Of a stretch of DNA of 64,000 nucleotides, positions 1 through 64,000 are shown one piece after another. Each line of letters begins with the position of its first letter. Positions within the stretch are counted from its first letter, which is position 1. Under the pieces are notes generated by a model. That model saw nothing but the letters and a program-made list of their open reading frames with translations. It searched no databases and was not told where the DNA came from. The stretch lies in assembly GCF_035975855.1 (NCBI RefSeq), contig NZ_CP109055.1, positions 4,464,001-4,528,000 of the forward strand, written 5' to 3'. The position numbers and the translations under genes are program-made. This DNA comes from Streptomyces sp. NBC_01304. GTDB taxonomy: Bacteria; Actinomycetota; Actinomycetes; Streptomycetales; Streptomycetaceae.

Positions 1-169
1 GGGTACGCGGGAGTAACCCCTCCCGTGCCACGCGCGTACCGGGGGAACCCCCGCGCACGCCAAGGGAGGCAAGGGCCCTCCGGTTTGTGCAGCGCCGGTA
101 CGGGCGGTGCCCGGGCCGCGTACCCTGTCCCCCAACCCACCGACACCTGCATGAAGTGAGCCCCCGGCC

Positions 170-694
170 ATGCCCACACCTTCGGACATGACGACCGACA
201 GCCCCTCCGTCGGGAAGTCCGGCCTTCTCGACCACCTGCAGCACGAGGTCGCGGTCTTCGCCCGCCGTGCTGAACAGACCCGGCTCGGCGGCGTCGGCCA
301 GGTGCGCAACTCCATGGACCGCGCCGCGTACCTGCTGCTCAACCGCCTGGACAAGGAAGGTCCCATGGGCGTCAAGGCGCTCGCCGCGTCCATGGGGATC
401 GACTCGTCGACGGTGACCCGGCAGGTCGCACCGCTGGTCGAGTCCGGCCTGGTCAAGCGGACCTCGCACCCGGAGGACGGCCGTGCGGTGGTGCTCCAGC
501 TGTCGCCGCGCGGGCAGGCCCGGCTCGACGAGGTGCGCTCCTCGCGACGGGAGCTCATGGCGCAGCTGACTGAGGACTGGGCCCCCAAGGAGCGCGAGGA
601 CTTCTGCACGCTCCTCACGCGCTTCAATGCGGCCCTCTCCGCGCGACAGGCCGCGGGCGGCGGCGCGAGCGAAGAGATCCCGCCCGCCTCCTGA
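170..694 (+). CDS. MarR-family transcriptional regulator
   Basis: This 174-residue protein looks like a MarR-type winged-helix DNA-binding repressor. The central part carries a helix-turn-helix (LAASMGIDSSTVTRQVAPLV, about residues 70-90). The wing follows, with the family signature of an Asp-Gly-Arg turn (HPEDGRAVVLQLSPRG). Helices flank it on both sides, and the length is normal for the family. The first ATG is used; a second ATG six codons in is possible. No ligand can be inferred. The next gene lies 93 bp downstream on the same strand, so this may be a single-gene unit. Confidence 0.87.
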   Translation: MPTPSDMTTDSPSVGKSGLLDHLQHEVAVFARRAEQTRLGGVGQVRNSMDRAAYLLLNRLDKEGPMGVKALAASMGIDSSTVTRQVAPLVESGLVKRTSHPEDGRAVVLQLSPRGQARLDEVRSSRRELMAQLTEDWAPKEREDFCTLLTRFNAALSARQAAGGGASEEIPPAS

Positions 695-787
695 ACCTGC
701 TTCCCGAAGAGGTCCTGCCCGCCTCTTGACCCGGGGCCCTCACCTGGCCGTAGATGAGAACTGAGTCCCCGGTATGCGGGAGGCCAG

Positions 788-1339
788 GTGCGAGCGCGGG
801 CGTCGGCACAACAGGCCCGTCGGGCCCGGGAGTTCGAGGCATTCGTCGCGGGCGCGGCAGGGCGGCTGCTGCATGCCGCGACGCTGCTCACCAGTGAGCT
901 CCCCGAGGACAATCCGCGCGCCCGCCGCCTGCTGACCGCCGCCCTCGCGCGGACCTTCGCGTCCTGGGACCGGCTGCGCGGCGACGACCCCTACGACCGG
1001 GCCCGCCAGGAGCTCGCGACCCGTTTCGCGTACATGGGCTGGCTCAGCCATCGCGGGCACGGCGGGCTGCTGTCGCGGCTCAGCCCTCGCGAGCGGCTGA
1101 TCCTGGTGATGCGCCTGTACGAAGGCGTGGCCGAGGAGCAGACCGCGGCCCAGCTGGGGCTCTCGGTGGAGCGGGTGCACACGATCTGCCGGCGGGCCAT
1201 GTCCGTGCTGCTGAGCGCGCCTGCGGGGGGTCCGGCGGCGAAGCAGGTGCGGGCCCCGAAGCCGGAGGCTCCTGCTCCGGAGACCCCGGCTCCGGAGGCC
1301 TCGACTCCGGACGCCCCGGTGGAGGTGGCTTCGCCGTGA
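788..1339 (+). CDS. Degenerate ECF sigma-factor-like protein
   Basis: The C-terminal half has a clear sigma region 4 helix-turn-helix (LSPRERLILVMRLYEG, then TAAQLGLSVERVHTICRRAM). The N-terminal half (FEAFVAGAAGRLLHAATLLT) aligns in layout with region 2 of SigE-type ECF factors, but it lacks the usual acidic QEA-type core-binding helix, so region 2 looks eroded. The tail after residue 140 is rich in Pro, Ala and Glu with repeated APETPAPE-like units. The start is GTG. The stop overlaps the start of the next gene, implying translational coupling. It could be a diverged sigma factor or a DNA-binding protein that no longer binds core polymerase. Confidence 0.7.
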   Translation: MRARASAQQARRAREFEAFVAGAAGRLLHAATLLTSELPEDNPRARRLLTAALARTFASWDRLRGDDPYDRARQELATRFAYMGWLSHRGHGGLLSRLSPRERLILVMRLYEGVAEEQTAAQLGLSVERVHTICRRAMSVLLSAPAGGPAAKQVRAPKPEAPAPETPAPEASTPDAPVEVASP

Positions 1340-1587
1340 CCCTGCCCGATCGCAAGGAGACCCAGGTCCGGCGGCTGCTGGACACCGCGCTGCCCGGCGT
1401 TCCGCCCGGGGTCTGTCCGGAGGCGGTCCGCTGGGGGTCGCGGATCGCGCGGCGGCGCCTGGTCGCGGTCCGGCTGCTCTGGCTGCTCCTCTTCGCGGCG
1501 GTGGTGGCGTTCGCCGTCTGGGCCGGGATCGAACAGCCCTGGGTAGAACCCCCCTCAACGACGACACCCCCGCTCGAAGGCTGGTAG
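1336..1587 (+). CDS. Small single-pass membrane protein coupled to the sigma-like gene
   Basis: This 83-residue protein has a charged N-terminal segment of about 45 residues, one hydrophobic helix (RLLWLLLFAAVVAFAVWAGI, about 48-67) and a short Pro/Thr tail predicted outside the cell. The GTG start overlaps the TGA stop of the preceding sigma-like gene (GTGA), so the two are probably made together. That arrangement suits a membrane partner or anti-sigma-like role, but no zinc-binding HxxxCxxC anti-sigma motif is present. The function is not recognised. Confidence 0.6.
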   Translation: MTLPDRKETQVRRLLDTALPGVPPGVCPEAVRWGSRIARRRLVAVRLLWLLLFAAVVAFAVWAGIEQPWVEPPSTTTPPLEGW

Positions 1588-1597
1588 CCGGCGCTAC

Positions 1598-1659
1598 GTG
1601 GGGGAAAAGGGGCACCCGGGCGCCCGAATTGGGCGCAATGCGCGCCCCTTTTCCCCCAC
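1598..1659. terminator. Long-stem bidirectional terminator (GTGGGGGAAA family)
   Basis: A 16-bp perfect outer stem (GTGGGGGAAAAGGGGC pairing with its complement) encloses a second small hairpin (GCGCCC / GGGCGC). It lies between two convergent genes, so it can end transcription from both sides. A close relative of the same stem is at 38681-38761. Confidence 0.7.
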
Positions 1660-1675
1660 TTACCGATCTCGGGGC

Positions 1676-2854
1676 TTAGCCCAGCGCCTGGCGGAGGTCC
1701 GCCAGGAGGTCGTCCGCCGACTCGATGCCGACCGAGAGGCGGATCAGGTCCGCCGGGACCTCCAGGGCCGAGCCCGCCACCGAGGCGTGCGTCATCCGGC
1801 CCGGGTGCTCGATCAGCGACTCGACGCCGCCGAGGGACTCCCCGAGCGTGAAGAGACGGGCCCGGTTGCAGACCTCGACGGCCGCCTCCTCGCCGCCCTC
1901 GACCTGGAAGGAGACCATCCCGCCGAACGACTTCATCTGCTTGGCGGCGATCTCGTGGCCGGGGTGCTCGGGCAGGCCCGGGTAGAGGACTCGCGTCACG
2001 CGCGGGTGGCTCTTCAGCATCTCGACGATGCGCGTCGCGTTCTCGCTGTGCCGGTCCATCCGAACGGCAAGGGTCTTGATGCCGCGCAGCACCAGCCAGG
2101 CGTCGAAGGGGCCGGCGACCGCGCCCATCGCGTTCTGGTGGTACGCCAACTCCTCGGCCAGATCGGGGTCGTTGACGACGAGCGCGCCGCCCACGACGTC
2201 CGAGTGGCCGCCCATGTACTTGGTCATCGAGTGCACGACGACGTCCGCGCCGAGCGCGAGGGGCTGCTGCAGGTAGGGGCTGGCGAAGGTGTTGTCGACG
2301 ACGAGCTTGGCGCCCGCGCCCTGCGCCACGGTGGCGAGCGCCGCGATGTCCGTGATGCCGAGCAGCGGGTTGGACGGCGTCTCCACCCAGATCGCCTTCG
2401 TCTTCTCGGTCAGCGCGGCCCGCACCGCCGCCACGTCGCCGGTGTCCGCCACGGAGAACTCGACGCCCCAGCGCGAGACGACCTTCGCGAAGAGCCGGAA
2501 GGTGCCGCCGTACGCGTCGTTCGGGATGATCACGTGGTCGCCCGGGCTCAGCAGCGTACGCAGCAGGCAGTCCTCGGCCGCGAGCCCGGACGCGAAGGCG
2601 AGGCCGCGCCGGCCGCCTTCGAGGGCCGCGAGGTTCTCCTCCAGGGCGGTGCGCGTCGGGTTGGCGCTGCGGCTGTACTCGTAGCCGCCGCGCAGTCCGC
2701 CGACGCCGTCCTGCTTGTACGTCGACACCTGGTAGATCGGCGGTACGACGGCCCCCGTCAGGGGGTCCGCGGTGTTGCCCGCGTGGATCGCCAGGGTCTC
2801 GAAACTCTGCCCGCTGTGGCCGCCGGGGCCTTCTGTGGTGCGCTCGTCGCTCAT
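1676..2854 (-). CDS. Cystathionine gamma-synthase / gamma-lyase (PLP enzyme)
   Basis: This is a member of the Cys/Met-metabolism PLP-dependent family, acting on cystathionine or O-acyl-homoserine in the cytoplasm. The 392 residues are the usual length. Landmarks include the phosphate-binding SGLAAEDCLL segment, VDNTFASPYLQQPL, the Schiff-base lysine in VVHSMTKYMGGHSD (Lys212), and the C-terminal SLGGVESLIEHPGRMTH and RLSVGIE. The ATG at MSDERTTEG was chosen because the coding-like residues upstream do not belong to the family. Lyase and synthase cannot be separated by eye. From memory, the S. coelicolor gene at this place is annotated as a gamma-lyase. It is transcribed alone, divergent from 2928. 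Confidence 0.9.
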   Translation of the reverse strand: MSDERTTEGPGGHSGQSFETLAIHAGNTADPLTGAVVPPIYQVSTYKQDGVGGLRGGYEYSRSANPTRTALEENLAALEGGRRGLAFASGLAAEDCLLRTLLSPGDHVIIPNDAYGGTFRLFAKVVSRWGVEFSVADTGDVAAVRAALTEKTKAIWVETPSNPLLGITDIAALATVAQGAGAKLVVDNTFASPYLQQPLALGADVVVHSMTKYMGGHSDVVGGALVVNDPDLAEELAYHQNAMGAVAGPFDAWLVLRGIKTLAVRMDRHSENATRIVEMLKSHPRVTRVLYPGLPEHPGHEIAAKQMKSFGGMVSFQVEGGEEAAVEVCNRARLFTLGESLGGVESLIEHPGRMTHASVAGSALEVPADLIRLSVGIESADDLLADLRQALG

Positions 2855-2927
2855 ACGCACCGAGCCTAGAGCCTGTGAGAGGCCATCCGGTTCGTCGTTT
2901 GTCAGCGCTGTCTGGTTCGCTTGGCGT

Positions 2928-4046
2928 ATGAGCACTCTCTGGGTCCTGATGGCACTGGTCATGCTGGGCGCGGTCCTCGGGCCGCTCCTGATGCGCAGGC
3001 GTGGCGGAATCCGGCTGACGCAGCCCGGCGCCCCGGACGCCGCCGACCCGGCGAACTACGGCTTCCTGCGCCAGGAGGAGCTGGACATCCGCATGCCGGG
3101 CCCGGACCAGGACCTGCTCGACGTCCTGGACGTGGTGCAGCGTGCGCAGGACTGGAAGTACGCCTCGCAGCTCCTCGCCGGCACCGAGAAGGAGGGCGAG
3201 GTGCGCTGGCAGCGCGTCCAGGCCTTCGCGGGTGCGGCGTCCCTGGAGCTCGCGGAGCGGCCGGGTGGCGTGAGCGACACCCCCGGCGGGCAGTGGCTGC
3301 GGGTGTGGCGGGCCGAGTCGCCGAAGGACGCGGGCGGTGCGCAGGTGCACGCCGAGTTCCTGGTCCAGCAGGCCTTCCGAACCGCGCAGCCCGGGACGGA
3401 CTCGTACCGGATCATCCTGGAAGAGGCGAGGGAAGCGTGCGCGGAGGCGGCGCTCCTGTCGCCGGGCGACCCGATTCCGTACATCACCGAGCTCGCGATC
3501 GCGCGTGGACTCGGCTACTCCCGCGAGGAGTTCGACCAGCTCTGGCTGAAGATCCTCGACCGCGCGCCGCAGCACATGGGGGCACACCTCGCCGCCCTGC
3601 ACTACTCGTCGGAGAAGTGGCACGGCTCGCGGGAGGACGCGTACGCCTTCGCGGAGGCCGCGGCGGCCCGCGCCCCGCAGGGCTCGCTGCTCGCCGCCCT
3701 GCCGCTCTTCGCGGTGTACGACCACCTGCCCGACGTGACGCTGGTACGCAGCTTCTGGGAGAGCGAGGTCGTGCGGAACTCCATCGAGGGCGCCCAGTTC
3801 GCGGCCCACTCGGCCCGCCCGGACGACCCGATGCTGGCGCACGTACGGCATCTGCTCGTGTGGTTCCTGGTCCGCGGCGAGCGCTGGGGCGAGGCGATGC
3901 ACCAGCTGGTCGCGGTGGACGGACACGTGGGCGCCCTGCCGTGGACGCTGTCGCCGGATCCGGCCGCCGAGTACGCGGTGTACCGGGCGCTGGCGGTCGC
4001 GGGGTACGAGGCGAACGGCGGGAGCCCGGCGACTCTGTCGCGCTGA
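2928..4046 (+). CDS. Membrane-anchored helical protein of unknown function
   Basis: This 372-residue protein has an N-terminal membrane helix (LWVLMALVMLGAVLGPLL) followed by Arg-Arg-Arg, so the rest is likely cytoplasmic and anchored. The body is helical and Ala-rich, with TPR-like stretches (for example CAEAALLSPGDPIPYITELAIARGLG and MGAHLAALHYSSEKW); it resembles Streptomyces proteins of unknown role. The ATG at 2928 begins directly with the membrane helix; earlier in-frame codons read through the divergent promoter region. No enzyme motif was seen. Confidence 0.75.
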   Translation: MSTLWVLMALVMLGAVLGPLLMRRRGGIRLTQPGAPDAADPANYGFLRQEELDIRMPGPDQDLLDVLDVVQRAQDWKYASQLLAGTEKEGEVRWQRVQAFAGAASLELAERPGGVSDTPGGQWLRVWRAESPKDAGGAQVHAEFLVQQAFRTAQPGTDSYRIILEEAREACAEAALLSPGDPIPYITELAIARGLGYSREEFDQLWLKILDRAPQHMGAHLAALHYSSEKWHGSREDAYAFAEAAAARAPQGSLLAALPLFAVYDHLPDVTLVRSFWESEVVRNSIEGAQFAAHSARPDDPMLAHVRHLLVWFLVRGERWGEAMHQLVAVDGHVGALPWTLSPDPAAEYAVYRALAVAGYEANGGSPATLSR

Positions 4047-4183
4047 CGGGGAGCTGCCGCGGGGGGGCCGTGGAATCTCCGGGCGGCCGTACGGGGAACT
4101 GCCGCAGGGCGCCTTGGAATCTCCGGGGCGGCCGCACGGGGAGCTGCCGCGGGAGGGCTGTGGAATCTCCGGGGGCGGCCGTA
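4047..4183. repeat. Three tandem 45-bp repeats
   Basis: Three imperfect copies of about 45 bp start at 4047, 4092 and 4137. Each begins CGGGGAGCTGCCGC and contains TGGAATCTCCGGG followed by CGGCCGTAC. They fill the gap between the preceding stop codon and msrA. Confidence 0.85.
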
Positions 4184-4221
4184 CGTTGACGTTGTCACCC
4201 GGCTGTTCCTAGGAGGACCCG

Positions 4222-4884
4222 ATGCTTTTCGGCCGTACGCCCGTCCTGCCGACCCCCGAGGAGGCGCTGCGCGGCCGTCCCGAGCCGGCCCACTCGGTGC
4301 CCGAGCGGCACACCGTGCTCGGCCACGCCCTCCTCGGCCCCTACCCGCAGGGCCTGGAGGTCGCCGACTTCGCGCTCGGCTGCTTCTGGGGCGCCGAGCG
4401 CAAGTTCTGGCAGACCCCCGGGGTGTGGACGACCCTCGTCGGCTACCAGGGCGGCTCCACGCCCCACCCGACGTACGAAGAGGTCTGCTCGGGCCTGACC
4501 GGCCACACCGAGGGAGTCAGGGTCGTCTTCGACCCGTCGCTCGTCTCGTACGCCGACCTCCTCAAGCTCTTCTGGGAATCCCACAACCCGACCCAGGGCT
4601 TCCGCCAGGGCAACGACGTGGGCACCCAGTACCGCTCGTCCCTCCACACCCACTCCCCCGAGCAGGCAGCCGCGGCGGAGGCCTCGCGGGAGGCGTACCA
4701 GAAGGTCCTGACGGGCTCCGGGTACGGAACGATCACCACGGAGATCCTGCCCGCGGAAGGGAAGCCGTTCTTCCCGGCCGAGGGATATCACCAGCAGTAC
4801 TTGGACAAGAATCCGGGCGGGTATTGCGGCATCGGCGGGACCGGTGTCAGTTGCCCCATCGGTGTCGCGTCGGCCGATGGCTGA
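4222..4884 (+). CDS. msrA: Peptide methionine-(S)-sulfoxide reductase MsrA
   Basis: The protein reduces methionine-S-sulfoxide in oxidised proteins. The catalytic GCFWG motif puts the nucleophile at Cys54. Downstream are VGYQGG, the family Tyr/Glu context [30 protein letters not shown], and the C-terminal [18 protein letters not shown] with the likely resolving Cys residues. At 220 residues it is a typical long actinobacterial MsrA. A good ribosome site (AGGAGG) precedes the ATG. It overlaps the following gene, so a small operon is likely. Confidence 0.96.
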
Positions 4885-5221
4885 GGGCTCTGCGGCGCCC
4901 GGCGGGTGGCTGAACGCCGAGGCGGTGCGGTGGGTCGACACGGACGGTTGGCCCCCGGTTTGCGAGGTCGTCTTCGATGACGTCGAAGGCGTGCGGCACT
5001 CCGTCATCGACAAGACACCCCTCTTCTACTGGGACGACGACGAGGAGCCGGGGCTGGAAGTGACGTTTCCGATCCCCGTGTTTCTGTACGCGGCAATCCT
5101 CGAACCGGGCGGCACCGGCGATCAGGTCCGTATAGGCATTGATCACCGGTCGGTCGGCGACGACGGATACGCCGAGTTCACCGTCTTCACCTATCAGATC
5201 GCCATGGAGACCGACGGGTGA
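4877..5221 (+). CDS. Hypothetical acidic protein coupled to msrA
   Basis: This 114-residue protein is rich in Asp and Glu, with beta-type alternation ([57 protein letters not shown]). It has no signal peptide or membrane helix. The ATG at 4877 lies inside the end of msrA, giving an 8-nt overlap. The following gene starts at its stop codon, so the three probably form one transcript. The function is not recognised. Confidence 0.65.
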
Positions 5222-5613
5222 GTCGGGGGAGTCAGGGGGCGGTCCGTCAACGGGCCGCTGTCATCTGGCCGTTCGTGTCGGTCGCGGGGCTGGTGGTCTC
5301 CGTCGGTGGGTGTCTGCTGGTGGGGCGGGCGTGGCGGGACTGTGACGTCGGGGTCAATGCCGTGGCCGACTCCGGGGCGCTTGCGCTGGTGTTCGTGCCG
5401 CTCGTGGCCGTCGCCTGCACGTGGTGGGGTGCGGCCCTGGGCGTGGTCGGCCGGCGGGCCGGTAACTGGGTCGGGACGCTGGTCGGGGTCGTCGGGTCGG
5501 TCGGGATCGGGTGGGCGCTGATGGCCTGGCTGGGTGTGCCCGACGGGTATCCCGCGCCGCTGTGCGCACCTGACAATGTCCCGGCGTGGTGGCCGCGGTG
5601 GCTGCCGGTCTGA
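5218..5613 (+). CDS. Small membrane protein with three predicted helices
   Basis: This 131-residue protein has hydrophobic segments at about 15-35, 55-77 and 84-105. Its C-terminal tail (PAPLCAPDNVPAWWPRWLPV) contains one Cys and many Pro/Trp residues, typical of small Streptomyces membrane proteins of unknown role. The GTG start overlaps the preceding stop (GTGA). Base composition is somewhat richer in T than its neighbours, as expected for a membrane protein. The function is unknown. Confidence 0.6.
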   Translation: MSRGSQGAVRQRAAVIWPFVSVAGLVVSVGGCLLVGRAWRDCDVGVNAVADSGALALVFVPLVAVACTWWGAALGVVGRRAGNWVGTLVGVVGSVGIGWALMAWLGVPDGYPAPLCAPDNVPAWWPRWLPV

Positions 5614-5659
5614 GTCAGGACAGTCGGGGCAGGAGTGGGTGTCGGTGGGCGGCGGGAAG

Positions 5660-6547
5660 ATGCATGACGACGAGGTCGAGACCGATGTGGGGCTCGTACG
5701 GCGGCTGATCCGCGGGCAGTTCCCGCAGTGGGCGGAACTGGCCCTGGAACAGGTCGAGTCGGCCGGGACCGTCAACGCCGTGTACCGGCTCGGGGACGAC
5801 ATGGCCGTGCGGCTGCCGCGCATCGAGGGCGGGGCCAGGGATCTGGAGCAGGAGCTGCACTGGCTGAAGAAGCTTGCGCCGCAACTGCCGGTGGCGATCC
5901 CCGTACCGTTCGGGGAGGGGCGGCCCGCCGAGGGGTATCCGTGGGCCTGGTCGGTGCAGAGCTGGCTGGAGGGCACCAATCCCGTCGTCGGCCGCATCGC
6001 CGAGCCCGAACTGCTGGCCAAGGACCTGGCCGCGTTCGTGGGGGCGCTGCGGCAGGTGGATGCCTCGGCAGGGCCGCGGGCGTACCGGCATGAGCATTTG
6101 GCCGTACGGGATGCCGAAATGCGCGCCGCAGTAGGGAAGTTGGACGGTGTCGTGGATGTCGGGGCCGTGCGCGACGCCTGGGAGGAAGCGCTGCGGGCCC
6201 CTCGGTGGGACGGGCCCGGAGTGTGGGTGCACGCCGATCTCTCACCGGGCAATGTGCTGGTCCACGAGGGGCGGCTCAGCGCCGTCATCGACTGGGGGTG
6301 TACGGGGCTCGGGGAGCCCGCGGTCGACCTGATTCCGGCCTGGAGCATGCTGACCGCCGACGCCCGCGAGGCCTTCCGCGACGCGCTCGGCGTCGACGAC
6401 GCGCACTGGGCGCGGGGGCGGGGCTGGGCCCTTTCGATCGCCGCCATCGAGCTCGCGTACTACCAGGTCAGCAATCCGGTGATGGCGCACATCGCCCGCC
6501 ATGTGATCGACGAGGTCGTCGCCGATCACCGACGGCGGGCTCGATGA
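5660..6547 (+). CDS. Aminoglycoside-phosphotransferase-family kinase
   Basis: This is a small-molecule kinase fold of 295 residues. The nucleotide-binding N-lobe contains AVRLPRIEGGARDLEQELHWL. The catalytic loop HADLSPGNVLV supplies the Asp and Asn, and VIDWGCTGLGEPAVDL supplies the metal-binding Asp (in place of the usual DFG). The substrate is unknown; chromosomal members rarely confer resistance. ATG 5660 is preferred by family resemblance, but the GTG at 5645 has a better spaced AGGAG, so the start is uncertain by five codons. Confidence 0.85.
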   Translation: MHDDEVETDVGLVRRLIRGQFPQWAELALEQVESAGTVNAVYRLGDDMAVRLPRIEGGARDLEQELHWLKKLAPQLPVAIPVPFGEGRPAEGYPWAWSVQSWLEGTNPVVGRIAEPELLAKDLAAFVGALRQVDASAGPRAYRHEHLAVRDAEMRAAVGKLDGVVDVGAVRDAWEEALRAPRWDGPGVWVHADLSPGNVLVHEGRLSAVIDWGCTGLGEPAVDLIPAWSMLTADAREAFRDALGVDDAHWARGRGWALSIAAIELAYYQVSNPVMAHIARHVIDEVVADHRRRAR

Positions 6548-6577
6548 CGTACCAGCAGATCTGCTGACGCGGGCGTA

Positions 6578-7093
6578 CTACCAATTCTGCTGGCCCGCGG
6601 GCTGCTTGGTGGTGACGTTGATGCGGTTGAAGAGGTTCGTGATGCCGATCGACAGGATCAGGGCCGCGAGCTCCTGCTCCGTGAAGTGGTCGGCCGCCTC
6701 GTCCCACACCGCGTCCGGCACCGGGTCCGCCTTGTCGCTGAGCCGGGTGACCGCCTCGGCGAGGGCGAGGGCGGCGCGCTCGGTGTCCGTGAAGTACGGG
6801 GCCTCGCGCCAGGCGGCCACCGCGTGCAGCCGCTGATCGGTGTCACCGAGCCTCTTGGCGTTGTCGACGTGGGCGCCCACGCAGAAGCCGCAGCCGTTGA
6901 TCTGGCTGACGCGCAGGCCGATCAGTTCGAGCGTGGTCGCCGGTACGTCGGTCGTCATCGTGGACTTCACCAGGGCCATGATCGGCGGGAGGGAGTCGGG
7001 GAGGAGGGTGGCGGGGTTCTGCATGCGAGGGGTGATGGGGCGGACGGCGGAGGTGCGGACGTCAGTGGTGGGGGCGGTCTGGGTGGTGGTCAT
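6578..7093 (-). CDS. Carboxymuconolactone decarboxylase / AhpD-like peroxidase-family protein
   Basis: The protein has 171 residues. The AhpD signature is present: a redox CGFC pair followed by VGAHVDNAKRLG, which provides the conserved His. Such proteins act as alkylhydroperoxidase-like thiol reductants, although the physiological partner is unclear. The start at MTTTQTAP is preceded by a strong AGGGAGA site. It is a single gene, convergent with the kinase at 5660-6547, with a gap of only 30 bp. Confidence 0.88.
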   Translation of the reverse strand: MTTTQTAPTTDVRTSAVRPITPRMQNPATLLPDSLPPIMALVKSTMTTDVPATTLELIGLRVSQINGCGFCVGAHVDNAKRLGDTDQRLHAVAAWREAPYFTDTERAALALAEAVTRLSDKADPVPDAVWDEAADHFTEQELAALILSIGITNLFNRINVTTKQPAGQQNW

Positions 7094-7229
7094 GGCTGGT
7101 CTCCCTGGAGGCTGGGCTTGCGTCGTTGGTTCGTTACTGCACTGACGTAGCCCGGCGGGAGAGTGTGACCGCCTCGCACGAAAACTTTTCACGGCCGGCC
7201 GGCCGAACCCGGCCAGGCAGGGCAGAGTC

Positions 7230-7532
7230 TCAGCGCCGGTGGCTCTCCCCGTACTCGCGCCACTTCTCCCCGGCCTCCCGGCCCTTCTTCTCAGCCTCCC
7301 GGCCCAGCTCCCGCCCGCGCTCCTCGGCCGACTTCGAGGGCTCGTTCGAAGGCTCGTTCGCAGGCTCGGACGACTTCGTGCCGGAGTCCGACGGGGTGGT
7401 GCTCGCAGGAGCCGAAGGCTTGGAGTCGTCCGAGCCCTCGAAGTCGGCCCCGTTGCACCCGGTCAGGGCGAGCGCGCCCGCGGCGAGCAGGCCGGGGACG
7501 AGAACGTGGCGGCACCGGAACCGGAACTTCAT
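7230..7532 (-). CDS. Small putative lipoprotein
   Basis: This 100-residue protein has a classic lipoprotein signal peptide: basic start (MKFRFRCRH), hydrophobic core and lipobox LTGC with Cys26. The mature part is a Ser/Pro/Thr/Glu-rich linker (repeated NEPS) ending in a charged helix (ERGRELGREAEKKGREAGEKWREYGE). It is probably anchored to the outer face of the membrane. No enzymatic domain is visible, and the function is unknown. Confidence 0.72.
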   Translation of the reverse strand: MKFRFRCRHVLVPGLLAAGALALTGCNGADFEGSDDSKPSAPASTTPSDSGTKSSEPANEPSNEPSKSAEERGRELGREAEKKGREAGEKWREYGESHRR

Positions 7533-7652
7533 GGGTCAGTACTCCCGTACGGATGAGGATCACGAATCGAATGAACCCTCCATTCCTACGAGACGGGCAC
7601 CCCGGCACACGGCACGCAAAGGCCCTTGTCCACAGGGCCGAAGGTCCCCGAG

Positions 7653-7705
7653 TCCGGTCCGGTCTGGTCAGTCCGGTCTGGTCAGTCCGGTCCGGTCCGG
7701 TCCGG
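7653..7705. repeat. Short GGTC-type tandem repeats
   Basis: Two perfect copies of the 14-mer GGTCTGGTCAGTCC (7661-7674 and 7675-7688) are flanked by GGTCC pentamer runs. They lie just downstream of the VOC gene. A small hairpin (GGCCCT/AGGGCC, 7621-7639) next to the array could end that transcript. Confidence 0.75.
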
Positions 7706-7715
7706 CGGCCGAACG

Positions 7716-8102
7716 TCAGGAACCGCTGCCGTACGGCCGGGTGAAGATCTCCATGTTGTGGCCGTTCGGGTCCGAGAAATACGCCCCGCGGCCCCCGTCG
7801 TTCGTGTTGATCTGGCCCACGCGCTGATGCATGGGATCGGCGTAGTACGCGACACCCGCTGCCTCGATGCGGCCGAAGATCGCGGTGAACTCGTCCTCCG
7901 AAACGAGGAAGGCGTAGTGCTGCGAGGCGATCCGCCCGTCGCCGCCCTCGAAGTAGTCGAGCGTGACGCCGTTGTGCGTCTCGACCGGGATGAACGGGCC
8001 GTACGGAGCGCCCACTTCGAGGCCGAGAAGATCGGCGAGGAAGGCGGCCGACGCCTTCTTGTCGTGTGCGGAGACGATGGTGTGGTTCAGGTCGATGGTC
8101 AT
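7716..8102 (-). CDS. VOC-superfamily (glyoxalase/dioxygenase-fold) protein
   Basis: This 128-residue protein has the vicinal-oxygen-chelate layout: an N-terminal LNHTIVSAHDKKASAAFLADLLGL module and a C-terminal GRGAYFSDPNGHNMEIFTRPYG module with the conserved PxGHxxEI element. His and Glu residues at the expected metal positions are present. Such single-domain proteins may be lyases, dioxygenases or resistance proteins; the substrate cannot be told. It is transcribed alone, divergent from 8222. Confidence 0.83.
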   Translation of the reverse strand: MTIDLNHTIVSAHDKKASAAFLADLLGLEVGAPYGPFIPVETHNGVTLDYFEGGDGRIASQHYAFLVSEDEFTAIFGRIEAAGVAYYADPMHQRVGQINTNDGGRGAYFSDPNGHNMEIFTRPYGSGS

Positions 8103-8221
8103 GGCGATACCTCCTGCGAAGACGCTATTGCGGCACCTTCGCCCACACCATCGGCAATCCGACGTAGGGACCTGGACCGACCCCCTCGGCCTTCCGGCCC
8201 AGGCATAGGATCCGGTTCACC

Positions 8222-8920
8222 ATGAACGAACTCCCGCCGCCTCAAGGACCTTTGGCGCGCTTCGGTGACCTCCGCCCCGTCCTCGTCGAAGTGGCTGCCG
8301 AAGGCCGCTGGGAGGAGGCTCGGGTGATCTCCGCGGGGACGGTCCCCTCCCCCGCCGAAGTCTCCCTCTGGCTGCGGGAGTACGCCGCCGAAGGTGCGGC
8401 CGACATTGCCGTCGAGGTCTTCTTCCACGAGCCGGGCGGGGAATCGGGCAAGGGATCGGGCGGGGAGTCGGGCGACGGGCGGGTCTTCCTCGGCATGCGT
8501 CGGCCCGAGCTCGAAGACCCCGTCCGGGCGGGCGCGTTCGTGCACGCCGTCACCGCCTCCCTCGCCGACGGGAGCTGCGCCCGCCTCGCCGACGCCGTCC
8601 GCCGCTGGTGGTGGCCCGGCGCCTTCACCGGCCCCCCGCACGCCCTCGACCTCGGCGTGGTCAACGCCTGGCACTCCGTCGGCCCGGCCCGCGTCTGGCG
8701 GACCGGCGCCCCACCGCCCGAGCCGGAGGACATCGCCGAACGACTGGCCACCCGCCCGGAGCTGCTCGCCCCGAGCGAGCTGCCGCTCGCCGTCGAGGTG
8801 GCGTACGGACATCCGTGGCCGCACTGGCTCGGCATCCAGCTGCACCGCGCCGGCGGCCCCCTGGGCATCGCCCGTCAACTGAGCGACCTGACCGGCCCTT
8901 TCACCGACCCGCCGAGGTGA
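8222..8920 (+). CDS. Hypothetical protein
   Basis: This 232-residue soluble protein has no signal peptide. A Gly/Ser/Glu-rich insertion (GGESGKGSGGESGDG, about 72-86) splits an N-terminal region from a Trp-rich C-terminal region (RRWWWPGAFTGPPHALDLGVVNAWHSVGPARVWRTG). No catalytic motif is recognised. The last 20 bases overlap, tail to tail, with the gene on the other strand at 8901. The function is unknown. Confidence 0.65.
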   Translation: MNELPPPQGPLARFGDLRPVLVEVAAEGRWEEARVISAGTVPSPAEVSLWLREYAAEGAADIAVEVFFHEPGGESGKGSGGESGDGRVFLGMRRPELEDPVRAGAFVHAVTASLADGSCARLADAVRRWWWPGAFTGPPHALDLGVVNAWHSVGPARVWRTGAPPPEPEDIAERLATRPELLAPSELPLAVEVAYGHPWPHWLGIQLHRAGGPLGIARQLSDLTGPFTDPPR

Positions 8921-9257
8921 ACCCGGACGCCCGCATCCCCTCCGCAGTGGCCGCCGCGTCATAGTCCGGGTCGACGCCCTGGATCATCACGAGGTCGCCG
9001 TCTATGTGGTTCGTACGCATCGGGAGGATCTCCTGGTACGCGTCGGAGGCGTACCAGGCCTTGGCGCTCGTCTCGTCGGGGAAGCCGACCATGACCAGGT
9101 GACCGGGCCAGTCGCCCTCGATCACTTCGACGTCCATGCCGTGCGTGAGGAAGCGGCCGCCGAAGGGGTCGAGGGTGGACTGCATGCGCTCGATGTAGAC
9201 GAGGATCTCCTCGTGCGGCCGGACCTCGCGCAGGTGGGCGACGACGTAGTAAGTCAT
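8901..9257 (-). CDS. DUF1330-type small ferredoxin-fold protein
   Basis: This 118-residue protein resembles DUF1330 proteins (dimeric alpha-beta barrel fold). It contains YVVAHLREVRPHEEILVYIERMQSTLDPFGGRFLTHG and the characteristic VMVGFPDETSAKAWYASDAYQEILPMR. The ATG at 9257 has a good GGAGAT site. A longer in-frame extension upstream lacks similarity to the family. The biochemical role is unknown. Its 3' end overlaps the convergent neighbour by 20 bp. Confidence 0.82.
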   Translation of the reverse strand: MTYYVVAHLREVRPHEEILVYIERMQSTLDPFGGRFLTHGMDVEVIEGDWPGHLVMVGFPDETSAKAWYASDAYQEILPMRTNHIDGDLVMIQGVDPDYDAAATAEGMRASGFTSAGR

Positions 9258-9390
9258 GGTGATCTCCTCGGAGTTCGCGGTCGGGCGTCCGTTCGTTCGT
9301 TTCGATGTGAACGATCCTGTCCCGTCCCGCGTGCCCAGTCGATTACTCGCGAGGTAATGACGGCCCCGGACGTCATGACAGCCACATGGC

Positions 9391-10014
9391 TCAGAGGTCT
9401 TTGCGCCGCACCGGCCGCAGTCCGCACAGATCCGGCGCGTAGATCTCACCGCCGTCGCTGTTGCGCACCGTGCCGGGCGCCTCATGCCCGGTGTACGCCC
9501 GTATCTGGGCCCGCAACCAGTAGTAGGGCTGCAACGGCAGCCAGCAAAGCCCCGCCAGCCAGCGCCAGATGAGGCGGAACGGCCCCGGCCGACCACCGTC
9601 CGCGGCCCGCACCACCCGGATGCCGGTGATCAGCTTGCCGACGCTGGCCCGCGTCAGGAGCGTAAGGACGACGTGGTTGGCGAAGGAGACGGCGAGGAGC
9701 GTGCAGAACATCATGAGGGTCAGCTGACCGCTCTCGCCGTTCCACTCGTACCGCTCCTGGAGCTCATCGCCGGCCACGTACCAGAAGACGACCGTGACCA
9801 GCACATCGCAGAGCACCGCCAGATGGCGTCGGCCTTCACCCGCCATACCGATGCCGGACGCCCGCCGCTGGGGCGCGGCGGGCGGAGGCATCGGCTGCCC
9901 GAATTGTGGCTGGACGTACGGCTGTTGATGCGCCTGCCGGCCGTACGACTGCTGGTACGGATTCTGTGCGTACGGCTGCGCCACCTGCTGCTGATTCCCC
10001 CGTGGTTCATGCAT
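9391..10014 (-). CDS. RDD-family membrane protein
   Basis: The 207 residues begin with a Gln/Pro/Tyr-rich cytoplasmic tail (about 1-50). An RDD domain follows, with membrane helices at about 63-82 and 97-120 and a further hydrophobic pair near 150-165. The domain carries RRHLAVLCDVLVTVV, SVGKLITGIRVVRAADGGRPG and RWLAGLCWLPLQPYYWLRA. RDD proteins are implicated in transport, but the substrate is unknown. It is probably a single gene; the stop of adhesion to the next gene upstream (10045) leaves only a 30-bp gap, so co-transcription with the dehydrogenase is possible. Confidence 0.85.
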   Translation of the reverse strand: MHEPRGNQQQVAQPYAQNPYQQSYGRQAHQQPYVQPQFGQPMPPPAAPQRRASGIGMAGEGRRHLAVLCDVLVTVVFWYVAGDELQERYEWNGESGQLTLMMFCTLLAVSFANHVVLTLLTRASVGKLITGIRVVRAADGGRPGPFRLIWRWLAGLCWLPLQPYYWLRAQIRAYTGHEAPGTVRNSDGGEIYAPDLCGLRPVRRKDL

Positions 10015-10044
10015 GACTCACATCATGCAACACCCCACTGACAC

Positions 10045-11088
10045 TCAGATCGTCGCCGTGTCGATCACGAACCGGTACCGCACATCGCTCGCCAGGACCC
10101 GCTCGTACGCCTCATTGATCTGGTCCGCCGAGATCAGCTCGATGTCCGAGCCGAGCCCGTGCTCCCCGCAGAAGTCCAGCATCTCCTGGGTCTCCGCGAT
10201 GCCGCCGATCATCGACCCGGCCAGGGTCTTGCGGCCGCCGATCAGGGAGAACATGTTGAGCGAGTTCGGCTCCTCGGGGGCCCCGACGTTCACGAAGGCG
10301 CCATCCGTCTTGAGCAGCCCCAGGTACGCGTCCATGTCCAGCGGCACCGCGAGGGTGGAGACGATCAGGTCGAAGGAGCCGGCCAGCGCGTCGAAGGTGG
10401 CGGGGTCGCTCGTCGCGTAGTGGTGGGCGGCGCCGAAGCGCAGGCTGTCGTCCTTCTTGCGCAGGGACTGGGACAGGACGGTCACCTCGGCGCCGAGCGC
10501 GGCCGCGATCTTCACGCCCATGTGGCCGAGACCGCCGAGCCCGAGGATGGCGACCTTCTTGCCGGGGCCGGCGTTCCAGTGCTTGAGCGGGGAGAACAGC
10601 GTGATGCCGGCGCACAGGAGCGGGGCGGCGACGTCCAGGGCGATGCCCTCGGGGATGCGTACGGCGTAGTTCTCGTCGACCACGAGGTGCGTGGAGTAGC
10701 CGCCGTAGGTGGGCTCGCCGTTCTTGTCGAGGGAGTTGTACGTGCCGGTCATGCCCTTGGTGCAGTACTGCTCGTCACCCCGCAGGCAGTACTCGCACTC
10801 GCGGCAGGAGTCGACGAAGCAGCCCACGCCGACGCGGTCGCCGACCTGGTACTTGGTGACGCCGGAGCCGACCTCGGTGACCACACCGGCGATCTCGTGG
10901 CCGGGCACCATCGGGTAGATGCCCTCGCCCCAGCCGTCGCGGGCCTGGTGGATGTCCGAGTGGCAGATGCCGGCGAACTTGATGTCGATCAGGATGTCCT
11001 GGGCGCCGACCGCGCGGCGCTCGATGGTGGTGCGCTCCAGAGGGGCCTTCGCGGAGGGTGCGGCGTAGGCGGCGACGGTGGTGCTCAT
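10045..11088 (-). CDS. Zinc-dependent alcohol dehydrogenase (NAD(P)+)
   Basis: This is a medium-chain dehydrogenase of 347 residues. Catalytic-zinc ligands are Cys42 and His64 ([16 protein letters not shown]). A structural-zinc lobe carries Cys95, 98, 101 and 109. The Rossmann motif is [21 protein letters not shown]. It resembles YahK/CAD-type aldehyde reductases. The divergent regulator at 11264 and the triple direct repeat in the 175-bp gap suggest control by that regulator. A detoxification role (aldehydes) is likely but not shown. Confidence 0.92.
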
Positions 11089-11177
11089 GGTGGGGGTTCC
11101 CCTTGTCCTTCATCGATCCTGCGTGCCTTGTGACCATGAGCTTGCCGGAGCGCACCGAGGCTACCCAGCCCACTGTT

Positions 11178-11222
11178 GTGCCTATGTCCGGCGTGCCTAG
11201 GTCCCGCGTTCCTACCACTGGC
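11178..11222. promoter_or_regulatory. Three tandem 15-bp repeats, candidate operator
   Basis: Three adjacent 15-mers begin GTGCCTA, GTGCCTA and GTTCCTA (11178, 11193, 11208). A fourth GTGCCTT occurs at 11133, exactly 45 bp before the first. They sit between the divergent dehydrogenase and XRE-regulator genes. This phasing suits cooperative binding of a helix-turn-helix protein; the binding itself is inferred. Confidence 0.55.
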
Positions 11223-11263
11223 GGGGTCAGGCTGCGCTGCGGCACCCCGGTGATACTGGGCTC

Positions 11264-12226
11264 ATGGAAGAACAGGAACAGCCGGCACCCGAAGTAGCCG
11301 CACGAGCACCGGGTGCGACCGGAGCGGCCGGCCCCGCGGACCCCACGCTCGACCGGCGTGCGGAGCTCAGCGAGTTCCTGCGCACCCGCCGGGCCCGGCT
11401 GAAGCCCGCCGACGTGGGCATGCCGGACTACGGGCACCGGCGCCGGGTCCCGGGCCTGCGCCGCGAGGAGCTGGCGCAGCTCGCCGGGGTGTCGGTGGCG
11501 TACTACACCCGGCTCGAGCAGGGCCACGGCGCGAACGTGTCCACCGAGATCCTGGAGGCGATCTCCCGTGCGCTGCGCCTGACGGACGCCGAGCACGCGC
11601 ATCTGCTGCATCTGACCCAGCCCAAGACGCACAAGAAGCGCCGCCGCACCTGCGCCCGCCAGCAGGTGCGGCCGGCGCTGCAGCAGCTGATGGACGCCAT
11701 GGACGGGGTGCCCGCGTACGTGGTGGGGCGGCGTACCGACATCCTCGCGTGGAACCGGGCCTGCGCCGCGCTGTTCGGCGACTTCGCGTCCTGGCGGCCC
11801 GAGGACCGCAACTGGGCTCGGATGATATTCCTCAACGAGGCGGTGCAGGGCCTGTTCCTCGACTGGGAGAGCAAGGCCAGTGACGTCGTCAGCTATCTGC
11901 GGATGGACGCGGGCTGCCACCCGGACGACCCGCAGCTCTCCACCCTGGTCGGTGAACTCTCCGTCAAGAGCGAGGAGTTCCGCCGGATGTGGGCCGCGCA
12001 CGACGTGCGCGAGAAGGGGCACGGCACGAAGCTGCTGCGCCATCCGCTGGTGGGTGAGCTGACGTTGTCGTTCGAGACGCTGCAGCTGTCGGACGACGCG
12101 GAGCAGTATCTGACCACCTACCACGCAGAGCCGCACTCCCCGTCCGCGGAGGCGCTGCGGCTGCTCGCCAGCTGGGGCACGGATGCCGCGTCCCAGCCGA
12201 CGGCCGGCGAACGTCAGGGCTTGTAG
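11264..12226 (+). CDS. XRE-family regulator with MmyB-type ligand domain
   Basis: The 320-residue protein has an N-terminal helix-turn-helix (about 25-100: LSEFLRTRRARLKPADVG, GLRREELAQLAGVSVAYYTRLEQGHGANVS). A C-terminal MmyB/PAS-like domain follows, recognisable from VPAYVVGRRTDILAWNRACAALFGDF and RRMWAAHDVREKGHGTKLLRHPLVGELTLSFETLQL. In this family the C-terminal domain is thought to bind fatty-acid-like or small hydrophobic ligands. It diverges from the alcohol dehydrogenase, its probable target. Its 3' end overlaps the convergent globin-fusion gene by 13 bp. Confidence 0.9.
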   Translation: MEEQEQPAPEVAARAPGATGAAGPADPTLDRRAELSEFLRTRRARLKPADVGMPDYGHRRRVPGLRREELAQLAGVSVAYYTRLEQGHGANVSTEILEAISRALRLTDAEHAHLLHLTQPKTHKKRRRTCARQQVRPALQQLMDAMDGVPAYVVGRRTDILAWNRACAALFGDFASWRPEDRNWARMIFLNEAVQGLFLDWESKASDVVSYLRMDAGCHPDDPQLSTLVGELSVKSEEFRRMWAAHDVREKGHGTKLLRHPLVGELTLSFETLQLSDDAEQYLTTYHAEPHSPSAEALRLLASWGTDAASQPTAGERQGL

Positions 12227-12978
12227 GGCTTCATCGCCCCCCAGTTCCAGTGCGGCACCGGCTGCTCGGCCGGCCGCGTGGCGTTCGGCCCGGAGAAGTA
12301 CACGGCGAGCCGCGTCCCCCACTCGATGTAGGCGAGGAAGGCGGACCGGAACTCGGCGTCCGTGGGCAGCCCGGCCTCGTCCGCCGCGTCCTGGATCAGG
12401 TTGACCCAACGGCGGCGCTGCGGCTCGCTGATGCCCTTGCCGAGGTGCTTGCCGACCATGTGGGCGTGACCGCCGTGCTGCTCGCTGTAGGCCGCCGGTC
12501 CGCCGAAGACCTCGCCGAGCCAGAGCGCGACGTGGTGGGCGTGCTCGTGCGGGAGGTCCGCGAAGAGCGGGGCCAGGAGGTCGTCCTTGAGGACCAGGGA
12601 GTAGAAGGTCTCGGTGAGGCGGCCGAAGGCCTCCGCGCCGCCCGCCCAGTCGTAGAGGCTGGGCGCGGACGCGCCCTTGCCCTCGATTCCGGTGGGTTCG
12701 TAGTGCCGCATTTCCTCTATGTGACTGACGTACGGCTGGATCTCCTTGAAGAAGGCCTGGAACTCCGGGGAGCCGCGGAACTTCTCGAGGTGGTCGGTGG
12801 CCGAGGTCCACGTGATGCGGAGGATGAGGACATGGTCGTCCTCCGCGCATTGGGAGAGTTCGTAGTCGACGCAGTACGGGGATGCGGCGAGCGGAATCGC
12901 GGCCCTGCGGTAGGAGTCGAGGAAGGTCTCGCTCAGCAGCCTTTCGGGCAGGCGGTAGCGGATGTATTCAACGGTCAT
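12214..12978 (-). CDS. Antibiotic-biosynthesis-monooxygenase / truncated haemoglobin fusion
   Basis: The 254 residues join two domains. Residues 1-95 form an ABM-type dimeric alpha-beta barrel (VEYIRYRLP, SPYCVDYELSQC, ILRITWTSATDHLEKFRGSPEFQAFFKEI). Residues about 105-235 form a group II truncated globin (LYDWAGGAEAFGRLTETFYSLVLKDDLLAPLF). His178 in GKHLGKGIS is the probable proximal haem ligand. A chimera of this kind has been described from S. avermitilis, with a proposed quinol-oxidising, oxygen-linked role. The gene overlaps the upstream HxlR gene by 11 bp, so the regulator and enzyme are co-transcribed. Confidence 0.9.
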   Translation of the reverse strand: MTVEYIRYRLPERLLSETFLDSYRRAAIPLAASPYCVDYELSQCAEDDHVLILRITWTSATDHLEKFRGSPEFQAFFKEIQPYVSHIEEMRHYEPTGIEGKGASAPSLYDWAGGAEAFGRLTETFYSLVLKDDLLAPLFADLPHEHAHHVALWLGEVFGGPAAYSEQHGGHAHMVGKHLGKGISEPQRRRWVNLIQDAADEAGLPTDAEFRSAFLAYIEWGTRLAVYFSGPNATRPAEQPVPHWNWGAMKPYKP

Positions 12979-13402
12979 GGCTGAGCCTCTCGGATGACGA
13001 GTCCGTGCCCCAGTCCCACAACGCCTGCAGGACTGGCCCCAATTCTCGCCCGTGGTCGGTCAGTTGGTACGTCACCGTCGGGGGCCAGGCCTTTGTGCGG
13101 TGCCTCTCCACCACCCCGGCGGCGACCAGCTGGGCGAGCCGGTCACTGAGCACCTTGTCCGAGAGGCGGGGCAGTGCGGCGGCCAGTTCGCTGTAGGCAT
13201 AGGAGGGACGTCGAAGCAGCTCGCGGACGACCAGGGTGGTCCAGCGGCCGCGCAGGGCGGCGAGGGTGATCTCGACGGGGCAGGCGGGGCTGGGGGCGGG
13301 CGCCTCGGCCCTGGGATCGGCGGGCAGGCCCGGAATCAATTCGTCCGCCGCCGCGATCGCCGCACTGTTCGCGGCCGCGTTTCCTACCGTTTGGTGAGCC
13401 AC
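12968..13402 (-). CDS. HxlR-family transcriptional regulator
   Basis: A winged-helix HxlR domain occupies the C-terminal 100 residues (CPVEITLAALRGRWTTLVVRELL, YSELAAALPRLSDKVLSDRLAQLVAAGVVERH, YQLTDHGRELGPVLQALWDWG). HxlR proteins often sense quinones or electrophiles, which fits the monooxygenase-globin fusion it overlaps. GTG 13402 was chosen because AGGAG lies 8 bp upstream; an ATG at 13429 would overlap the divergent start at 13428. The N-terminal 40 residues are Ala-rich and not conserved-looking. Confidence 0.87.
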   Translation of the reverse strand: MAHQTVGNAAANSAAIAAADELIPGLPADPRAEAPAPSPACPVEITLAALRGRWTTLVVRELLRRPSYAYSELAAALPRLSDKVLSDRLAQLVAAGVVERHRTKAWPPTVTYQLTDHGRELGPVLQALWDWGTDSSSERLSHDR

Positions 13403-13427
13403 GAATGCGTCTCCTACCGTCGCCCGC

Positions 13428-13814
13428 ATGACGTACGACATCTCAACTCTCCCCGCCCGCCCGGAAGATGTTCCCACGGCCTTTGCCGCGCGTTTCAACA
13501 GCGGTGACGCGCGTGCGGTGCGGGAGCTCTATGAGGAACAGGCCGCCTTTGTCCCGGAGTCCGGAATTCCGGTGCACGGCGCGGCCGGAATCGCCGCACA
13601 GAACGCACCCTTCATCGGGCTCGGACTCCCGATCACCGTACGGCCGCGGGCCGTTCACGCGGCGGGCGACATCGCACTCCTGATCGTGGACTGGGAGATC
13701 GGGGGCGAGGTCGCCTCGACCGCCACGGATGTGGCCCGGCGCGGTCCCGACGGCTACTGGCGGTATGTGATCGACAGCCCCTTCGGCGGAGCCCGAACGA
13801 CCGACGAGGCCTGA
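13428..13814 (+). CDS. SnoaL/NTF2-like (DUF4440-type) protein
   Basis: This 128-residue small alpha-beta barrel protein contains FAARFNSGDARAVRELYEEQAAFVPESG, VHGAAGIAAQNAPFIGLG and a C-terminal DVARRGPDGYWRYVIDSPFGG. The layout matches the SnoaL/DUF4440 families, which bind polyketide-like or steroid-like molecules, or act as ketosteroid-isomerase-type enzymes. It diverges from the HxlR-globin-fusion unit, with only 25 bp between starts, so it is probably in the same HxlR regulon. No clear ribosome site precedes the ATG, which suggests a leaderless or weakly translated mRNA. Confidence 0.8.
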   Translation: MTYDISTLPARPEDVPTAFAARFNSGDARAVRELYEEQAAFVPESGIPVHGAAGIAAQNAPFIGLGLPITVRPRAVHAAGDIALLIVDWEIGGEVASTATDVARRGPDGYWRYVIDSPFGGARTTDEA

Positions 13815-13823
13815 ACAGGAGAC

Positions 13824-13857
13824 GGCCCCCGCCGGAGCCGAAGCTCCGACGGGGGCC
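13824..13857. terminator. Bidirectional hairpin terminator
   Basis: A 15-bp stem with one mismatch (GGCCCCCGCCGGAGC paired across a CGAA loop) lies between the convergent SnoaL-like and subtilase genes. Confidence 0.75.
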
Positions 13858-13887
13858 GCCCGAGGGCTACTGCCTACGCGGGGAAAC

Positions 13888-16800
13888 TCACTTCCCGTAG
13901 TACGCGTTGTAGATCGACACCGTCGACTTGTTGCCCTTCTTGTCCGTGATCTTGGCGTGGAAGGAGATTCCCTTGCCCTTCGCCGGGTTCTTCACGGAGA
14001 TCTTGCCGTTCTTGACCTTGACCTGCTTCCAGGTCTGGCCGTAGTCGTACGAGACGTACGTGTACAGCGACTTGAGGTTCGAGCCGGCAGCCGCACCCTG
14101 CACCGACACCGGGACGTCGACCTTCTTGTCGGCCTCGGCGCGCGAGCTGAGGTCGACCGGCGCCGAGAAGCGGGCCGTCGAGACCGGCAGGGCCGTCTCG
14201 TCGGTGACCTTCTTGGAGCGGAAGGAGAAGCTGACGTCGATCCGGGTCGCGGCGGCGGCGATCGCCACCTTCCGCTTGATGGACGACGTCAGCTTGTACG
14301 CGGCGTCACCGGACGGGACCTTGAACGCGCCATCCTCACCCGGGAACGCGGTGAGCGGGTTGTCGTTCTCGGCGAGCTTGGTGCCGTTGCGGTACAGGGT
14401 CGTCTTGACGTCCGAGTACAGCGACGAGCCCGCGTGGCCCTTGCCGTCGGCGAAGACCGGCAGGTAGCCGTAGAGCTGGTTGCCCGTACGGAAGACGCCG
14501 TAGCTCTTGCTGACCCGCGGGCCGAAGACGCCGGTGTTGAAGACCTTCTCGTAGGTCTTGCCGGGCTCGTAGATCTGCGCGGCACCGAGCGTGTAGTACG
14601 CCTCGGTGGTCGGGAAGCCCTCTTCGTCCGGCGGACCCTGCTGCTCGAACGAGACGTCCCACTCGGTCTTGTTGGACGTGGAGACGTACAGCGTGCGGGT
14701 GCTCGGCAGGGACTGCGTCGGCGAGAACGCGGAGGCCGAGTTGGAGCCCGGCAGCATCCCGAAGGCCGTGACATTGCCCTTCTTGCCGGCGCTGGAGGCG
14801 CCCAGGCCGACCTTCAGCGTGGCCAGCTCGCTCTGCTTGACGTGCTTGGTGTAGCCCGTCGCGAGCTTCTTGACCTTGCCGCCGTAGACCACCGAGTACT
14901 GGCTCTTCGCGTCCTTGATGAAGTGCCCGTCCCAGGTCTGGGACAGCGTGCCGTCGGTGACCTCCGGACCCAGGTGCGCGGTGCGGAAGTTGGTGTAGCC
15001 GTCGAGCCACCAGCCGAAGCCGTACGAGCCGTTGCCGGCCTCGACGGTGTACTCGGGCGAGGCGAACTCGGCCTTGGCGCCACCGGGCACGGTGAAGTCC
15101 ACCGGCTTGGTGGTCCGCGCGTCCAGCGTCAGCGTGGTGTCCTTGTTGACGGTCAGCTTCGGCTGGGCGATCCAGTCGGCGCCCTTGGTGAAGTCCCGCG
15201 GGTCGACCACGATGTCGGCGTTGAGGATGTAACCACCCTTGGGCGCACGGAACTTGACCGTGCCCGGCTGGTCCTCGGTGTAGAAGTCGCGCCCCTCGGC
15301 GGAACCGGAGACGCCGATCAGGTTGTTGCCGAAGTACTTGGCGTCGTTGCCTTCACGGTCGATGTTCTTCAGCGTGACGTCGTACGACTCGACCTCGCGC
15401 TCGACCGCGGCCGCGGTGCGCACCGACTGGCCGCCGCCGGTCGCCACGACGTACGCGGAGTAGGAGCCGTTGAGGTTCCCGCCCAGCTTGGTGTCGGCCG
15501 TCACGTCGACGGCGGCGGTGCCGCCCGCCGGGACCGTCACCTTGTCGGCGCTGACCTTGAAGAAGCCGGCCGGGGCCGGGTTGCCCTTCGGGTCGAGGCC
15601 GGTCGCCTTCAGGTCGAGGGTGACCGGGTCCTTGCCGAGGTTCTTGTAGGTGACCTTCTTGGAGATCGGCGCGTCATCCGTGTGCGGCCACTGCGCCACA
15701 CCGAAGGACACCGACACCGGCTCGGCGATCACGTTCTGCTTGATCGCCTGGTCGACCTGGATGCGGCCCGAACCCTGCTGGAACGCCGTGTACTTGCCGC
15801 CCTTGGTGGAGGCGGTCAGCGCGCCCTTGAGCTCGGCGGACTTCCAGTCCGGGTGCTGCTGCTTGAGGATCGCCGCCGCGCCCGCGACGTGCGGGGTCGC
15901 CATCGACGTACCGGAAATCGTGAAGTAGCCGGGGGCCGGGTGCGGGACGCCGGGCTCCTTGTCGATGACGCTGCCGGGTGCGGCCGCCGCCGTGATGTCC
16001 ACGCCGGGCCCGGTCACATCGGGCTTGATCGCGCCGTCGCCGATGCGCGGGCCGCGGCTGGAGAAGTCGGCGAGCTTGTCGCTCTTGTCGACGGCGCCGA
16101 CGGTGAGCGCGGCCTCCGCGCTGCCCGGCGAGCCGACGGTGCTGTCGCCGGGGCCGGAGTTGCCCGCGGCGATCGCGAAGAGGATGCCCTTCTCCGCGGA
16201 TAGCTTGTTGACGGCCGCCTCGAGCGGGTCGATCTCGGGGGTGTCCCCGCCGCCCAGGCTGAGGTTGACCACGTCGGCGCCCTCGGCCGCGGCCCACTCC
16301 AGGCCCGCGAGGATGCCGGAGTCGTCGCCGTAGCCGTTGTCGTCGAGGACCTTGCCGCTGATGACCTTCGCGCCCGGTGCGACGCCCTTGTACTTGCCGC
16401 CGGACTTGGCGCCCGTACCGGCCGCGATCGAGGCGACGTGGGTGCCGTGACCGAAGCGGTCCACGGCGTCGGCGGCGGTCGAGAAGTTCTTCTCGCCGAT
16501 GACCTGGTCCTTCAGGTCGGGGTGCGTCTTGTCGACACCCGTGTCCAGGACCGCGATCTTCACGCCCTTGCCGTCGAAGCCGGCCGCCCAGGCCTTGTCG
16601 GCGCCGATCTGCTTGACGCTCTTGTCGAGGCTGGCCTTGCGGACGCCGTCCAGCCAGACCTTGGCTACGCCCGACGCCGTGCTGCGGGAGCCGCGCTGCT
16701 CGTTGGTCAGCGCCTCCCAGACCTTGGCCGCGTCGTCCTTGGGCGTACGGATCGCGTCCGCGTTGAGGGACTTCAGGGTCCGGCGGAGCGTCGTGTCACC

Positions 16801-17247
16801 GGCACCGCGCACCTCGGCCTTGGCGGCGGAGGCCGCCCCCTTGTAGCCGACGATCAGCTGAAGGCCCTTCTTCTGGGCCTTGCGGATCTGCGCCTTGTTG
16901 AGCTCGGTGATGTCGAAGAGGCGGGCGTCGAGCTTGCCCGCGGCTATCAGGCGGCGCGCGTCGTACGGCACCACACTGGTGTGGCCGTCGTGCCGCTGCA
17001 CCTGCACCGGTATGTGCTCACGGCCCTTGGCGGGCTCGAGGCCCAGGACCTTGCCCTTGGCGTCGACCACCACACGGTCGCCGGTGATGAGCTGGATCCG
17101 GTGGTTGGGCGTGATGCGCTCAGCCCCCGCTGCCCCCGCTGTGGCTTCCGCCTTCGCCGCCGCCGGGCTGGTCATGCCGGCCGCGAGGGCCACTGCCGCG
17201 GCCGCTGCGATGGTGGAAGCGCACGCTCTTTTCACTTGTTTGCGCAA
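13888..17247 (-). CDS. Large secreted subtilisin-family (S8) protease
   Basis: A secreted serine protease of about 1,119 residues. A signal peptide (RACASTIAAAAAVALAAGMTSPAAA) is followed by a propeptide of about 150 residues. The S8 domain has the Asp (KIAVLDTGVDKTHPDL), His (FGHGTHVASIAAG), oxyanion Asn (AIAAGNSGPGD) and Ser (SGTSMATPHVAGAAAIL) blocks. The long C-terminal part holds beta-sandwich domains (VTYKNLGKDPVTLDLKATG) and ends in Lys/Tyr-rich repeats (YTYVSYDYGQTWKQVKVK). The start is uncertain: TTG 17247 sits after GGGGGAG; GTG 17235 or an unsupported ATG at 17331 are alternatives. Confidence 0.92.
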   Translation of the reverse strand: MRKQVKRACASTIAAAAAVALAAGMTSPAAAKAEATAGAAGAERITPNHRIQLITGDRVVVDAKGKVLGLEPAKGREHIPVQVQRHDGHTSVVPYDARRLIAAGKLDARLFDITELNKAQIRKAQKKGLQLIVGYKGAASAAKAEVRGAGDTTLRRTLKSLNADAIRTPKDDAAKVWEALTNEQRGSRSTASGVAKVWLDGVRKASLDKSVKQIGADKAWAAGFDGKGVKIAVLDTGVDKTHPDLKDQVIGEKNFSTAADAVDRFGHGTHVASIAAGTGAKSGGKYKGVAPGAKVISGKVLDDNGYGDDSGILAGLEWAAAEGADVVNLSLGGGDTPEIDPLEAAVNKLSAEKGILFAIAAGNSGPGDSTVGSPGSAEAALTVGAVDKSDKLADFSSRGPRIGDGAIKPDVTGPGVDITAAAAPGSVIDKEPGVPHPAPGYFTISGTSMATPHVAGAAAILKQQHPDWKSAELKGALTASTKGGKYTAFQQGSGRIQVDQAIKQNVIAEPVSVSFGVAQWPHTDDAPISKKVTYKNLGKDPVTLDLKATGLDPKGNPAPAGFFKVSADKVTVPAGGTAAVDVTADTKLGGNLNGSYSAYVVATGGGQSVRTAAAVEREVESYDVTLKNIDREGNDAKYFGNNLIGVSGSAEGRDFYTEDQPGTVKFRAPKGGYILNADIVVDPRDFTKGADWIAQPKLTVNKDTTLTLDARTTKPVDFTVPGGAKAEFASPEYTVEAGNGSYGFGWWLDGYTNFRTAHLGPEVTDGTLSQTWDGHFIKDAKSQYSVVYGGKVKKLATGYTKHVKQSELATLKVGLGASSAGKKGNVTAFGMLPGSNSASAFSPTQSLPSTRTLYVSTSNKTEWDVSFEQQGPPDEEGFPTTEAYYTLGAAQIYEPGKTYEKVFNTGVFGPRVSKSYGVFRTGNQLYGYLPVFADGKGHAGSSLYSDVKTTLYRNGTKLAENDNPLTAFPGEDGAFKVPSGDAAYKLTSSIKRKVAIAAAATRIDVSFSFRSKKVTDETALPVSTARFSAPVDLSSRAEADKKVDVPVSVQGAAAGSNLKSLYTYVSYDYGQTWKQVKVKNGKISVKNPAKGKGISFHAKITDKKGNKSTVSIYNAYYGK

Positions 17248-17461
17248 GTCTCCCCCTGGAGATGGAGATGAAGCTTTTCGTTCATCCGTGGCCGGGGCCC
17301 TATCGACTGCGCGTGCCCCCGGTCCAGGCATTATGAGGGAATGATGAAGACGGGCTCAATAGCGTTACGGCAGTAAAGAGTTGATGGACATGTGATTCAG
17401 ACATTTCTGAAACGTTGGGTTCGCAAGCGAACGCCGGACCCCGTTCGCACGTCTTACACAC

Positions 17462-18967
17462 ATGGGCTCCGTGTCATCGACGCACCGGGACGTACCGTTA
17501 CACACCGCCCCACAGCGGGCGCCCGCACGGTCCGGCGGACGCCGGCCGCCGCACCGCTCGCTGCTCGGCGTCTGTGCGGCGTACGTCCTCGTGTCCGCCG
17601 CCCTCGTACCCGTGACGCTCCCCCTCGGCTGGGACGAGATCGTCTATGCCAGCCGCTTCGACCCGTACGCCCCGGCGACGCCCTTCAGCGCCCCGCGCAC
17701 CCGGGGTGTGCCGCTGCTCCTGTCCCCCGTCGCGTCGTGGAGCGACTCGGCGGTGCTGCTCAGGGTGTGGCTCCTGTTGCTCGCCGGGGGTGCGCTGTAT
17801 CTGGGATTCCGGCCGTGGCTGCGGGTGTTGGCGCGGCGGCCGTCGGCGGTGGCGGTGGCCGCGGGGCTCTACGGCGGCCTGTGGTTCGTGCTCCTGTACG
17901 CGGGCGCCGCGATGCCCAACCACTACACGGCGATGGGCGCGGTCGGGGCGGTCGGCTGCTTCGTCCGGCAACCTCCGGGGCGGGTGGGGCTCCTGGGGAT
18001 TGCGGCGGGCCTGGCCCTCGCCACCTTGATGCGGCCCAACGACGGGGCCGCACTTGCCCTTCCGCTGTTGTTCGCCGCGCTGGTGGTGCCGGCCTGGCGG
18101 GGGCGCGGGCGGGTGCCTGCCGTGCTGGGCGGGGTGCTTGCGGGGGTGCTGCCCTGGCTGGTCGAGGCGGAGTCGCGGTTCGGCGGAGTGGGGGCGCGGC
18201 TCGGTGCGGCAAGCGAGGTGCAGGGCGGGTTACGGCCGGTGTTCTCGCTGTTCGCCCATCTCGACGCGTTCGACGGCCCGTTGCTGTGCCGGCCCTGCGC
18301 GGGGGCGCCGGTCGGGCCGCTCGCGGTGGAGTGGTTCGTCGTGGTGCCGGTGCTCGCGGGTGTCGGGCTGCGGCGGGCCGGGGCCGCACTGGCCCCGCTG
18401 TGGCTTGCGGTCGCGGTGGCCCTGGCGGCATCGGCACCGTACCTGCTCCTCGTGCCGTACGCGGCACCCCGCTTCCTGCAACCGACCCACGCCCTGCTCG
18501 CCCTGCCGGCGGCCCTCGGTCTGCTGGCCGTGGTGGACCGGGTCCGGCGCGCGGGATCACGTAGGGAATCTCGTACGGAATCTCGTACGGGCCCCGGCAG
18601 ACGCCTGGCCGCACTCGCCCTCACCGGACTCCTGGCCGGCCACCTGAGCGCGCATTTCACGCACGCGTACTCCAACGCCCGCATCCAGGAACGGGCGCGC
18701 GGCGACTGGCAGTTGATCGCCCAGGTCCTGCACGAGCACGGAGTCGGCACCGGCACCGGCCGTCCGTGCGTGCTCAAGTCGTCGACGTCCACGATCCCGA
18801 TCGCGTACGTCACCGGGTGCACCCCCGCGCCCTGGGGCGCGGCACCGAAAAGGCCCAGCGCGGTGGTCCTCCTGAAGAGGGATCCACCGCGCTGGGCCCA
18901 AGATTGGCCGCGCTACTCCGTGCCCGGCAGTTACACGCCGGGCTGGGTGGTCGCGATACGCCCCTGA
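17462..18967 (+). CDS. Multi-pass membrane protein, GT-C glycosyltransferase-like
   Basis: This 501-residue polytopic protein has about ten hydrophobic helices. The acidic pair after the first helix (PLGWDEIVYASRFDPY) matches the catalytic first loop of GT-C enzymes such as the ArnT/PMT group, which use polyprenyl-phosphate sugars. A C-terminal extracytoplasmic domain follows (ARGDWQLIAQVLHEHGV, CVLKSSTSTIPIAYVTGC). The donor and acceptor are unknown. It is convergent with the L,D-transpeptidase, with only a 22-bp gap. The three helices most worth checking lie at 32-50, 95-115 and 130-160. Confidence 0.72.
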   Translation: MGSVSSTHRDVPLHTAPQRAPARSGGRRPPHRSLLGVCAAYVLVSAALVPVTLPLGWDEIVYASRFDPYAPATPFSAPRTRGVPLLLSPVASWSDSAVLLRVWLLLLAGGALYLGFRPWLRVLARRPSAVAVAAGLYGGLWFVLLYAGAAMPNHYTAMGAVGAVGCFVRQPPGRVGLLGIAAGLALATLMRPNDGAALALPLLFAALVVPAWRGRGRVPAVLGGVLAGVLPWLVEAESRFGGVGARLGAASEVQGGLRPVFSLFAHLDAFDGPLLCRPCAGAPVGPLAVEWFVVVPVLAGVGLRRAGAALAPLWLAVAVALAASAPYLLLVPYAAPRFLQPTHALLALPAALGLLAVVDRVRRAGSRRESRTESRTGPGRRLAALALTGLLAGHLSAHFTHAYSNARIQERARGDWQLIAQVLHEHGVGTGTGRPCVLKSSTSTIPIAYVTGCTPAPWGAAPKRPSAVVLLKRDPPRWAQDWPRYSVPGSYTPGWVVAIRP

Positions 18968-18989
18968 GGGGCGCAACCGCTCACCGTGC

Positions 18990-20237
18990 TCAGACGGCCG
19001 AACCGGCCTTCCAGTCCGCCCAGCTGAGGTTCCAGCCGTTGAGGCCGTTCTCCGGCTGGATGGTCTTGTCGGGCGAGTTCTTGACCTCGACCACGTCACC
19101 GATCAGCGAGTTGTTGAAGAACCAGGCGCCCGGCGTGCTCTTGTCGCCCGCCCCCTTGGCGTCGGACAGGCCGACGCAGCCGTGGCTGGTGTTGGCGGAG
19201 CCGAAGATGGACTTGGCGCCCCAGTAGTTGCCGTGGATGAAGGTGCCCGAGTTGGACAGGCGCATGGCGTGCGGGACGTCCTTGATGTCGTACTCGCCCT
19301 TGCCGTCGTCATCGGTGAAGCCGACGGTCGCGCCGTTCATCCGGGTCTCCGTGAACTTCTCGGAGATCACCATTTTGCCGTTGTACGTGGGGTTGTCGGG
19401 CGCACCCGCCGAGATCGGGATCGTCTTGACGGTCTTGCCGTCCTGCGTGATCGTCATCGTCTTGGTCTTGGCGTCGACGACGGAGACCTGGTTGCGGCCG
19501 ATCTGGAAGGTGACCGTCTTCTGCTGGACGCCGAAGACGCCGTCGGCGCCCTCGACACCGTCCAGGTTCATCTTCAGCGTGACGGTGGAGTTGCCCTTCC
19601 AGTAGTCGTCGGGGCGGAAGTCCAGGCGCTGGGTGCCGAACCAGTGGCCGACGACTTCCTGGCCGCTGCTGGACGAGACCGTGATGCCGGACTGGACGGC
19701 CTTCTTGTCGGTGATCGCCTTGTCGAAGTTGATCGACACGGGCATGCCCACACCGACGGTCTTGCCGTCGTCCGGCGTGAAGTTGCCGATGAAGCTGTTG
19801 GTCGGGGAGACGGTCGTGAACGACCAGTTCTCGTGCGCCTTGCGGCCGTCCGAGTCCTTCGCGGTAGCGACGATCTTGTACTTGGTGGAACGCTCGAGCT
19901 GTGCGTCGGGCTTCCAGCTCTTCTTGTCCCCGGAGATCGTGCCCGCGACCGCCGTGCCGGCCTCGGTCTGCATCTTCACTTCGGTCAGGGTGCCGTCACT
20001 GACGGTCACCTTGCCGGCGTTGTTGATGCTGGCGTTGTCCGAGCCGTTCTTCGGCGAGATCGCTATTCGGGCAGCGGAGGCGTCCTTGGCCGCCGCCTCG
20101 TCGGCCTGGTTCTGCTGCTCCTTCTTGCCGCCGTCGGCGCCGTTGCCACCGTCGCTGCTGCAGGCCGAGAGCACCAGAACGCCGCCGAGCAGTGCGGACA
20201 CGGCCACCAGGCCCCTGCGCCGCTTGCTGTCCGTCAT
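18990..20237 (-). CDS. L,D-transpeptidase lipoprotein with Ig-like domains
   Basis: This envelope enzyme makes 3-3 peptidoglycan cross-links or attaches proteins. The 415 residues begin with a lipoprotein signal (RRRGLVAVSALLGGVLVLSAC, lipobox Cys26). Two Ig-like domains follow, and then a YkuD domain with MNGATVGFTDDDGKG, IHGNYWGAKSIFG and the catalytic SHGCVGL (Cys354). This is the Mycobacterium LdtMt2-type layout. ATG 20237 was chosen because GGAGAAG lies 6 bp upstream; ATG 20252 is possible. It is probably transcribed alone. Confidence 0.93.
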   Translation of the reverse strand: MTDSKRRRGLVAVSALLGGVLVLSACSSDGGNGADGGKKEQQNQADEAAAKDASAARIAISPKNGSDNASINNAGKVTVSDGTLTEVKMQTEAGTAVAGTISGDKKSWKPDAQLERSTKYKIVATAKDSDGRKAHENWSFTTVSPTNSFIGNFTPDDGKTVGVGMPVSINFDKAITDKKAVQSGITVSSSSGQEVVGHWFGTQRLDFRPDDYWKGNSTVTLKMNLDGVEGADGVFGVQQKTVTFQIGRNQVSVVDAKTKTMTITQDGKTVKTIPISAGAPDNPTYNGKMVISEKFTETRMNGATVGFTDDDGKGEYDIKDVPHAMRLSNSGTFIHGNYWGAKSIFGSANTSHGCVGLSDAKGAGDKSTPGAWFFNNSLIGDVVEVKNSPDKTIQPENGLNGWNLSWADWKAGSAV

Positions 20238-20443
20238 CACACGCTTCTCCATAGTCGCCGAATCCCCAAGATCCCCGGGTCCCCCGAAAGGGACGTCCCC
20301 ACACGCAGACGTTGCGGACGGCCCCCGCGCCGGTCCACGCCTGCAACCTTTACAACACGCATACCGGTTCGTCCGGTTCCACGATTCGGTGAGATGTGGG
20401 GAAGGCCACGTCCTGCGATGCAGTCGTGGCAGACGTTCTAGCA

Positions 20444-20468
20444 GGGGTTCCCGGAATGAAGGAACCCC
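20444..20468 (-). terminator. Hairpin terminator after the acidic-tail gene
   Basis: Perfect 8-bp arms GGGGTTCC/GGAACCCC with a 9-nt loop lie 60 bp beyond the stop of the minus-strand gene at 20528. The rest of the 20238-20527 gap shows no gene; it carries the transpeptidase promoter side and a second GC-rich inverted repeat near 20470. Confidence 0.5.
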
Positions 20469-20527
20469 GGGCGGCCGGGCCGTCCGGGGTCTGTGACCTT
20501 GCGGTGCGGGGGCTGCCTCGTTCGAGG

Positions 20528-20941
20528 CTACGCCTCGCGCTCGACGGGGTGGTCCCCGCCCTCCCCTTCGTCGCCTTCGTCGTCCTCTTCGCCTTCGTCC
20601 TCTTCGTCCTCTTCGTCTTCGTCCTCGTCGTCCCAGTCCTCGGCGTCCGGGTCGTAGTCGATGGCCTCGCTGCTCCAGGAGGCCTGGGCGAGCTCCACGC
20701 CCGGCACCTCGCCGACCAGGTCGAACGGGTCCACGAGGTAGGCCACGGCCTCGGCATCGTCCTCGCGGACGGAGGCCTCGGCGTGGGTCCGCTCGTCGGC
20801 CGTCATGTGCTCGTCCCGGCCGATGCGCTCGAGCGCGGCACCGGCCAGGGTCCCGGCGTCGGTGACGTCGAGGACGAGCTCCACACGCAGGCGTACGAAA
20901 CGGGATGCTTCCGGAGTATCCGGACTATCAGGAGTGCTCAT
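20528..20941 (-). CDS. Protein with a long Asp/Glu-rich tail
   Basis: This 137-residue protein has an alpha-beta N-terminal part (RFVRLRVELVLDVTDAGTLAGAALERIGRDEHMTADERTHAEASV). An almost unbroken acidic tail of about 35 Asp/Glu/Gly residues follows (EDWDDEDEDEEDEEDEGEED). No catalytic motif is visible. Acidic tails of this type can bind basic proteins or metals, but this is only inference. It is divergent from the LAxTG gene. The function is not recognised. Confidence 0.72.
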   Translation of the reverse strand: MSTPDSPDTPEASRFVRLRVELVLDVTDAGTLAGAALERIGRDEHMTADERTHAEASVREDDAEAVAYLVDPFDLVGEVPGVELAQASWSSEAIDYDPDAEDWDDEDEDEEDEEDEGEEDDEGDEGEGGDHPVEREA

Positions 20942-21055
20942 ATGACGGAGCGTAATCCTGAGGGCCGCCCCGACTTCCCCACGACCCGCACTTTCATTAG
21001 CATCGGAGGCGGTCCCCACGGCCAATTCCCCCGCACCACAAGGGAGATCGATCCC

Positions 21056-21313
21056 GTGTCCCCCGCACGTCGCTCACTGCTCACCGCCACGGCTGCCGGA
21101 ACGCTGCTCGGTGCGCTGTGGTTCGTTCCTTCCGCAAATGCGAGATCTGCGGCCGAGGCTTCGTCGGACCGCCCCGACCGGGGCGAGGCCCGCCTCGCGG
21201 ACACCGGGACCGTGGACACGACTCCGTACGTGCTGGGCGGGTTGGCCTTCTTGGGTGCGGGCGCCGGGTTCCTGGGATTCGCCGTGCGACGCGAACGGGC
21301 CGCGGTGGCTTAG
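21056..21313 (+). CDS. Small secreted LAxTG-type cell-wall anchor candidate
   Basis: The 85 residues start with a signal peptide (ARRSLLTATAAGTLLGALWFVPSANA). A short hydrophilic stretch follows, then LADTG, a hydrophobic helix (PYVLGGLAFLGAGAGFLGFAV) and a basic tail (RRERAAVA). LAxTG is the motif recognised by class E sortases in Streptomyces, so the product is probably covalently fixed to peptidoglycan as a tiny surface protein. GTG 21056 has a strong AAGGGAG site 9 bp upstream; an upstream ATG at 20942 lacks one. Confidence 0.68.
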   Translation: MSPARRSLLTATAAGTLLGALWFVPSANARSAAEASSDRPDRGEARLADTGTVDTTPYVLGGLAFLGAGAGFLGFAVRRERAAVA

Positions 21314-21321
21314 GTCTTCAC

Positions 21322-21440
21322 TTTCCCCACCCCGCCCCTTCCCGAAAGTCCTCAAACGCCGGACGGGCTGACAGAGTCAGCCCGTCCGGCGTTTGAGGAC
21401 ACAGCTCCGCAGGATTTCGGGAAGGGGCGGGGTGGGGAAA
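21322..21440. repeat. Nested palindrome repeat, copy A (terminator-like)
   Basis: The outer arms are 26 bp and perfect (TTTCCCCACCCCGCCCC... at 21322-21347 and 21415-21440). The inner arms are 25 bp and perfect (21348-21372 and 21376-21400) with a 3-nt loop. The only unpaired part is ACAGCTCCGCAGGA. It separates the convergent LAxTG gene and hutH. Confidence 0.9.
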
Positions 21441-21444
21441 TTTC

Positions 21445-22989
21445 CTAGCCCAGCGGACCCGTCACAGTCTCCACGGCCGCAACCAGCGCCCCAGACCGCA
21501 CGAACTCGTCCGCGGCCGCGAGATCGGGCGCCAGGAACCGGTCGGGGCCGGGCCCCGCAACCCCCGCCGAGCGGACGGCAGAGATCACCGCAAGCGAAGC
21601 CGGCGCAGCCACAAGCCCCGACCGCAGCTCGATCCCCCGCGTGGCCGCGTACAGCTCGACCGCCACGATCCGCCCCAGATTCCCCACAGCCGTACGCAAC
21701 TTACGAGCAGCCGACCACCCCATCGACACATGGTCCTCCTGCATCGCGGAGGAGGGGATGGAATCCGCGGAGGCCGGCACCGCGAGCCGCTTGAGCTCGC
21801 TCACCAGCGCCGCCTGCGTGTACTGCGCGATCATCAACCCGGAGTCGACACCCGCGTCATCGGCCAGGAACGGCGGCAGACCGTGCGAACGGTTCTTGTC
21901 GAGCAGCCGGTCCGTCCGCCGCTCGGCGATCGACCCCAGGTCCGCCGCCGCGATGGCGAGGAAGTCCAGGACGTACGCCACCGGAGCACCGTGGAAGTTC
22001 CCGTTGGACTCGACCCGCCCGTCCGGCAGGACGACCGGGTTGTCCACGGCGGACGCCAACTCCCGCTCGGCCACCACCCGCGCGTACGCGATCGTGTCCC
22101 GCCCGGCCCCCGCCACCTGCGGCGCACACCGCACCGAGTACGCGTCCTGCACGCGAGGGGAGTCGTCCTGGTGGTGCCCCGTGAGGCCCGAACCGGCAAG
22201 CACCGCCAGCATGTTGGCGGCCGCCACGCCCTGCCCGGGGTGGGGGCGGATCGCGTGCAGTTCGGGGGCGAGCACCTTGTCCGTGCCGAGCAGGGCCTCC
22301 AGGGACAGGGCCGCCGTGATGTCGGCGCTCTTGTAGAGCATCTCCAGGTCCGCGAGGGCCATGACCAGCATGCCGAGCATGCCGTCCGTGCCGTTCAGCA
22401 GGGCCAGGCCCTCCTTCTCGCGCAGCTCGACGGGCTTGATGCCGTGCTCTGCGAGCAGTTCACCGGCCGGGCGTACGACGCCGTCGGGTCCTTCCGCGTC
22501 GCCCTCGCCCATCAGCGTCAGGGCGCAGTGGCTGAGCGGGGCGAGGTCGCCGGAGCAGCCGAGCGAGCCGTACTCGTGGACGACCGGCGTGATCCCGGCA
22601 TTGAGCACGTCGGCCATGGTCTGCGCGACCTCGGGGCGCACCCCGGTGTGGCCCGAGCACACCGTCTTCAGGCGCAGGAACATCAGGGCGCGCACCACCT
22701 CGCGCTCGACGTGCGGGCCCATGCCGGCGGCGTGCGAGCGGACGATGTTGCGCTGCAGCTGGGCGCGGAGATCGGGGCTGATGTGCCGCGATGCGAGGGC
22801 GCCGAAGCCGGTGGAGACGCCGTAGACGGGCTCCGGCTTGGCCGCGAGGGACTCGATGATCTCGCGCGCGGCGGCCAGGGCCTCGACAGCCTCCTGGGAC
22901 AGCTCGACCCGGGCGTTCTCACGGGCCACGGCGATGACGTCCTCGGGCGTGGTCCCGGACGTCCCCAACACAACGGTGTGCATATCCAT
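21445..22989 (-). CDS. hutH: Histidine ammonia-lyase
   Basis: The enzyme releases ammonia from histidine to give urocanate, the first step of histidine breakdown. The 514 residues are full length. The YGVSTGFG motif and the prosthetic-group region GSLGCSGDLAPLSH are present. The MIO tripeptide reads Cys-Ser-Gly rather than the common Ala-Ser-Gly; from memory the S. griseus enzyme is similar. NGNFHG and the C-terminal SSAMQEDHVSMG blocks are also seen. The start MDMHTVV matches the S. griseus protein as I recall it. It follows the diguanylate cyclase gene by 82 bp on the same strand. Confidence 0.96.
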   Translation of the reverse strand: MDMHTVVLGTSGTTPEDVIAVARENARVELSQEAVEALAAAREIIESLAAKPEPVYGVSTGFGALASRHISPDLRAQLQRNIVRSHAAGMGPHVEREVVRALMFLRLKTVCSGHTGVRPEVAQTMADVLNAGITPVVHEYGSLGCSGDLAPLSHCALTLMGEGDAEGPDGVVRPAGELLAEHGIKPVELREKEGLALLNGTDGMLGMLVMALADLEMLYKSADITAALSLEALLGTDKVLAPELHAIRPHPGQGVAAANMLAVLAGSGLTGHHQDDSPRVQDAYSVRCAPQVAGAGRDTIAYARVVAERELASAVDNPVVLPDGRVESNGNFHGAPVAYVLDFLAIAAADLGSIAERRTDRLLDKNRSHGLPPFLADDAGVDSGLMIAQYTQAALVSELKRLAVPASADSIPSSAMQEDHVSMGWSAARKLRTAVGNLGRIVAVELYAATRGIELRSGLVAAPASLAVISAVRSAGVAGPGPDRFLAPDLAAADEFVRSGALVAAVETVTGPLG

Positions 22990-23071
22990 ATTCAGCAGCG
23001 TACGGACTGAATCGACGTGTGTCACGGGCGAGTTTCGGGACCGCCCCTTACAGACCGCTACCTGGCGGGCG

Positions 23072-24208
23072 CTACCGGCGGAACCGGCGCCGCTCCCCCA
23101 CCCGCTCCCGCCCCGGCTCGTCCGCGAGCCGCACCACCGGGTCGTCCGGGCCCTCGCGCCCGGCCACCACCGGCTTGGCGGCGCGGGCGGCCTTCGCGCG
23201 GTACTGCGCGGCGTCCGCGAGGCGGAAGAGGCGACGGGCCGAGCGGACCGGGCCGATCGCGTCCCCGGTCGAGGCGACCCCGCAGGCCACGCCGTCACCG
23301 AGCTCCAACTCGGCGGCGCGTACGCACAGTTCATCGGCGACCCGCACCACCTCGTCGGCCGACGGGCCCACGGACAGCAGACAGAACTCGTCCCCTCCCA
23401 GCCGCGCCGCGAGCGCGCCCGGGAGCATCGCCCCGCACAGCGAGAGCACCGAGCCGAAACGTTCGAGCAGCCGGTCGCCGACCGCGTGGCCGAGGGTGTC
23501 GTTGACGTGCTTGAGGCCGTTCACGTCGCAGACCATCAGCGAGACGACGGCGCCCTCGCTGCGATGCCGCTCGATCGCCGCGTCGAGCCGGGCGTCGACC
23601 GCCCGGCGGTTGGCGAGGCCGGTCAGGGCGTCGGTGAAGGCGAGGCGGCGGGCCTCTTCGAGGCGCTCGGTCTGGGCGATCCCGGCCGCGACGACCGAGG
23701 CGAGGACGGTCGCGAAGTCCGCGTCGTCGCGGTCGAAGACGGGGGCGCCGACCGGGCGGGCGACGTAGAGCTCGCCCCAGGCCCGCCCGTGCAGCACGAT
23801 CGGCGCGACGACGCAGCAGCCCCTGCCTCGCCGGCGCAGGGCCGAGACCCGCTGGTGGCAGTAGCCGGCCGCGTCCCCCTTGGGGCCCTGCGCGGTCTCG
23901 ACCCAGGCGTTGGGCTCGCCGCCGCCCGCCCACTGCTCGTGCAGGAACTCGGTGATCTCCGGGAACTGATGCACCGGGTAGGCCTCGGCCTCCGGGAACT
24001 CGTCCTCGCCCTCGACGCGTTCGCCCACGTTGGCGAGGACCCTGAGGCGGCCGAGCTCACGCTCCCAGACGCTCAGCGCGGCGAAGCTGCCGCTCAGGGC
24101 GCGGGCTGCACCGTGCGCTGCCGCACGCCAGGACTCTCGCGGGGTCTGCGCCGCGGCCATCGCCTGGGCAAGGGTGACGATCCCCTTGAGTCGATCATCC
24201 TGAGCCAT
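23072..24208 (-). CDS. GAF-GGDEF diguanylate cyclase (CdgE-like)
   Basis: The product makes cyclic di-GMP, the messenger that holds Streptomyces in vegetative growth through BldD. The 378 residues have a GAF domain at about 10-175. The GGDEF domain (about 188-350) starts with RRLAFTDALTGLANRRAVDARLDAAI and contains an intact active site RLGGDEFCLL. Its RxxD inhibitory site is not obvious. In S. coelicolor, from memory, a GAF-GGDEF gene (cdgE) sits beside hutH in the same way. The GAF ligand is unknown. Confidence 0.92.
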   Translation of the reverse strand: MAQDDRLKGIVTLAQAMAAAQTPRESWRAAAHGAARALSGSFAALSVWERELGRLRVLANVGERVEGEDEFPEAEAYPVHQFPEITEFLHEQWAGGGEPNAWVETAQGPKGDAAGYCHQRVSALRRRGRGCCVVAPIVLHGRAWGELYVARPVGAPVFDRDDADFATVLASVVAAGIAQTERLEEARRLAFTDALTGLANRRAVDARLDAAIERHRSEGAVVSLMVCDVNGLKHVNDTLGHAVGDRLLERFGSVLSLCGAMLPGALAARLGGDEFCLLSVGPSADEVVRVADELCVRAAELELGDGVACGVASTGDAIGPVRSARRLFRLADAAQYRAKAARAAKPVVAGREGPDDPVVRLADEPGRERVGERRRFRR

Positions 24209-24240
24209 CGCTCCAGGCTAAGCGTTTCGCCCGTTTTGTT

Positions 24241-24357
24241 CTCCCCACCCCGCCCCTTTCCGAAAGTCCTCAAGCGCCGGACGGGCTGACAAAGTCAGCC
24301 CGTCCGGCGCTTGAGGACACAGCTCCGCAGGATTACGGGAAGGGGCGGGGCGGGGAA
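24241..24357. repeat. Nested palindrome repeat, copy B
   Basis: The inner arms at 24266-24290 and 24294-24318 are 25 bp and perfect with an AAA loop. They contain CAAGCGCCGG paired with CCGGCGCTTG, a compensatory A-T to G-C change relative to copy A. The outer arms (CTCCCCACCCCGCCCC and its near-complement) are slightly degenerate. It lies after the enoyl-CoA hydratase gene. Confidence 0.9.
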
Positions 24358-24361
24358 GAAA

Positions 24362-25156
24362 TCACTCGCCAGGCCACTGAGGCGCCCGCTTCTCGTTGAA
24401 GGCGGCCACACCCTCCGCCCGGTCCCCGGAGAACGCCACGGACCGCCAAGCCGCATCCTCCACCTCAAGCCCGGCCCGCAGGTCCAGGCCGTGCCCGAGC
24501 CGCAGCGCCCGCTTGGCCGCCCGCAGCCCCACGGGCGAGTTCGCAGCCATCCGACCGGCCAGCGCGAGGGCCTCCTCGCGATCGGCCCCCGCCGGGACCA
24601 ACTGATCCACCAGCCCCAACTCCCGCGCCTCGGAAGCCTCCACCCGCCGCGCCGAGAAGATCAGCTCCGCCGCCCGGGCCGCCCCGACCCGTCGGGGCAA
24701 CAGCTGCGTGCCCCCGCCACCCGGGATGACCCCGACCGAAACCTCCGGCAGCCCCACCACGGCAGTGGCGTCCGCCACGATCAGATCGCACGCGAGCGCC
24801 AGCTCGAAACCGCCGCCAAGGGCAAAGCCGTGCACGGCCGCGATCGTCGGCATCGGCAGCTCAAGGACACCCGTGTACGCCGCGCGCGCGACTGGCCGCT
24901 GCCGCACCAACTCCGCGTCGGAGAACGAGTTGCGCTCCTTGAGGTCGGCCCCCACGCAGAAGGCCCGCTCATGCGTGGAGGTCAGCACGACCACCCGCGC
25001 CTCCGGATCCGCGGCCAGCGCGGCGCAGGCCGCGCCGATCGAGCGGGCCATCTCCGAGGACACGGCGTTCATGGCTTTCGGCCGGTCAAGGACGAACTCG
25101 GCGACGTACCCCTCGCGCCGTACGGCGACGAACTCCCCGAACCGCTGCTCACTCAT
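24362..25156 (-). CDS. Enoyl-CoA hydratase/isomerase family protein
   Basis: This is a crotonase-fold enzyme of 264 residues, probably hydrating enoyl-CoA in fatty-acid or amino-acid breakdown. It has RPKAMNAVSSEMARSI, the CoA/oxyanion-hole segment ERAFCVGADLKER, VHGFALGGGFELALACDLIVADATAVVGLPEVSVGVIPGGGGTQLLPRRVG with the oxyanion Gly and catalytic Glu, and a C-terminal EGVAAFNEKRAPQW. The ATG at 25156 is preceded by GGAGGG. A short direct repeat (GCGGGTTAAC twice) lies just upstream at about 25181-25200. Confidence 0.93.
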   Translation of the reverse strand: MSEQRFGEFVAVRREGYVAEFVLDRPKAMNAVSSEMARSIGAACAALAADPEARVVVLTSTHERAFCVGADLKERNSFSDAELVRQRPVARAAYTGVLELPMPTIAAVHGFALGGGFELALACDLIVADATAVVGLPEVSVGVIPGGGGTQLLPRRVGAARAAELIFSARRVEASEARELGLVDQLVPAGADREEALALAGRMAANSPVGLRAAKRALRLGHGLDLRAGLEVEDAAWRSVAFSGDRAEGVAAFNEKRAPQWPGE

Positions 25157-25224
25157 GCCAGGCCCTCCCAGAAGACGCACGCGGGTTAACGCGGGTTAAC
25201 AAGCTTCGGGAGGGATCCTACGAG

Positions 25225-26394
25225 TCACGAGTCGCGACGCGTCAACAGCCAGGGCTCGACCACCCCGAGCCCACGCACCGGCCGCTGCCACATCGGCTGC
25301 AGCGCGAAGCGGTAGCTGGGCGGCTCCTCGCCCGCGGCCAGGGCCTTCTCCGCCTCCGCGGCGGCGTCCGCCTCGGAGGCGGGGGCATCACCCCCGCGTT
25401 GCAGGTCCTCGGCGAAGGCGCTGTCGACCAGAACCGCGTCCTTCGGCGCTATCGAGGTGAGCCGGCTGGCGAGGTTCACCGTGGTGCCGAAGACGTCGCC
25501 CATGCGGGTCGTGACCGTGCCGAAGGCGATGCCGACGCGCAGCTCGGGCATCGTCTCGTCGTTCGCCATCGTGTCGATCAGGCGAAGCGCGATCTCCGCG
25601 GCGGTCGCGGCGTCGTCCGCCGCGAAGAGGACTTCGTCGCCGAGGGTCTTGATGAGCCGGCCGCCGTTCGCGGCCACCAGGTCGGCGGCCGTGGTCTCGA
25701 ACGCCTCGACCAGTTCGCCGAGTTCCTCTTCCTCCATGCGCCGCGTCAGTCGCGTGAAGCCGACGAGGTCGGCGAAGCCCACGGCGAGGCGGCGGTCGAC
25801 CATCTCCTCGTCGTCCGCGGCCTGTACGACCCGGCCGGTCGCGGCGGCGAGCTGGCGGCGCCAGACGTAGACGAGGAACTCCTCGAGCTCGGGCAGCAGC
25901 AGCTCGACGAGGGGGTACGTCACCTCGGTGCGGGTCATGCCGGGCTCGGGGGGCTCGGTCAGGCCCTCCAGGAAAGAGTCGATCTGCCACTCGGCCAGAC
26001 GGGCTGTCGTCTGGCCCGTGGACCGTGCGACCTGCACCGCCATGGCCTCGCTGAGCAGGCCCGCCTCGACCAGACCGGCGAGCCGGCGCAGGGCGAGCAC
26101 ATCGGCCTCGGTCAGGGCCTTGGCCTGGCCGATGTCGGGGAAGCCCATGGCACGCCAGAAGCGGGCCGCCAGCTCCATGGAGACGCCGGCCGTGCGGGCG
26201 GCCTGGAAGGCGGTGTAGCGGCGCTCCGCCCCGAGGATGAGCTGTTCGAGGCGGAGGGCGAGGGGGTCCCCGGTGTGCGAGGAGGGGGCAGCAGCGGAGG
26301 CAGGAGAGGAGGCCGAAGCGGAGGCAAGGGTGTCGTCGGCTTGGCGGGGGGTCGGGTGGGTACCCGTACCGGAGCCCGTGTCGTCGACGGTCAC
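25225..26394 (-). CDS. cya: Class III adenylate cyclase
   Basis: The product makes cAMP, needed in S. coelicolor for germination and development. The 389 residues have an N-terminal helical region with a Ser/Ala-rich leader. A C-terminal cyclase homology domain (about 205-335) carries metal-binding Asp residues in VGFADLVGFTRLTRRMEEEEL and KTLGDEVLFAADD, and the NLASRLT block with the transition-state Asn and Arg. The start is GTG. It sits between the hydratase and birA. From memory, S. coelicolor has its only cya at this position. Confidence 0.92.
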   Translation of the reverse strand: MTVDDTGSGTGTHPTPRQADDTLASASASSPASAAAPSSHTGDPLALRLEQLILGAERRYTAFQAARTAGVSMELAARFWRAMGFPDIGQAKALTEADVLALRRLAGLVEAGLLSEAMAVQVARSTGQTTARLAEWQIDSFLEGLTEPPEPGMTRTEVTYPLVELLLPELEEFLVYVWRRQLAAATGRVVQAADDEEMVDRRLAVGFADLVGFTRLTRRMEEEELGELVEAFETTAADLVAANGGRLIKTLGDEVLFAADDAATAAEIALRLIDTMANDETMPELRVGIAFGTVTTRMGDVFGTTVNLASRLTSIAPKDAVLVDSAFAEDLQRGGDAPASEADAAAEAEKALAAGEEPPSYRFALQPMWQRPVRGLGVVEPWLLTRRDS

Positions 26395-26509
26395 TTCTTG
26401 CTGCCTTCCGATCTGTCGCGGTTCGATAACGACTGGCCCCCAACGATACGGCAGGTGTGTGTCAGCTCACGTCCGTTCGGGCTTGGCAAACCCACTCGCT
26501 CTGCGATGT

Positions 26510-27415
26510 CTAGTCGGCCGGGCGCAAATGGACAATGTCTCCCGCGCCCACCGCCTCCCGCTTTCCGTCCGGCGTGGCAATCACCAGCCGCCCGTCCCCG
26601 TCCACCGCGACGGCCTCGCCGACCAGCGAGCGGTCTCCGGGCAGCTCCGCGCGGACCTGACGGCCGAGGGTCGCGCAGCCGGCCGCGTAGGTCTCCTGCA
26701 GCCGGGACGCCAGTGGATCGCCGGCGGCGTCGCACCACTTCACGTACCAGTCCTCCAGCGAACGCAGCACGGCCCGCAGCAGCGGATCGCGGTCGAGGAC
26801 CTTGGCCCCGGCGAGGGCGAGCGAGCCCGCGGTGGGGACGGGCAGCTCGGCCTCGGTGAGCGAGACGTTGAGGCCGATGCCGAGCACCACCGCGTCGTCG
26901 CCCGCGCGCTCGGCGAGGATGCCGCCGGTCTTGCGCTCCTCGTCCCCGACTGTGACGAGCAGGTCGTTGGGCCACTTCAGCGCGGTGTCCACGCCGGCCG
27001 CGCGGGCGAGCCCGGTGGCGGTGGCGACGCCGGCGAGCAACGGCAGCCACCCCCAGCGCTCCACCGGTACGTCGCCGGGCTTGAGCAGCACGGAGAAGAA
27101 GAGGCCGGAGCGGGCGGGCGCCGTCCAGGTGCGCTCCAGGCGGCCGCGCCCCGCGGTCTGCTCCTCGGCGACGAGCACCGCGCCCTGCGGCTGGGCCGCG
27201 CACTCGGCGAGGTCGGAGTTGGTGGACCCGGTGGCCGGGACCACGTCGACGGCGGTCCACAGCCCGCCGGGCCTGATCAGCGCCTTGCGCAGCGCGCTCT
27301 CGCGCAGCGGCGGACGGTCCAGGTCCGACCAGCGGTTCGGCGCGGACGACGAGGCCTGCTCCGAAGACTGCGAGGAAGACCGCGACGAAGACTCTGGGGA
27401 CTCTTTGGGCGTCAT
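26510..27415 (-). CDS. birA: Biotin-protein ligase BirA
   Basis: The protein attaches biotin to the acyl-CoA carboxylase carrier domain through biotinyl-AMP. The 301 residues have no N-terminal DNA-binding domain, so this is a monofunctional (class I) ligase. The biotin loop [32 protein letters not shown] and [10 protein letters not shown] are all present. The first 26 residues are Ser/Glu-rich and disordered. It diverges from pccB across a 163-bp gap, matching its substrate AccA2 made nearby. Confidence 0.95.
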
Positions 27416-27578
27416 GCAAGACAGCCTAGGTGTGGCAAACGCCGCACTGCCGAGCCTGGCCTGCGCCGATACGCTACGCATCAGTAGCTCGACGTTCACC
27501 GTCCCCCGCACAGCTCAGTGTTCGCCGAGCGAACCGATCCCCTCATCGACCCGTGACCAGGCAGGGAGCCGCATCCCG

Positions 27579-29180
27579 ATGTCCGAGCCGGAAGAGCCGA
27601 CAACCCCCGACATCCACACCACCGCGGGAAAAATCGCGGATCTGCAACGCCGTATCGAAGAGGCGACGCACGCCGGCTCCGCACGCGCGGTGGAAAAGCA
27701 GCACGCCAAGGGCAAGTTGACGGCCCGTGAGCGGATCGACCTGCTGCTCGACGAGGGTTCCTTCGTCGAGCTGGACGAGTTCGCGCGGCACCGCTCGACG
27801 GACTTCGGCCTGGAGCAGACCCGTCCGTACGGCGATGGTGTGGTGACCGGTTACGGCACGGTCGACGGCCGCCCGGTGGCCGTGTTCTCCCAGGACTTCA
27901 CGGTCTTCGGCGGGGCGCTCGGCGAGGTCTACGGGCAGAAGATCATGAAGGTGATGGACTTCGCCCTGAAGACGGGCTGTCCGGTCATCGGCATCAACGA
28001 CTCGGGCGGCGCCCGGATCCAGGAGGGCGTCATGGCCCTCGGGATGTACGGCGAGATCTTCCGTCGCAACACCCATGCGTCCGGCGTGATCCCGCAGATC
28101 TCGCTGGTCGTGGGCCCGTGCGCGGGCGGCGCGGTCTACTCCCCGGCGATCACCGACTTCACGGTGATGGTCGACCAGACCTCGCACATGTTCATCACCG
28201 GTCCTGACGTCATCAAGACGGTCACCGGCGAGGACGTCGGCTTCGAGGAGCTGGGCGGCGCCCGGACCCACAACTCCACGTCCGGCGTGGCCCATCACAT
28301 GGCCGGGGACGAGAAGGACGCGATCGAGTACGTCAAGTCGCTCCTGTCCTACCTCCCCTCCAACAACCTGTCCGAGCCGCCGGCCTTCCCCGAGGAGGCG
28401 GACCTCGAACTGTCCGACGAGGACCGGGCGTTGGACACGCTGATCCCGGACAGCGCGAACCAGCCGTACGAGATGCGCACGGTCATCGAACACGTCCTGG
28501 ACGACGCCGAGTTCTTCGAGACGCAGGCCCTGTTCGCACCGAACATCCTCACCGGCTTCGGCCGCGTCGAGGGGCACCCGGTGGGCATCGTGGCCAACCA
28601 GCCGATGCAGTTCGCCGGTTGCCTGGACATCAACGCCTCCGAGAAGGCGGCCCGCTTCGTCCGCACCTGCGACGCGTTCAACGTCCCCGTGCTGACCTTC
28701 GTCGACGTCCCCGGCTTCCTGCCGGGCGTGGACCAGGAGTACGGCGGCATCATCCGGCGCGGCGCCAAGCTGATCTACGCGTACGCCGAGGCGACCGTCC
28801 CGCTCATCACGATCATCACGCGCAAGGCCTTCGGCGGCGCGTACGACGTGATGGGCTCCAAGCACCTCGGCGCGGACCTCAACCTCGCCTGGCCGACCTC
28901 GCAGATCGCGGTGATGGGCGCGCAGGGGGCGGTCAACATCCTGCACCGCCGCACGATCGCTGCCGCTGCGGAGGGGGACGAGCAGGAGGCCGTACGGGCC
29001 CGGCTCATCCAGGAGTACGAGGACACGCTGCTCAACCCGTACACGGCTGCCGAGCGCGGGTACGTCGACGCGGTGGTCATGCCGTCGGAGACCCGGCGTC
29101 AGGTCGTACGCGGGCTGCGTCAGCTTCGCACCAAGCGGGAATCCCTGCCTCCGAAGAAGCACGGCAACATCCCCCTGTAG
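27579..29180 (+). CDS. pccB: Acyl-CoA carboxylase beta subunit (PccB type)
   Basis: This carboxyltransferase subunit makes methylmalonyl-CoA from propionyl-CoA. The 533 residues are typical. CoA-site glycine pairs occur in [13 protein letters not shown] and [12 protein letters not shown]. The second half has [35 protein letters not shown] and [42 protein letters not shown]. The ATG has a GGGAG site 8 bp upstream. It is followed after 12 bp by the epsilon subunit gene. AccA2 (35544) supplies the biotin-carboxylase partner. A specificity-determining Asp/Cys residue near 430 was not assigned. Confidence 0.96.
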
Positions 29181-29192
29181 GAGGGCGCTTCG

Positions 29193-29399
29193 ATGATCAA
29201 GGTCGTACGGGGCAATCCGACCCCGGAGGAGTTGGCTGCCGCGCTCGCGGTGGTTCAAGCGCGGGCGGCGTCGCTGGCGGCGTCGTCGCCGGGCACCCCT
29301 GCGGGGCCCGAGGCATGGTCCGACCCCGCCCGGGTCGCCCGGCGTCGTCTGCCTTCGGCGGGGGCCAGTGCGTGGGCCCGCACGTTCTGGCCTGGGTAA
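29193..29399 (+). CDS. pccE: Acyl-CoA carboxylase epsilon subunit
   Basis: This 68-residue protein has the actinobacterial epsilon-subunit pattern. It begins IKVVRGNPTPEELAAALAVVQARAA and ends with a positively charged SDPARVARRRLPSAGASAWARTFWPG. Such subunits stabilise the alpha-beta complex. The ATG lies 12 bp after pccB, with GAGGG upstream, so the two are co-translated. The length is normal for this small subunit. Confidence 0.93.
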   Translation: MIKVVRGNPTPEELAAALAVVQARAASLAASSPGTPAGPEAWSDPARVARRRLPSAGASAWARTFWPG

Positions 29400-29406
29400 G
29401 GGCTTT

Positions 29407-29534
29407 TTTCCCCACCCCGCCCCTTCCCGAAAGTCCTCAAACGCCGGACGGGCTGACAAAGTCAGCCCGTCCGGCGTTTGAGGACAGTCTTTGAAGCCGT
29501 CCGCAGGACTTTCGGGAAGGGGCGGGGAGGGGAA
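29407..29534. repeat. Nested palindrome repeat, copy C
   Basis: The inner arms at 29433-29457 and 29461-29485 are 25 bp and perfect with an AAA loop. The outer arms (CCCACCCCGCCCCTTCCCGA and its near-complement) pair around 29511 and 29525. It lies between convergent pccE and the esterase, as expected for a two-way terminator. Confidence 0.9.
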
Positions 29535-29535
29535 G

Positions 29536-30786
29536 TCAAAGAACCTCAGCCACCGCCGACGCCAGCCGCGCGTACCCCGCGTCATTGGGGTGCAGGTGAT
29601 CGCCGAAGTCGTACTTCGGGTCGAGGCGCTCCGCATCGGAGGGGTCCGCGAGGACCCGATCCAGGTCGACCACCGCGTCGAACTCCCCCGACGTACGGAT
29701 CCACGCATTCACCTCGTCGGAGACGCGCGCGGCATCCGGCCCATAGTGATCCGACCCACCGAGCGGCAGCAGCGTGGCCCCCACGATCCGCACCCCACGC
29801 CCATGCGCCTGACGGATCAACTCCCGATATCCGGCGATGAGTTCAGAAGCGGACACCTTGGGCGCAGGCCAATAGGTCGGCCGGTCGAACCCCGCCTTCT
29901 GCGCCTCGTAGAACCCAATGTCGTTCAGCCCTTCAAGGACGACGACCGTCGACACCCCGGGCTGGTCCAGCACGTCCCGCTGAAAGCGCGCCGACCCCCG
30001 CTCCCCGAACCACGCGGAGTCGTTGAGGACGAGATTCCCGCCGATCCCGGCATTGAGCACCGGCCGGTCGAGCCGCGCGGCCAGCACGTCCGGGTATCGC
30101 CGGTTCTTCCCGGCCGTCGAGCCGAACCCGTCCGTGATGGAGTCCCCGAAGAGCACGACCCCGTCCCGGCGAGGCGGCGCGGAGGAGCCGGAGACGTCGA
30201 CGCCGGACAGGTAGTACCAGGACTGGCTCGACTCGTCGAAGGCGCGCCCCGACGCGTCGGCGCGGTGGTCACCGTCGGCCCGGTACGTATCGGCGAACCC
30301 CTGGGCGTGGAAGGTCGCGGGCCCCGTCGTACCGGCCAGGTACAGCGTGACGGTCACCGACGACTCCTCCCCCACCTCCAGCGAGGCCGCGTCGCTCGCG
30401 GCCTGCCCCCGCGCGGGGATCACCACGGCCCGCTTCCCGTCGAAGGTGAGGTGCCGGACCGAGCCCTTCTCGACCGCGGCCCCCTTCCCCGTGCGGGCGA
30501 TCGTCGCCCCGGTGATGCGCAGCGGTGAGGTGCCGTACGCGTTCGAGAGCCGGATCCGTGCCCGCTCGCCCGCCTGCGTCACCCGGACGACCTGGCGCAC
30601 GGTCTGGTGCGAGAAGCCGGCCTGCGACCAGTTGGGCGTGAAGCCCTCGCTGGGCAGTTGGGGCGAGGTGGCCCAGGCCGCGGTCCATGCCTCGGGCTCG
30701 GCGGCGGCCTGCGTACCGGAGAGGAGGGTGAGACCGAGGGCGGCGGCGGTCAGCGGGGCGAGGGCGCGGCGGGCGAGCTTCTTCAT
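29536..30786 (-). CDS. Secreted SGNH/GDSL-family hydrolase
   Basis: This exported esterase or lipase of 416 residues starts with a clear signal peptide (ARRALAPLTAAALGLTLLSGTQAAA). A beta-rich N-terminal domain covers about 40-200. The SGNH blocks are GVVLFGDSITDGFGS (Ser), GIGGNLV (Gly), VLEGLNDIG (Asn) and DHLHPNDAGY (His). The substrate is unknown. A short promoter-like gap precedes it. It runs towards copy C of the repeat family. Confidence 0.9.
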   Translation of the reverse strand: MKKLARRALAPLTAAALGLTLLSGTQAAAEPEAWTAAWATSPQLPSEGFTPNWSQAGFSHQTVRQVVRVTQAGERARIRLSNAYGTSPLRITGATIARTGKGAAVEKGSVRHLTFDGKRAVVIPARGQAASDAASLEVGEESSVTVTLYLAGTTGPATFHAQGFADTYRADGDHRADASGRAFDESSQSWYYLSGVDVSGSSAPPRRDGVVLFGDSITDGFGSTAGKNRRYPDVLAARLDRPVLNAGIGGNLVLNDSAWFGERGSARFQRDVLDQPGVSTVVVLEGLNDIGFYEAQKAGFDRPTYWPAPKVSASELIAGYRELIRQAHGRGVRIVGATLLPLGGSDHYGPDAARVSDEVNAWIRTSGEFDAVVDLDRVLADPSDAERLDPKYDFGDHLHPNDAGYARLASAVAEVL

Positions 30787-30968
30787 GGCGGATCAACCTC
30801 ACGATGAGTAAATGGTTCTGGGGTTCCGTTAAGACACCGCAGACGCTAACAGAGGCAGACGGCTTAAGGGAACCCCAATCCCATTTGGAGGGCTGAGAGG
30901 AAGTGCGGGGTCCAGTTGAGTACGCGTACTCAGGCGCCGCCCCACCGCCCTCCCGGACCATCAAAGGC

Positions 30969-31097
30969 ATGCTGTGGTCCGACCCCAAGAACGAGCCGCC
31001 CAAGGAACTGCGGGAAACGCAGGCCATGTTGCGGCGCGCGGGCTTCGTGCTCGCCCTGGCGATGGTGCTCGCGATGTTCGTCCTCGGACTGCACTGA
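30969..31097 (+). CDS. Very small membrane protein
   Basis: The 42-residue form starts MLWSDPKNEPPKELRETQAMLRRAG and ends with one membrane helix (FVLALAMVLAMFVLGLH). A longer 64-residue form beginning at GTG 30903 with GGAGG upstream is possible. It lies 115 bp ahead of the penicillin-binding protein gene on the same strand and could belong to the same unit. No function is recognised. Confidence 0.55.
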   Translation: MLWSDPKNEPPKELRETQAMLRRAGFVLALAMVLAMFVLGLH

Positions 31098-31212
31098 GGG
31101 CCGCGCGGCGGCAGGGCTCACGAGAGCGAGCTCATAGGAAACGCCGGGAACTGCCTCCCCTCCCCGGTCGTCCTACTGAACCGAAATGACTTGATTGGGA
31201 GGACCGGACCCG

Positions 31213-32679
31213 GTGAACAAGCCACTGCGGCACATAGCCGTGTTCTGCGGCCTGCTCGTGCTCGCCCTGCTGATACGGGCGAACTGGGTGCAGTACGCCC
31301 AGAGCGAGCCGCTCGCCAAGCACGAGAAGAACCGCCGGGTCGCCATCGAGCGCTACGGCCAGCCGCGCGGCAACATCATCGTGGGCGACGAGCCCATCAC
31401 CGGCTCCAAGCTCGTCGACGGCCAGGACTACAAGTACAAGCGCACCTTCAAGAACGGTGCGATGTACGCCCCCATCACCGGGTACGCCTCCCAGGCCTTC
31501 GAGTCCAGCGGGCTCGAGAAGCTCAACGACGAACTGCTCTCCGGCACCGACGACCGGCTCTTCCTGAAGAACACCCTGAACATGCTGACGGGCGAGAAGC
31601 AGAGGGGCGGCGACGTCGTCACGACGATCGACCCCGACGCCCAGAAGGCCGCCTTCGAAGGCCTCGGCAAGCTCAAGGGCGGCGTCGCCGCGATCGACCC
31701 CGCCACCGGCCGCATCCTGGCCCTCGCCTCGACCCCGTCGTACGACCCGTCCGCGTTCGCCGGCATGTCCGACAAGGACGCCGAGGCGTGGAAGAACCTC
31801 CAGGCGGACAAGAACAAGCCGATGCTCAACCGGGCGCTGAAGGAGACGTACCCGCCCGGCTCGACCTTCAAGGTGCTCACCGCCGCCGCCGCGATCGAGG
31901 CCGGCAAGGTCTCCGACATCAACGCCTCGACCAGCACCCCCGAGCCGTGGAACCTGCCCAAGACCCGGACCGAGCTGCCGAACCTGAACAAGAGCGGCAT
32001 CTGCAAGAACGCCTCGCTCAAGGTCGCCATGCAGGTCTCCTGCAACACCGTCTTCGGCAAGCTCGCGTACGAGACGGGCAAGGACAAGATGCAGGAGATC
32101 ACCGAGAAGTTCGGCTTCAACAACGGCGAGGTGGACACCCCGATCCGCGCGGGCAAGTCGCTCTACCCGGCCGACAAGATGGACGACCCGCAGACCGCGC
32201 TCAGCGGCATCGGCCAGGGCTCGGTCACCGCGAGCCCGCTGCAGATCGCGATGATCGCGTCGGGCATCGCCAACGACGGCAAGCTGATGAAGCCGCACCT
32301 CATCGACAAGCTGCGCAGCCCCGACCTGGACACCATCGCCCAGACCGAGCCGAGCCAGATGTCCCAGCCCATCTCCGAGTCCACCGCCGAGAAGGTCCGC
32401 GAGGCCATGGAGTGGACCGCCAAGGAGGGCTCCGGCAAGCCCGCCCTGATCGACGGCATCACGGTCGGCGCCAAGACGGGCACCGCCCAGCACGGCGTCG
32501 ACAACAAGCTGCCGCCGTACGCCTGGTTCATCTCGTACGGCAAGAACTCCGAGGGCAAGTCCGTCGCCGTGGCCGTCTTCGTCGACCCCGGCCAGGACAT
32601 CCCGCGCGAGGACATCGCGGGCGGCCTGCTCGGTGGGCCGATCGCGAAGAAGGTCATGGAGGCCGTGCTCAAGAAGTAG
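31213..32679 (+). CDS. Class B penicillin-binding protein (transpeptidase)
   Basis: A membrane-anchored D,D-transpeptidase of 488 residues that cross-links peptidoglycan. It has one N-terminal helix (IAVFCGLLVLALLIRAN). Active-site motifs are SxxK at Ser217-Lys220 (GSTFKV), SxN at Ser276-Asn278 (SCN) and KTG at Lys421 (KTGTAQ). It resembles the PbpA family but is not next to a SEDS (RodA/FtsW) gene, so it may be one of the extra Streptomyces PBP paralogues. GTG 31213 has GGGAGG 10 bp upstream. Confidence 0.94.
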   Translation: MNKPLRHIAVFCGLLVLALLIRANWVQYAQSEPLAKHEKNRRVAIERYGQPRGNIIVGDEPITGSKLVDGQDYKYKRTFKNGAMYAPITGYASQAFESSGLEKLNDELLSGTDDRLFLKNTLNMLTGEKQRGGDVVTTIDPDAQKAAFEGLGKLKGGVAAIDPATGRILALASTPSYDPSAFAGMSDKDAEAWKNLQADKNKPMLNRALKETYPPGSTFKVLTAAAAIEAGKVSDINASTSTPEPWNLPKTRTELPNLNKSGICKNASLKVAMQVSCNTVFGKLAYETGKDKMQEITEKFGFNNGEVDTPIRAGKSLYPADKMDDPQTALSGIGQGSVTASPLQIAMIASGIANDGKLMKPHLIDKLRSPDLDTIAQTEPSQMSQPISESTAEKVREAMEWTAKEGSGKPALIDGITVGAKTGTAQHGVDNKLPPYAWFISYGKNSEGKSVAVAVFVDPGQDIPREDIAGGLLGGPIAKKVMEAVLKK

Positions 32680-32721
32680 GGCGCGGGCGGGCGGTGGCCC
32701 CGGCTGGATACCCTGATCCGC

Positions 32722-33336
32722 ATGTCTGCACCCGCACAGCGCCGCCTCGTCCTGGCCTCCCAGTCCCCCGCCCGCCTCGGCCTCCTGCGCCAGGCCGGGC
32801 TCGCCCCCGAGGTGATCGTCAGCGGGGTCGACGAGGACGCGATCACCGCGCCCACGCCGAGCGAGCTGGCCCGGGTCCTGGCCGAGGCGAAGGCGGCCTC
32901 GGTCGCTTCCCGGCCGGCGGCCGCCGGGGCCCTCGTCGTCGGCTGCGACTCCGTGCTCGAGCTCGACGGCGAGGCGCTCGGCAAGCCCGCCGACGCCGAG
33001 GAGGCCACCGCCCGCTGGAAGGCGATGCGCGGGCGGGCCGGCGTGCTGCAGACGGGGCACTGCGTGATCGACACGGCGACCGGCCGGCAGACCTCCGCCA
33101 CCGCCTCGACCACGGTCCGCTTCGGCGAGCCGTCGGACGCCGAGATCGCGGCGTACGTGGCGAGCGGTGAACCCCTTTACGTCGCCGGGGCGTTCACGCT
33201 CGACGGCCGCTCGGCACCCTTCATCGAGGGCATCGAGGGCGACCACGGCAACGTCATCGGCATCTCCCTCCCCTTGCTCCGCAAACTCCTCGCCGAACTG
33301 GGCGTGGGCATCACCGACCTGTGGACCCAGAACTGA
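32722..33336 (+). CDS. maf: Maf-family nucleotide pyrophosphatase
   Basis: The protein hydrolyses non-canonical or canonical nucleoside triphosphates. The 204 residues have the substrate-binding [21 protein letters not shown], the catalytic region [20 protein letters not shown], and the C-terminal [37 protein letters not shown]. It sits 42 bp after the penicillin-binding protein gene, probably co-transcribed. In S. coelicolor, from memory, Maf lies close to accA2 in the same way. Confidence 0.94.
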
Positions 33337-33456
33337 CCCCTCGCTGCGAGCAGCAGCTCTGCAGGGCGTGGCCCACCCTCACCCCTCCGCCTGACCGCTG
33401 TGGGCAATCGTTCCGCAGGGCGGAACGGGTGGGCACAGCGGCGAAGGCGCCGAGTG

Positions 33457-33646
33457 CGCTGAACGCATGGCTAGCCCCACCCCGACACCGGACGCGCTGA
33501 ACGCATGGCCAGCCCCACCCCGGCACCGCACACGCTGAACACATGGCCAGCCCCACCCCGGCACCGCACACGCTGAACACATGGCTACCTAGGAACCGGC
33601 GCCGCGCACGCCATACGCATGGCTACCTGGGCCCCGTCGCCGAACA
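33457..33646. repeat. Five tandem 38-bp repeats
   Basis: Five units start at 33457, 33495, 33533, 33571 and 33609, each opening CGCTGAACGCATGGC or a close variant. Copies 2 and 3 are nearly identical; the fourth and fifth diverge after CATGGCTACCT. They occupy most of the 394-bp gap from 33337 to 33730, where no gene was seen. Confidence 0.9.
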
Positions 33647-33730
33647 CCCCAAATTCAGGCGCCTATAGAGCCCCACCAAGGCCCCGGATAGCATGCGCAG
33701 GCCACGTACTCGCGAGTCCCGGGGGACAGC

Positions 33731-34630
33731 ATGAGCAACTCATTCGGCCCGCCGCCCGGCGGCAACTTCGGCCCACCGGGACCCCCGGGACCGCCGGGAC
33801 CACCGCAGGGACCGCCCGGCGGCCCGCCCCCCTGGGGCGGCGGCCAGTTCCAGCCCCAACCCCCGCGCGGCGGCGCCAACACGGCGCTGATCGTAGGCAT
33901 CTGCGGCACCCTGGGCCTCGCCCTGGTCGCCCTCATCGCGGCCGGCATCTTCTTCGACTGGTTCGGCTCCGACAGCAGTGACAACGAGGGCGGCGGCTCC
34001 GCAGGCCCCGGCATCTCGGCCGCCCCCAGCGGCAGCAGCACGGGCTCCGGAGTCGACTCCAGCTCCGACGGAGGCATAGGCGGCCCGGGCGGCGGCAGCG
34101 CCACCACGGCCAGCGCCGACCCGACCGAGGCCGCCTTCAAGGCGGTCACGAACGGCAGTTGCCTGTCCGTCTGGGACACCGGCTACGGCGGCACCAGCAC
34201 CATCAAGTGGAGTCACGAGACGCCCCCGGACCCGATCGACTGCAAGAACAGCAAGGCCACCGTCCAGGTCACCAGCACCTCCGGCTCCTGCTCCGGCGAC
34301 ACCGAGGCCACCTGGTCCTACTCGTCACCGAGCAGCGGCCAGACCACCACGCTCTGCCTGGAGCGGATCTTCCAGAAGAACTACTGCTTCCTCGCCACCC
34401 AGTCCGGCGACAAGATCACGGACATGGGCACGATGACGCTCGTGGAGTGCACGGCGAAGAAGATCCCCGCCTCGTACGACCAGATCATGCACATCACCGG
34501 CGTCTACAACACGTCCAAGGGCACCGACGCCAGCCTCTGCCGACGCTCGCAGGGCGATCAGACGCGGTACTGGGCCTGGACCGTCAACGACGGCGACACG
34601 CTGCTCTGCACGATGGTCTACGGGAGCTGA
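33731..34630 (+). CDS. Proline-rich membrane-anchored protein with extracytoplasmic Cys-rich domain
   Basis: The 299 residues have four parts. A cytoplasmic Gly/Pro tail is built on PPGPPGPPGPP (about 1-48). One membrane helix follows (ALIVGICGTLGLALVALIAAGIFFDWF). Next comes a Ser/Gly-rich linker, and then an outside domain with eight Cys residues (NGSCLSVWDTG, CKNSKATVQVTSTSGSCSGD, TTLCLERIFQKNYCFLA, LCRRSQGDQTRYWAW). Such proteins are common in Streptomyces and of unknown role. The Cys pattern suggests disulfide bonds. The ATG follows GGGGGA. Confidence 0.75.
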   Translation: MSNSFGPPPGGNFGPPGPPGPPGPPQGPPGGPPPWGGGQFQPQPPRGGANTALIVGICGTLGLALVALIAAGIFFDWFGSDSSDNEGGGSAGPGISAAPSGSSTGSGVDSSSDGGIGGPGGGSATTASADPTEAAFKAVTNGSCLSVWDTGYGGTSTIKWSHETPPDPIDCKNSKATVQVTSTSGSCSGDTEATWSYSSPSSGQTTTLCLERIFQKNYCFLATQSGDKITDMGTMTLVECTAKKIPASYDQIMHITGVYNTSKGTDASLCRRSQGDQTRYWAWTVNDGDTLLCTMVYGS

Positions 34631-34655
34631 CACGGCCCCACGCAAGCCCCACGCA

Positions 34656-35174
34656 CTACACCGACGCGGCGCCGTTCCCAGCGGGGGCGGCGCCGTTGGC
34701 GGCCGGGGCCGGCGGGGCCGGCTCGTCCTCCGCAGCCCGGCCGTCGCGCTTCTCGTACGCCAGGAGACTGAGCACGATCAGCCCGAGCACCACCATCATG
34801 AACGCGAACGCGGGCCAGCCCACCGGCCCCACCACGAACGCCCCGAGCAGCCCGTGCACCACGGCCACGCTGATCAAGACGAAGCGCCCGAAGCCACCCG
34901 GGGAGCGGTCGCGCAGCGCCATCAGCAGCAGCACGAGCCCGCAGCAGCCCAGGTAGAGGCCGAAGACCGCACCGGCGACCAGCGCACCCACGGACATCGC
35001 GTCCGGGTCGAGCCCTGCCAGGGACATCTGCTGCGCGTCGGCGACCTTCCCCAGAATCACGTTGATCAGCACGATGCCGACCGCCTCCGCGAAGAGCACG
35101 ATCGCGGCCACCACGGCCACCGTTCTGCGCACCACGGCGCCCACCCTCTTCCCCACACCCAAGTCCACCCGCAC
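34656..35174 (-). CDS. Four-helix membrane protein
   Basis: This 172-residue protein has hydrophobic helices at about 16-40, 60-84, 96-114 and 120-138. A C-terminal Ala/Pro-rich cytoplasmic tail follows (EDEPAPPAPAANGAAPAGNGAA). It carries no motif that names a function. It is convergent with the proline-rich protein gene (25-bp gap) and divergent from accA2 across a long leader. Confidence 0.68.
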   Translation of the reverse strand: MRVDLGVGKRVGAVVRRTVAVVAAIVLFAEAVGIVLINVILGKVADAQQMSLAGLDPDAMSVGALVAGAVFGLYLGCCGLVLLLMALRDRSPGGFGRFVLISVAVVHGLLGAFVVGPVGWPAFAFMMVVLGLIVLSLLAYEKRDGRAAEDEPAPPAPAANGAAPAGNGAASV

Positions 35175-35543
35175 ACACGGTTACCCGCAGTACGTGCGAG
35201 CACCCCGAACGCTACTAACGGGTAAACCTCCGGACAAGACTCTGGCCGGAGTCCGGTCGGAGTCAGCGCGGAGCCCAGCCGGGTGGCAAAGAATGATTCC
35301 GCCATTCGTAGGGACTCCACAAAGAAACCCGATCGGTCGCTGGCTCCACGAACAGAGACCTGTGCCACACCAGAGGGTTACTGTCTCGTACAGGAAGCCC
35401 GCGTACCGTGGTGCGACAAGGGATTTCAGCATCAGAGCGGGCCTCGCATCACACTCCGTGTGGGCAAGCTCACCACTGGGGATGGGTCGAAAGGCCGTGT
35501 CGGCTGTCCCTAAACTCAGCTTGTTTTCAAGGAGGGAGCCATC
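35175..35543 (+). promoter_or_regulatory. Long accA2 upstream region
   Basis: No gene was seen in these 369 bp, which are less GC-rich than the flanks. A -10-like TAAACT (about 35512-35517) precedes the TTTTCAAGGAGGGA ribosome site by a short distance. Upstream are inverted repeats including GGCCGGAGTCCGGTCGG and CACACTCCGTGTGGG. The -10 call is by eye only. Confidence 0.4.
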
Positions 35544-37298
35544 GTGCGCAAGGTGCTCATCGCCAACCGAGGCGAAATCGCTGTCCGCGTTGCCCGGGCC
35601 TGCCGGGACGCCGGGATCGCGAGCGTAGCCGTCTACGCCGACCCGGACCGGGACGCGCTGCATGTGCGTGCCGCGGACGAGGCATTCGCCCTGGGCGGTG
35701 ACACCCCGGCGGCCAGCTATCTGGACATCGCCAAGGTGCTTGCCGCGGCGAAGGATTCGGGAGCGGACGCCATCCACCCCGGGTACGGCTTCCTCTCGGA
35801 GAACGCCGAGTTCGCCCAGGCCGTCCTCGACGCCGGCCTGACCTGGATCGGCCCGCCCCCGCAGGCCATCCGTGACCTGGGTGACAAGGTCGCCGCGCGG
35901 CACATCGCGCAGCGCGCCGGCGCCCCGCTGGTCGCGGGCACCCCCGACCCGGTCTCCGGGTCGGACGAGGTCGTGGCCTTCGCCGAGGAGCACGGCCTGC
36001 CCATCGCGATCAAGGCCGCCTTCGGTGGCGGCGGTCGCGGCCTGAAGGTCGCCCGCAACCTCGAAGAGGTCCCGGAGCTCTACGAGTCGGCGGTACGCGA
36101 GGCCGTCGCGGCCTTCGGCCGTGGCGAGTGCTTCGTGGAGCGCTACCTCGACAAGCCGCGCCACGTCGAGACCCAGTGCCTGGCCGACAGCCACGGCAAC
36201 GTGGTCGTGGTCTCCACCCGTGACTGCTCCCTCCAGCGCCGCCACCAGAAGCTGGTCGAGGAGGCTCCGGCCCCGTTCCTCACCGAGGACCAGAACAACC
36301 AGCTGTACACGGCCTCGAAGGCGATCCTGAAGGAAGCCGGCTATGTCGGCGCGGGCACCGTCGAGTTCCTGGTCGGCACCGACGGCACGATCTCCTTCCT
36401 CGAGGTCAACACCCGCCTCCAGGTGGAGCACCCGGTCACCGAAGAGGTCACCGGCCTCGACCTGGTCCGCGAGATGTTCCGCATCGCCGACGGCGAGGAG
36501 CTCGGCTACGGCGACCCGGAGATCCGCGGCCACAGCTTCGAGTTCCGCATCAACGGCGAGGACCCGGGCCGCAACTTCCTGCCCGCCCCCGGCACGGTCA
36601 CCCTCTTCGCCCCGCCGTCCGGCCCGGGCGTCCGCCTGGACGCGGGCGTCGAGTCCGGCTCGGTCATCGGCCCGGCCTGGGATTCCCTCCTCGCCAAGCT
36701 GATCGTCACCGGCGCGACCCGTGAGCAGGCGCTGCAGCGCGCGGCGCGTGCGCTCGGCGAGTTCAAGGTGGAGGGCATGGCCACGGCCATCCCGTTCCAC
36801 CAGGCAGTGGTGGTCGACGAGGCCTTCACTTCCAACCCCTTCAAGGTCCACACCCGTTGGATCGAGACCGAGTTCGTCAACGAGATCAAGCCCTTCTCGA
36901 CCACGCCGGACGTGGACGCGGAGGACGAGGCGGGTCGCGAGACGATCGTCGTCGAGGTCGGCGGCAAGCGCCTCGAGGTCTCCCTGCCTTCCTCGCTCGG
37001 CATGACCCTGGCCCGCACCGGCCTCGCCGCCGGCGCCAAGCCGAAGCGCCGCGCCGCGAAGAAGTCGGGCCCGGCCGCCTCCGGCGACACCCTGGCCTCG
37101 CCGATGCAGGGCACGATCGTCAAGGTCGCCGTCGAGGAGGGCCAGGAGGTCGCCGAGGGCGATCTGGTCGTCGTACTCGAGGCAATGAAGATGGAGCAGC
37201 CCCTGAACGCGCACAAGGCGGGCACGATCAAGGGCCTGTCGGCGGAGGTCGGCGCCTCGCTGACCTCCGGTGCCGCGATCTGTGAGATCAAGGACTGA
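35544..37298 (+). CDS. accA2: Acyl-CoA carboxylase alpha subunit (biotin carboxylase plus carrier)
   Basis: The shared alpha subunit carboxylates its own biotin for acetyl-CoA and propionyl-CoA carboxylases. The 584 residues have an N-terminal domain ([22 protein letters not shown]), an ATP-grasp region ([48 protein letters not shown]) and a C-terminal biotin domain with [11 protein letters not shown] (biotin Lys549). An Ala/Lys-rich hinge lies just before it. GTG 35544 has AAGGAGGGA upstream. It pairs with pccB/pccE at 27.6-29.4 kb. The near-identical accA1 paralogue lies elsewhere, if present. Confidence 0.95.
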
Positions 37299-37312
37299 CA
37301 CTCCTTCCCGTA

Positions 37313-37360
37313 CGTACGTCGAGGGGCCCCCGGCAATCGCCGGGGGCCCCTCGACGTACG
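37313..37360. terminator. Strong hairpin terminator after accA2
   Basis: A perfect 22-bp stem (CGTACGTCGAGGGGCCCCCG...) closes on an AATC loop, 14 bp after the stop codon. No U-run follows, as is usual in Streptomyces. Confidence 0.88.
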
Positions 37361-37461
37361 CGAGCCTATGCTGGGCGCCAGCAGTGAGGGACTGCGATCA
37401 ACAGGCCGTCCTGTAGCGCGAGTTCAACCAGCCGACGCCCCACTCGAAAGGGCCGCGCGTC

Positions 37462-37713
37462 ATGTCGGAAGCCAAGAAGAAAAAGAAGAAGAAGCCTGCC
37501 CAGCAGGACAACGGGGTCACCACCCAGGACGGCCACACACCGGCCCCGCCGAAGAAGATCGAGTTCACCACTCAGGACAACAGCATGCCGACCCCGCCGA
37601 AGGACGGCGTGTTCACCACTCAGGACAACGACATGCCGACCCCGCCGGGGAAAGACGGGGTCACCCCACCCGGCCCCGTTCTGGATCCCGGCGACGACTG
37701 GGACCAGGTCTGA
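37462..37713 (+). CDS. Small repeat protein with TTQD units
   Basis: This 83-residue protein has a Lys run (KKKKKKK, residues 5-11). Three related units follow, VTTQDGHTPAPPKK, FTTQDNSMPTPPKDG and FTTQDNDMPTPPGKDG, and then an acidic C-terminus (DPGDDWDQV). Streptomyces has short proteins with repeated TTQD-like units that are often labelled sigma-like protein, without proof of that role. Such repeats also resemble precursor peptides of modified natural products, but no modification enzyme is adjacent. The ATG at 37462 lies 6 bp from GAAAGGG. Confidence 0.68.
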   Translation: MSEAKKKKKKKPAQQDNGVTTQDGHTPAPPKKIEFTTQDNSMPTPPKDGVFTTQDNDMPTPPGKDGVTPPGPVLDPGDDWDQV

Positions 37714-37719
37714 TCTCAC

Positions 37720-38679
37720 GTGGGAGACATCGCCAAAGGCGTACTCGGCGGCGGCTGGGCGCTGCTCGTCGGCTGGGTCCTCCCGGCCGCGATCAACCTG
37801 GCCGTCTTCTTCTTCGCGGTCGCCCCGAGCCTGCGCGGCAGCATCGAGCTCGTCGACCGCGCCTGGCCGACGTCCAAGTCGGACACGACGCTCCTGCTCC
37901 TGATCAGCGCAGTCCTGGTGGGCCTGGTCCTGAACGCCCTCCAGCAGCCCCTCTACCGCTTCCTGGAGGGGTACGTCCTGTGGCCGCGCCGCGCCTACGC
38001 GCGAGGCTGCCGCATCCAGCGGACGCGCAAGCAACGGATTGCCGACCGGGTACGCACCCCGGCCCCGGGACTCTCCCCGATCCAACTCGGCGTACTTCAC
38101 GAACAGTTGAGCCGCTACCCGCACAGCGACGACCAGGTCGGCCCGACCCGCCTGGCGAACGCGATCCGCCGCTTCGAGGAGTACGGGCACGACCGCTACC
38201 GCCTGGACACCCAGGTGCTCTGGAACGAGTTGAGCGCGACGGTCCCGGACCACGCCCGCCGGCAGACGGACACCTCACGGACGAACGTCGACTTCTTCGT
38301 GGCCCTGCTCTACGGCCACGCGGCGGTCGCGGCGACGGCGCTGGCCGCGCTCCCCGGGGGCGGCCGGCGGGGAGCCGTCCTCTGGGCGGCCGCCCTGACG
38401 CTCCTCGCCCTGATCCCGGTCTGGTACCGCTCGGCGGTCGCGGCGACGGACGAATGGGCCGCGGCTGTACGGGCGTTGGTGAACCTGGGCCGAAAGCCGC
38501 TGGCCGAGGCCCTGGGCCTGGTGCTCCCCCAGGACTTGGCGAAGGAGCGCGAGATGTGGCAGCTGGTGACCCGGATGTCCCGCCGCCCCTACCACCCGGC
38601 AGCGGACCAACTCCTGGCCCCGTACCGCGCGGCCCCCGGCGACGGCCAAAACCCGCCGCCAGCCCCTAACGCAGAGTGA
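37720..38679 (+). CDS. Membrane protein with four predicted helices
   Basis: This 319-residue protein has an N-terminal pair of helices (WALLVGWVLPAAINLAVFFFAVAP; TLLLLISAVLVGLVLNAL). A basic cytoplasmic stretch follows (RRAYARGCRIQRTRKQRIADRV) with a helical loop, then two more helices near 200-240 and a soluble C-terminus. GTG 37720 lies only 6 bp after the repeat-protein gene, so the two are probably one transcript. No known family was recognised. Confidence 0.68.
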   Translation: MGDIAKGVLGGGWALLVGWVLPAAINLAVFFFAVAPSLRGSIELVDRAWPTSKSDTTLLLLISAVLVGLVLNALQQPLYRFLEGYVLWPRRAYARGCRIQRTRKQRIADRVRTPAPGLSPIQLGVLHEQLSRYPHSDDQVGPTRLANAIRRFEEYGHDRYRLDTQVLWNELSATVPDHARRQTDTSRTNVDFFVALLYGHAAVAATALAALPGGGRRGAVLWAAALTLLALIPVWYRSAVAATDEWAAAVRALVNLGRKPLAEALGLVLPQDLAKEREMWQLVTRMSRRPYHPAADQLLAPYRAAPGDGQNPPPAPNAE

Positions 38680-38680
38680 C

Positions 38681-38761
38681 GTCAGCTAAGTGGGGGAAAG
38701 GGGACACCAGAACCCACCCAAACCGGACACGATAGCGCCCCTTTCCCCCCACTTAGCTGAC
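38681..38761. terminator. Long-stem terminator, second member of the GTGGGGGAAA family
   Basis: The arms GTCAGCTAAGTGGGGGAAAG... (38681-38703) and its near-perfect complement (38738-38761) give about 23 pairs, with one bulge. The gene 37720 and the DeoR gene converge on it. It shares the GTGGGGGAAAGGGG core with 1598-1659. Confidence 0.8.
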
Positions 38762-38993
38762 GCCACTCGCCGCCCGGCCCGGCCCGCCCGCCGACCGCCA
38801 GCCCAGCCGCCGACCGCGCTCCCGACCGCCAGCCCGACCGCCGACCGCCCGGCCCGGCCCAACAGCCCGGCCCAGCCACCCGCCCGCGCCCCGACCGCCC
38901 GGCCCGACCGCCCGGCCCAACCGCCCAGCCCAACCGCCCGACCCGACCCGACCCAACGGCCCAGCCCAGCCCAGCCCCGCGCCCCGAAGCAGC
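38762..38993. repeat. C-rich low-complexity tract
   Basis: About 230 bp consist mainly of CCGCCCGGCCCGA-like units with extremely little T on the plus strand. No gene was seen. It leads directly into the 3' end of the DeoR-family gene, whose last codons share the same composition. Confidence 0.75.
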
Positions 38994-39971
38994 TCACCGC
39001 CGCCGAAGATCCGCCACCCGAGCCGCCGCCCGGGACTCCCCGGGGTCCGGCGCTCCGAGCCCGGCCGCGCTCCGCAGCTGGGGTGCGACGCCGCCCGGGC
39101 CGGGCGGCCCGCCCCGCCGCTGCCCCGGCAGGGGGACGTCGCGGCGGGCCTGGCGCTCGGCGCCCGCGGAGCCGCCCGGGCCTCGGGCTGCGGCGCCGGC
39201 GACAGTAATCTGCACGCCCTGGTCGGCCAGGGCCTGCAGCTCTGTTGCCGCGCGCTCGTCGTGTGCGGCGGGCTCGTCCGTCACGAGGCGCGTGATCACG
39301 TCCGTGGGGACGGTCTGGAACATCGTGTCCGTGCCGAGCTTGGAGTGGTCGGCGAGGACGACGACTTCGGCCGCGGCCTGGACCAGAGCGCGGTCGACGC
39401 TGGCCGAGAGCATGTTGGACGTGGAGAGCCCTCGTTCGGCGGTCAGACCGCTGCCCGAGAGGAAGGCGCGGGAGACGCGCAGGCCCTGGAGGGACTGCTC
39501 GGCACCGCTGCCCACGAGGGCGTAGTTGGAGCCACGCAACGTGCCGCCGGTCATGACGACTTCCACGCGGTTCGCGTGGGCCAGCGCCTGGGCGACCAGG
39601 AGCGAGTTGGTGACGACGGTCAGGCCGGGGACCCGGGCGAGCCGGCGGGCCAGCTCCTGGGTGGTCGTACCGGCGCCGACGACGATGGCCTCACCCTCTT
39701 CGACGAGGCCCGCGGCGACGTCGGCGATGGCCGTCTTCTCCGCGGTCGCGAGATGCGATTTTTGCGGAAAGCCGGACTCCCGCGTGAAGCCGCCCGGCAG
39801 TACCGCACCGCCATGCCGGCGGTCGAGGAGTCCTTCTGCCTCCAGTGCCCGCACGTCCCGCCGTACGGTCACTTCGGAGGTCTGGACGACGCGGGCGAGC
39901 TCACGGAGCGAAACGGCTCCGTTGGCGCGCACCATTTCGAGGATCAATTGACGACGTTCTGCAGCGAACAC
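38994..39971 (-). CDS. DeoR/GlpR-family regulator with extended C-terminus
   Basis: A sugar-phosphate-responsive repressor family protein of 325 residues; about 255 is usual. The N-terminal winged helix is RRQLILEMVRANGAVSLRELARVVQTSEVTVRRDVRALEAEGLLDRRHGGAVL. The effector domain has IVVGAGTTTQELARRL, VVTNSLLVAQAL and ADHSKLGTDTMF. The last 70 residues are Gly/Ala/Arg/Pro-rich and fall outside the domain. It lies near the nucleoside genes, but a role in their control is not shown. A possible DNA-binding site was not assigned. Confidence 0.9.
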   Translation of the reverse strand: MFAAERRQLILEMVRANGAVSLRELARVVQTSEVTVRRDVRALEAEGLLDRRHGGAVLPGGFTRESGFPQKSHLATAEKTAIADVAAGLVEEGEAIVVGAGTTTQELARRLARVPGLTVVTNSLLVAQALAHANRVEVVMTGGTLRGSNYALVGSGAEQSLQGLRVSRAFLSGSGLTAERGLSTSNMLSASVDRALVQAAAEVVVLADHSKLGTDTMFQTVPTDVITRLVTDEPAAHDERAATELQALADQGVQITVAGAAARGPGGSAGAERQARRDVPLPGQRRGGPPGPGGVAPQLRSAAGLGAPDPGESRAAARVADLRRR

Positions 39972-40076
39972 GAAACTGACAGTAACCCCAACGACCGTCT
40001 GGTTTCAGCAGTTTGCGCCGAATAACAGAAGTTGTTCGCACGGCGGAGCGGGAAGTGGTATACGCAGGGTCACGCG

Positions 40077-40116
40077 CGAGGCCCAGCCCGCCGGGGGTCC
40101 GGCGGGCTGGGCCTCG
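40077..40116 (-). terminator. Hairpin near the quinone-reductase 3' end
   Basis: A perfect 18-bp stem (CGAGGCCCAGCCCGCCGG with a GGGT loop) lies 65 bp beyond the stop of the minus-strand flavoprotein gene. Between it and that gene are about 3.5 copies of the 11-mer CCCCTCGGCTG (40151-40190), the last reaching over the stop codon. Confidence 0.75.
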
Positions 40117-40180
40117 ATGTCTCGAACTCCCTGTGACCTGCGGGGTATTGCCCCTCGGCTGCCCCTCGGCTGCCCCTCGA

Positions 40181-41629
40181 CTACCCCTCGCCGGCCGACT
40201 TGCGCGTGTGCAGCTGACGGGCGACCTCGGCGATCGAACCCGAAAGGGACGGGTAGACCGTGAAGGCGTTCGCGATCTGTTCCACCGTCAGATTGTTGTC
40301 GACGGCGATCGAGATGGGATGGATCAGTTCGGATGCACGCGGAGCGACGACCACACCGCCGACCACGATCCCCGTACCCGGGCGGCAGAAGATCTTGACG
40401 AAGCCGTCCCTGATGCCCTGCATCTTCGCGCGCGGGTTGCGCAGGAGCGGGAGCTTGACGACGCGGGCGTCGATCTTGCCGCCGTCGACGTCGGCCTGGG
40501 AGTAGCCGACCGTCGCGATCTCGGGGTCGGTGAAGACGTTCGAGGAGACCGTCTTCAGGTTCAGCGGCTGCACCGCGTCGCCCAGGAAGTGGTACATCGC
40601 GATCCGGCCCTGCATCGCGGCGACCGAGGCCAGGGCGAAGATGCCGGTGACGTCTCCGGCCGCGTACACCCCGGGAGCGGAGGTCCGCGAGACCTTGTCG
40701 GTCCAGATGTGGCCCGAGTCCTTGAGCTTGACCCCGGCCTCCTCCAGGCCCATGCCCGCGGAGTTGGGGATGGCGCCGACGGCCATCAGGCAGTGCGTGC
40801 CGGAGATGACGCGGCCGTCGGAGAGGGCGACCTCGACGCGGTCGCCGATGCGCTTGGCGGACTCGGCGCGGGAGCGGGCCATGACGTTCATGCCGCGGCG
40901 GCGGAAGACGTCCTCCAGGACGGCCGCGGCGTCCGGGTCCTCGCCGGGCAGCACGCGGTCGCGGGACGAGACGAGGGTGACCTTGGAGCCGAGTGCCTGG
41001 TACGCGCCGGCGAACTCGGCGCCCGTCACACCGGAGCCGACCACGATCAGCTCTTCGGGGAGCTCGTCGAGGTCGTACACCTGCGTCCAGTTGAGGATGC
41101 GCTCGCCGTCCGGCAGCGCGTCCGGGATCTCGCGCGGGTGGCCGCCGGTGGCGATCAGGACGGCGTCCGCGGTGAGCGTCTCCTCGGTGCCGTCGGCCGC
41201 GCGGACGATCACCTTGCGGGAGCCGTCCATGGACTGCATGCCCTCGAGGCGGCCGCGGCCGCGCATGACGCGGGCGCCGGCGCGGGTGACGGAGGCGGTG
41301 ATGTCGTGCGACTGGGCGAGCGCGAGGCGCTTCACGCGGCGGTTGACCTTGCCGAGGTCGACGCCGACGACGCGGGCCGCCTGGTCGATGTGCGGAGTGT
41401 CGTCCTCCACGATGATGCCGAGTTCTTCGTACGACGAGTCGAAGGTGGTCATCACCTCGGCCGTCGCGATCAGAGTCTTCGACGGGACGCAGTCGGTAAG
41501 CACCGACGCCCCGCCCAGACCGTCGCAGTCGACGACGGTCACCTCCGCGCCGAGTTGGGCGGCCACCAGGGCCGCTTCATATCCGCCGGGTCCGCCACCG
41601 ATGATCACGATCCGAGTCACGTACTCCAT
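40181..41629 (-). CDS. NAD(P)H-quinone dehydrogenase (LpdA-like flavoprotein)
   Basis: This FAD enzyme of the pyridine-nucleotide disulfide reductase superfamily has 482 residues. The FAD fold is IVIIGGGPGGYEAALVAAQLGAEVTVVD and the NAD fold is ELIVVGSGVTGAEFAGAYQALG. The redox region reads GGASVLTDCVPSK, so the first Cys of the usual CxxxxC pair is Ser. That argues against lipoamide dehydrogenase and for a quinone reductase like M. tuberculosis LpdA (Rv3303c). The C-terminal dimer domain (NVFTDPEIATVGYSQ) is intact. ATG 41629 begins exactly at the FAD fold. It is transcribed alone. Confidence 0.9.
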   Translation of the reverse strand: MEYVTRIVIIGGGPGGYEAALVAAQLGAEVTVVDCDGLGGASVLTDCVPSKTLIATAEVMTTFDSSYEELGIIVEDDTPHIDQAARVVGVDLGKVNRRVKRLALAQSHDITASVTRAGARVMRGRGRLEGMQSMDGSRKVIVRAADGTEETLTADAVLIATGGHPREIPDALPDGERILNWTQVYDLDELPEELIVVGSGVTGAEFAGAYQALGSKVTLVSSRDRVLPGEDPDAAAVLEDVFRRRGMNVMARSRAESAKRIGDRVEVALSDGRVISGTHCLMAVGAIPNSAGMGLEEAGVKLKDSGHIWTDKVSRTSAPGVYAAGDVTGIFALASVAAMQGRIAMYHFLGDAVQPLNLKTVSSNVFTDPEIATVGYSQADVDGGKIDARVVKLPLLRNPRAKMQGIRDGFVKIFCRPGTGIVVGGVVVAPRASELIHPISIAVDNNLTVEQIANAFTVYPSLSGSIAEVARQLHTRKSAGEG

Positions 41630-41758
41630 TGTCCCGCACGCTTCAAGCACTCTCGCCCCCGGGGAGCCGTAAGAGGTGAATGAGGTCGCCGGTCGCCCCT
41701 TTGTTCGACCTCTGAGCACGACATTCCCCCGACGCGTCACTGCCGTACCCTCGATCCC

Positions 41759-42196
41759 ATGTCGCTCTACGCCGCGTACGCCGGCAATCTCGACCCGCGG
41801 CTCATGTCCCGCCGCGCCCCGCACTCGCCGTTGCGTGCCACCGGTTGGCTCAACGACTGGCGGCTGACGTTCGGCGGCGAGCACATGGGCTGGGAGGGTG
41901 CGCTTGCGACCATCGTCGAGGCGCCGCGCTCCCAGGTCTTCGTCGCGCTGTACGACATCGCGCCCATGGACGAGGAGTCGATGGACCGCTGGGAGGGCGT
42001 GGGGCTCGACATCTACCGGCGGATGCGGATCCGGGTGGAGACCCTGGAGGGCGAGATGCCCGCGTGGGTGTACGTACTGAACGGGTACGAGGGCGGCCTG
42101 CCGTCGGCCCGTTACCTGGGCGAACTGGCCGACGCGGCCGAGTCGGCGGGGGCGCCGCACGACTATGTGATGGAGCTGCGCAAGCGGCCCTGCTGA
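41759..42196 (+). CDS. Gamma-glutamylcyclotransferase-fold protein
   Basis: This 145-residue protein has the GGCT/AIG2-like beginning [10 protein letters not shown], with a substrate-binding YxxYG-type loop changed to [30 protein letters not shown] provides the acidic region, and [28 protein letters not shown] follows. The family splits gamma-glutamyl amides, but the exact substrate is unknown. Divergent from the flavoprotein. It is likely a single gene; the nucleoside operon starts 148 bp later. Confidence 0.83.
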
Positions 42197-42307
42197 GCAG
42201 TCTCCGGCCAAGCGGTTCCAGCCGCGGGCCGGATTGCCGGTTCGCACCGGCCTGCGGGTTCGTCGGAAACGACAAGGCAACGATCCCGACACTGTCCACT
42301 GCGGCAT

Positions 42308-42319
42308 CTACGCGCGTAG
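42308..42319. promoter_or_regulatory. Palindromic operator candidate for purine nucleoside phosphorylase
   Basis: The perfect 12-mer CTACGCGCGTAG occurs 12 bp before a TACGCT -10-like hexamer (42332-42337), which itself sits 7 bp before the GTG start at 42345. The same 12-mer is at 47410 and 62062 before other nucleoside-catabolism genes. Confidence 0.72.
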
Positions 42320-42344
42320 GCCCGAACCGGCTACGCTCATGCGC

Positions 42345-43166
42345 GTGAACGCAATTACTCCCGTCATCGCCGAGAGCGACCCCCACGCCGCCGCCGACGC
42401 GGCCGCCGCCCGCCTTCGCGAGCTGACCGGCGCCGAGACCCACGACGTCGCCCTGGTGATGGGCTCGGGTTGGGCCCCGGCCGCCGAAGCACTCGGCGCC
42501 CCCGAGGCCGAGTTCCCCGTCACCGAGCTGCCCGGCTTCCCGCCGCCGGCCGTCGAGGGACACGGCGGCAAGATCCGCTCGTACAAGATCGGTGAGAAGC
42601 GCGCCCTGGTCTTCCTCGGCCGCACCCACTACTACGAGGGCCGCGGTGTCGCCGCCGTCGCGCACGGCGTACGGACCGCCGTCGCCGCCGGCTGCAAGAC
42701 CATCGTCCTCACCAACGGCTGCGGCGGTCTGCGCGAGGGCATGCGCCCCGGTCAGCCGGTGCTGATCAGCGACCACCTCAACCTGACCGCGACCTCCCCG
42801 ATCATCGGGGCGAACTTCGTGGACCTCACCGACCTGTACTCGCCGCGGCTGCGTGCGCTGTGCAAGGAGGTCGACGAGACGCTGGAAGAGGGCGTGTACG
42901 TCCAGCTGCCCGGCCCGCACTACGAGACTCCGGCCGAGATCAACATGATCCGGGTCATGGGCGGCGACCTGGTCGGCATGTCGACCGTGCTCGAGGCGAT
43001 CGCCGCGCGTGAGGCGGGGGCCGAGGTGCTCGGGATCTCGCTCGTCACGAATCTGGCCGCGGGCATGACCGGTGAGCCGCTCAACCACGAGGAAGTCCTG
43101 CAGGCCGGGCGGGACTCCGCCACTCGTATGGGTGCGCTGCTGCAGCAGGTGCTGGGGCGGATCTGA
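42345..43166 (+). CDS. Purine nucleoside phosphorylase
   Basis: The enzyme splits purine (deoxy)nucleosides with phosphate into base and (deoxy)ribose 1-phosphate. The 273 residues follow the trimeric PNP/MTAP family: [96 protein letters not shown] and [12 protein letters not shown] 42345 is preferred because TACGCT lies 7 bp upstream, which suggests a leaderless mRNA; ATG 42339 is the alternative. It is followed by the phosphosugar mutase gene. Confidence 0.94.
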
Positions 43167-43221
43167 GCCTGGCTTTGGGGGTGGGGCCGGGCCTGCTGAG
43201 GTCGCGGGGCTGCGCCCCGGG

Positions 43222-43265
43222 CCCCCATCGGCCTTCGGCCTCGTCCTCAAACGCCGGACGGGCTG
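43222..43265. repeat. Half copy of the nested palindrome family (copy D)
   Basis: Only the left inner arm is present (GTCCTCAAACGCCGGACGGG followed by CTGG). A small GGGGCTGCGCCCC hairpin lies just before it. The missing right half means that no long stem can form. It lies between the nucleoside phosphorylase and the mutase. Confidence 0.75.
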
Positions 43266-43349
43266 GAGAGATGCGGACCGGCTGATGGGGCGGGCACCCG
43301 CCGAGTGGGTGCGTACCCGCTGAAAGACGTACACGAGAGGCGACTTGAC

Positions 43350-44978
43350 GTGCAGCACGACGAACTGATCGAGCGGGCCCGGACCTGGCTCGCCGAGGAC
43401 CCCGACGCGGAGACTCGTGAGGAGCTGGCCAAGCTCATCGACGCCGAGGACGTCGCTGAGCTGGCGGCGCGGTTCAGCGGGACCCTGCAGTTCGGGACCG
43501 CCGGGCTGCGCGGGGAGCTCGGGGCCGGGCCGATGCGGATGAACCGGTCGGTCGTCATCCGGGCCGCAGCGGGGCTCGCCGCCTATCTCAAGGCGCAGGG
43601 GCAGGACGGCGGCCTTGTCGTCATCGGGTACGACGCGCGCCACAAGTCCGCCGACTTCGCCCGGGACACCGCGGCCGTGATGACCGGCGCCGGGCTGCGT
43701 GCCGCCGTGCTGCCGCGGCCGCTGCCCACGCCCGTGCTCGCCTTCGCCATAAGGCATCTGGGCGCGGTCGCGGGTGTCGAGGTCACGGCGAGCCACAACC
43801 CGCCCCGGGACAACGGCTACAAGGTGTACCTCGGCGACGGCTCGCAGATCGTGCCGCCCGCGGATGCGGAGATCGCCGCCGAGATCGACGCGGTGGCCGC
43901 ACTCGCCGACGTACCGCGTCCGGAGAGTGGCTGGGAGACGCTGGGCGAGGAGGTCCTGGGGGCCTATCTGGCGCGTACCGACGCCGTTCTCTCCGCCGGG
44001 TCGCCGCGCAGCGCCCGGGTCGTCTACACGCCCATGCACGGCGTCGGCAAGGACACCCTGCTCGCCGCCTTCGCGCGGGCCGGGTTCCCCGCGCCGGTGG
44101 TCGTCGCCGAACAGGCCGAGCCCGACCCGGACTTCCCGACGGTCGCCTTCCCCAACCCGGAGGAGCCGGGCGCGATGGACCTCGCGTTCGCCACGGCCGA
44201 GCGGGAGCAGCCGGACCTGATCATCGCCAACGACCCGGACGCGGACCGCTGCGCCGTGGCCGTGCGCGACGGCGGGGCCTGGCGCATGCTGCACGGCGAC
44301 CAGCTCGGCTCGCTGCTTGCCGCGCACCTGGTCAAGCGGGGCGTCACCGGCACCTTCGCCGAGTCGATCGTGTCGTCGTCGTTGCTCGGACGGATCGCGG
44401 CCGCGGCCGGGCTCGGCTACGAGGAGACGCTGACCGGCTTCAAGTGGATCGCCCGCGTGGACGGTCTGCGGTACGGGTACGAGGAGGCTCTCGGGTACTG
44501 CGTCGACCCCGAGGGCGTACGCGACAAGGACGGCATCACGGCGGCGCTGCTGGTCGCCGAGCTCGCGTCCGAGCTGAAGGAGGCGGGGCGTACGCTCCTC
44601 GACCTCCTCGACGACCTGGCGGTCGAGCACGGGTTGCACGCGACCGATCAGCTGTCCGTACGGGTCGAGGACCTTTCGGTGATCGCCGACGCGATGCGCA
44701 AGCTGCGCTCCGCTCCCCCGGTCTCGCTCGCGGGGCTCGCGGTGACGTCGACGGAGGACCTTTCGCAGGGTTCCGCCGCGCTCCCGCCCACCGACGGTCT
44801 GCGCTACACGCTGGACGGGGCGCGGGTGATCGTGCGGCCCAGCGGGACCGAGCCGAAGCTCAAGTGCTATCTGGAGGTCGTGGTTCCGGTCGAGGGTGAT
44901 CTGCCTGCGGCCCGGGCCAGGGCTACGGAGCTGCTGGCCGCGATCAAGCGGGATCTGGCGGAGGCTGCGGGGATCTGA
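43350..44978 (+). CDS. Phosphosugar mutase (phosphopentomutase/phosphomannomutase family)
   Basis: An alpha-D-phosphohexomutase-fold enzyme of 542 residues. The phosphoserine loop is GVEVTASHNPPRDNGYKVYLGDG. The metal loop is IIANDPDADRCAVAV, the sugar loop is GYEEALGYCVDPEGVRDKDG, and the phosphate-binding tail is VRPSGTEPKLKCYLEV. Standing next to purine nucleoside phosphorylase, it probably moves phosphate from position 1 to 5 of (deoxy)ribose, feeding DeoC, but a phosphomannomutase role is possible. GTG 43350 has GAGAGG 9 bp upstream. Confidence 0.9.
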   Translation: MQHDELIERARTWLAEDPDAETREELAKLIDAEDVAELAARFSGTLQFGTAGLRGELGAGPMRMNRSVVIRAAAGLAAYLKAQGQDGGLVVIGYDARHKSADFARDTAAVMTGAGLRAAVLPRPLPTPVLAFAIRHLGAVAGVEVTASHNPPRDNGYKVYLGDGSQIVPPADAEIAAEIDAVAALADVPRPESGWETLGEEVLGAYLARTDAVLSAGSPRSARVVYTPMHGVGKDTLLAAFARAGFPAPVVVAEQAEPDPDFPTVAFPNPEEPGAMDLAFATAEREQPDLIIANDPDADRCAVAVRDGGAWRMLHGDQLGSLLAAHLVKRGVTGTFAESIVSSSLLGRIAAAAGLGYEETLTGFKWIARVDGLRYGYEEALGYCVDPEGVRDKDGITAALLVAELASELKEAGRTLLDLLDDLAVEHGLHATDQLSVRVEDLSVIADAMRKLRSAPPVSLAGLAVTSTEDLSQGSAALPPTDGLRYTLDGARVIVRPSGTEPKLKCYLEVVVPVEGDLPAARARATELLAAIKRDLAEAAGI

Positions 44979-44993
44979 GGGCGGGCGGGCTGG

Positions 44994-45044
44994 TGCGGGT
45001 TCGTTGCGCCTGCGGGTTCGTTGCGCGCGCGGGTTCGTTGCGCC
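44994..45044. repeat. Three tandem 17-bp repeats
   Basis: Units TGCGGGTTCGTTGCGCC, TGCGGGTTCGTTGCGCG and CGCGGGTTCGTTGCGCC lie end to end from 44994, starting 15 bp after the mutase stop. Confidence 0.9.
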
Positions 45045-45061
45045 TGCGGCGGGCCGGTCCC

Positions 45062-45178
45062 CTACCCGCCCCTTCCCGTAAGGCTGCCGCCGGCTTCAAA
45101 AGACTGTCCTCAAGCGCCGGACGGGCTGATTCATGGCTGATGAATCAGCCCGTCCGGCGTTTGAGGTTGAGCCCCCTA
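45062..45178. repeat. Nested palindrome repeat, copy E
   Basis: A 27-bp inner stem with one mismatch spans 45106-45166 and contains the ATTCAT/ATGAAT extension seen in copies F and H. The left outer arm (CCTACCCGCCCCTTCCCG) remains but the right outer arm is lost. It lies between two genes on the same strand. Confidence 0.85.
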
Positions 45179-45281
45179 ACGGGTGATTTACCGGCGGCAG
45201 TTGACCCAGGGACCGGGGCGCGCCCCCCTCCACCACGGAAGGTGGACCGGAAGCGCACCCGAGCCCCCAGGAGCCCCACCC

Positions 45282-46469
45282 GTGTCCGCGACCACCGAGG
45301 CCACCAGCCGCGACCGGGTTGTGCCCGCATCGCGGCGACCCCAGGACACCCGCTGCCCGGCCGCCCGGCTGCCCGGGCTGCGCCATGCCGCGCCCGCACT
45401 GCTCGGCTATCTCGCCGTACGCATCACCGGTATCGCCCTGCTCGCCCAGTGGGCGCACGCACAGGGCCACGGGGTCTGGCCGATCCTCGCCTCCGACTGG
45501 GACGCCAACTGGTACCTGGGCATCGCCGACAGCGGCTACACCCATGAGCTGGGCACCGAGTACGACACCAACAACCTGGCCTTCTTCCCGCTCTACCCCG
45601 TCCTGGTCAAGGCCGTGGCGGCCTTCACCCCGGGGTCGCGGGCGAGCGTCGGCGTCGTCATCGCCGTCGTCTGCTCGCTGGTCGCCGCCTGGGGGATCTT
45701 CGCGGTCGGCGACCGGCTGTACGGGCGCCGCGTGGGCGTCGTCCTCGCCGTGCTCTGGGGAGCGCTGCCGGTCGGGCTCGTGCAGTGGATGGGCTACACC
45801 GAGTCCCTGTTCACCGCGGTCGCCGCCTGGTCCCTGTACGCGGTCCTCACCGGCCGCTGGCTGTGGGCGGGTTCGCTGGCCGCGGCCTCCGGGCTGACCC
45901 GGCCGACCGGGATCGCGCTGGCCGCCGCGGTCGTGCTGGCCGCGCTGCTCTCGCTGCGCTCCGGCTTCTCATGGCGGGCGCTCGCGGGGGCGCTGCTCGC
46001 TCCGCTCGGGTGGCTGCTCTACATCGGGTGGGTGGGGCTGCGGCTGGGCCGCTGGGACGGGTACTTCGAGGTCCAGAAGCTGTGGCACAACCAGATCGAC
46101 GGCGGAGTGGTGACGCTGCGCATGATGCGCAGCATCTTCTTCTACGACTCCACCCCGGAGCTGTTCCTCGCGATGGTGTCCCTGACCCTGATCGGGTCGG
46201 CCCTGCTGTTCGTGTGGTGCGTGCGGGCGCGGCAGCCGCTGCCGTTGCTGGTGTTCACAGGGCTGTTGCTGGTGATCGTGCTGGGCAGTGGCGGGGTGTA
46301 CTTCCCGCGGGCCCGGTTCCTGCTGCCGGGCTTCCCGCTGCTGCTGCCGGTGGCGGTGCTCATCGCGCGGGCGACTCGCCGCCGGGCGCTGGCCGCGTTG
46401 GGCGGGGCTGTGCTGGTCTCGGCGTACTGCAGCGCGTACATGGTGCTGGTTTGGCCCAGCGCGCCTTGA
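45282..46469 (+). CDS. PIG-V-like membrane mannosyltransferase candidate
   Basis: A polytopic membrane protein of 395 residues with about nine helices. The acidic first loop ILASDWDANWYLGIADSGY and the following LAFFPLYPVLVKAV match the actinobacterial mannosyltransferase group related to PIG-V (GT-C fold). LTRPTGIALAAAVVLA and RARFLLPGFPLLLPVAVLIAR are also typical. It probably adds mannose from polyprenyl-phosphate-mannose outside the membrane. GTG 45282 has AGGAG 8 bp upstream. The gene stands alone between two repeat copies. Confidence 0.85.
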   Translation: MSATTEATSRDRVVPASRRPQDTRCPAARLPGLRHAAPALLGYLAVRITGIALLAQWAHAQGHGVWPILASDWDANWYLGIADSGYTHELGTEYDTNNLAFFPLYPVLVKAVAAFTPGSRASVGVVIAVVCSLVAAWGIFAVGDRLYGRRVGVVLAVLWGALPVGLVQWMGYTESLFTAVAAWSLYAVLTGRWLWAGSLAAASGLTRPTGIALAAAVVLAALLSLRSGFSWRALAGALLAPLGWLLYIGWVGLRLGRWDGYFEVQKLWHNQIDGGVVTLRMMRSIFFYDSTPELFLAMVSLTLIGSALLFVWCVRARQPLPLLVFTGLLLVIVLGSGGVYFPRARFLLPGFPLLLPVAVLIARATRRRALAALGGAVLVSAYCSAYMVLVWPSAP

Positions 46470-46480
46470 TTTTCTCCGGT

Positions 46481-46610
46481 GTCCTCAAACGCCGGACGGG
46501 CTGATTCATCGGCCATGAATCAGCCCGTCCGGCGTTTGAGGACAAGGTGGGGTCCGGGGGCGCAGCCCCCAGCCTCCGGAGGATTTCGGGAAGGGGCGGG
46601 GTGGGGAAAG
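46481..46610. repeat. Nested palindrome repeat, copy F
   Basis: The inner arms at 46481-46509 and 46515-46543 are 29 bp and perfect with a 5-nt loop. The left outer arm is absent. The right outer arm GGGAAGGGGCGGGGTGGGGA is present after an added GGGGGCGCAGCCCCC hairpin. It separates convergent genes. Confidence 0.9.
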
Positions 46611-46614
46611 AAAC

Positions 46615-47319
46615 TCAGCCGACCACCAACAGCACGGCCAACAGAACCGCCCCAGCAACACACGGCGCAATGACCTCATAGGTCCACCGCACCACCACAG
46701 ACCCCTGCGCCTCGGGCCGCTTCTCGTTCATCTCCTGCAACTCCCGCAGATCCGCCAGCGCCTGATCCGAAGGCGCCCGCACGGGCCCCTCCGGCGCGGC
46801 GGCCGGCACCCGCAGGTGCGGATCCGAGACCTCCCGCCGCGACGGCCGCCCCGTCCCACGCGCCGCCTTCTTGCGGGCGCGCAGCGACACCGGAATGGCC
46901 CACATCTGGTACTTCTGCCCCTCGGCCACGACCTCGCTGGAGTAGGCGGCGGTCAGCGACTCCACGGTCGCCCACGGCATCGTGATGGTCCGGAAGGGGT
47001 TGCGGACGCGCAGCCGGGTCTCATTCGCGTACACGGCTGGCCGCAGCGTGAACGCCACCACCAGCGGCACCGCGAGCAGCAGCCCCGCGAGCGCCAGCCA
47101 CGGTGTGCGGCCCTCGCCCCGGATCACCGCGTCGCCGCCGAGCCACAGCGCGAGGGCGAGGAGGAGCACGCCTCCGGTCATGGCGGCACCCGACCGGAAG
47201 GCATGGTCGGCGTAGGCCTGCTCGGAGGCCGCGGCCTTGGCGCCGGACGCCTTGGGGTCCTGTGGGTCCCCGCTCGGGTCCTCCGCGCTGCCGGAGGGCT
47301 GGGAGTCGCTGCTCGTCAT
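46615..47319 (-). CDS. Membrane protein with bacterial PH-like domain
   Basis: The 234 residues start with a Ser/Asp/Gly-rich cytoplasmic tail. Two helices (TGGVLLLALALWLGGDAV; ALAGLLLAVPLVVAFTL) and a bacterial PH (YdbT-type) segment follow: VYANETRLRVRNPFRTITMPWATVESLTAAYSSEVVAEGQKYQMWAIPVSLRARKKAARG. A last C-terminal helix (CVAGAVLLAVLLVVG) ends the protein. ATG 47319 precedes the acidic tail. The role is unknown; it is divergent from deoC across 115 bp. Confidence 0.85.
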   Translation of the reverse strand: MTSSDSQPSGSAEDPSGDPQDPKASGAKAAASEQAYADHAFRSGAAMTGGVLLLALALWLGGDAVIRGEGRTPWLALAGLLLAVPLVVAFTLRPAVYANETRLRVRNPFRTITMPWATVESLTAAYSSEVVAEGQKYQMWAIPVSLRARKKAARGTGRPSRREVSDPHLRVPAAAPEGPVRAPSDQALADLRELQEMNEKRPEAQGSVVVRWTYEVIAPCVAGAVLLAVLLVVG

Positions 47320-47409
47320 AACGCCGATTCTGCCTGACGCGCACAAGCGGTCGAACCCGAGAGCCCGTCTGAGGAGGTTCCGGCCCGATAACGCACCCTT
47401 GCCCAGCCG

Positions 47410-47421
47410 CTACGCGCGTAG
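47410..47421. promoter_or_regulatory. Palindromic operator candidate before deoC
   Basis: The perfect 12-mer CTACGCGCGTAG abuts a -10-like TATGCT (47423-47428), and the GTG start follows 6 bp later. This is the layout expected of a repressor site overlapping a leaderless promoter. Confidence 0.75.
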
Positions 47422-47434
47422 ATATGCTCCCCTC

Positions 47435-48391
47435 GTGACCATGCCCTCCACAGCACACGCTGCATACGACGACGTAACGGCGTCCGACAGCTCGCTGCGC
47501 CGCTTCCTGCACGGCCTGCCCGGCGTCGACGCGGTCGGACTCGAAGCGCGTGCCGCCTCGCTCGGCACCCGTTCGATCAAGACCACGGCCAAGGCGTACG
47601 CCATCGACCTGGCCATCTCGATGATCGACCTGACGACGCTGGAAGGCGCGGACACCCCGGGCAAGGTCCGGGCTCTGGGCGCCAAGGCCGTCCATCCCGA
47701 TCCGACCGACCGGACGACGCCGAAGACCGCCGCGGTCTGCGTCTATCCGGACATGGTGGCGACCGCCAAGGAGGCCGTCGCCGGTTCCGGCGTGAAGGTC
47801 GCCTCGGTCGCCACCGCCTTCCCGGCCGGCCGCGCCGCGCTCGACGTGAAGCTCGCCGACGTGCGGGACGCGGTCGCCGCGGGGGCCGACGAGATCGACA
47901 TGGTCATCGACCGCGGGGCGTTCCTCGCGGGCAAGTACCTCAAGGTGTACGACGAGATCCGCGCCGTGAAGGAGGCGAGCGGCAGCGCTCGGCTCAAGGT
48001 CATCTTCGAGACCGGCGAACTCTCGACGTACGACAACATCCGGCGTGCCAGCTGGATGGGCATGATGGCCGGTGCCGACTTCATCAAGACGTCGACCGGC
48101 AAGGTCGGCGTCAACGCCACTCCCGCGAACACCCTTTTGATGCTGGAGGCCGTCCGCGACTTCCGCGCCCAGACCGGGGTACAGATCGGTGTGAAGCCCG
48201 CCGGCGGGATCCGTACCACCAAGGACGCCGTGAAGTTCCTGGTGCTCGTGAACGAGACCGCGGGCGCGGACTGGCTGGACAACCACTGGTTCCGCTTCGG
48301 CGCCTCGAGCCTGCTCAACGACCTGCTGATGCAGCGTCAGAAGCTGACCACGGGACGCTACTCCGGCCCTGACTACGTGACGGTGGACTGA
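47435..48391 (+). CDS. deoC: Deoxyribose-phosphate aldolase
   Basis: The enzyme splits 2-deoxyribose 5-phosphate to glyceraldehyde 3-phosphate and acetaldehyde. The 318 residues include AVCVYPDMVATAKEAV, ATAFPAGRAALDVKLADV, GADEIDMVIDRGAFLAG, KVIFETGEL, the Schiff-base lysine region GADFIKTSTGKVGVNAT, and IGVKPAGGIRTTKDAVKF. GTG 47435 lies 6 bp after a TATGCT hexamer, so the mRNA is probably leaderless. It leads a three-gene operon with aldehyde dehydrogenase genes that could consume the acetaldehyde. Confidence 0.96.
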   Translation: MTMPSTAHAAYDDVTASDSSLRRFLHGLPGVDAVGLEARAASLGTRSIKTTAKAYAIDLAISMIDLTTLEGADTPGKVRALGAKAVHPDPTDRTTPKTAAVCVYPDMVATAKEAVAGSGVKVASVATAFPAGRAALDVKLADVRDAVAAGADEIDMVIDRGAFLAGKYLKVYDEIRAVKEASGSARLKVIFETGELSTYDNIRRASWMGMMAGADFIKTSTGKVGVNATPANTLLMLEAVRDFRAQTGVQIGVKPAGGIRTTKDAVKFLVLVNETAGADWLDNHWFRFGASSLLNDLLMQRQKLTTGRYSGPDYVTVD

Positions 48392-48396
48392 CGATC

Positions 48397-49836
48397 ATGA
48401 CCACTAACCCCTTTGAGTACGCACCGGCTCCCGAGTCGCGTTCCGTCGTCGACATCGCGCCGAGCTACGGCCTGTTCATCGACGGAGAGTTCGTGGAAGC
48501 GGCGGACGGGAAGGTCTTCAAGACCGTCTCCCCCGCCACCGAGGAGGTCCTGTCCGAGGTCGCCCAAGCGGGCGCCGAGGACGTCGAGCGCGCCGTGCAG
48601 GCGGCGCGCAAGGCCTTCGCGAAGTGGTCCGCACTGCCGGGCGCCGAGCGCGCCAAGTACCTGTTCCGGATCGCCCGGATCATCCAGGAGCGCAGCCGCG
48701 AGCTGGCCGTCCTGGAGACCCTGGACAACGGAAAGCCGATCAAGGAGACCCGCGACGCGGACCTCCCGCTGGTCGCCGCGCACTTCTTCTACTACGCGGG
48801 CTGGGCCGACAAGCTCGACCACGCGGGGTACGGCGCGAACCCGCGTCCGCTGGGCGTGGCCGGGCAGGTCATCCCGTGGAACTTCCCGCTGCTCATGCTG
48901 GCGTGGAAGATCGCCCCGGCGCTCGCGACCGGTAACACGGTCGTCCTGAAGCCCGCCGAGACGACCCCGCTCTCCGCGCTCTTCTTCGCCGACATCTGCC
49001 GCCAGGCCGGCCTGCCGAAGGGTGTCGTCAACATCCTTCCCGGGTACGGCGACGCGGGCGCGGCCCTGGTCGAGCACCCGGACGTCAACAAGGTCGCCTT
49101 CACCGGCTCGACCGCCGTGGGCAAGGCGATCGCGCGCTCGGTGGCGGGCACCGACAAGAAGGTCACCCTGGAGCTGGGCGGCAAGGGCGCCAACATCGTC
49201 TTCGACGACGCCCCGATCGACCAGGCCGTGGAAGGCATCGTCACCGGCATCTTCTTCAACCAGGGCCAGGTCTGCTGTGCGGGCTCCCGTCTCCTCGTAC
49301 AGGAGTCGGTGCAGGAGGAAGTACTGGACGCGCTGAAGCGCCGCCTGAGCACCCTGCGCCTGGGCGACCCGCTCGACAAGAACACCGACATCGGCGCGAT
49401 CAACTCCGCCGAGCAGCTCGCCCGCATCACCGCGCTCACCGAGCAGGGCGAGGCGGAGGGCGCCGAGCGCTGGTCGGCGCCGTGCGAACTGCCCGGCTCC
49501 GGCTACTGGTTCGCGCCGACCCTCTTCACCGGCGTCACGCAGGCGCACACCATCGCGCGGGACGAGATCTTCGGTCCGGTGCTTTCGGTGCTGACGTTCC
49601 GTACGCCGGACGAGGCCGTCGCCAAGGCCAACAACTCGCAGTACGGGCTGTCGGCCGGCATCTGGACCGAGAAGGGGTCGCGGATTCTCGCGGTCGCGAA
49701 CAAGCTCCGGGCCGGGGTCGTCTGGGCCAACACGTTCAACAAGTTCGACCCGACCTCGCCGTTCGGCGGCTACAAGGAGTCGGGCTTCGGCCGCGAGGGT
49801 GGCCGACACGGTCTGGAGGCCTACCTCGATGTCTGA
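48397..49836 (+). CDS. NAD(P)+-dependent aldehyde dehydrogenase
   Basis: A full-length ALDH of 479 residues. The catalytic Cys lies in FFNQGQVCCAGSRLLV (Cys293 or 294), and the general base is Glu259 in LELGGKGANIVFDDA. NAD-binding blocks GQVIPWNFPLLMLAWKIAPAL and FTGSTAVGKAI, and the C-terminal FGGYKESGFGREGG, are all present. The gene is 5 bp after deoC. The likely job is oxidising acetaldehyde from DeoC to acetate. Its stop overlaps the next gene by 8 bp. Confidence 0.94.
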   Translation: MTTNPFEYAPAPESRSVVDIAPSYGLFIDGEFVEAADGKVFKTVSPATEEVLSEVAQAGAEDVERAVQAARKAFAKWSALPGAERAKYLFRIARIIQERSRELAVLETLDNGKPIKETRDADLPLVAAHFFYYAGWADKLDHAGYGANPRPLGVAGQVIPWNFPLLMLAWKIAPALATGNTVVLKPAETTPLSALFFADICRQAGLPKGVVNILPGYGDAGAALVEHPDVNKVAFTGSTAVGKAIARSVAGTDKKVTLELGGKGANIVFDDAPIDQAVEGIVTGIFFNQGQVCCAGSRLLVQESVQEEVLDALKRRLSTLRLGDPLDKNTDIGAINSAEQLARITALTEQGEAEGAERWSAPCELPGSGYWFAPTLFTGVTQAHTIARDEIFGPVLSVLTFRTPDEAVAKANNSQYGLSAGIWTEKGSRILAVANKLRAGVVWANTFNKFDPTSPFGGYKESGFGREGGRHGLEAYLDV

Positions 49837-50728
49837 GAAGTCCGAGACGACGCGACTTAGTGTCTTCAAGACCTACAAGCTGTACGTCGGGGGCAAGTTC
49901 CCCCGCTCCGAGAGCGGCCGGGTGTACGAGGTGAGCGACTCGAAGGGCAAGTGGCTGGCCAACGCCCCGCTGGCGTCCCGCAAGGACGCCCGGGACGCCG
50001 TGGTCGCCGCGCGCAAGGCCTTCGGCGGCTGGGCGGGCGCGACCGCGTACAACCGCGGGCAGATCCTCTACCGCATCGCCGAGATGCTGGAGGGCCGCCG
50101 CGAGCAGTTCGTGCGCGAGGTCGGCGAGGCCGAGGGACTCAGCAAGTCGAAGGCCGCCGCCGTCGTGGACGCGGCGATCGACCGCTGGGTCTGGTACGCG
50201 GGCTGGACCGACAAGATCGGGCAGATCGTGGGCGGCGGGAACCCGGTCGCGGGCCCGTTCTTCAATCTCTCGACGCCCGAGCCGACCGGTGTGGTGACCG
50301 TGCTCGCCCCGCAGGAGTCGTCGTTCCTGGGTCTGGTGTCGGTGATCGCCCCGGTGATCGCGACCGGCAACACGGCGGTCGTCATCGCCTCCGCCGAGCG
50401 GCCCCTTCCGGCGCTCTCGCTGGGCGAGGTGCTTGCCACCTCCGACCTGCCGGGCGGCGTGGTCAACATCCTCACCGGCAAGACCGCGGAGATCGCGACG
50501 CCGCTCGCCGCGCACCAGGACGTCAACGCGATCGACCTCGCGGGCGCCGACGACGAGCTGGCCAAGGAGCTGGAGATCGCCGCCGCGGACAACCTGAAGC
50601 GTGTCTTCCGTCCACAGGCTGTGGACTGGGCCGCCGATCCGGGGACCGCCCGCCTGACGCCGTTCCTGGAGACCAAGACGGTGTGGCACCCGACGGGCTC
50701 GCTTGGCGCGTCCGGGTCTTCGTACTGA
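49829..50728 (+). CDS. Short ALDH-like protein lacking the catalytic domain
   Basis: These 299 residues match the first part of an aldehyde dehydrogenase: YKLYVGGKFPRSESGRVYEV, RKDARDAVVAARKAFGGW, RGQILYRIAEMLEGRREQF, PTGVVTVLAPQESSFLGLVSVIAPVIATGNTAVVIAS and GGVVNILTGKTAEIATPLAAHQDVNAIDLAG. The chain then leaves the fold without the Cys nucleophile or FGGYKxSG region. It resembles the second, non-catalytic half of ALDH16 proteins. The ATG lies inside the end of the catalytic gene, so the two are probably a subunit pair. Confidence 0.8.
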   Translation: MSEKSETTRLSVFKTYKLYVGGKFPRSESGRVYEVSDSKGKWLANAPLASRKDARDAVVAARKAFGGWAGATAYNRGQILYRIAEMLEGRREQFVREVGEAEGLSKSKAAAVVDAAIDRWVWYAGWTDKIGQIVGGGNPVAGPFFNLSTPEPTGVVTVLAPQESSFLGLVSVIAPVIATGNTAVVIASAERPLPALSLGEVLATSDLPGGVVNILTGKTAEIATPLAAHQDVNAIDLAGADDELAKELEIAAADNLKRVFRPQAVDWAADPGTARLTPFLETKTVWHPTGSLGASGSSY

Positions 50729-50743
50729 CACGTCCATAGCCAG

Positions 50744-50781
50744 AAGCCCCGGCCCTCCTCCGTCCAGGAGGGCCGGGGCTT
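50744..50781. terminator. Hairpin terminator of the deoC operon
   Basis: A perfect 16-bp stem (AAGCCCCGGCCCTCCT with its complement) and 6-nt loop is followed by CTT. It lies 15 bp after the short ALDH gene. Confidence 0.9.
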
Positions 50782-50788
50782 CTTCGCG

Positions 50789-50853
50789 TGCGCGGGCTCG
50801 CATGCGCGGGCTCGCATGCGCGGGCTCGCATGCGCGGGCTCGCATGCGCGGGC
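50789..50853. repeat. Tandem 14-bp GCATGC repeats
   Basis: Four complete copies of TGCGCGGGCTCGCA run from 50789 to 50844, followed by a partial fifth copy. Each junction creates the palindrome GCATGC. The array lies between convergent genes. Confidence 0.92.
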
Positions 50854-50863
50854 AGGCCGGGTG

Positions 50864-51604
50864 TCAGATGCCGAGGCGCTTGGCGATTCCGTCCAGTACG
50901 CAGTCCACGCCGAACTCGAACTCCCACGTGGGGTCGTCCTTGCGGGCGGCGGCCAGGGCGTACTGCCGGTAGACGGGGTAACGCCCCGTCGTCATCAGGT
51001 AGTTCATCTGCGGGGCCAGCGCCTGCCGGGCCTCGTCCCCGCTCTTCCAGCCGTGCAGCTCCTTGTACTCGCGCAGGGCGATCTCCGACTGCACGGCGCC
51101 CTGCACGAAGGAGCTGACGGAACGGAACGCCGCCATCATCGAGTCGGCGTCCAGGCCCCGGTCGACGAGCGCGGCCAACTGCCGCTCGGCCACCGCCATC
51201 CGGCTCGGCGTGAGCTGGATGACCGGCGCCGGCACATGCGCCATCCACGGGTGCCGCAACATCAACTCCCGGGTCTGCACGGCGAAGGAGCGCAGCACCT
51301 CGCGCCAGCCGGTGACGTCCTCGGACACGGTCAGCTCCGCCGAGACCCGGTCGATCATGAGGGCCCAGAGGTCGTCCTTGCCCGTGACATGGCGGTACGC
51401 GGCCATCGGCGCGACGCCCAGCTTCGTGGCCAGCCGCCGCATGGTGACGGCCCCCGCGCCCTCCTCGTCGGCGAGCTCGACGGCCGCGGCGGCGATCCGG
51501 TCCAGCGTCAGGGACGTGCGGGGCGCGGGCGCCGTGCGCTCCAGCCGTTCCCAGAGCGAGGGCTCCACGATCTTGCTCTCGCTCTCGTCCTTCTTGCCCG
51601 CCAT
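50864..51604 (-). CDS. TetR-family regulator (TetR_C class)
   Basis: The 246 residues have an N-terminal TetR helix-turn-helix (LTLDRIAAAAVELADEEGAGAVTMRRLATKLGVAPMAAYRHVTGKDDLWALMIDRV). A helical ligand-binding domain follows, with a TetR_C-like GRYPVYRQYALAAARKDDPTWEFEFGVDCVLDGI. Proteins with this C-terminal domain often control drug exporters. It diverges from the flavin reductase-MFS operon across a 113-bp gap full of GTAC-centred inverted repeats, which are its likely operators. Confidence 0.92.
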   Translation of the reverse strand: MAGKKDESESKIVEPSLWERLERTAPAPRTSLTLDRIAAAAVELADEEGAGAVTMRRLATKLGVAPMAAYRHVTGKDDLWALMIDRVSAELTVSEDVTGWREVLRSFAVQTRELMLRHPWMAHVPAPVIQLTPSRMAVAERQLAALVDRGLDADSMMAAFRSVSSFVQGAVQSEIALREYKELHGWKSGDEARQALAPQMNYLMTTGRYPVYRQYALAAARKDDPTWEFEFGVDCVLDGIAKRLGI

Positions 51605-51655
51605 GGCTCGCTCCTCCGCATCGACGTCGCGTACAGCGTATCCCCAGTGGACGCT

Positions 51656-51673
51656 GTACACATTGATGTGTAC
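51656..51673. promoter_or_regulatory. TetR operator candidate
   Basis: GTACACAT-TG-ATGTGTAC is a perfect 8-bp inverted repeat with a 2-bp centre. Further GTAC cores follow (51677, 51683 and near 51697), including a GTTGTAC/GTACACAAC pair over 51674-51704. Confidence 0.75.
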
Positions 51674-51717
51674 GTTGTACGCGTACCGATACGCCGTACA
51701 CAACCCGGGGGCCTGCC

Positions 51718-52314
51718 ATGTCCAGCACCACCGAACCGCTCCGCATCGCCGTCCTCGTCGGCTCCACCCGCGAGGGCCGCTTCGCGCCCGTCGTGACGAA
51801 GTGGCTCAGCGGCCATCTCGGGCAGCGCGCCGACATGCGCACCGATGTCGTCGACCTCGCGGAGACCCCGCTGCCGACCGTCTTCCCCGCCTTCGGTCAG
51901 CAACCGCCGCCCGGGACCGAGGAGTTGCTGTCCGCGGTCTCGCCCCGCCTCGCGGCCGCCGACGCGTTCGTCTTCGTCACGCCCGAGTACAACCACAGCT
52001 TCCCGGCGTCCCTGAAGAACGCGATCGACTGGCACAACGAGCAGTGGCACGGCAAGCCCGTCGCCTTCGTCTCGTACGGCGGCCTGTCGGGCGGGCTGCG
52101 CGCGGTCGAGCAACTGCGTGTCGTGATGGCCGAGTTGAACGCCACGACCATCCGCAACACGGTCAGCTTCCACAACGCGTGGGGCACCTTCGACGAGGAC
52201 GGCCGCAGCACCGAGCCCGCCGCCGACGCCGCGGCGAAGGCACTGCTCGACCAGCTGGCCTGGTGGGCGCACGCACTGCGGGACGCCAAGTCCGTTCGCC
52301 CGTACGCGGCCTGA
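51718..52314 (+). CDS. NAD(P)H-dependent FMN reductase
   Basis: This 198-residue flavodoxin-like protein contains IAVLVGSTREGRFAPVVTKWL (FMN phosphate loop), ADAFVFVTPEYNHSFPASLKNAIDW (the family PEYNxSxPxxLKNAID signature) and KPVAFVSYGGLSGGLRAVEQLRVVM. It may reduce quinones, azo compounds or flavin. The ATG lies directly after the GTAC-rich operator region, opposite TetR. The MFS gene follows in the same direction after 39 bp, suggesting a detoxify-and-export unit. Confidence 0.92.
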   Translation: MSSTTEPLRIAVLVGSTREGRFAPVVTKWLSGHLGQRADMRTDVVDLAETPLPTVFPAFGQQPPPGTEELLSAVSPRLAAADAFVFVTPEYNHSFPASLKNAIDWHNEQWHGKPVAFVSYGGLSGGLRAVEQLRVVMAELNATTIRNTVSFHNAWGTFDEDGRSTEPAADAAAKALLDQLAWWAHALRDAKSVRPYAA

Positions 52315-52353
52315 GTCGCCGTCACCATTCAGGAACGTTCAGGAGGGGAAGCC

Positions 52354-53841
52354 GTGAACCCGCGTACGGAAGTGAAAGAAGTTGCCAGAGCCGAGGTCCC
52401 CCAGTCGGATGCCCCGCCCTCGCGGCTCGTCATCATCGGGCTGCTGCTCGGCATCATCCTCGCCACGCTCGACGGCACCATCGTCGGCACCGCACTGCCG
52501 ACGATCGTCGGTGAGCTCGGCGGGCTCGACCAGCTGTCCTGGGTGATCACCGCCTATCTGCTCACCACGGCCGTGTCCACGCCGATCTGGGGGAAGCTCG
52601 GCGACCTCTACGGCCGCAAGGGCAGCTACCTCGCGTCGATCGTGCTGTTCCTCGCCGGATCCGTACTGTGCGGAGTCGCCCAGGACATGGGGCAGTTGAT
52701 CGCGTTCCGGGCCGTGCAGGGGGTCGGCGCGGGCGGGCTGTTCGTGGGTGCGCTCTCCCTCATCGGGACGCTGCTCCCGCCGGCCGAGGCAGGGCGCTCG
52801 CAGGCGCTGATCGGCGTGATGATGCCCCTCGCGCTCCTCGGCGGCCCGCTGGTCGGCGGCTTCCTCACCGACCATCTGGACTGGCGCTGGGTGTTCTACG
52901 TCAACGTCCCGGTCGGCGCCGTGGCGCTCGCCATCATCGGGGTCGGGGTGCGGCTGCGCGCCGAGCGGATCAAGGCACGCGTCGACCTCGCGGGCGTGGG
53001 GCTGCTCACCTCGGCGATCCTCGCCCTGACGCTGCTCGGCAGCTGGGGCGGTACGCGGTACGCCTGGGCCTCACCGCAGATCCTCGGGCTCGCCCTGCTG
53101 TCGGCGGGTGCGCTCGCCTGGTTCGTCAGGGTCGAGCGGCGGGCCGCCGAGCCGGTGATCCCGCCCCGGCTGTTCCGGGACCGGAACTTCTCGGTGGCGC
53201 AGGTCCTGAGCTTCGTCACGGGCGCGGCGATGATGGCCGGGGCGAGCTATCTGCCGCAGTACATGCAGTTCGTGCAGGGCACGTCGTCGACGGTGAGCGG
53301 GCTGCTGCTCATTCCGCTGATGCTCGGCATGATCGGGGCGCAGCTCGCCATCGGGCGGCGGGTCGCGGCGGGAGGCGGGTACCGGGTCTACCCCATCGCG
53401 GGTGGGGCGCTCGCCACGGTGGGGGCGTTGGCGCTGCTGCTGCTCGGCCTGTCCACCGCCGCGTGGGTCGCGTCGTGTCTGACGCTGGTGCTCGGGGTGG
53501 GGGTCGGGTGTCTGATGCAGCCGACGATGCTCATCACCTTGAACAGTGCGGAGCCTCGGGACATGGGTGCCGCCAGTGGGACCCAGACCCTGCTGCGCAC
53601 GGTCGGGGGCTCGTTGGGGGTGGCGGTCCTTGGGTCCGTCTTCGCGAGCCGGCTGCCGGCGCTGTCGGGAGAGCTCACGCCCTCCCAGCTCCATGACCTG
53701 CCGGTCGCGGCTCAGTCCGCGTTTCGGTCGGGCGTGGTCGACGGGTTGCACGGGGTCGCTCTCGGTACGGCTGCGCTGTGCGCGGTGACCTTTGCGGTGG
53801 CTTGGCTGATTCGTGAGGTGCCGCTGCGTGGGAGGGATTGA
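52354..53841 (+). CDS. MFS drug exporter, 14-helix (DHA2/EmrB) type
   Basis: A proton-linked exporter of 495 residues. Motif A is seen as GKLGDLYGRKGSYLASIVLFLAGSVLCG, and motif C as GVMMPLALLGGPLVGGFLTDHLDWRWVFYVNVPVG. The first helix carries LATLDGTIVGTALPTI, the DHA2 motif D1. GTG 52354 has GGAGGGG upstream. It is probably repressed by the TetR gene together with the flavin reductase. The substrate cannot be inferred. Confidence 0.93.
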   Translation: MNPRTEVKEVARAEVPQSDAPPSRLVIIGLLLGIILATLDGTIVGTALPTIVGELGGLDQLSWVITAYLLTTAVSTPIWGKLGDLYGRKGSYLASIVLFLAGSVLCGVAQDMGQLIAFRAVQGVGAGGLFVGALSLIGTLLPPAEAGRSQALIGVMMPLALLGGPLVGGFLTDHLDWRWVFYVNVPVGAVALAIIGVGVRLRAERIKARVDLAGVGLLTSAILALTLLGSWGGTRYAWASPQILGLALLSAGALAWFVRVERRAAEPVIPPRLFRDRNFSVAQVLSFVTGAAMMAGASYLPQYMQFVQGTSSTVSGLLLIPLMLGMIGAQLAIGRRVAAGGGYRVYPIAGGALATVGALALLLLGLSTAAWVASCLTLVLGVGVGCLMQPTMLITLNSAEPRDMGAASGTQTLLRTVGGSLGVAVLGSVFASRLPALSGELTPSQLHDLPVAAQSAFRSGVVDGLHGVALGTAALCAVTFAVAWLIREVPLRGRD

Positions 53842-53842
53842 T

Positions 53843-53991
53843 TCCCCACCCCGCCCCTTCCCGACAGTGACATTTGCGGCTCCGCCGCGGGCCTCAAACG
53901 CCGGACGGGCTGACAAAGTCAGCCCGTCCGGCGTTTGAGGACAGTCTTTGCAGCCGGCGGCAGCCTTACGGGAAGGGGCGGGGAGGGGAAG
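53843..53991. repeat. Nested palindrome repeat, copy G
   Basis: The inner arms at 53892-53914 and 53918-53940 are 23 bp and perfect with an AAA loop. The outer arms (CCCCACCCCGCCCCTTCCCG and GGGAAGGGGCGGGGAGGGG) have one mismatch. A GCGGCTCCGCCGC hairpin is inserted on the left side. It sits between convergent genes. Confidence 0.9.
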
Positions 53992-53994
53992 AAA

Positions 53995-54426
53995 TCAGCC
54001 CGGCAGCAACCCCGTGGCCGGGCCCACCAGCGGGACGTCGTCCAGGGAGCCCCCCGAGGCCAGCGGACCCGTGAGCGCCGCCGAGCTCACCGGCTTGAAG
54101 TCCGCGACCTGCGTGCCCACCGCGTTGTCGAGCGGGTCGACCCCCGTCCCGGCCAGCGGGTCGATCCGGAGCCGCTTCGCCGGCGCGAGCCCACCCGCGG
54201 CGGAGTGCTGGACGGCCTTCGTCAGCGCCTCCCCAGGCGTCGACGCGTCGAAGTCGCCCAGCGGCGTGGACAGGCCGATCGCCTGGCTCACCCCGACCGG
54301 CGCCGCGGAAGCGAACCCGCTCGCGCCGCCGAGGGCCGCCCCCGCGAGGGTCACGGTCAGGCCCGCGCGGAGCAGCCCGCGAGGGGCTGTAGTGGATGCG
54401 TTCTTGGGTGCTGCGTGTCGTGCCAT
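53995..54426 (-). CDS. Small secreted protein
   Basis: This 143-residue protein has a signal peptide (RGLLRAGLTVTLAGAALGGASGFASA) and an Ala-Pro start of the mature chain. The rest is low in charge (VSQAIGLSTPLGDFDASTPGEALTKAVQHSAAGGL, DPLAGTGVDPLDNAV) and ends in Leu-Leu-Pro-Gly. It resembles Streptomyces surface proteins of unknown role. There is no Cys in the mature chain. It is convergent with the MFS gene. Confidence 0.72.
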   Translation of the reverse strand: MARHAAPKNASTTAPRGLLRAGLTVTLAGAALGGASGFASAAPVGVSQAIGLSTPLGDFDASTPGEALTKAVQHSAAGGLAPAKRLRIDPLAGTGVDPLDNAVGTQVADFKPVSSAALTGPLASGGSLDDVPLVGPATGLLPG

Positions 54427-54555
54427 GAGGAGCGCCACCTGTCGGTCCGGCGAGGGTAATCGTGCGGGCACGTAGCGTAGTTGAGGTGTGACGCACGTTT
54501 CAAAGGCCACCCCGTGGGGTCGCCTGGGCGGCGCAATGCCTCACACTGGTGTCCT

Positions 54556-55194
54556 GTGAGCGCCCATCCCCCGATACCCACGCGCGTCGTGCTGCTGACC
54601 GGCCCTTCCGGCGCCGGCAAGTCGCGACTGGCCGCCCTCTCGGGCCTGCCCGTGCTGCGTCTCGACGATTTCTACAAAGAAGCCGACGATCCGACGCTGC
54701 CCGTGGTGGCAGGCGGTACGGACATCGACTGGGACTCCTCGCGGTCCTGGGACGCGGACGTCGCCGTCGCCGCGGTCGTCGAGCTGTGCCGCACGGGACG
54801 TACCCGCGTACCGGTCTATGACATCGCCACCAGCTCACGGGTGGGCGCGGAGGCGCTCGACATCGAGCGCACGCCCCTGTTCATCGCGGAGGGCATCTTC
54901 GCCGCCGACATCGTGGAGCGCTGCCGTGAGCTCGGTGTGCTCGCCGATGCCCTGTGCCTGCGCGGGCGGCCCTCGACGACCTTCCGCCGGCGGCTGCTCC
55001 GGGACCTCAGGGAAGGCCGCAAGTCCGTGCCGTTCCTGTTGCGCCGGGGCTGGCGCCTGATGCGCTCCGAGCGGGCGATCGTGGCCCGCCAGACGTCGCT
55101 CGGCGCGCACCCGTGCGGCAAGGAAGAGGCGCTGGGGCGGCTTGCCGCGGCTGCGGCGGGGCGCTGCGTGAAGGCCCGCACCTCAGCCGCGTAG
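54556..55194 (+). CDS. Uridine-kinase-like P-loop protein
   Basis: A P-loop kinase of 212 residues. Walker A is LLTGPSGAGKSRLA, followed by LRLDDFYKEADDPTLP (the uridine-kinase DDFYK acid and base), IDWDSSRSWDADVAV and an R-rich LID-type region (RRRLLRDLREGRKSVPFLLRRGWRLM). It is probably a nucleoside kinase or related NTPase, consistent with the wider nucleoside theme but not proven. GTG 54556 was chosen to start just before the P-loop. Confidence 0.85.
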   Translation: MSAHPPIPTRVVLLTGPSGAGKSRLAALSGLPVLRLDDFYKEADDPTLPVVAGGTDIDWDSSRSWDADVAVAAVVELCRTGRTRVPVYDIATSSRVGAEALDIERTPLFIAEGIFAADIVERCRELGVLADALCLRGRPSTTFRRRLLRDLREGRKSVPFLLRRGWRLMRSERAIVARQTSLGAHPCGKEEALGRLAAAAAGRCVKARTSAA

Positions 55195-55224
55195 GCGTAA
55201 GCGCAAGAAACGCAGACATAAAAA

Positions 55225-55265
55225 CAGCGAGACCGGAAAGACCCCCCGGCCTTCCGGTCCCGCTG
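55225..55265. terminator. Hairpin terminator after the kinase gene
   Basis: Arms CAGCGAGACCGGAA and TTCCGGTCCCGCTG pair with one mismatch over a 13-nt loop. It is 30 bp after the kinase stop, and a run of CCCCCGT units (55270-55330) follows before the convergent sigQ end. Confidence 0.7.
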
Positions 55266-55378
55266 TACTTTCCCCGTGTTCCCCCCGGAAGATCCCCCGT
55301 GATCCCCCGTACTTCCCCCGTGCTGCCGCCGCATCCCCCCGGAGCGGCGGGTCCCCGTTACCCCCTGCTTGCCGGTGC

Positions 55379-56128
55379 CTAGGCGACCAGCTCGCCGAAG
55401 GATTCCTCCTGGTCACGGCCGAAGCTGAGGACCTCGTCCTCGCGCAGCCGGCGCAAAGAGCGCCAGATGCTGGACTTCACCGTGCCCACGCTGATGTCGA
55501 GGATGTCCGCGATCTCCGGGTCCGTGCGGCCTTCGTAGTAGCGAAGGACCAGCATCGTGCGCTGCAGTTCGGGAAGGCGGGTCAGGGCCTGCCAGAGAAC
55601 CGCGCGCAGCTCGGTGCCGCGCATCGCGTCCGTGTCGCCCGCCGTCTCCGGCAGCTCCTCGGTCGGGTATTCGTTCAGCTTGCGGCGACGCCACGCGCTG
55701 ATGTGCAGGTTTGTCATGGTGCGGCGGAGATATCCGCCGACCGCGGCCTTGTCGCTGATCCGGTCCCAGGCCCGGTACGTCGAGAACAGTGCGCTCTGCA
55801 GCAGGTCCTCGGCCTCGAACCGGTCACCGGTCAGGTGGTAGGCGGTTGCGTACAGGGAGGCGCGACGTTCCTGGACGTAAGCGGTGAATTCCGCCTCCGA
55901 CAAGGAAGTCTGCTCCCCCGAGCCCTCCCCGTACGCTGCTCCCCCGTTGTTGCCCCCGTGTGCGTCAACCACCGTCATGTAACCGGTGTGCTGACGCCCG
56001 ATGCCGCGAGCGCACCCCCGCCCGCTCACGGCACCGGACTTCTCACTGTGACCGTTCCCCGTGGTCCGTACGACGTCGTGCAGACGCGTGACAACTGCGC
56101 TTGAGCTGGTGCTGTGCAGCGTGTTCAT
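55379..56128 (-). CDS. sigQ: ECF sigma factor SigQ (SigE family)
   Basis: In S. coelicolor SigQ acts with AfsQ1/Q2 in nitrogen- and antibiotic-linked control and antagonises their function. The 249 residues have an N-terminal extension of about 90. Region 2 follows (TAYVQERRASLYATAYHLTGDRFEAEDLLQSALFSTYRAWDRI), then region 4 (TRLPELQRTMLVLRYYEGRTDPEIADILDISVGTVKSSIWRSLRRLRE). ATG 56128 (MNTLHSTSS) matches the S. coelicolor start as I recall it; a shorter start is possible. It is divergent from afsQ1. Confidence 0.93.
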   Translation of the reverse strand: MNTLHSTSSSAVVTRLHDVVRTTGNGHSEKSGAVSGRGCARGIGRQHTGYMTVVDAHGGNNGGAAYGEGSGEQTSLSEAEFTAYVQERRASLYATAYHLTGDRFEAEDLLQSALFSTYRAWDRISDKAAVGGYLRRTMTNLHISAWRRRKLNEYPTEELPETAGDTDAMRGTELRAVLWQALTRLPELQRTMLVLRYYEGRTDPEIADILDISVGTVKSSIWRSLRRLREDEVLSFGRDQEESFGELVA

Positions 56129-56221
56129 CTCGCGCCCCCCGTCGTGGAAGTCCGGCCGTGCTGTGTTGTTCCGTGTGAGCAAAAGCTTGCCCGGGGACTT
56201 TCATCGACCTGTCCGCCGACT

Positions 56222-56237
56222 GTCACAGCCCTGCAAC
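56222..56237. promoter_or_regulatory. AfsQ1 binding-site candidate
   Basis: GTCAC-AGCCCT-GCAAC fits the reported two-pentamer AfsQ1 box (GTnAC, six bases, GTnAC) with one mismatch in the second pentamer (GCAAC). It lies between the divergent sigQ and afsQ1 starts. Confidence 0.55.
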
Positions 56238-56330
56238 AGGCGAAGGTTGAATGTGGGAGTTGTAGGGGGAGATGTATGGGAGCGCTCCAACTGTCGAAAC
56301 CCGCCCGTGCCATGGGACAGAATGACCACC

Positions 56331-57008
56331 GTGCCTTCCCTGTTGCTGATCGAAGACGACGACGCCATCCGCACGGCCCTTGAGCTGTCGCTGACGCGCC
56401 AGGGGCATCGTGTGTCCACAGCCGCCACTGGCGAGGACGGTCTGAAGCTGTTGCGCGAGCAGCGGCCCGATCTGATCGTCCTCGACGTCATGCTGCCCGG
56501 CATCGACGGGTTCGAGGTGTGCCGGCGAATCCGGCGCACGGACCAGTTGCCGATCATCCTGCTGACCGCCCGCAGCGACGACATCGACGTGGTCGTCGGC
56601 CTGGAGTCGGGCGCGGACGACTACGTGGTGAAGCCGGTGCAGGGGCGGGTGCTCGACGCCCGCATCCGGGCCGTGCTCCGCCGTGGTGAGCGGGAGGCGA
56701 ACGACGCGGCGGTCTTCGGGTCGCTCGTCATCGACCGGTCCGCGATGACCGTGACCAAGGACGGGGAGGACCTGCAACTCACGCCGACCGAGCTGCGGTT
56801 GCTCCTCGAACTGTCACGGCGGCCCGGACAGGCCCTGTCCCGCCAGCAGTTGCTCCGTCTCGTCTGGGAGCACGACTATCTCGGGGACTCGCGTCTGGTG
56901 GACGCGTGTGTGCAGCGGCTGCGGGCGAAGGTGGAGGACGTACCGTCCTCGCCGACGCTGATCCGCACGGTGCGCGGGGTGGGCTACCGGCTGGACTCGC
57001 CTCAGTGA
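56331..57008 (+). CDS. afsQ1: Response regulator AfsQ1
   Basis: An OmpR-type regulator controlling antibiotic production and nitrogen responses. The receiver domain has LLLIEDDDAIRTALELSL with the acidic pocket, the phospho-acceptor Asp52 (LIVLDVMLPGIDGFEVC) and ILLTARSDD. Lys 102 (YVVKPVQGR) completes the site. The C-terminal winged helix (DLQLTPTELRLLLELSRRPGQALSRQQLL, SRLVDACVQRLRAKVE) binds DNA. GTG 56331 gives 225 residues and makes the acceptor Asp52, as I recall for S. coelicolor; ATG 56322 would add three residues. It overlaps afsQ2 by 4 bp. Confidence 0.96.
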   Translation: MPSLLLIEDDDAIRTALELSLTRQGHRVSTAATGEDGLKLLREQRPDLIVLDVMLPGIDGFEVCRRIRRTDQLPIILLTARSDDIDVVVGLESGADDYVVKPVQGRVLDARIRAVLRRGEREANDAAVFGSLVIDRSAMTVTKDGEDLQLTPTELRLLLELSRRPGQALSRQQLLRLVWEHDYLGDSRLVDACVQRLRAKVEDVPSSPTLIRTVRGVGYRLDSPQ

Positions 57009-58570
57009 CCTCTGCGAGATCGGGTACGTCGGCATCGAGTACGTCCACGCCCAGTACGTCCCGCAAGGTGTGGAGCAAGGCCGTCCTCGCCGGGCTGCGC
57101 TTCACCAGCCTGCGGCTGCGGCTCGTCGTCGTGTTCGGCCTGGTCGCCCTGACGGCCGCCGTCTCGGCCTCCGGCATCGCGTACTGGCTGAACCGCGAGG
57201 CCGTCCTGACGCGTACCCAGGACGCCGCGCTGAACGACTTCGGCCAGGCGATGGAGGACCACGCCGCCACCCTGCCGCCCGACCCGACCAAGGACGAGCT
57301 GGAGCGGGCCGCCCATGACATGGCCAACACCAGTCAGGGCTACAGCGTCCTGCTGATCGGCGAGAAGGCGGACGGCAAGCCCGTGTCCGGCAACTCCGAC
57401 CTGGATGTCTTCACGCCCGCCGACGTACCGAAATCCCTGCAGGAAGCGGTGAACAAGCCGCAGCGCGGCGGCTCCGGCGAGAACGACGAGTACCACCTGT
57501 TCTGGCAGCGCAAGGTCGAGCAGGGCGAGCCCTATCTGGTGGGCGGCGCCAAGGTGTCGGCCAACGGGCCGACCGGGTACATGCTCAAGTCGCTGGAGCC
57601 GGAGGCAAAGGACCTCAACTCCCTTGCCTGGTCCCTCGGGATCGCGACCGCGCTCGCCCTGGTGGGTGCCGCGCTGCTCGCGCAGGCCGCGGCGACGACC
57701 GTGCTCAAGCCGGTGCACCGGCTCGGGGTCGCGGCGCGCAGGCTCGGCGAGGGCAAGCTGGACACCCGGCTGAGGGTCTCCGGCACGGACGAACTGGCCG
57801 AGCTGGCACGGACGTTCAACTCCACGGCCGCGTCCCTGGAGAAGAAGGTCGCGGACATGAGCGCCCGCGAGGAGTCCAGCCGTCGCTTCGTGGCCGACAT
57901 GTCCCACGAGCTGCGTACGCCGCTGACCGCGATCACCGCCGTCACCGAGGTCCTTGAGGAAGAGGCCGACACCCTCGACCCGATGATCGCGCCCGCCGTG
58001 AATCTGGTGGTGAGCGAGACGCGCCGGCTCAACGACCTCGTCGAGAACCTGATGGAAGTCACCCGCTTCGACGCGGGCACCGCCAAGCTCGTCCTCGACT
58101 ACGTCGACATCGCCGACCAGATCACCGCCTGCATCGACACCCGCGCCTGGCTGGACGCCGTCGACCTGGACGCCGAGCGCGGCATCATGGTCCGCGTCGA
58201 TCCGCGCCGCCTGGACGTCATCCTGGCCAACCTGATCGGGAACGCGCTGAAGCACGGCGGCTCACCGGTGCGCGTCTCCGTGCGCAAGGAGGGCGAGGAC
58301 CTGGTGATCTCGGTACGCGACCACGGTCCGGGCATCCCCGAGGAGGTCCTGCCGCACGTCTTCGACCGCTTCTACAAGGCCAGCGCCTCGCGGCCGCGGT
58401 CCGAGGGCAGCGGGCTCGGGCTCTCCATCGCGCTGGAGAACGCGCACATCCACGGCGGCGAGATCACGGCCGCCAACTCCCCCGAGGGCGGCGCGGTGTT
58501 CACACTGCGGCTGCCGCGCGCGTACGACGACACAGTGGAGTCTGAGCAGGCCGAGGGAGACACGCTGTGA
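57005..58570 (+). CDS. afsQ2: Sensor histidine kinase AfsQ2
   Basis: A membrane sensor of 521 residues that phosphorylates AfsQ1. Helices at about 38-62 and 205-228 enclose an extracellular sensing domain. HAMP follows (VLKPVHRLGVAARRLGEGKLDTRL). The phospho-acceptor His301 is in FVADMSHELRTPLTAI. The N box is LANLIGNALKHGG, and the G boxes are RDHGPGIPEEVL and SEGSGLGLSIALENAHIHGG. The GTG start overlaps the afsQ1 stop (GTGA). Confidence 0.96.
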   Translation: MTSARSGTSASSTSTPSTSRKVWSKAVLAGLRFTSLRLRLVVVFGLVALTAAVSASGIAYWLNREAVLTRTQDAALNDFGQAMEDHAATLPPDPTKDELERAAHDMANTSQGYSVLLIGEKADGKPVSGNSDLDVFTPADVPKSLQEAVNKPQRGGSGENDEYHLFWQRKVEQGEPYLVGGAKVSANGPTGYMLKSLEPEAKDLNSLAWSLGIATALALVGAALLAQAAATTVLKPVHRLGVAARRLGEGKLDTRLRVSGTDELAELARTFNSTAASLEKKVADMSAREESSRRFVADMSHELRTPLTAITAVTEVLEEEADTLDPMIAPAVNLVVSETRRLNDLVENLMEVTRFDAGTAKLVLDYVDIADQITACIDTRAWLDAVDLDAERGIMVRVDPRRLDVILANLIGNALKHGGSPVRVSVRKEGEDLVISVRDHGPGIPEEVLPHVFDRFYKASASRPRSEGSGLGLSIALENAHIHGGEITAANSPEGGAVFTLRLPRAYDDTVESEQAEGDTL

Positions 58571-59172
58571 GCGTACGCAAGGGGCTGAGGGCCGCGTTGG
58601 CCCTCGGGCTCGGCCTGGCGGCGCTCGGCGCCTGCGGGATCCGGGCGACCGAGGTGCCGACCGACTTCGGGGCGGCGCCCTCGCGCGTGCCCTGCATCAC
58701 CTCCACGGCGAGCGTGGCGGCGCAGTCGGGGCGTGACGGCACTCCCACCCAGATCTTCCTGGTGTGCGGCTCCCAGCTGGTCCACGTGGACCGGACGGTG
58801 CAGCTGACGCCGGCCCAGGCCGGGAACCGCGTGAAGGTCGCCCAGTCACTCCTGGCCGAGCTGCGCGAGGAGCCGGCCGGTGCCGAGCAGAAGGCCGGGT
58901 TCACCTCCGACGTACAGGGCCGCACGGCGATCGACGGCCCCGGCAAGGACGACCCCCGCACGGCCCTGCGCCTGAGCGTGCCCCCGGAACAGCTGACCCC
59001 GTTCGCCCTGGCCCAGCTCGTCTGCACCCTCGGGAACAGCGTGGCGGGCACCGGCGAGGGAAAGGTGGTCCTCGGGGGGCCGGGCGAGGCGCCGCTGCGG
59101 CAGTACGCGTGCACGGAGGCGGTGCGACAGCGGCCCGGGTCTGCGCCGGCGCCCACGGAGCCGGTGGGCTGA
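58567..59172 (+). CDS. Lipoprotein co-transcribed with afsQ1-afsQ2
   Basis: This 201-residue protein has a lipobox (LALGLGLAALGACG, Cys23) and an outside domain (RVPCITSTASVAAQSG, QIFLVCGSQLVHVDRTV, ALRLSVPPEQLTPFALAQLVCTLGNS). Four Cys residues in the mature chain suggest two disulfides. The GTG start overlaps the afsQ2 stop. The position, as in S. coelicolor, makes it a likely accessory to AfsQ2 sensing, though this has not been shown. Confidence 0.87.
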   Translation: MSVRKGLRAALALGLGLAALGACGIRATEVPTDFGAAPSRVPCITSTASVAAQSGRDGTPTQIFLVCGSQLVHVDRTVQLTPAQAGNRVKVAQSLLAELREEPAGAEQKAGFTSDVQGRTAIDGPGKDDPRTALRLSVPPEQLTPFALAQLVCTLGNSVAGTGEGKVVLGGPGEAPLRQYACTEAVRQRPGSAPAPTEPVG

Positions 59173-59335
59173 GGAGGGGCGCGGGGCTGTATCGATATGC
59201 GGCTCCGCCGCGTGGGCGCGACCAGCCCCCACCGGCCCGCGGATGTCGTGCTCCGTACCCCCATGCGGAATCTGGGGCGGCAGCCCCAGGGGGACGCACG
59301 GAACCGATCCTGCCAGTCCTGTCGTCTTGGGGGAC

Positions 59336-59908
59336 GTGCAGCGTCCAGCATCAAGCGGCAGCGCCTCCGCAATGAGCGGCAGTGCCACCGCGATCCGCAT
59401 CCGCGCGGCGGGAATCGCCATCCTCGCCGTGCATCTTCTGCTCGTCGGCTGGTTCACGCTGCGGCCCATAGACGTGCCCTGGGTCAGCCCGGCCAATCTC
59501 CAGCCACTCGCCGCGATCAAGGCGGATCTGGCGCTCGGGGCCGGTGAGGCGTTCCGCCGGATCGGTTCGGGGCTGCTGCTGCTCGCACCGCTCGGGGTGC
59601 TGCTTCCGCTGGCCGGGGGCCGGCTGCTCGTGTCACCGCTGGCGTCGCTGGCGCGTACGGTCGCCGCGGGCGCGATGATCTCCCTCGCCATCGAGCTGCT
59701 GCAGACCGGGGTGCCCGGACAGGTCGTGGACGTGGACTCGCTGCTCCTGAACACCGTGGGGGTCGCGCTCGCGCATCTCGCCGTCGTACCCGCGGTGCGG
59801 GGCCGGCTACGCCGCCGTACGGAGGGCGGAGTCCTGTCCCCCCTCCCCCGGGACGAGGGATCTCAGGGGCCGACCCCGACGATTCCCAGGGTCGGTATCG
59901 CCCCGTAG
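59336..59908 (+). CDS. VanZ-family membrane protein
   Basis: The 190 residues contain four hydrophobic helices and the VanZ-type pattern AGIAILAVHLLLVGWFTLRPIDVPWVS ... NLQPLAAI ... RIGSGLLLLAPLGVLLPL ... SLAIELLQTGVPGQVVDVDSLLLNTVGVALAHL (family IExxQ-type and DxxDxxxNTxG-type elements). VanZ proteins are linked to teicoplanin tolerance, but most genomic copies have unknown roles. GTG 59336 gives the expected first helix. A short 5' spacer holds Streptomyces-type 3' repeat sequence (GCGGCTCCGCCGC). Confidence 0.87.
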   Translation: MQRPASSGSASAMSGSATAIRIRAAGIAILAVHLLLVGWFTLRPIDVPWVSPANLQPLAAIKADLALGAGEAFRRIGSGLLLLAPLGVLLPLAGGRLLVSPLASLARTVAAGAMISLAIELLQTGVPGQVVDVDSLLLNTVGVALAHLAVVPAVRGRLRRRTEGGVLSPLPRDEGSQGPTPTIPRVGIAP

Positions 59909-59999
59909 TCCGATGCTTCGACCCCCTTCGCGAACGTACCTTTGAAACATCGAAGGCAGCACACAGGCAGCCTCACCACGGTTCACGAAGGAGCCCACC

Positions 60000-60200
60000 A
60001 TGACCGCCCTTGCCCGCCCCCAGAACGGACGGATGATCGGCGGAGTTTGCGCAGCGCTCGCAAGGCGCTTCGGCACCTCCGCGACCACGATGCGCGTGAT
60101 CTTCCTCGTGTCCTGCCTGCTGCCCGGCCCCCAGTTCCTGCTCTACCTGGCGCTGTGGGCGCTGCTCCCGGCCGAGAAGAACGCCACCGCCGCCTGGTAG
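60000..60200 (+). CDS. PspC-domain membrane protein
   Basis: The 66 residues are almost exactly one PspC domain: PQNGRMIGGVCAALARRFGTSATTMRVIFLVSCLLPGPQFLLYLALWALLPAE. It includes the helix pair and the conserved GGVCAALA start. PspC proteins sense envelope stress through the phage-shock system. No other domain is present. The ATG has AAGGAG 8 bp upstream. It is transcribed alone. Confidence 0.93.
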   Translation: MTALARPQNGRMIGGVCAALARRFGTSATTMRVIFLVSCLLPGPQFLLYLALWALLPAEKNATAAW

Positions 60201-60236
60201 GCCCCGGAGCCGGACCGAGACACACCCCCATACGTA

Positions 60237-60275
60237 CGCAGAGGCCGACCGGCAACCGCCCGGTCGGCCTCTGCG
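60237..60275. terminator. Hairpin terminator after the PspC gene
   Basis: A perfect 16-bp stem (CGCAGAGGCCGACCGG with its complement) around a 7-nt loop lies 36 bp after the PspC stop and 30 bp before the end of a convergent gene. Confidence 0.88.
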
Positions 60276-60304
60276 CGTCCTGCCCGGAAGGGCAGCCGAG
60301 GGAG

Positions 60305-60706
60305 TCAGCTGAGGCCGACCGGCAGCCCGCCGCCCGCACCGCTGACCGGCAGCCCGCCCAGGTCCTGGCTGACCGGGAGCTCCTTGACCGGCAGGCCGCC
60401 GAGCAGGCCCTCGAGGGGGTTGCTGTCGGCGGGCAGCACCGCGGGGGCGGTCTGGTCGATGGTGGGCTTGGCGGTGCTGAGGCTGCTGGCGAGCGCGTTC
60501 TGCCCCGCGGACAGGGACTCCGCGCCACCCGCGGGCAGCGTCTTCGCGGCCTGCTCGACCGGCAGCGTGTCGGTCACCGAGCCGACCACCGCCGCGGCGT
60601 CCGGGACGGCGGGCACGGCGGGCACGGCCTGGGCAACGCCGGCACCTGCGACGGCGAATGCGGCGCCGAGCGCGGCGACACCGAGGGTCTTGGCAGACTG
60701 CTTCAT
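60305..60706 (-). CDS. Small secreted Val/Pro/Gly-rich protein
   Basis: The 133 residues start with a signal peptide (KTLGVAALGAAFAVAGAGVAQA). The mature chain is Ala/Val/Pro-rich and ends with repeated GLPV units (NPLEGLLGGLPVKELPVSQDLGGLPVSGAGGGLPVGLS). There is no Cys. Streptomyces has many such small exported proteins; the role is unknown. Its C-terminal style resembles the secreted protein at 53995 (both end in Leu/Pro/Gly). Confidence 0.75.
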   Translation of the reverse strand: MKQSAKTLGVAALGAAFAVAGAGVAQAVPAVPAVPDAAAVVGSVTDTLPVEQAAKTLPAGGAESLSAGQNALASSLSTAKPTIDQTAPAVLPADSNPLEGLLGGLPVKELPVSQDLGGLPVSGAGGGLPVGLS

Positions 60707-60833
60707 GGTGAATACGTCCTTGCGACGGGGTACTTGGCGTACTTGTGCGTACTTGGGGATCGACACGGAACTCGACGTTCTTGAGCGGTCCCGCAAGCTA
60801 GCCATGCTCAAGGCACACCCGCAAACAGCCGAA

Positions 60834-60863
60834 AAGGGCCGGGACCTTGTGGTCCCGGCCCTT
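60834..60863 (-). terminator. Hairpin terminator after add
   Basis: A perfect 13-bp stem (AAGGGCCGGGACC with its complement) and TTGT loop lies 15 bp beyond the adenosine deaminase stop. Confidence 0.88.
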
Positions 60864-60878
60864 CTCCCTGCGCTGCGA

Positions 60879-62045
60879 TCAGGCCTGTTCGGCCACAGAT
60901 CCGCTGGTCGAGGCGGTCTGCCGGAACAGCCATTCGGACTTCAGCTCGGCATAGCCGGGCTTGATCACGTCATTGATCATGGCAAGTCGTTCATCGAAAG
61001 GAATGAACGCTGATTTCATCGCATTGACTGTGAACCACTGCATGTCGTCGAGCGTGTACCCGAAGGTCGAGACCAGGTGCTCGAACTCGCGGCTCATGCT
61101 GGTGCCGCTCATCAGGCGGTTGTCGGTGTTGACCGTGGCCCGGAAGTGCAGCTTGCGGAGCAGGCCGATGGGGTGGTCGGCGTACGAGGTGGCCGCGCCC
61201 GTCTGCAGGTTGGACGTCGGGCACATCTCGAGCGGGATGCGCTTGTCGCGTACGTACGAAGCGAGGCGCCCCAGCTGCACCGAGCCGTCGTCCGACACCT
61301 TGATGTCGTCGATGATGCGCACGCCGTGGCCGAGCCGGTCGGCGCCGCACCACTGCAGGGCCTGCCAGATGGACGGCAGGCCGAAGGCCTCGCCGGCGTG
61401 GATGGTGAAGTGGTTGTTCTCGCGCTTCAGGTATTCGAAGGCGTCGAGGTGGCGGGTGGGAGGGAAGCCTGCCTCGGCACCCGCGATGTCGAAGCCGACG
61501 ACGCCCAAGTCGCGGTAGCGGTTGGCGAGTTCGGCGATCTCCAGGGCGCGGGCGGCGTGCCGCATCGCGGTCAGGAGAGCCCCCACGCGGATCCGGTGGC
61601 CGTTCGCCTTCGCGCGGCGCTCGCCCTCCCGGAACCCCTCGTTCACGGCCTCGACGACCTCTTCGAGGGTGAGGCCCGCTTCCAGGTGCTGCTCGGGCGC
61701 GTACCGGATCTCGGCGTACACGACGCCGTCCTCGGCAAGGTCCTCGGCGCACTCGGCGGCGACCCTCCGAAGCGCGTCCTTGGTCTGCATGACGGCGCAG
61801 GTGTGGGCGAAGGTCTCCAGGTAGCGGGGCAGCGACCCGGAGTCGGCGGCCTCGCGGAACCAGACGCCGAGCTTGTCCGCCTCGGTCTCGGGAAGGTTCT
61901 CGTAGCCCACCTCGCGGGCGAGCTCGATGATCGTGCCGGGGCGCAGGCCCCCGTCGAGGTGGTCGTGCAGGAGCACCTTGGGCGCCCGGCGGATCTGGTC
62001 CGGGCTCGCGGCAGGAGTGGTGTTGCTGTTGGTCTGGCTCGTCAT
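60879..62045 (-). CDS. add: Adenosine deaminase
   Basis: The enzyme converts (deoxy)adenosine to (deoxy)inosine, feeding the nucleoside phosphorylase. The 388 residues have zinc ligands in [15 protein letters not shown] (HxH), the catalytic Glu in TIHAGEAFG, the His in RLGHGVRI, and the Asp in [19 protein letters not shown]. Length and motifs are typical. The ATG at 62045 lies 6 bp after a -10-like TAGAGT, so the mRNA is probably leaderless. The CTACGCGCGTAG palindrome just upstream links it to deoC and purine nucleoside phosphorylase. Confidence 0.96.
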
Positions 62046-62061
62046 CTGCGCACTCTAGCGC

Positions 62062-62073
62062 CTACGCGCGTAG
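62062..62073. promoter_or_regulatory. Palindromic operator candidate before add
   Basis: The perfect 12-mer CTACGCGCGTAG is 4 bp from a -10-like TAGAGT (complement of 62052-62057), which is 6 bp from the add ATG. It is identical to the sites at 42308 and 47410. Confidence 0.75.
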
Positions 62074-62171
62074 ATCGCGCCCCTTCGGTATCGAATTGAG
62101 GCCACTGTCGATACGTAACAGTGACCCCATGGCCGGGTTCCGTACACCTGGCCTTCTGAGAGTGTTCTGTC

Positions 62172-62930
62172 ATGGCACAGCAAGCAATGCCGGTACGTGA
62201 CGCCCGACTTGGGCGCCTTCTCGGCGCGGAACCCCAGGCGGTCAGTGGTGTGGTCCTGCTGTTGCCGAGCGGCGAGGAGGACTCGGCGCGCCGCCCCTCC
62301 CCGCTCGCCGTGGCCGGCGTCCGCGCGCTGGGGCGCAGGCTGGTGCGCGCCGGGCGCGAGGAGGGCCTGGTCGCGCACGTGGTGCACTACCGCTTCCGCG
62401 GGTGGGGCGGGGCCGATGCGCGGCTGGCCGCGGATGCTTCGTGGGCGGCGGACGAGGTCGTACGTCGCTACGGCGATGTCCCGGTCTGTCTCGCCGGGGT
62501 CGACATGGGGGCGCGGGCCGCGCTGCGCGCGGGTGGGCATACGGCGGTGAACTCCGTCCTTGCGATTGCGCCTTGGCTGCCCGAGGACGACCGGGCGGGG
62601 GCGGCTGAGCCGGTGCGGCAGTTGGGTGGGCGCCGGGTCTTGATCGTGCACGGCACGAACGACGAACGGACCGATCCCGAGTTGTCCTTCCGCTTCGCGG
62701 AGCGGGTGAAGAAGGCGAACCGGGAGACCTGTCGGTTCGAGGTTCATTCGGACGGCCACGGGTTGTATCAGCATCGGGCGGAGGTCGCCGCGCTGGCGGC
62801 GGACTTCGTTCTCGGCGCCCTTTACGGGCGGGGCTTCTCGCGACCGGTCGCGGACGCGTTCGCGGCTCCGCCGCCGCTTGGGCTGCGCATGCCGCTTGCC
62901 TCCGGGTTTGGGCGGTCGTTGCGTAGGTAG
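62172..62930 (+). CDS. Alpha/beta-hydrolase-fold protein
   Basis: The 252 residues have an alpha/beta hydrolase outline: VVLLLPSGEED (oxyanion region), a nucleophile-elbow position VCLAGVDMGARAAL with Asp instead of Ser/Cys, VLIVHGTNDERTDPELS (acid) and FEVHSDGHGLYQHR (His). The elbow reads GVDMG, so a normal Ser nucleophile is missing. The protein may be a haloalkane-type or non-catalytic relative. It diverges from add. The gap between them contains a GTATCGA/TCGATAC inverted repeat (about 62088-62115). Confidence 0.8.
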   Translation: MAQQAMPVRDARLGRLLGAEPQAVSGVVLLLPSGEEDSARRPSPLAVAGVRALGRRLVRAGREEGLVAHVVHYRFRGWGGADARLAADASWAADEVVRRYGDVPVCLAGVDMGARAALRAGGHTAVNSVLAIAPWLPEDDRAGAAEPVRQLGGRRVLIVHGTNDERTDPELSFRFAERVKKANRETCRFEVHSDGHGLYQHRAEVAALAADFVLGALYGRGFSRPVADAFAAPPPLGLRMPLASGFGRSLRR

Positions 62931-62939
62931 GGACTCTTC

Positions 62940-63088
62940 CCCCTCCCCGCCCCTTCCCGAAATCCTGCGGAGCTGTGTCCTCAAACGCCGGACGGGCTGA
63001 TTCATCAGAGATGAATCAGCCCGTCCGGCGTTTGAGGACAATCTTTGAAGCCGGCGGCGGCCTTACGGGAAGGGGCGGGGTGGGGGGA
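62940..63088. repeat. Nested palindrome repeat, copy H
   Basis: The inner arms at 62977-63005 and 63011-63039 are 29 bp and perfect with a 5-nt loop. The outer arms are CCCTCCCCGCCCCTTCCCG and GGGAAGGGGCGGGGTGGGG. It lies between the convergent hydrolase and LysR genes. Confidence 0.9.
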
Positions 63089-63089
63089 A

Positions 63090-64000
63090 TCAGGCGAGCA
63101 ACCGACCACGACGGGTCAGCAGGAACTTCTTGAACGCGGCCACCGGTGGCGTATCCGGATGACCGTCCAGCCACGCCACCCCGATCTCGCGGACAGCGCG
63201 AGGAGCAGTCACCGTCAGCTCCACCACGCCCGGGCGAGCAAAGGCGGGCGGAGGGAGGAGCGCCACCCCCAACCCCGCCGCGACCAGACCACGCAAGGTC
63301 TCCGCCTCCTCCCCCTCGAAGGCCACCCGAGGCCGGAACCCGGCCTCCGCACACAGGTCGTCCGTGATCCGGCGAAGCCCGTACGCGGGCTCAAGCGTGA
63401 CGAACGCTTCCTCCGCGGCCTCCGCCAGGCGGATGCGTCGCCGCGAGGCCAGCCGATGGTCCGAGGGCACGACGAGCCGCAGCCGCTGCTCGTCCAGGCG
63501 CCGGGCCACCAGGTCCGGAGCGTCCGGCACCGGCGAGGTCAGGCACAGGTCGAGCTCACCGGTGCGGAGCCGCTCCAGCATCCACTCGCCGTAGTTCTGG
63601 ACGAGGGAGAAGCGCACCCGGGGGTGGTCGACCCGGAACTCGCGGATCAGTTCCGGCACCGTCTCCGAGCCCATCGTGTGCAGAAACCCGAACCCCACCT
63701 TCCCGGCCCCGGGATCCGCGTCCGCCCGCACCTCGTCCGCCGCCCGCTCCACCTCCCCGAGCGCCCGCTCGACGGAGGCGAGGAAGGTACGGCCGGCCGC
63801 CGTGAGCGACACCGTCCGGCCCCGGCGCGCGAACAGGTCGACGCCCAGGTCCTCTTCGAGCCGTACGAGGGAGCGGGAGAGGGTCGACTGCGGCATGCCC
63901 AGTTCGGCGGCGGCCCGCGTGACGTGCTCGGTGCGGGCCACGGCGGCGAAGTGGGCGAGGCGCGGCGCGAGCAGCGCGGTGATGTCGGCCCCCGCACCGG
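63090..64000 (-). CDS. LysR-family regulator, 5' end beyond window
   Basis: A LysR-type regulator cut at the window edge, of which about 303 residues are visible. The helix-turn-helix is complete (LAHFAAVARTEHVTRAAAELGMPQSTLSRSLVRLEEDLGVDLFARRGRTVSLTAAG). The effector domain follows (KVGFGFLHTMGSETVPELIREFRVDHPRVRF, GLVAAGLGVALLPP). Reading upstream of an in-frame GTG at 63941, the frame stays open through GADITALLAPRLAHFAAV to the window edge. The true start is therefore upstream, outside the window. The target is unknown. Confidence 0.92.
   Translation of the reverse strand, partial: GAGADITALLAPRLAHFAAVARTEHVTRAAAELGMPQSTLSRSLVRLEEDLGVDLFARRGRTVSLTAAGRTFLASVERALGEVERAADEVRADADPGAGKVGFGFLHTMGSETVPELIREFRVDHPRVRFSLVQNYGEWMLERLRTGELDLCLTSPVPDAPDLVARRLDEQRLRLVVPSDHRLASRRRIRLAEAAEEAFVTLEPAYGLRRITDDLCAEAGFRPRVAFEGEEAETLRGLVAAGLGVALLPPPAFARPGVVELTVTAPRAVREIGVAWLDGHPDTPPVAAFKKFLLTRRGRLLA

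Follow-up and report, generated by a model that had tools for sequence, protein, structure and literature searches.

We propose that the 12-letter palindrome CTACGCGCGTAG serves as operator for a regulon conserved in Streptomycetaceae, which is read by a DeoR-family repressor encoded at 38994-39971 and includes weaker targets with one mismatch, and from the sequence we regard this reading as probable. The same site precedes functionally linked genes, is conserved in relatives and is rare elsewhere, as would be expected of a regulon defined by its operator. In the window, by which we mean the whole 64 kb stretch of Streptomyces sp. NBC_01304 DNA analysed here, there are three exact matches at 42308-42319, 47410-47421 and 62062-62073, identical to each other as the preliminary description had claimed. 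The features concerned are:

38994..39971, minus strand: DeoR-family regulator (Pfam DeoRC and HTH_DeoR), leading candidate repressor
42308..42319, no strand: predicted operator 1, CTACGCGCGTAG, at -37 to -26 of pnp if leaderless
42332..42337, plus strand: pnp -10-like hexamer TACGCT, with TANNNT at the same spacing in 20/20 geometry rows
42345..43166, plus strand: pnp, purine nucleoside phosphorylase, GTG start (Pfam PNP_UDP_1; NCBIfam TIGR01698 above cut-off)
47410..47421, no strand: predicted operator 2, within the -35/-10 spacer of deoC
47423..47428, plus strand: deoC -10-like hexamer TATGCT, from the geometry rows
47435..48391, plus strand: deoC, deoxyribose-phosphate aldolase (TIGR00126 above cut-off)
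48397..49836, plus strand: aldehyde dehydrogenase 3' of deoC, a neighbour retained in other genera
49799..50728, plus strand: second aldehyde dehydrogenase-like gene, probably in the same operon as deoC
60879..62045, minus strand: add, adenosine deaminase (NF006847 and TIGR01430 above cut-off)
62052..62057, minus strand: add -10-like hexamer TAGAGT, from the geometry rows
62062..62073, no strand: predicted operator 3, upstream of add, between it and the divergently oriented gene at 62172
63090..64000, extending to about 64112, minus strand: LysR-family gene adjoining add, judged an unlikely reader of the operator

Under Markov models of order 1-5 trained on the window, the expectation is about 0.003 exact copies in 64 kb and 0.37-0.55 in a genome. 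When up to two mismatches are allowed, the window holds 6 matches against 4.2 expected, so that only the exact copies stand out. The whole 10.99 Mb genome contains four exact copies (reversed control: two), all on one contig within a span of 32.3 kb, and the probability that four uniformly placed sites fall that close together is about 1e-7. This genome scan, which the preliminary description had suggested, thus adds one exact copy, 12.5 kb beyond the window and upstream of a nucleoside ABC importer/cdd/deoA operon, and the frequent occurrence at unrelated sites at the rate of chance that would have spoken against an operator was not seen. With at most one mismatch, 22 copies (exact ones included) face 57 of the reversed control; the motif is rarer than its control at this level and a lone one-mismatch copy therefore proves nothing.

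Conservation follows the family closely. The exact motif is present in 121/121 genomes of the genus, with 2-6 copies each compared to 0-3 for the reversed control, and in 60 of 61 family genomes, covering 16/17 genera; the one family genome without an exact copy has near-copies upstream of deoC (one mismatch) and of pnp (two mismatches). In 20 same-genus genomes, in which all copies were classified, 75/75 precede target genes (pnp 19, deoC 20, add 20, ABC ATPase 12, a second adenosine deaminase 3, a HAD phosphatase 1), and the conservation before orthologous genes in other Streptomyces, put forward earlier as a check, is hence found for pnp, deoC, add and the ABC ATPase. Outside the family, 10/265 genomes of the class carry the motif, with 12 copies in all; for nine of these (the copies in G208, G254 and G333 being left out) no locus encodes a match to any reference protein at 1e-8. 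Elsewhere in the order, 3/15 genomes have one copy each, and two of these copies lie within an ORF which presumably is guaB (IMP dehydrogenase). Of 51 family loci selected largely because they lie outside the main cluster, 14 have no recognised nucleotide gene, and exact off-cluster sites without a convincing target are those at L040, L041, L042, L047, L048, L049, L050, L090, L092 and L093. Of these, L049 and L050 are mirror copies close to the two ends of the chromosome. Also without a convincing target are four sites at secreted He_PIG proteins in one genus (L080, L081, L084, L087).

The promoter geometry is nearly as constant as the motif itself. The distances from site to hexamer and from hexamer to start codon are 12 and 7 bp for TACGCT (GTG of pnp), 1 and 6 bp for TATGCT (GTG of deoC), and 4 and 6 bp for TAGAGT (ATG of add), so that the -10-like hexamers and their spacings (1-12 bp from the site, 6-7 bp to the start codon) are exactly those first described. 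For comparison we used rows in which the gene is present (at least 72% identity) together with an exact site within 170 bp, our own genome counted; at L273 and L274 the script left the start codon unplaced. TANNNT is found at +12 from the site in all 20 rows for pnp and at +1 in 21/21 rows for deoC (TATGCT in 20), and for add at +4 in 20/21 rows and at +3 in the remaining one. An in-frame ATG at 42339 of pnp is missing from most rows, and the GTG at 42345 was taken as start. This near-invariant geometry supports leaderless pnp, deoC and add transcripts with the predicted operator within the core promoter. The earlier claim of leaderless promoters is accordingly plausible at these three genes, with TANNNT 6-7 bp before the start kept across the genus, but it probably does not extend to the ABC importer/cdd/deoA operon, which has a ribosome-binding site and looks leadered. 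As the position of the operator relative to the promoter ranges among targets from the -35 region up to inside the first codons, repression appears more plausible than activation.

Besides the perfect sites, one-mismatch copies recur at two further genes. Such a copy lies upstream of purS in 75/80 loci and upstream of an NCS2 permease in 30/30, whereas the same 60 composition-matched palindromes reach at most 2/80 and 4/30 loci, respectively. These recurrent copies indicate a regulon that extends beyond nucleoside breakdown. An exact or one-mismatch site is also found upstream of purN in two other genera and of a secreted 5'-nucleotidase in three genomes. Our genome has 18 one-mismatch copies, and support from other genomes is limited to the ones at purS, the NCS2 permease and the 5'-nucleotidase; the others, including those at a PhoX gene and a carbon-nitrogen hydrolase (top NCBIfam match N-carbamoylputrescine amidase, below cut-off), lack such support or look like chance. 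The common operator of nucleoside catabolism suggested by the preliminary description is thus strongly supported by its family-wide conservation, but was drawn too narrowly, since the ABC importer, NCS2 permease, purS, purN and 5'-nucleotidase also carry the site.

The most likely reader of the operator, as judged from sequence comparison, is the DeoR-family protein 38994-39971, which the preliminary description had named as a positional candidate and which now leads on account of its phyletic pattern and almost invariant DNA-binding domain. It belongs to the DeoR family according to PF08220 (53.7 bits, cut-off 21) and PF00455 (169.7 bits, cut-off 31.8), and stays below the equivalog cut-offs for E. 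coli-type DeoR (NF007961, 72.8 vs. 244 bits) and AgaR (NF040755, 187.3 vs. 260 bits). An orthologue is present in 61/61 family genomes and in 0/15 other genomes of the order. Its HTH has 58/60 invariant positions over 17 loci and likewise in nine loci from other genera, over which it is 99.6% identical. In 39 genomes for which the gene and an exact site are listed on the same contig, the distance to the closest site is at most 3.5 kb in 28 and at most 25 kb in all 39. The gene indeed has no site before its own start, as noted earlier: across 10 loci, the closest match within 200 bp upstream differs at 3-5 positions (four in the window). Autoregulation via CTACGCGCGTAG was rejected on these mismatches, and the upstream region holds a different conserved promoter block.

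Besides the missing site and the scores below the equivalog cut-offs, two observations count against the DeoR-family protein as the reader. The operator is unlike that of E. coli DeoR, and the S. coelicolor orthologue, which we take to be SCO4920, points elsewhere: a published network inference makes SCO4920 central to a module enriched in sigma factors and not nucleoside genes (PMC3224704). The operator and regulon could be real and be read by an unrelated regulator whose gene lies in another part of the genome, such as one of another family sensing purine or ppGpp. The missing site before the DeoR gene fits this alternative, purS, purN and NCS2 targets suggest purine sensing, and our comparison covered candidate regulators encoded in the window. 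Nevertheless, we consider it rather unlikely, since the DeoR gene is co-located, matches the site in its phyletic distribution and encodes a protein with a fitting DeoRC sensor and an HTH that hardly varies.

Much less probable still is the LysR-family regulator at 63090-64112, even though its position next to add is kept in other genera of the family. In 11 loci from other genera, its HTH shows an identity of only 65% (28/61 positions invariant) in spite of an invariant operator, and varies about as much as the remainder of the protein (68%), in contrast to the DeoR HTH; this divergence makes it an unlikely reader. Furthermore, the gene is divergent from an MFS gene, which is the usual LysR arrangement, and LysR sites usually follow T-N11-A, which also counts against it. 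The loci fetched from other genera contained no match to a TetR gene at 50864, which was rejected. That the palindrome, being short and GC-rich, is a structural element of DNA or RNA or a chance repeat can practically be dismissed: copies at related genes throughout the classified genomes contrast with a chance expectation below one per genome, and all three window sites would lie upstream of the transcript if the promoters are leaderless.

The regulon with a DeoR-family reader resembles the E. coli DeoR/CytR regulons, in which nucleoside uptake and catabolism genes are repressed and a DeoR-family protein has a sugar-phosphate sensor domain. It differs in its operator, in a candidate that is not an equivalog by NCBIfam score, in the inclusion of adenosine deaminase, purS and the NCS2 permease, and in three operators in leaderless-looking promoters. 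In the Bacillus subtilis PurR regulon, purSQL synthesis, purine base permeases and nucleoside uptake are likewise under joint control; however, PurR is phosphoribosyltransferase-like and its PurBox differs from our operator, whereas here the candidate is of the DeoR family and nucleoside catabolism forms the core. Streptomyces coelicolor XdhR is also a purine-salvage repressor, but it controls xanthine dehydrogenase and responds to ppGpp, without overlap with the present targets in the excerpts of the report (PMC6627660). NupR of Bacillus thuringiensis is reported to be a dedicated nucleoside-transport regulator as well, but of the GntR/HutC family (PMC9430930). Within the abstracts and excerpts retrieved, a literature search found no description of the CTACGCGCGTAG motif and no regulator named for pnp, deoC, add or purSQL in Streptomyces; searching full texts for the 12-mer returned two papers, both unrelated, and one Streptomyces paper contains the 9-mer CTACGCGCG and not the 12-mer (PMC4573997).

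In the proposed model, a dimeric repressor, most likely the DeoR-family protein 38994-39971, would bind CTACGCGCGTAG across the core promoters of operons for nucleoside uptake and breakdown, with ABC ATPase-permeases-cdd-deoA, pnp, deoC-aldehyde dehydrogenases and add as main targets, while presumably weaker binding at one-mismatch copies would bring in the purSQL promoter and the NCS2 permease. The inducer may be a phosphorylated (deoxy)ribose compound such as deoxyribose-5-phosphate, ribose-5-phosphate or PRPP. It would be odd for a purine biosynthesis operon to belong to a regulon that nucleoside breakdown induces, unless the signal is PRPP-like. A shared regulon is in line with the joint rise of the S. 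lividans orthologues of pnp (5 to 64 TPM), deoC (7 to 69) and add (11 to 49) (PMC6302529 Table 3).

The combination of a near-invariant 12-mer, fixed targets, a candidate protein and a predicted ligand class makes the question of the regulator testable, and a compact operator sited in apparently leaderless promoters may be of use for actinomycete engineering. More tentatively, the Streptomycetaceae DeoR-family protein might fill the role of PurR in Bacillus, as one phosphoribosyl-sensing repressor (for PRPP or ribose/deoxyribose phosphate) acting through graded operators, which are perfect at the catabolic genes and carry one mismatch, also conserved, at purSQL and the NCS2 permease. It would thereby tie scavenging, that is nucleoside import and breakdown, plus a secreted nuclease and 5'-nucleotidase in some species, to purine-base import and de novo purine synthesis.

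A sequence search of the window found CTACGCGCGTAG at exactly the three positions of the preliminary description, and the genes behind them indeed encode the enzymes it named: purine nucleoside phosphorylase (pnp), deoxyribose-phosphate aldolase (deoC) and adenosine deaminase (add). The strain's own genome (G000) holds one further exact copy.

42308-42319 of the window, exact copy before pnp
47410-47421 of the window, exact copy before deoC
62062-62073 of the window, exact copy before add
G000:C1:4538565, 12.5 kb past the window, fourth exact copy, 5' of a minus-strand operon (genome search)

Markov models (orders 1-5, fitted to the window) predict ~0.003 copies in 64 kb and 0.37-0.55 in 10.99 Mb. 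With four exact copies, versus two for the 12-mer read backwards (reversed control), and all four inside 32.3 kb of one contig (p ~1e-7 if uniformly placed), the distribution is not the chance-rate scatter over unrelated sites that was to speak against a shared operator. Of 79 exact copies, which are related by descent and are not 79 independent cases, 78 carry a T/A extension on exactly one side.

The exact 12-mer is present in all 121 Streptomyces genomes with 2-6 copies each (reversed control 0-3), and most of the classified copies precede pnp, deoC and add, as the proposed conservation before orthologous genes had implied. It also occurs in 60 of the 61 Streptomycetaceae genomes, covering 16 of the 17 genera; in the exceptional genome (G417), which lacks an exact copy, CTACGCGAGTAG stands in front of deoC and CTACGCGCGTTA in front of pnp. 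Beyond the family, the 12-mer turns up in 10 of 265 genomes of the class (12 copies in total), and the nine of these 12 loci that were compared encode no relatives of the reference proteins. Elsewhere in the order, single exact copies occur in 3 of 15 genomes, two of them within a guaB-like ORF. The three exact copies in G191, a genome outside the family (L061-L063), are probably due to chance; no nucleoside gene was found next to them. In G068, the same copy lies close to either chromosome end, in reverse-complement orientation (L049, L050), consistent with terminal inverted repeats.

In the 20 Streptomyces genomes with every exact copy listed, a choice in which content played no part, all 75 copies have a reference gene start within -60 to +420 bp: deoC (20), add (20), pnp (19), an ABC ATPase (12), a second adenosine deaminase (~62% identical; 3) and a HAD phosphatase (1). 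A second set, 51 loci from the family, was assembled mainly for an off-cluster copy or a genome with few or many copies, and shares L055 and L056 with the 75. Here, apart from core genes, the copies are followed by the second adenosine deaminase (10), purN (7; one recognised by Pfam, the rest through 71-76% identity to that one), HAD phosphatase (2), a secreted 5'-nucleotidase (2), a secreted LTD/endonuclease-phosphatase protein (1) and purS (1), while 14 of the 51 loci in this off-cluster-weighted set show no recognised nucleotide gene at the copy. The purN genes (GAR formyltransferase) with the exact operator close by belong to two other family genera (L082, L085, L086, L088, L089, L091, L094), and an element GTCACCACGATAACGGCTGG is conserved beside it in six of the seven. 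In four loci of one genus (L080, L081, L084, L087), the exact operator lies ~40 bp before a secreted He_PIG-domain protein with weak carbohydrate-binding or MAM-like matches. Near deoC, the operator is doubled in two genomes, at L046:2913 and 3236 (323 bp apart) and at L052:2965 and 3035 (70 bp apart).

Promoter geometry was compared only for genes of at least 72% identity whose exact site lies no more than 170 bp away; the script left the start codon unplaced in L273 and L274. The -10-like hexamer spacing reported for the window recurs across 20-21 rows per gene: site-N12-TANNNT-N6/7-GTG at pnp (TANNNT position kept in 20/20), site-N1-TATGNT-N6-GTG at deoC (hexamer in 21/21) and site-N4-TANNNT-N6-ATG at add (20/21, with N3 in the other). 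The palindrome overlaps the -35 region at pnp, occupies the -35/-10 spacer at deoC, stops 4 bp short of the -10 element at add and follows the start codon at the second adenosine deaminase. A site whose position shifts like this across the core promoter typically belongs to a repressor. At the second adenosine deaminase, it sits inside the first codons, just past an in-frame ATG (nine of ten loci by script, L045 by eye).

L036, L038, L039, L044, L045, L053, L055-L057, L059: second adenosine deaminase with the operator in its first codons

Judged from sequence, the geometry at pnp, deoC and add has the appearance of leaderless promoters carrying a TANNNT -10 element. For S. avermitilis, TANNNT and 22.2% leaderless mRNAs are reported (PMC8780764).

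The operon behind the fourth copy comprises the ABC ATPase, permease(s), cytidine deaminase and pyrimidine nucleoside phosphorylase, and we assume that it corresponds to SCO488x genes of S. coelicolor. Directly upstream lies a PnrA/Bmp lipoprotein gene, with CTACGCGCGTTA, a copy carrying two mismatches, in the two genomes whose upstream region was compared (own and G411). The ABC ATPase appears to use a conserved AUC start codon after a purine-rich ribosome-binding site, e.g. GGAGAGTGCGCC-ATC.

G000:C1:4538433-4538435 (L005:12433-12435), minus strand, apparent AUC start of the ABC ATPase (locus comparison)

TGCG(C/T)C-ATC is found there in 23 of 26 loci, L318 and L322 look like these 23 at the protein level, and L120, from another genus, has ATG in place of AUC; in eight loci, in-frame ATG, GTG and TTG are all absent between the upstream stop and the domain.

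The own genome contains 18 further copies with one mismatch. Since the reversed control is commoner at this stringency (57 versus 22 copies with at most one mismatch), most of them mean nothing by themselves; three are set apart by recurrence at the same gene in other genomes, namely those at purS, an NCS2-type permease and the secreted 5'-nucleotidase. For the 5'-nucleotidase, the copies elsewhere are exact (G326 and G113). The purS comparison used the best 80 of at least 525 confirmed stretches; these 80 all come from Streptomyces or Streptacidiphilus, an assignment on which the genus and family names used here rest. Their 360 bp upstream hold a one-mismatch copy in 75 loci and one with at most two mismatches in 79, versus at most 2/80 for any of 60 composition-matched palindromes. 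A one-mismatch copy precedes the permease by no more than 300 bp in 30/30 loci, taken from 30 of 41 genomes with a match (same control palindromes at most 4/30). Most permease copies are altered at the same side position (CTACGCGCGGAG or complement), a recurrence that suggests graded affinity rather than decay.

As reader of the operator, the DeoR-family gene at 38994-39971 (minus strand), which we take to be SCO4920, has strong circumstantial evidence in its favour, albeit not proof. An orthologue exists in 61/61 family genomes, and at E 1e-55 in 45/45 genus genomes versus 0/15 other genomes of the order, two of which are 77-81% complete. In the 39 genomes selected for having the gene and an exact site listed on one contig, the nearest site is never more than 25 kb away, and in 28 of them no more than 3.5 kb. 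Its DNA-binding domain is 99.8% identical over 17 loci (58/60 positions invariant; residues 61-250 88.8%). With other genera only, the helix-turn-helix reaches 99.6% (9 loci, 58/60 invariant) and the rest of the protein 82.5%; the corresponding values for the LysR-type neighbour of add (63090-~64112, minus strand) are 65.3% (11 loci, 28/61 invariant) and 67.8%. The DeoR protein matches only one entry among solved structures at a threshold of 0.001, namely 7l6l, a deoxyribose operon repressor (E 9.5e-8, residues 69-214). No operator was found upstream of the gene, in agreement with the preliminary description; this region (window 39971-40221) contains a separate promoter block with strong conservation, TGAAAGCAGACGGTC ... 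GTTACTGTCAGTTTCGTG, and the gene may be leaderless too.

In the literature, SCO4920 appears among tabulated regulators, classed as DeoR family (PMC4848846), and a network module centred on it is enriched in sigma factors, with its consensus sequence left unstated (PMC3224704); a purine iModulon is mentioned in PMC11538686. When S. lividans produces a heterologous cellulase, expression rises for the orthologues of SCO4917 (purine nucleoside phosphorylase; 5 to 64 TPM), SCO4914 (deoxyribose-phosphate aldolase; 7 to 69 TPM) and SCO4901 (adenosine deaminase; 11 to 49 TPM); in the available sections the authors do not link the three, and the expression table includes none of the SCO488x genes (PMC6302529). 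A full-text search for the 12-mer matched two unrelated papers only, and no title or abstract beginning named a regulator of these Streptomyces genes, in a search mostly outside subscription papers, where a prior description is possible.

Most likely, a DeoR-family dimer would cover the core promoter and repress these genes until a phosphorylated (deoxy)ribose releases it. Deoxyribose-5-phosphate would fit deoC, deoA and pnp as the releasing ligand, and PRPP or ribose phosphate would be the better fit to purSQL, purN and the permease.
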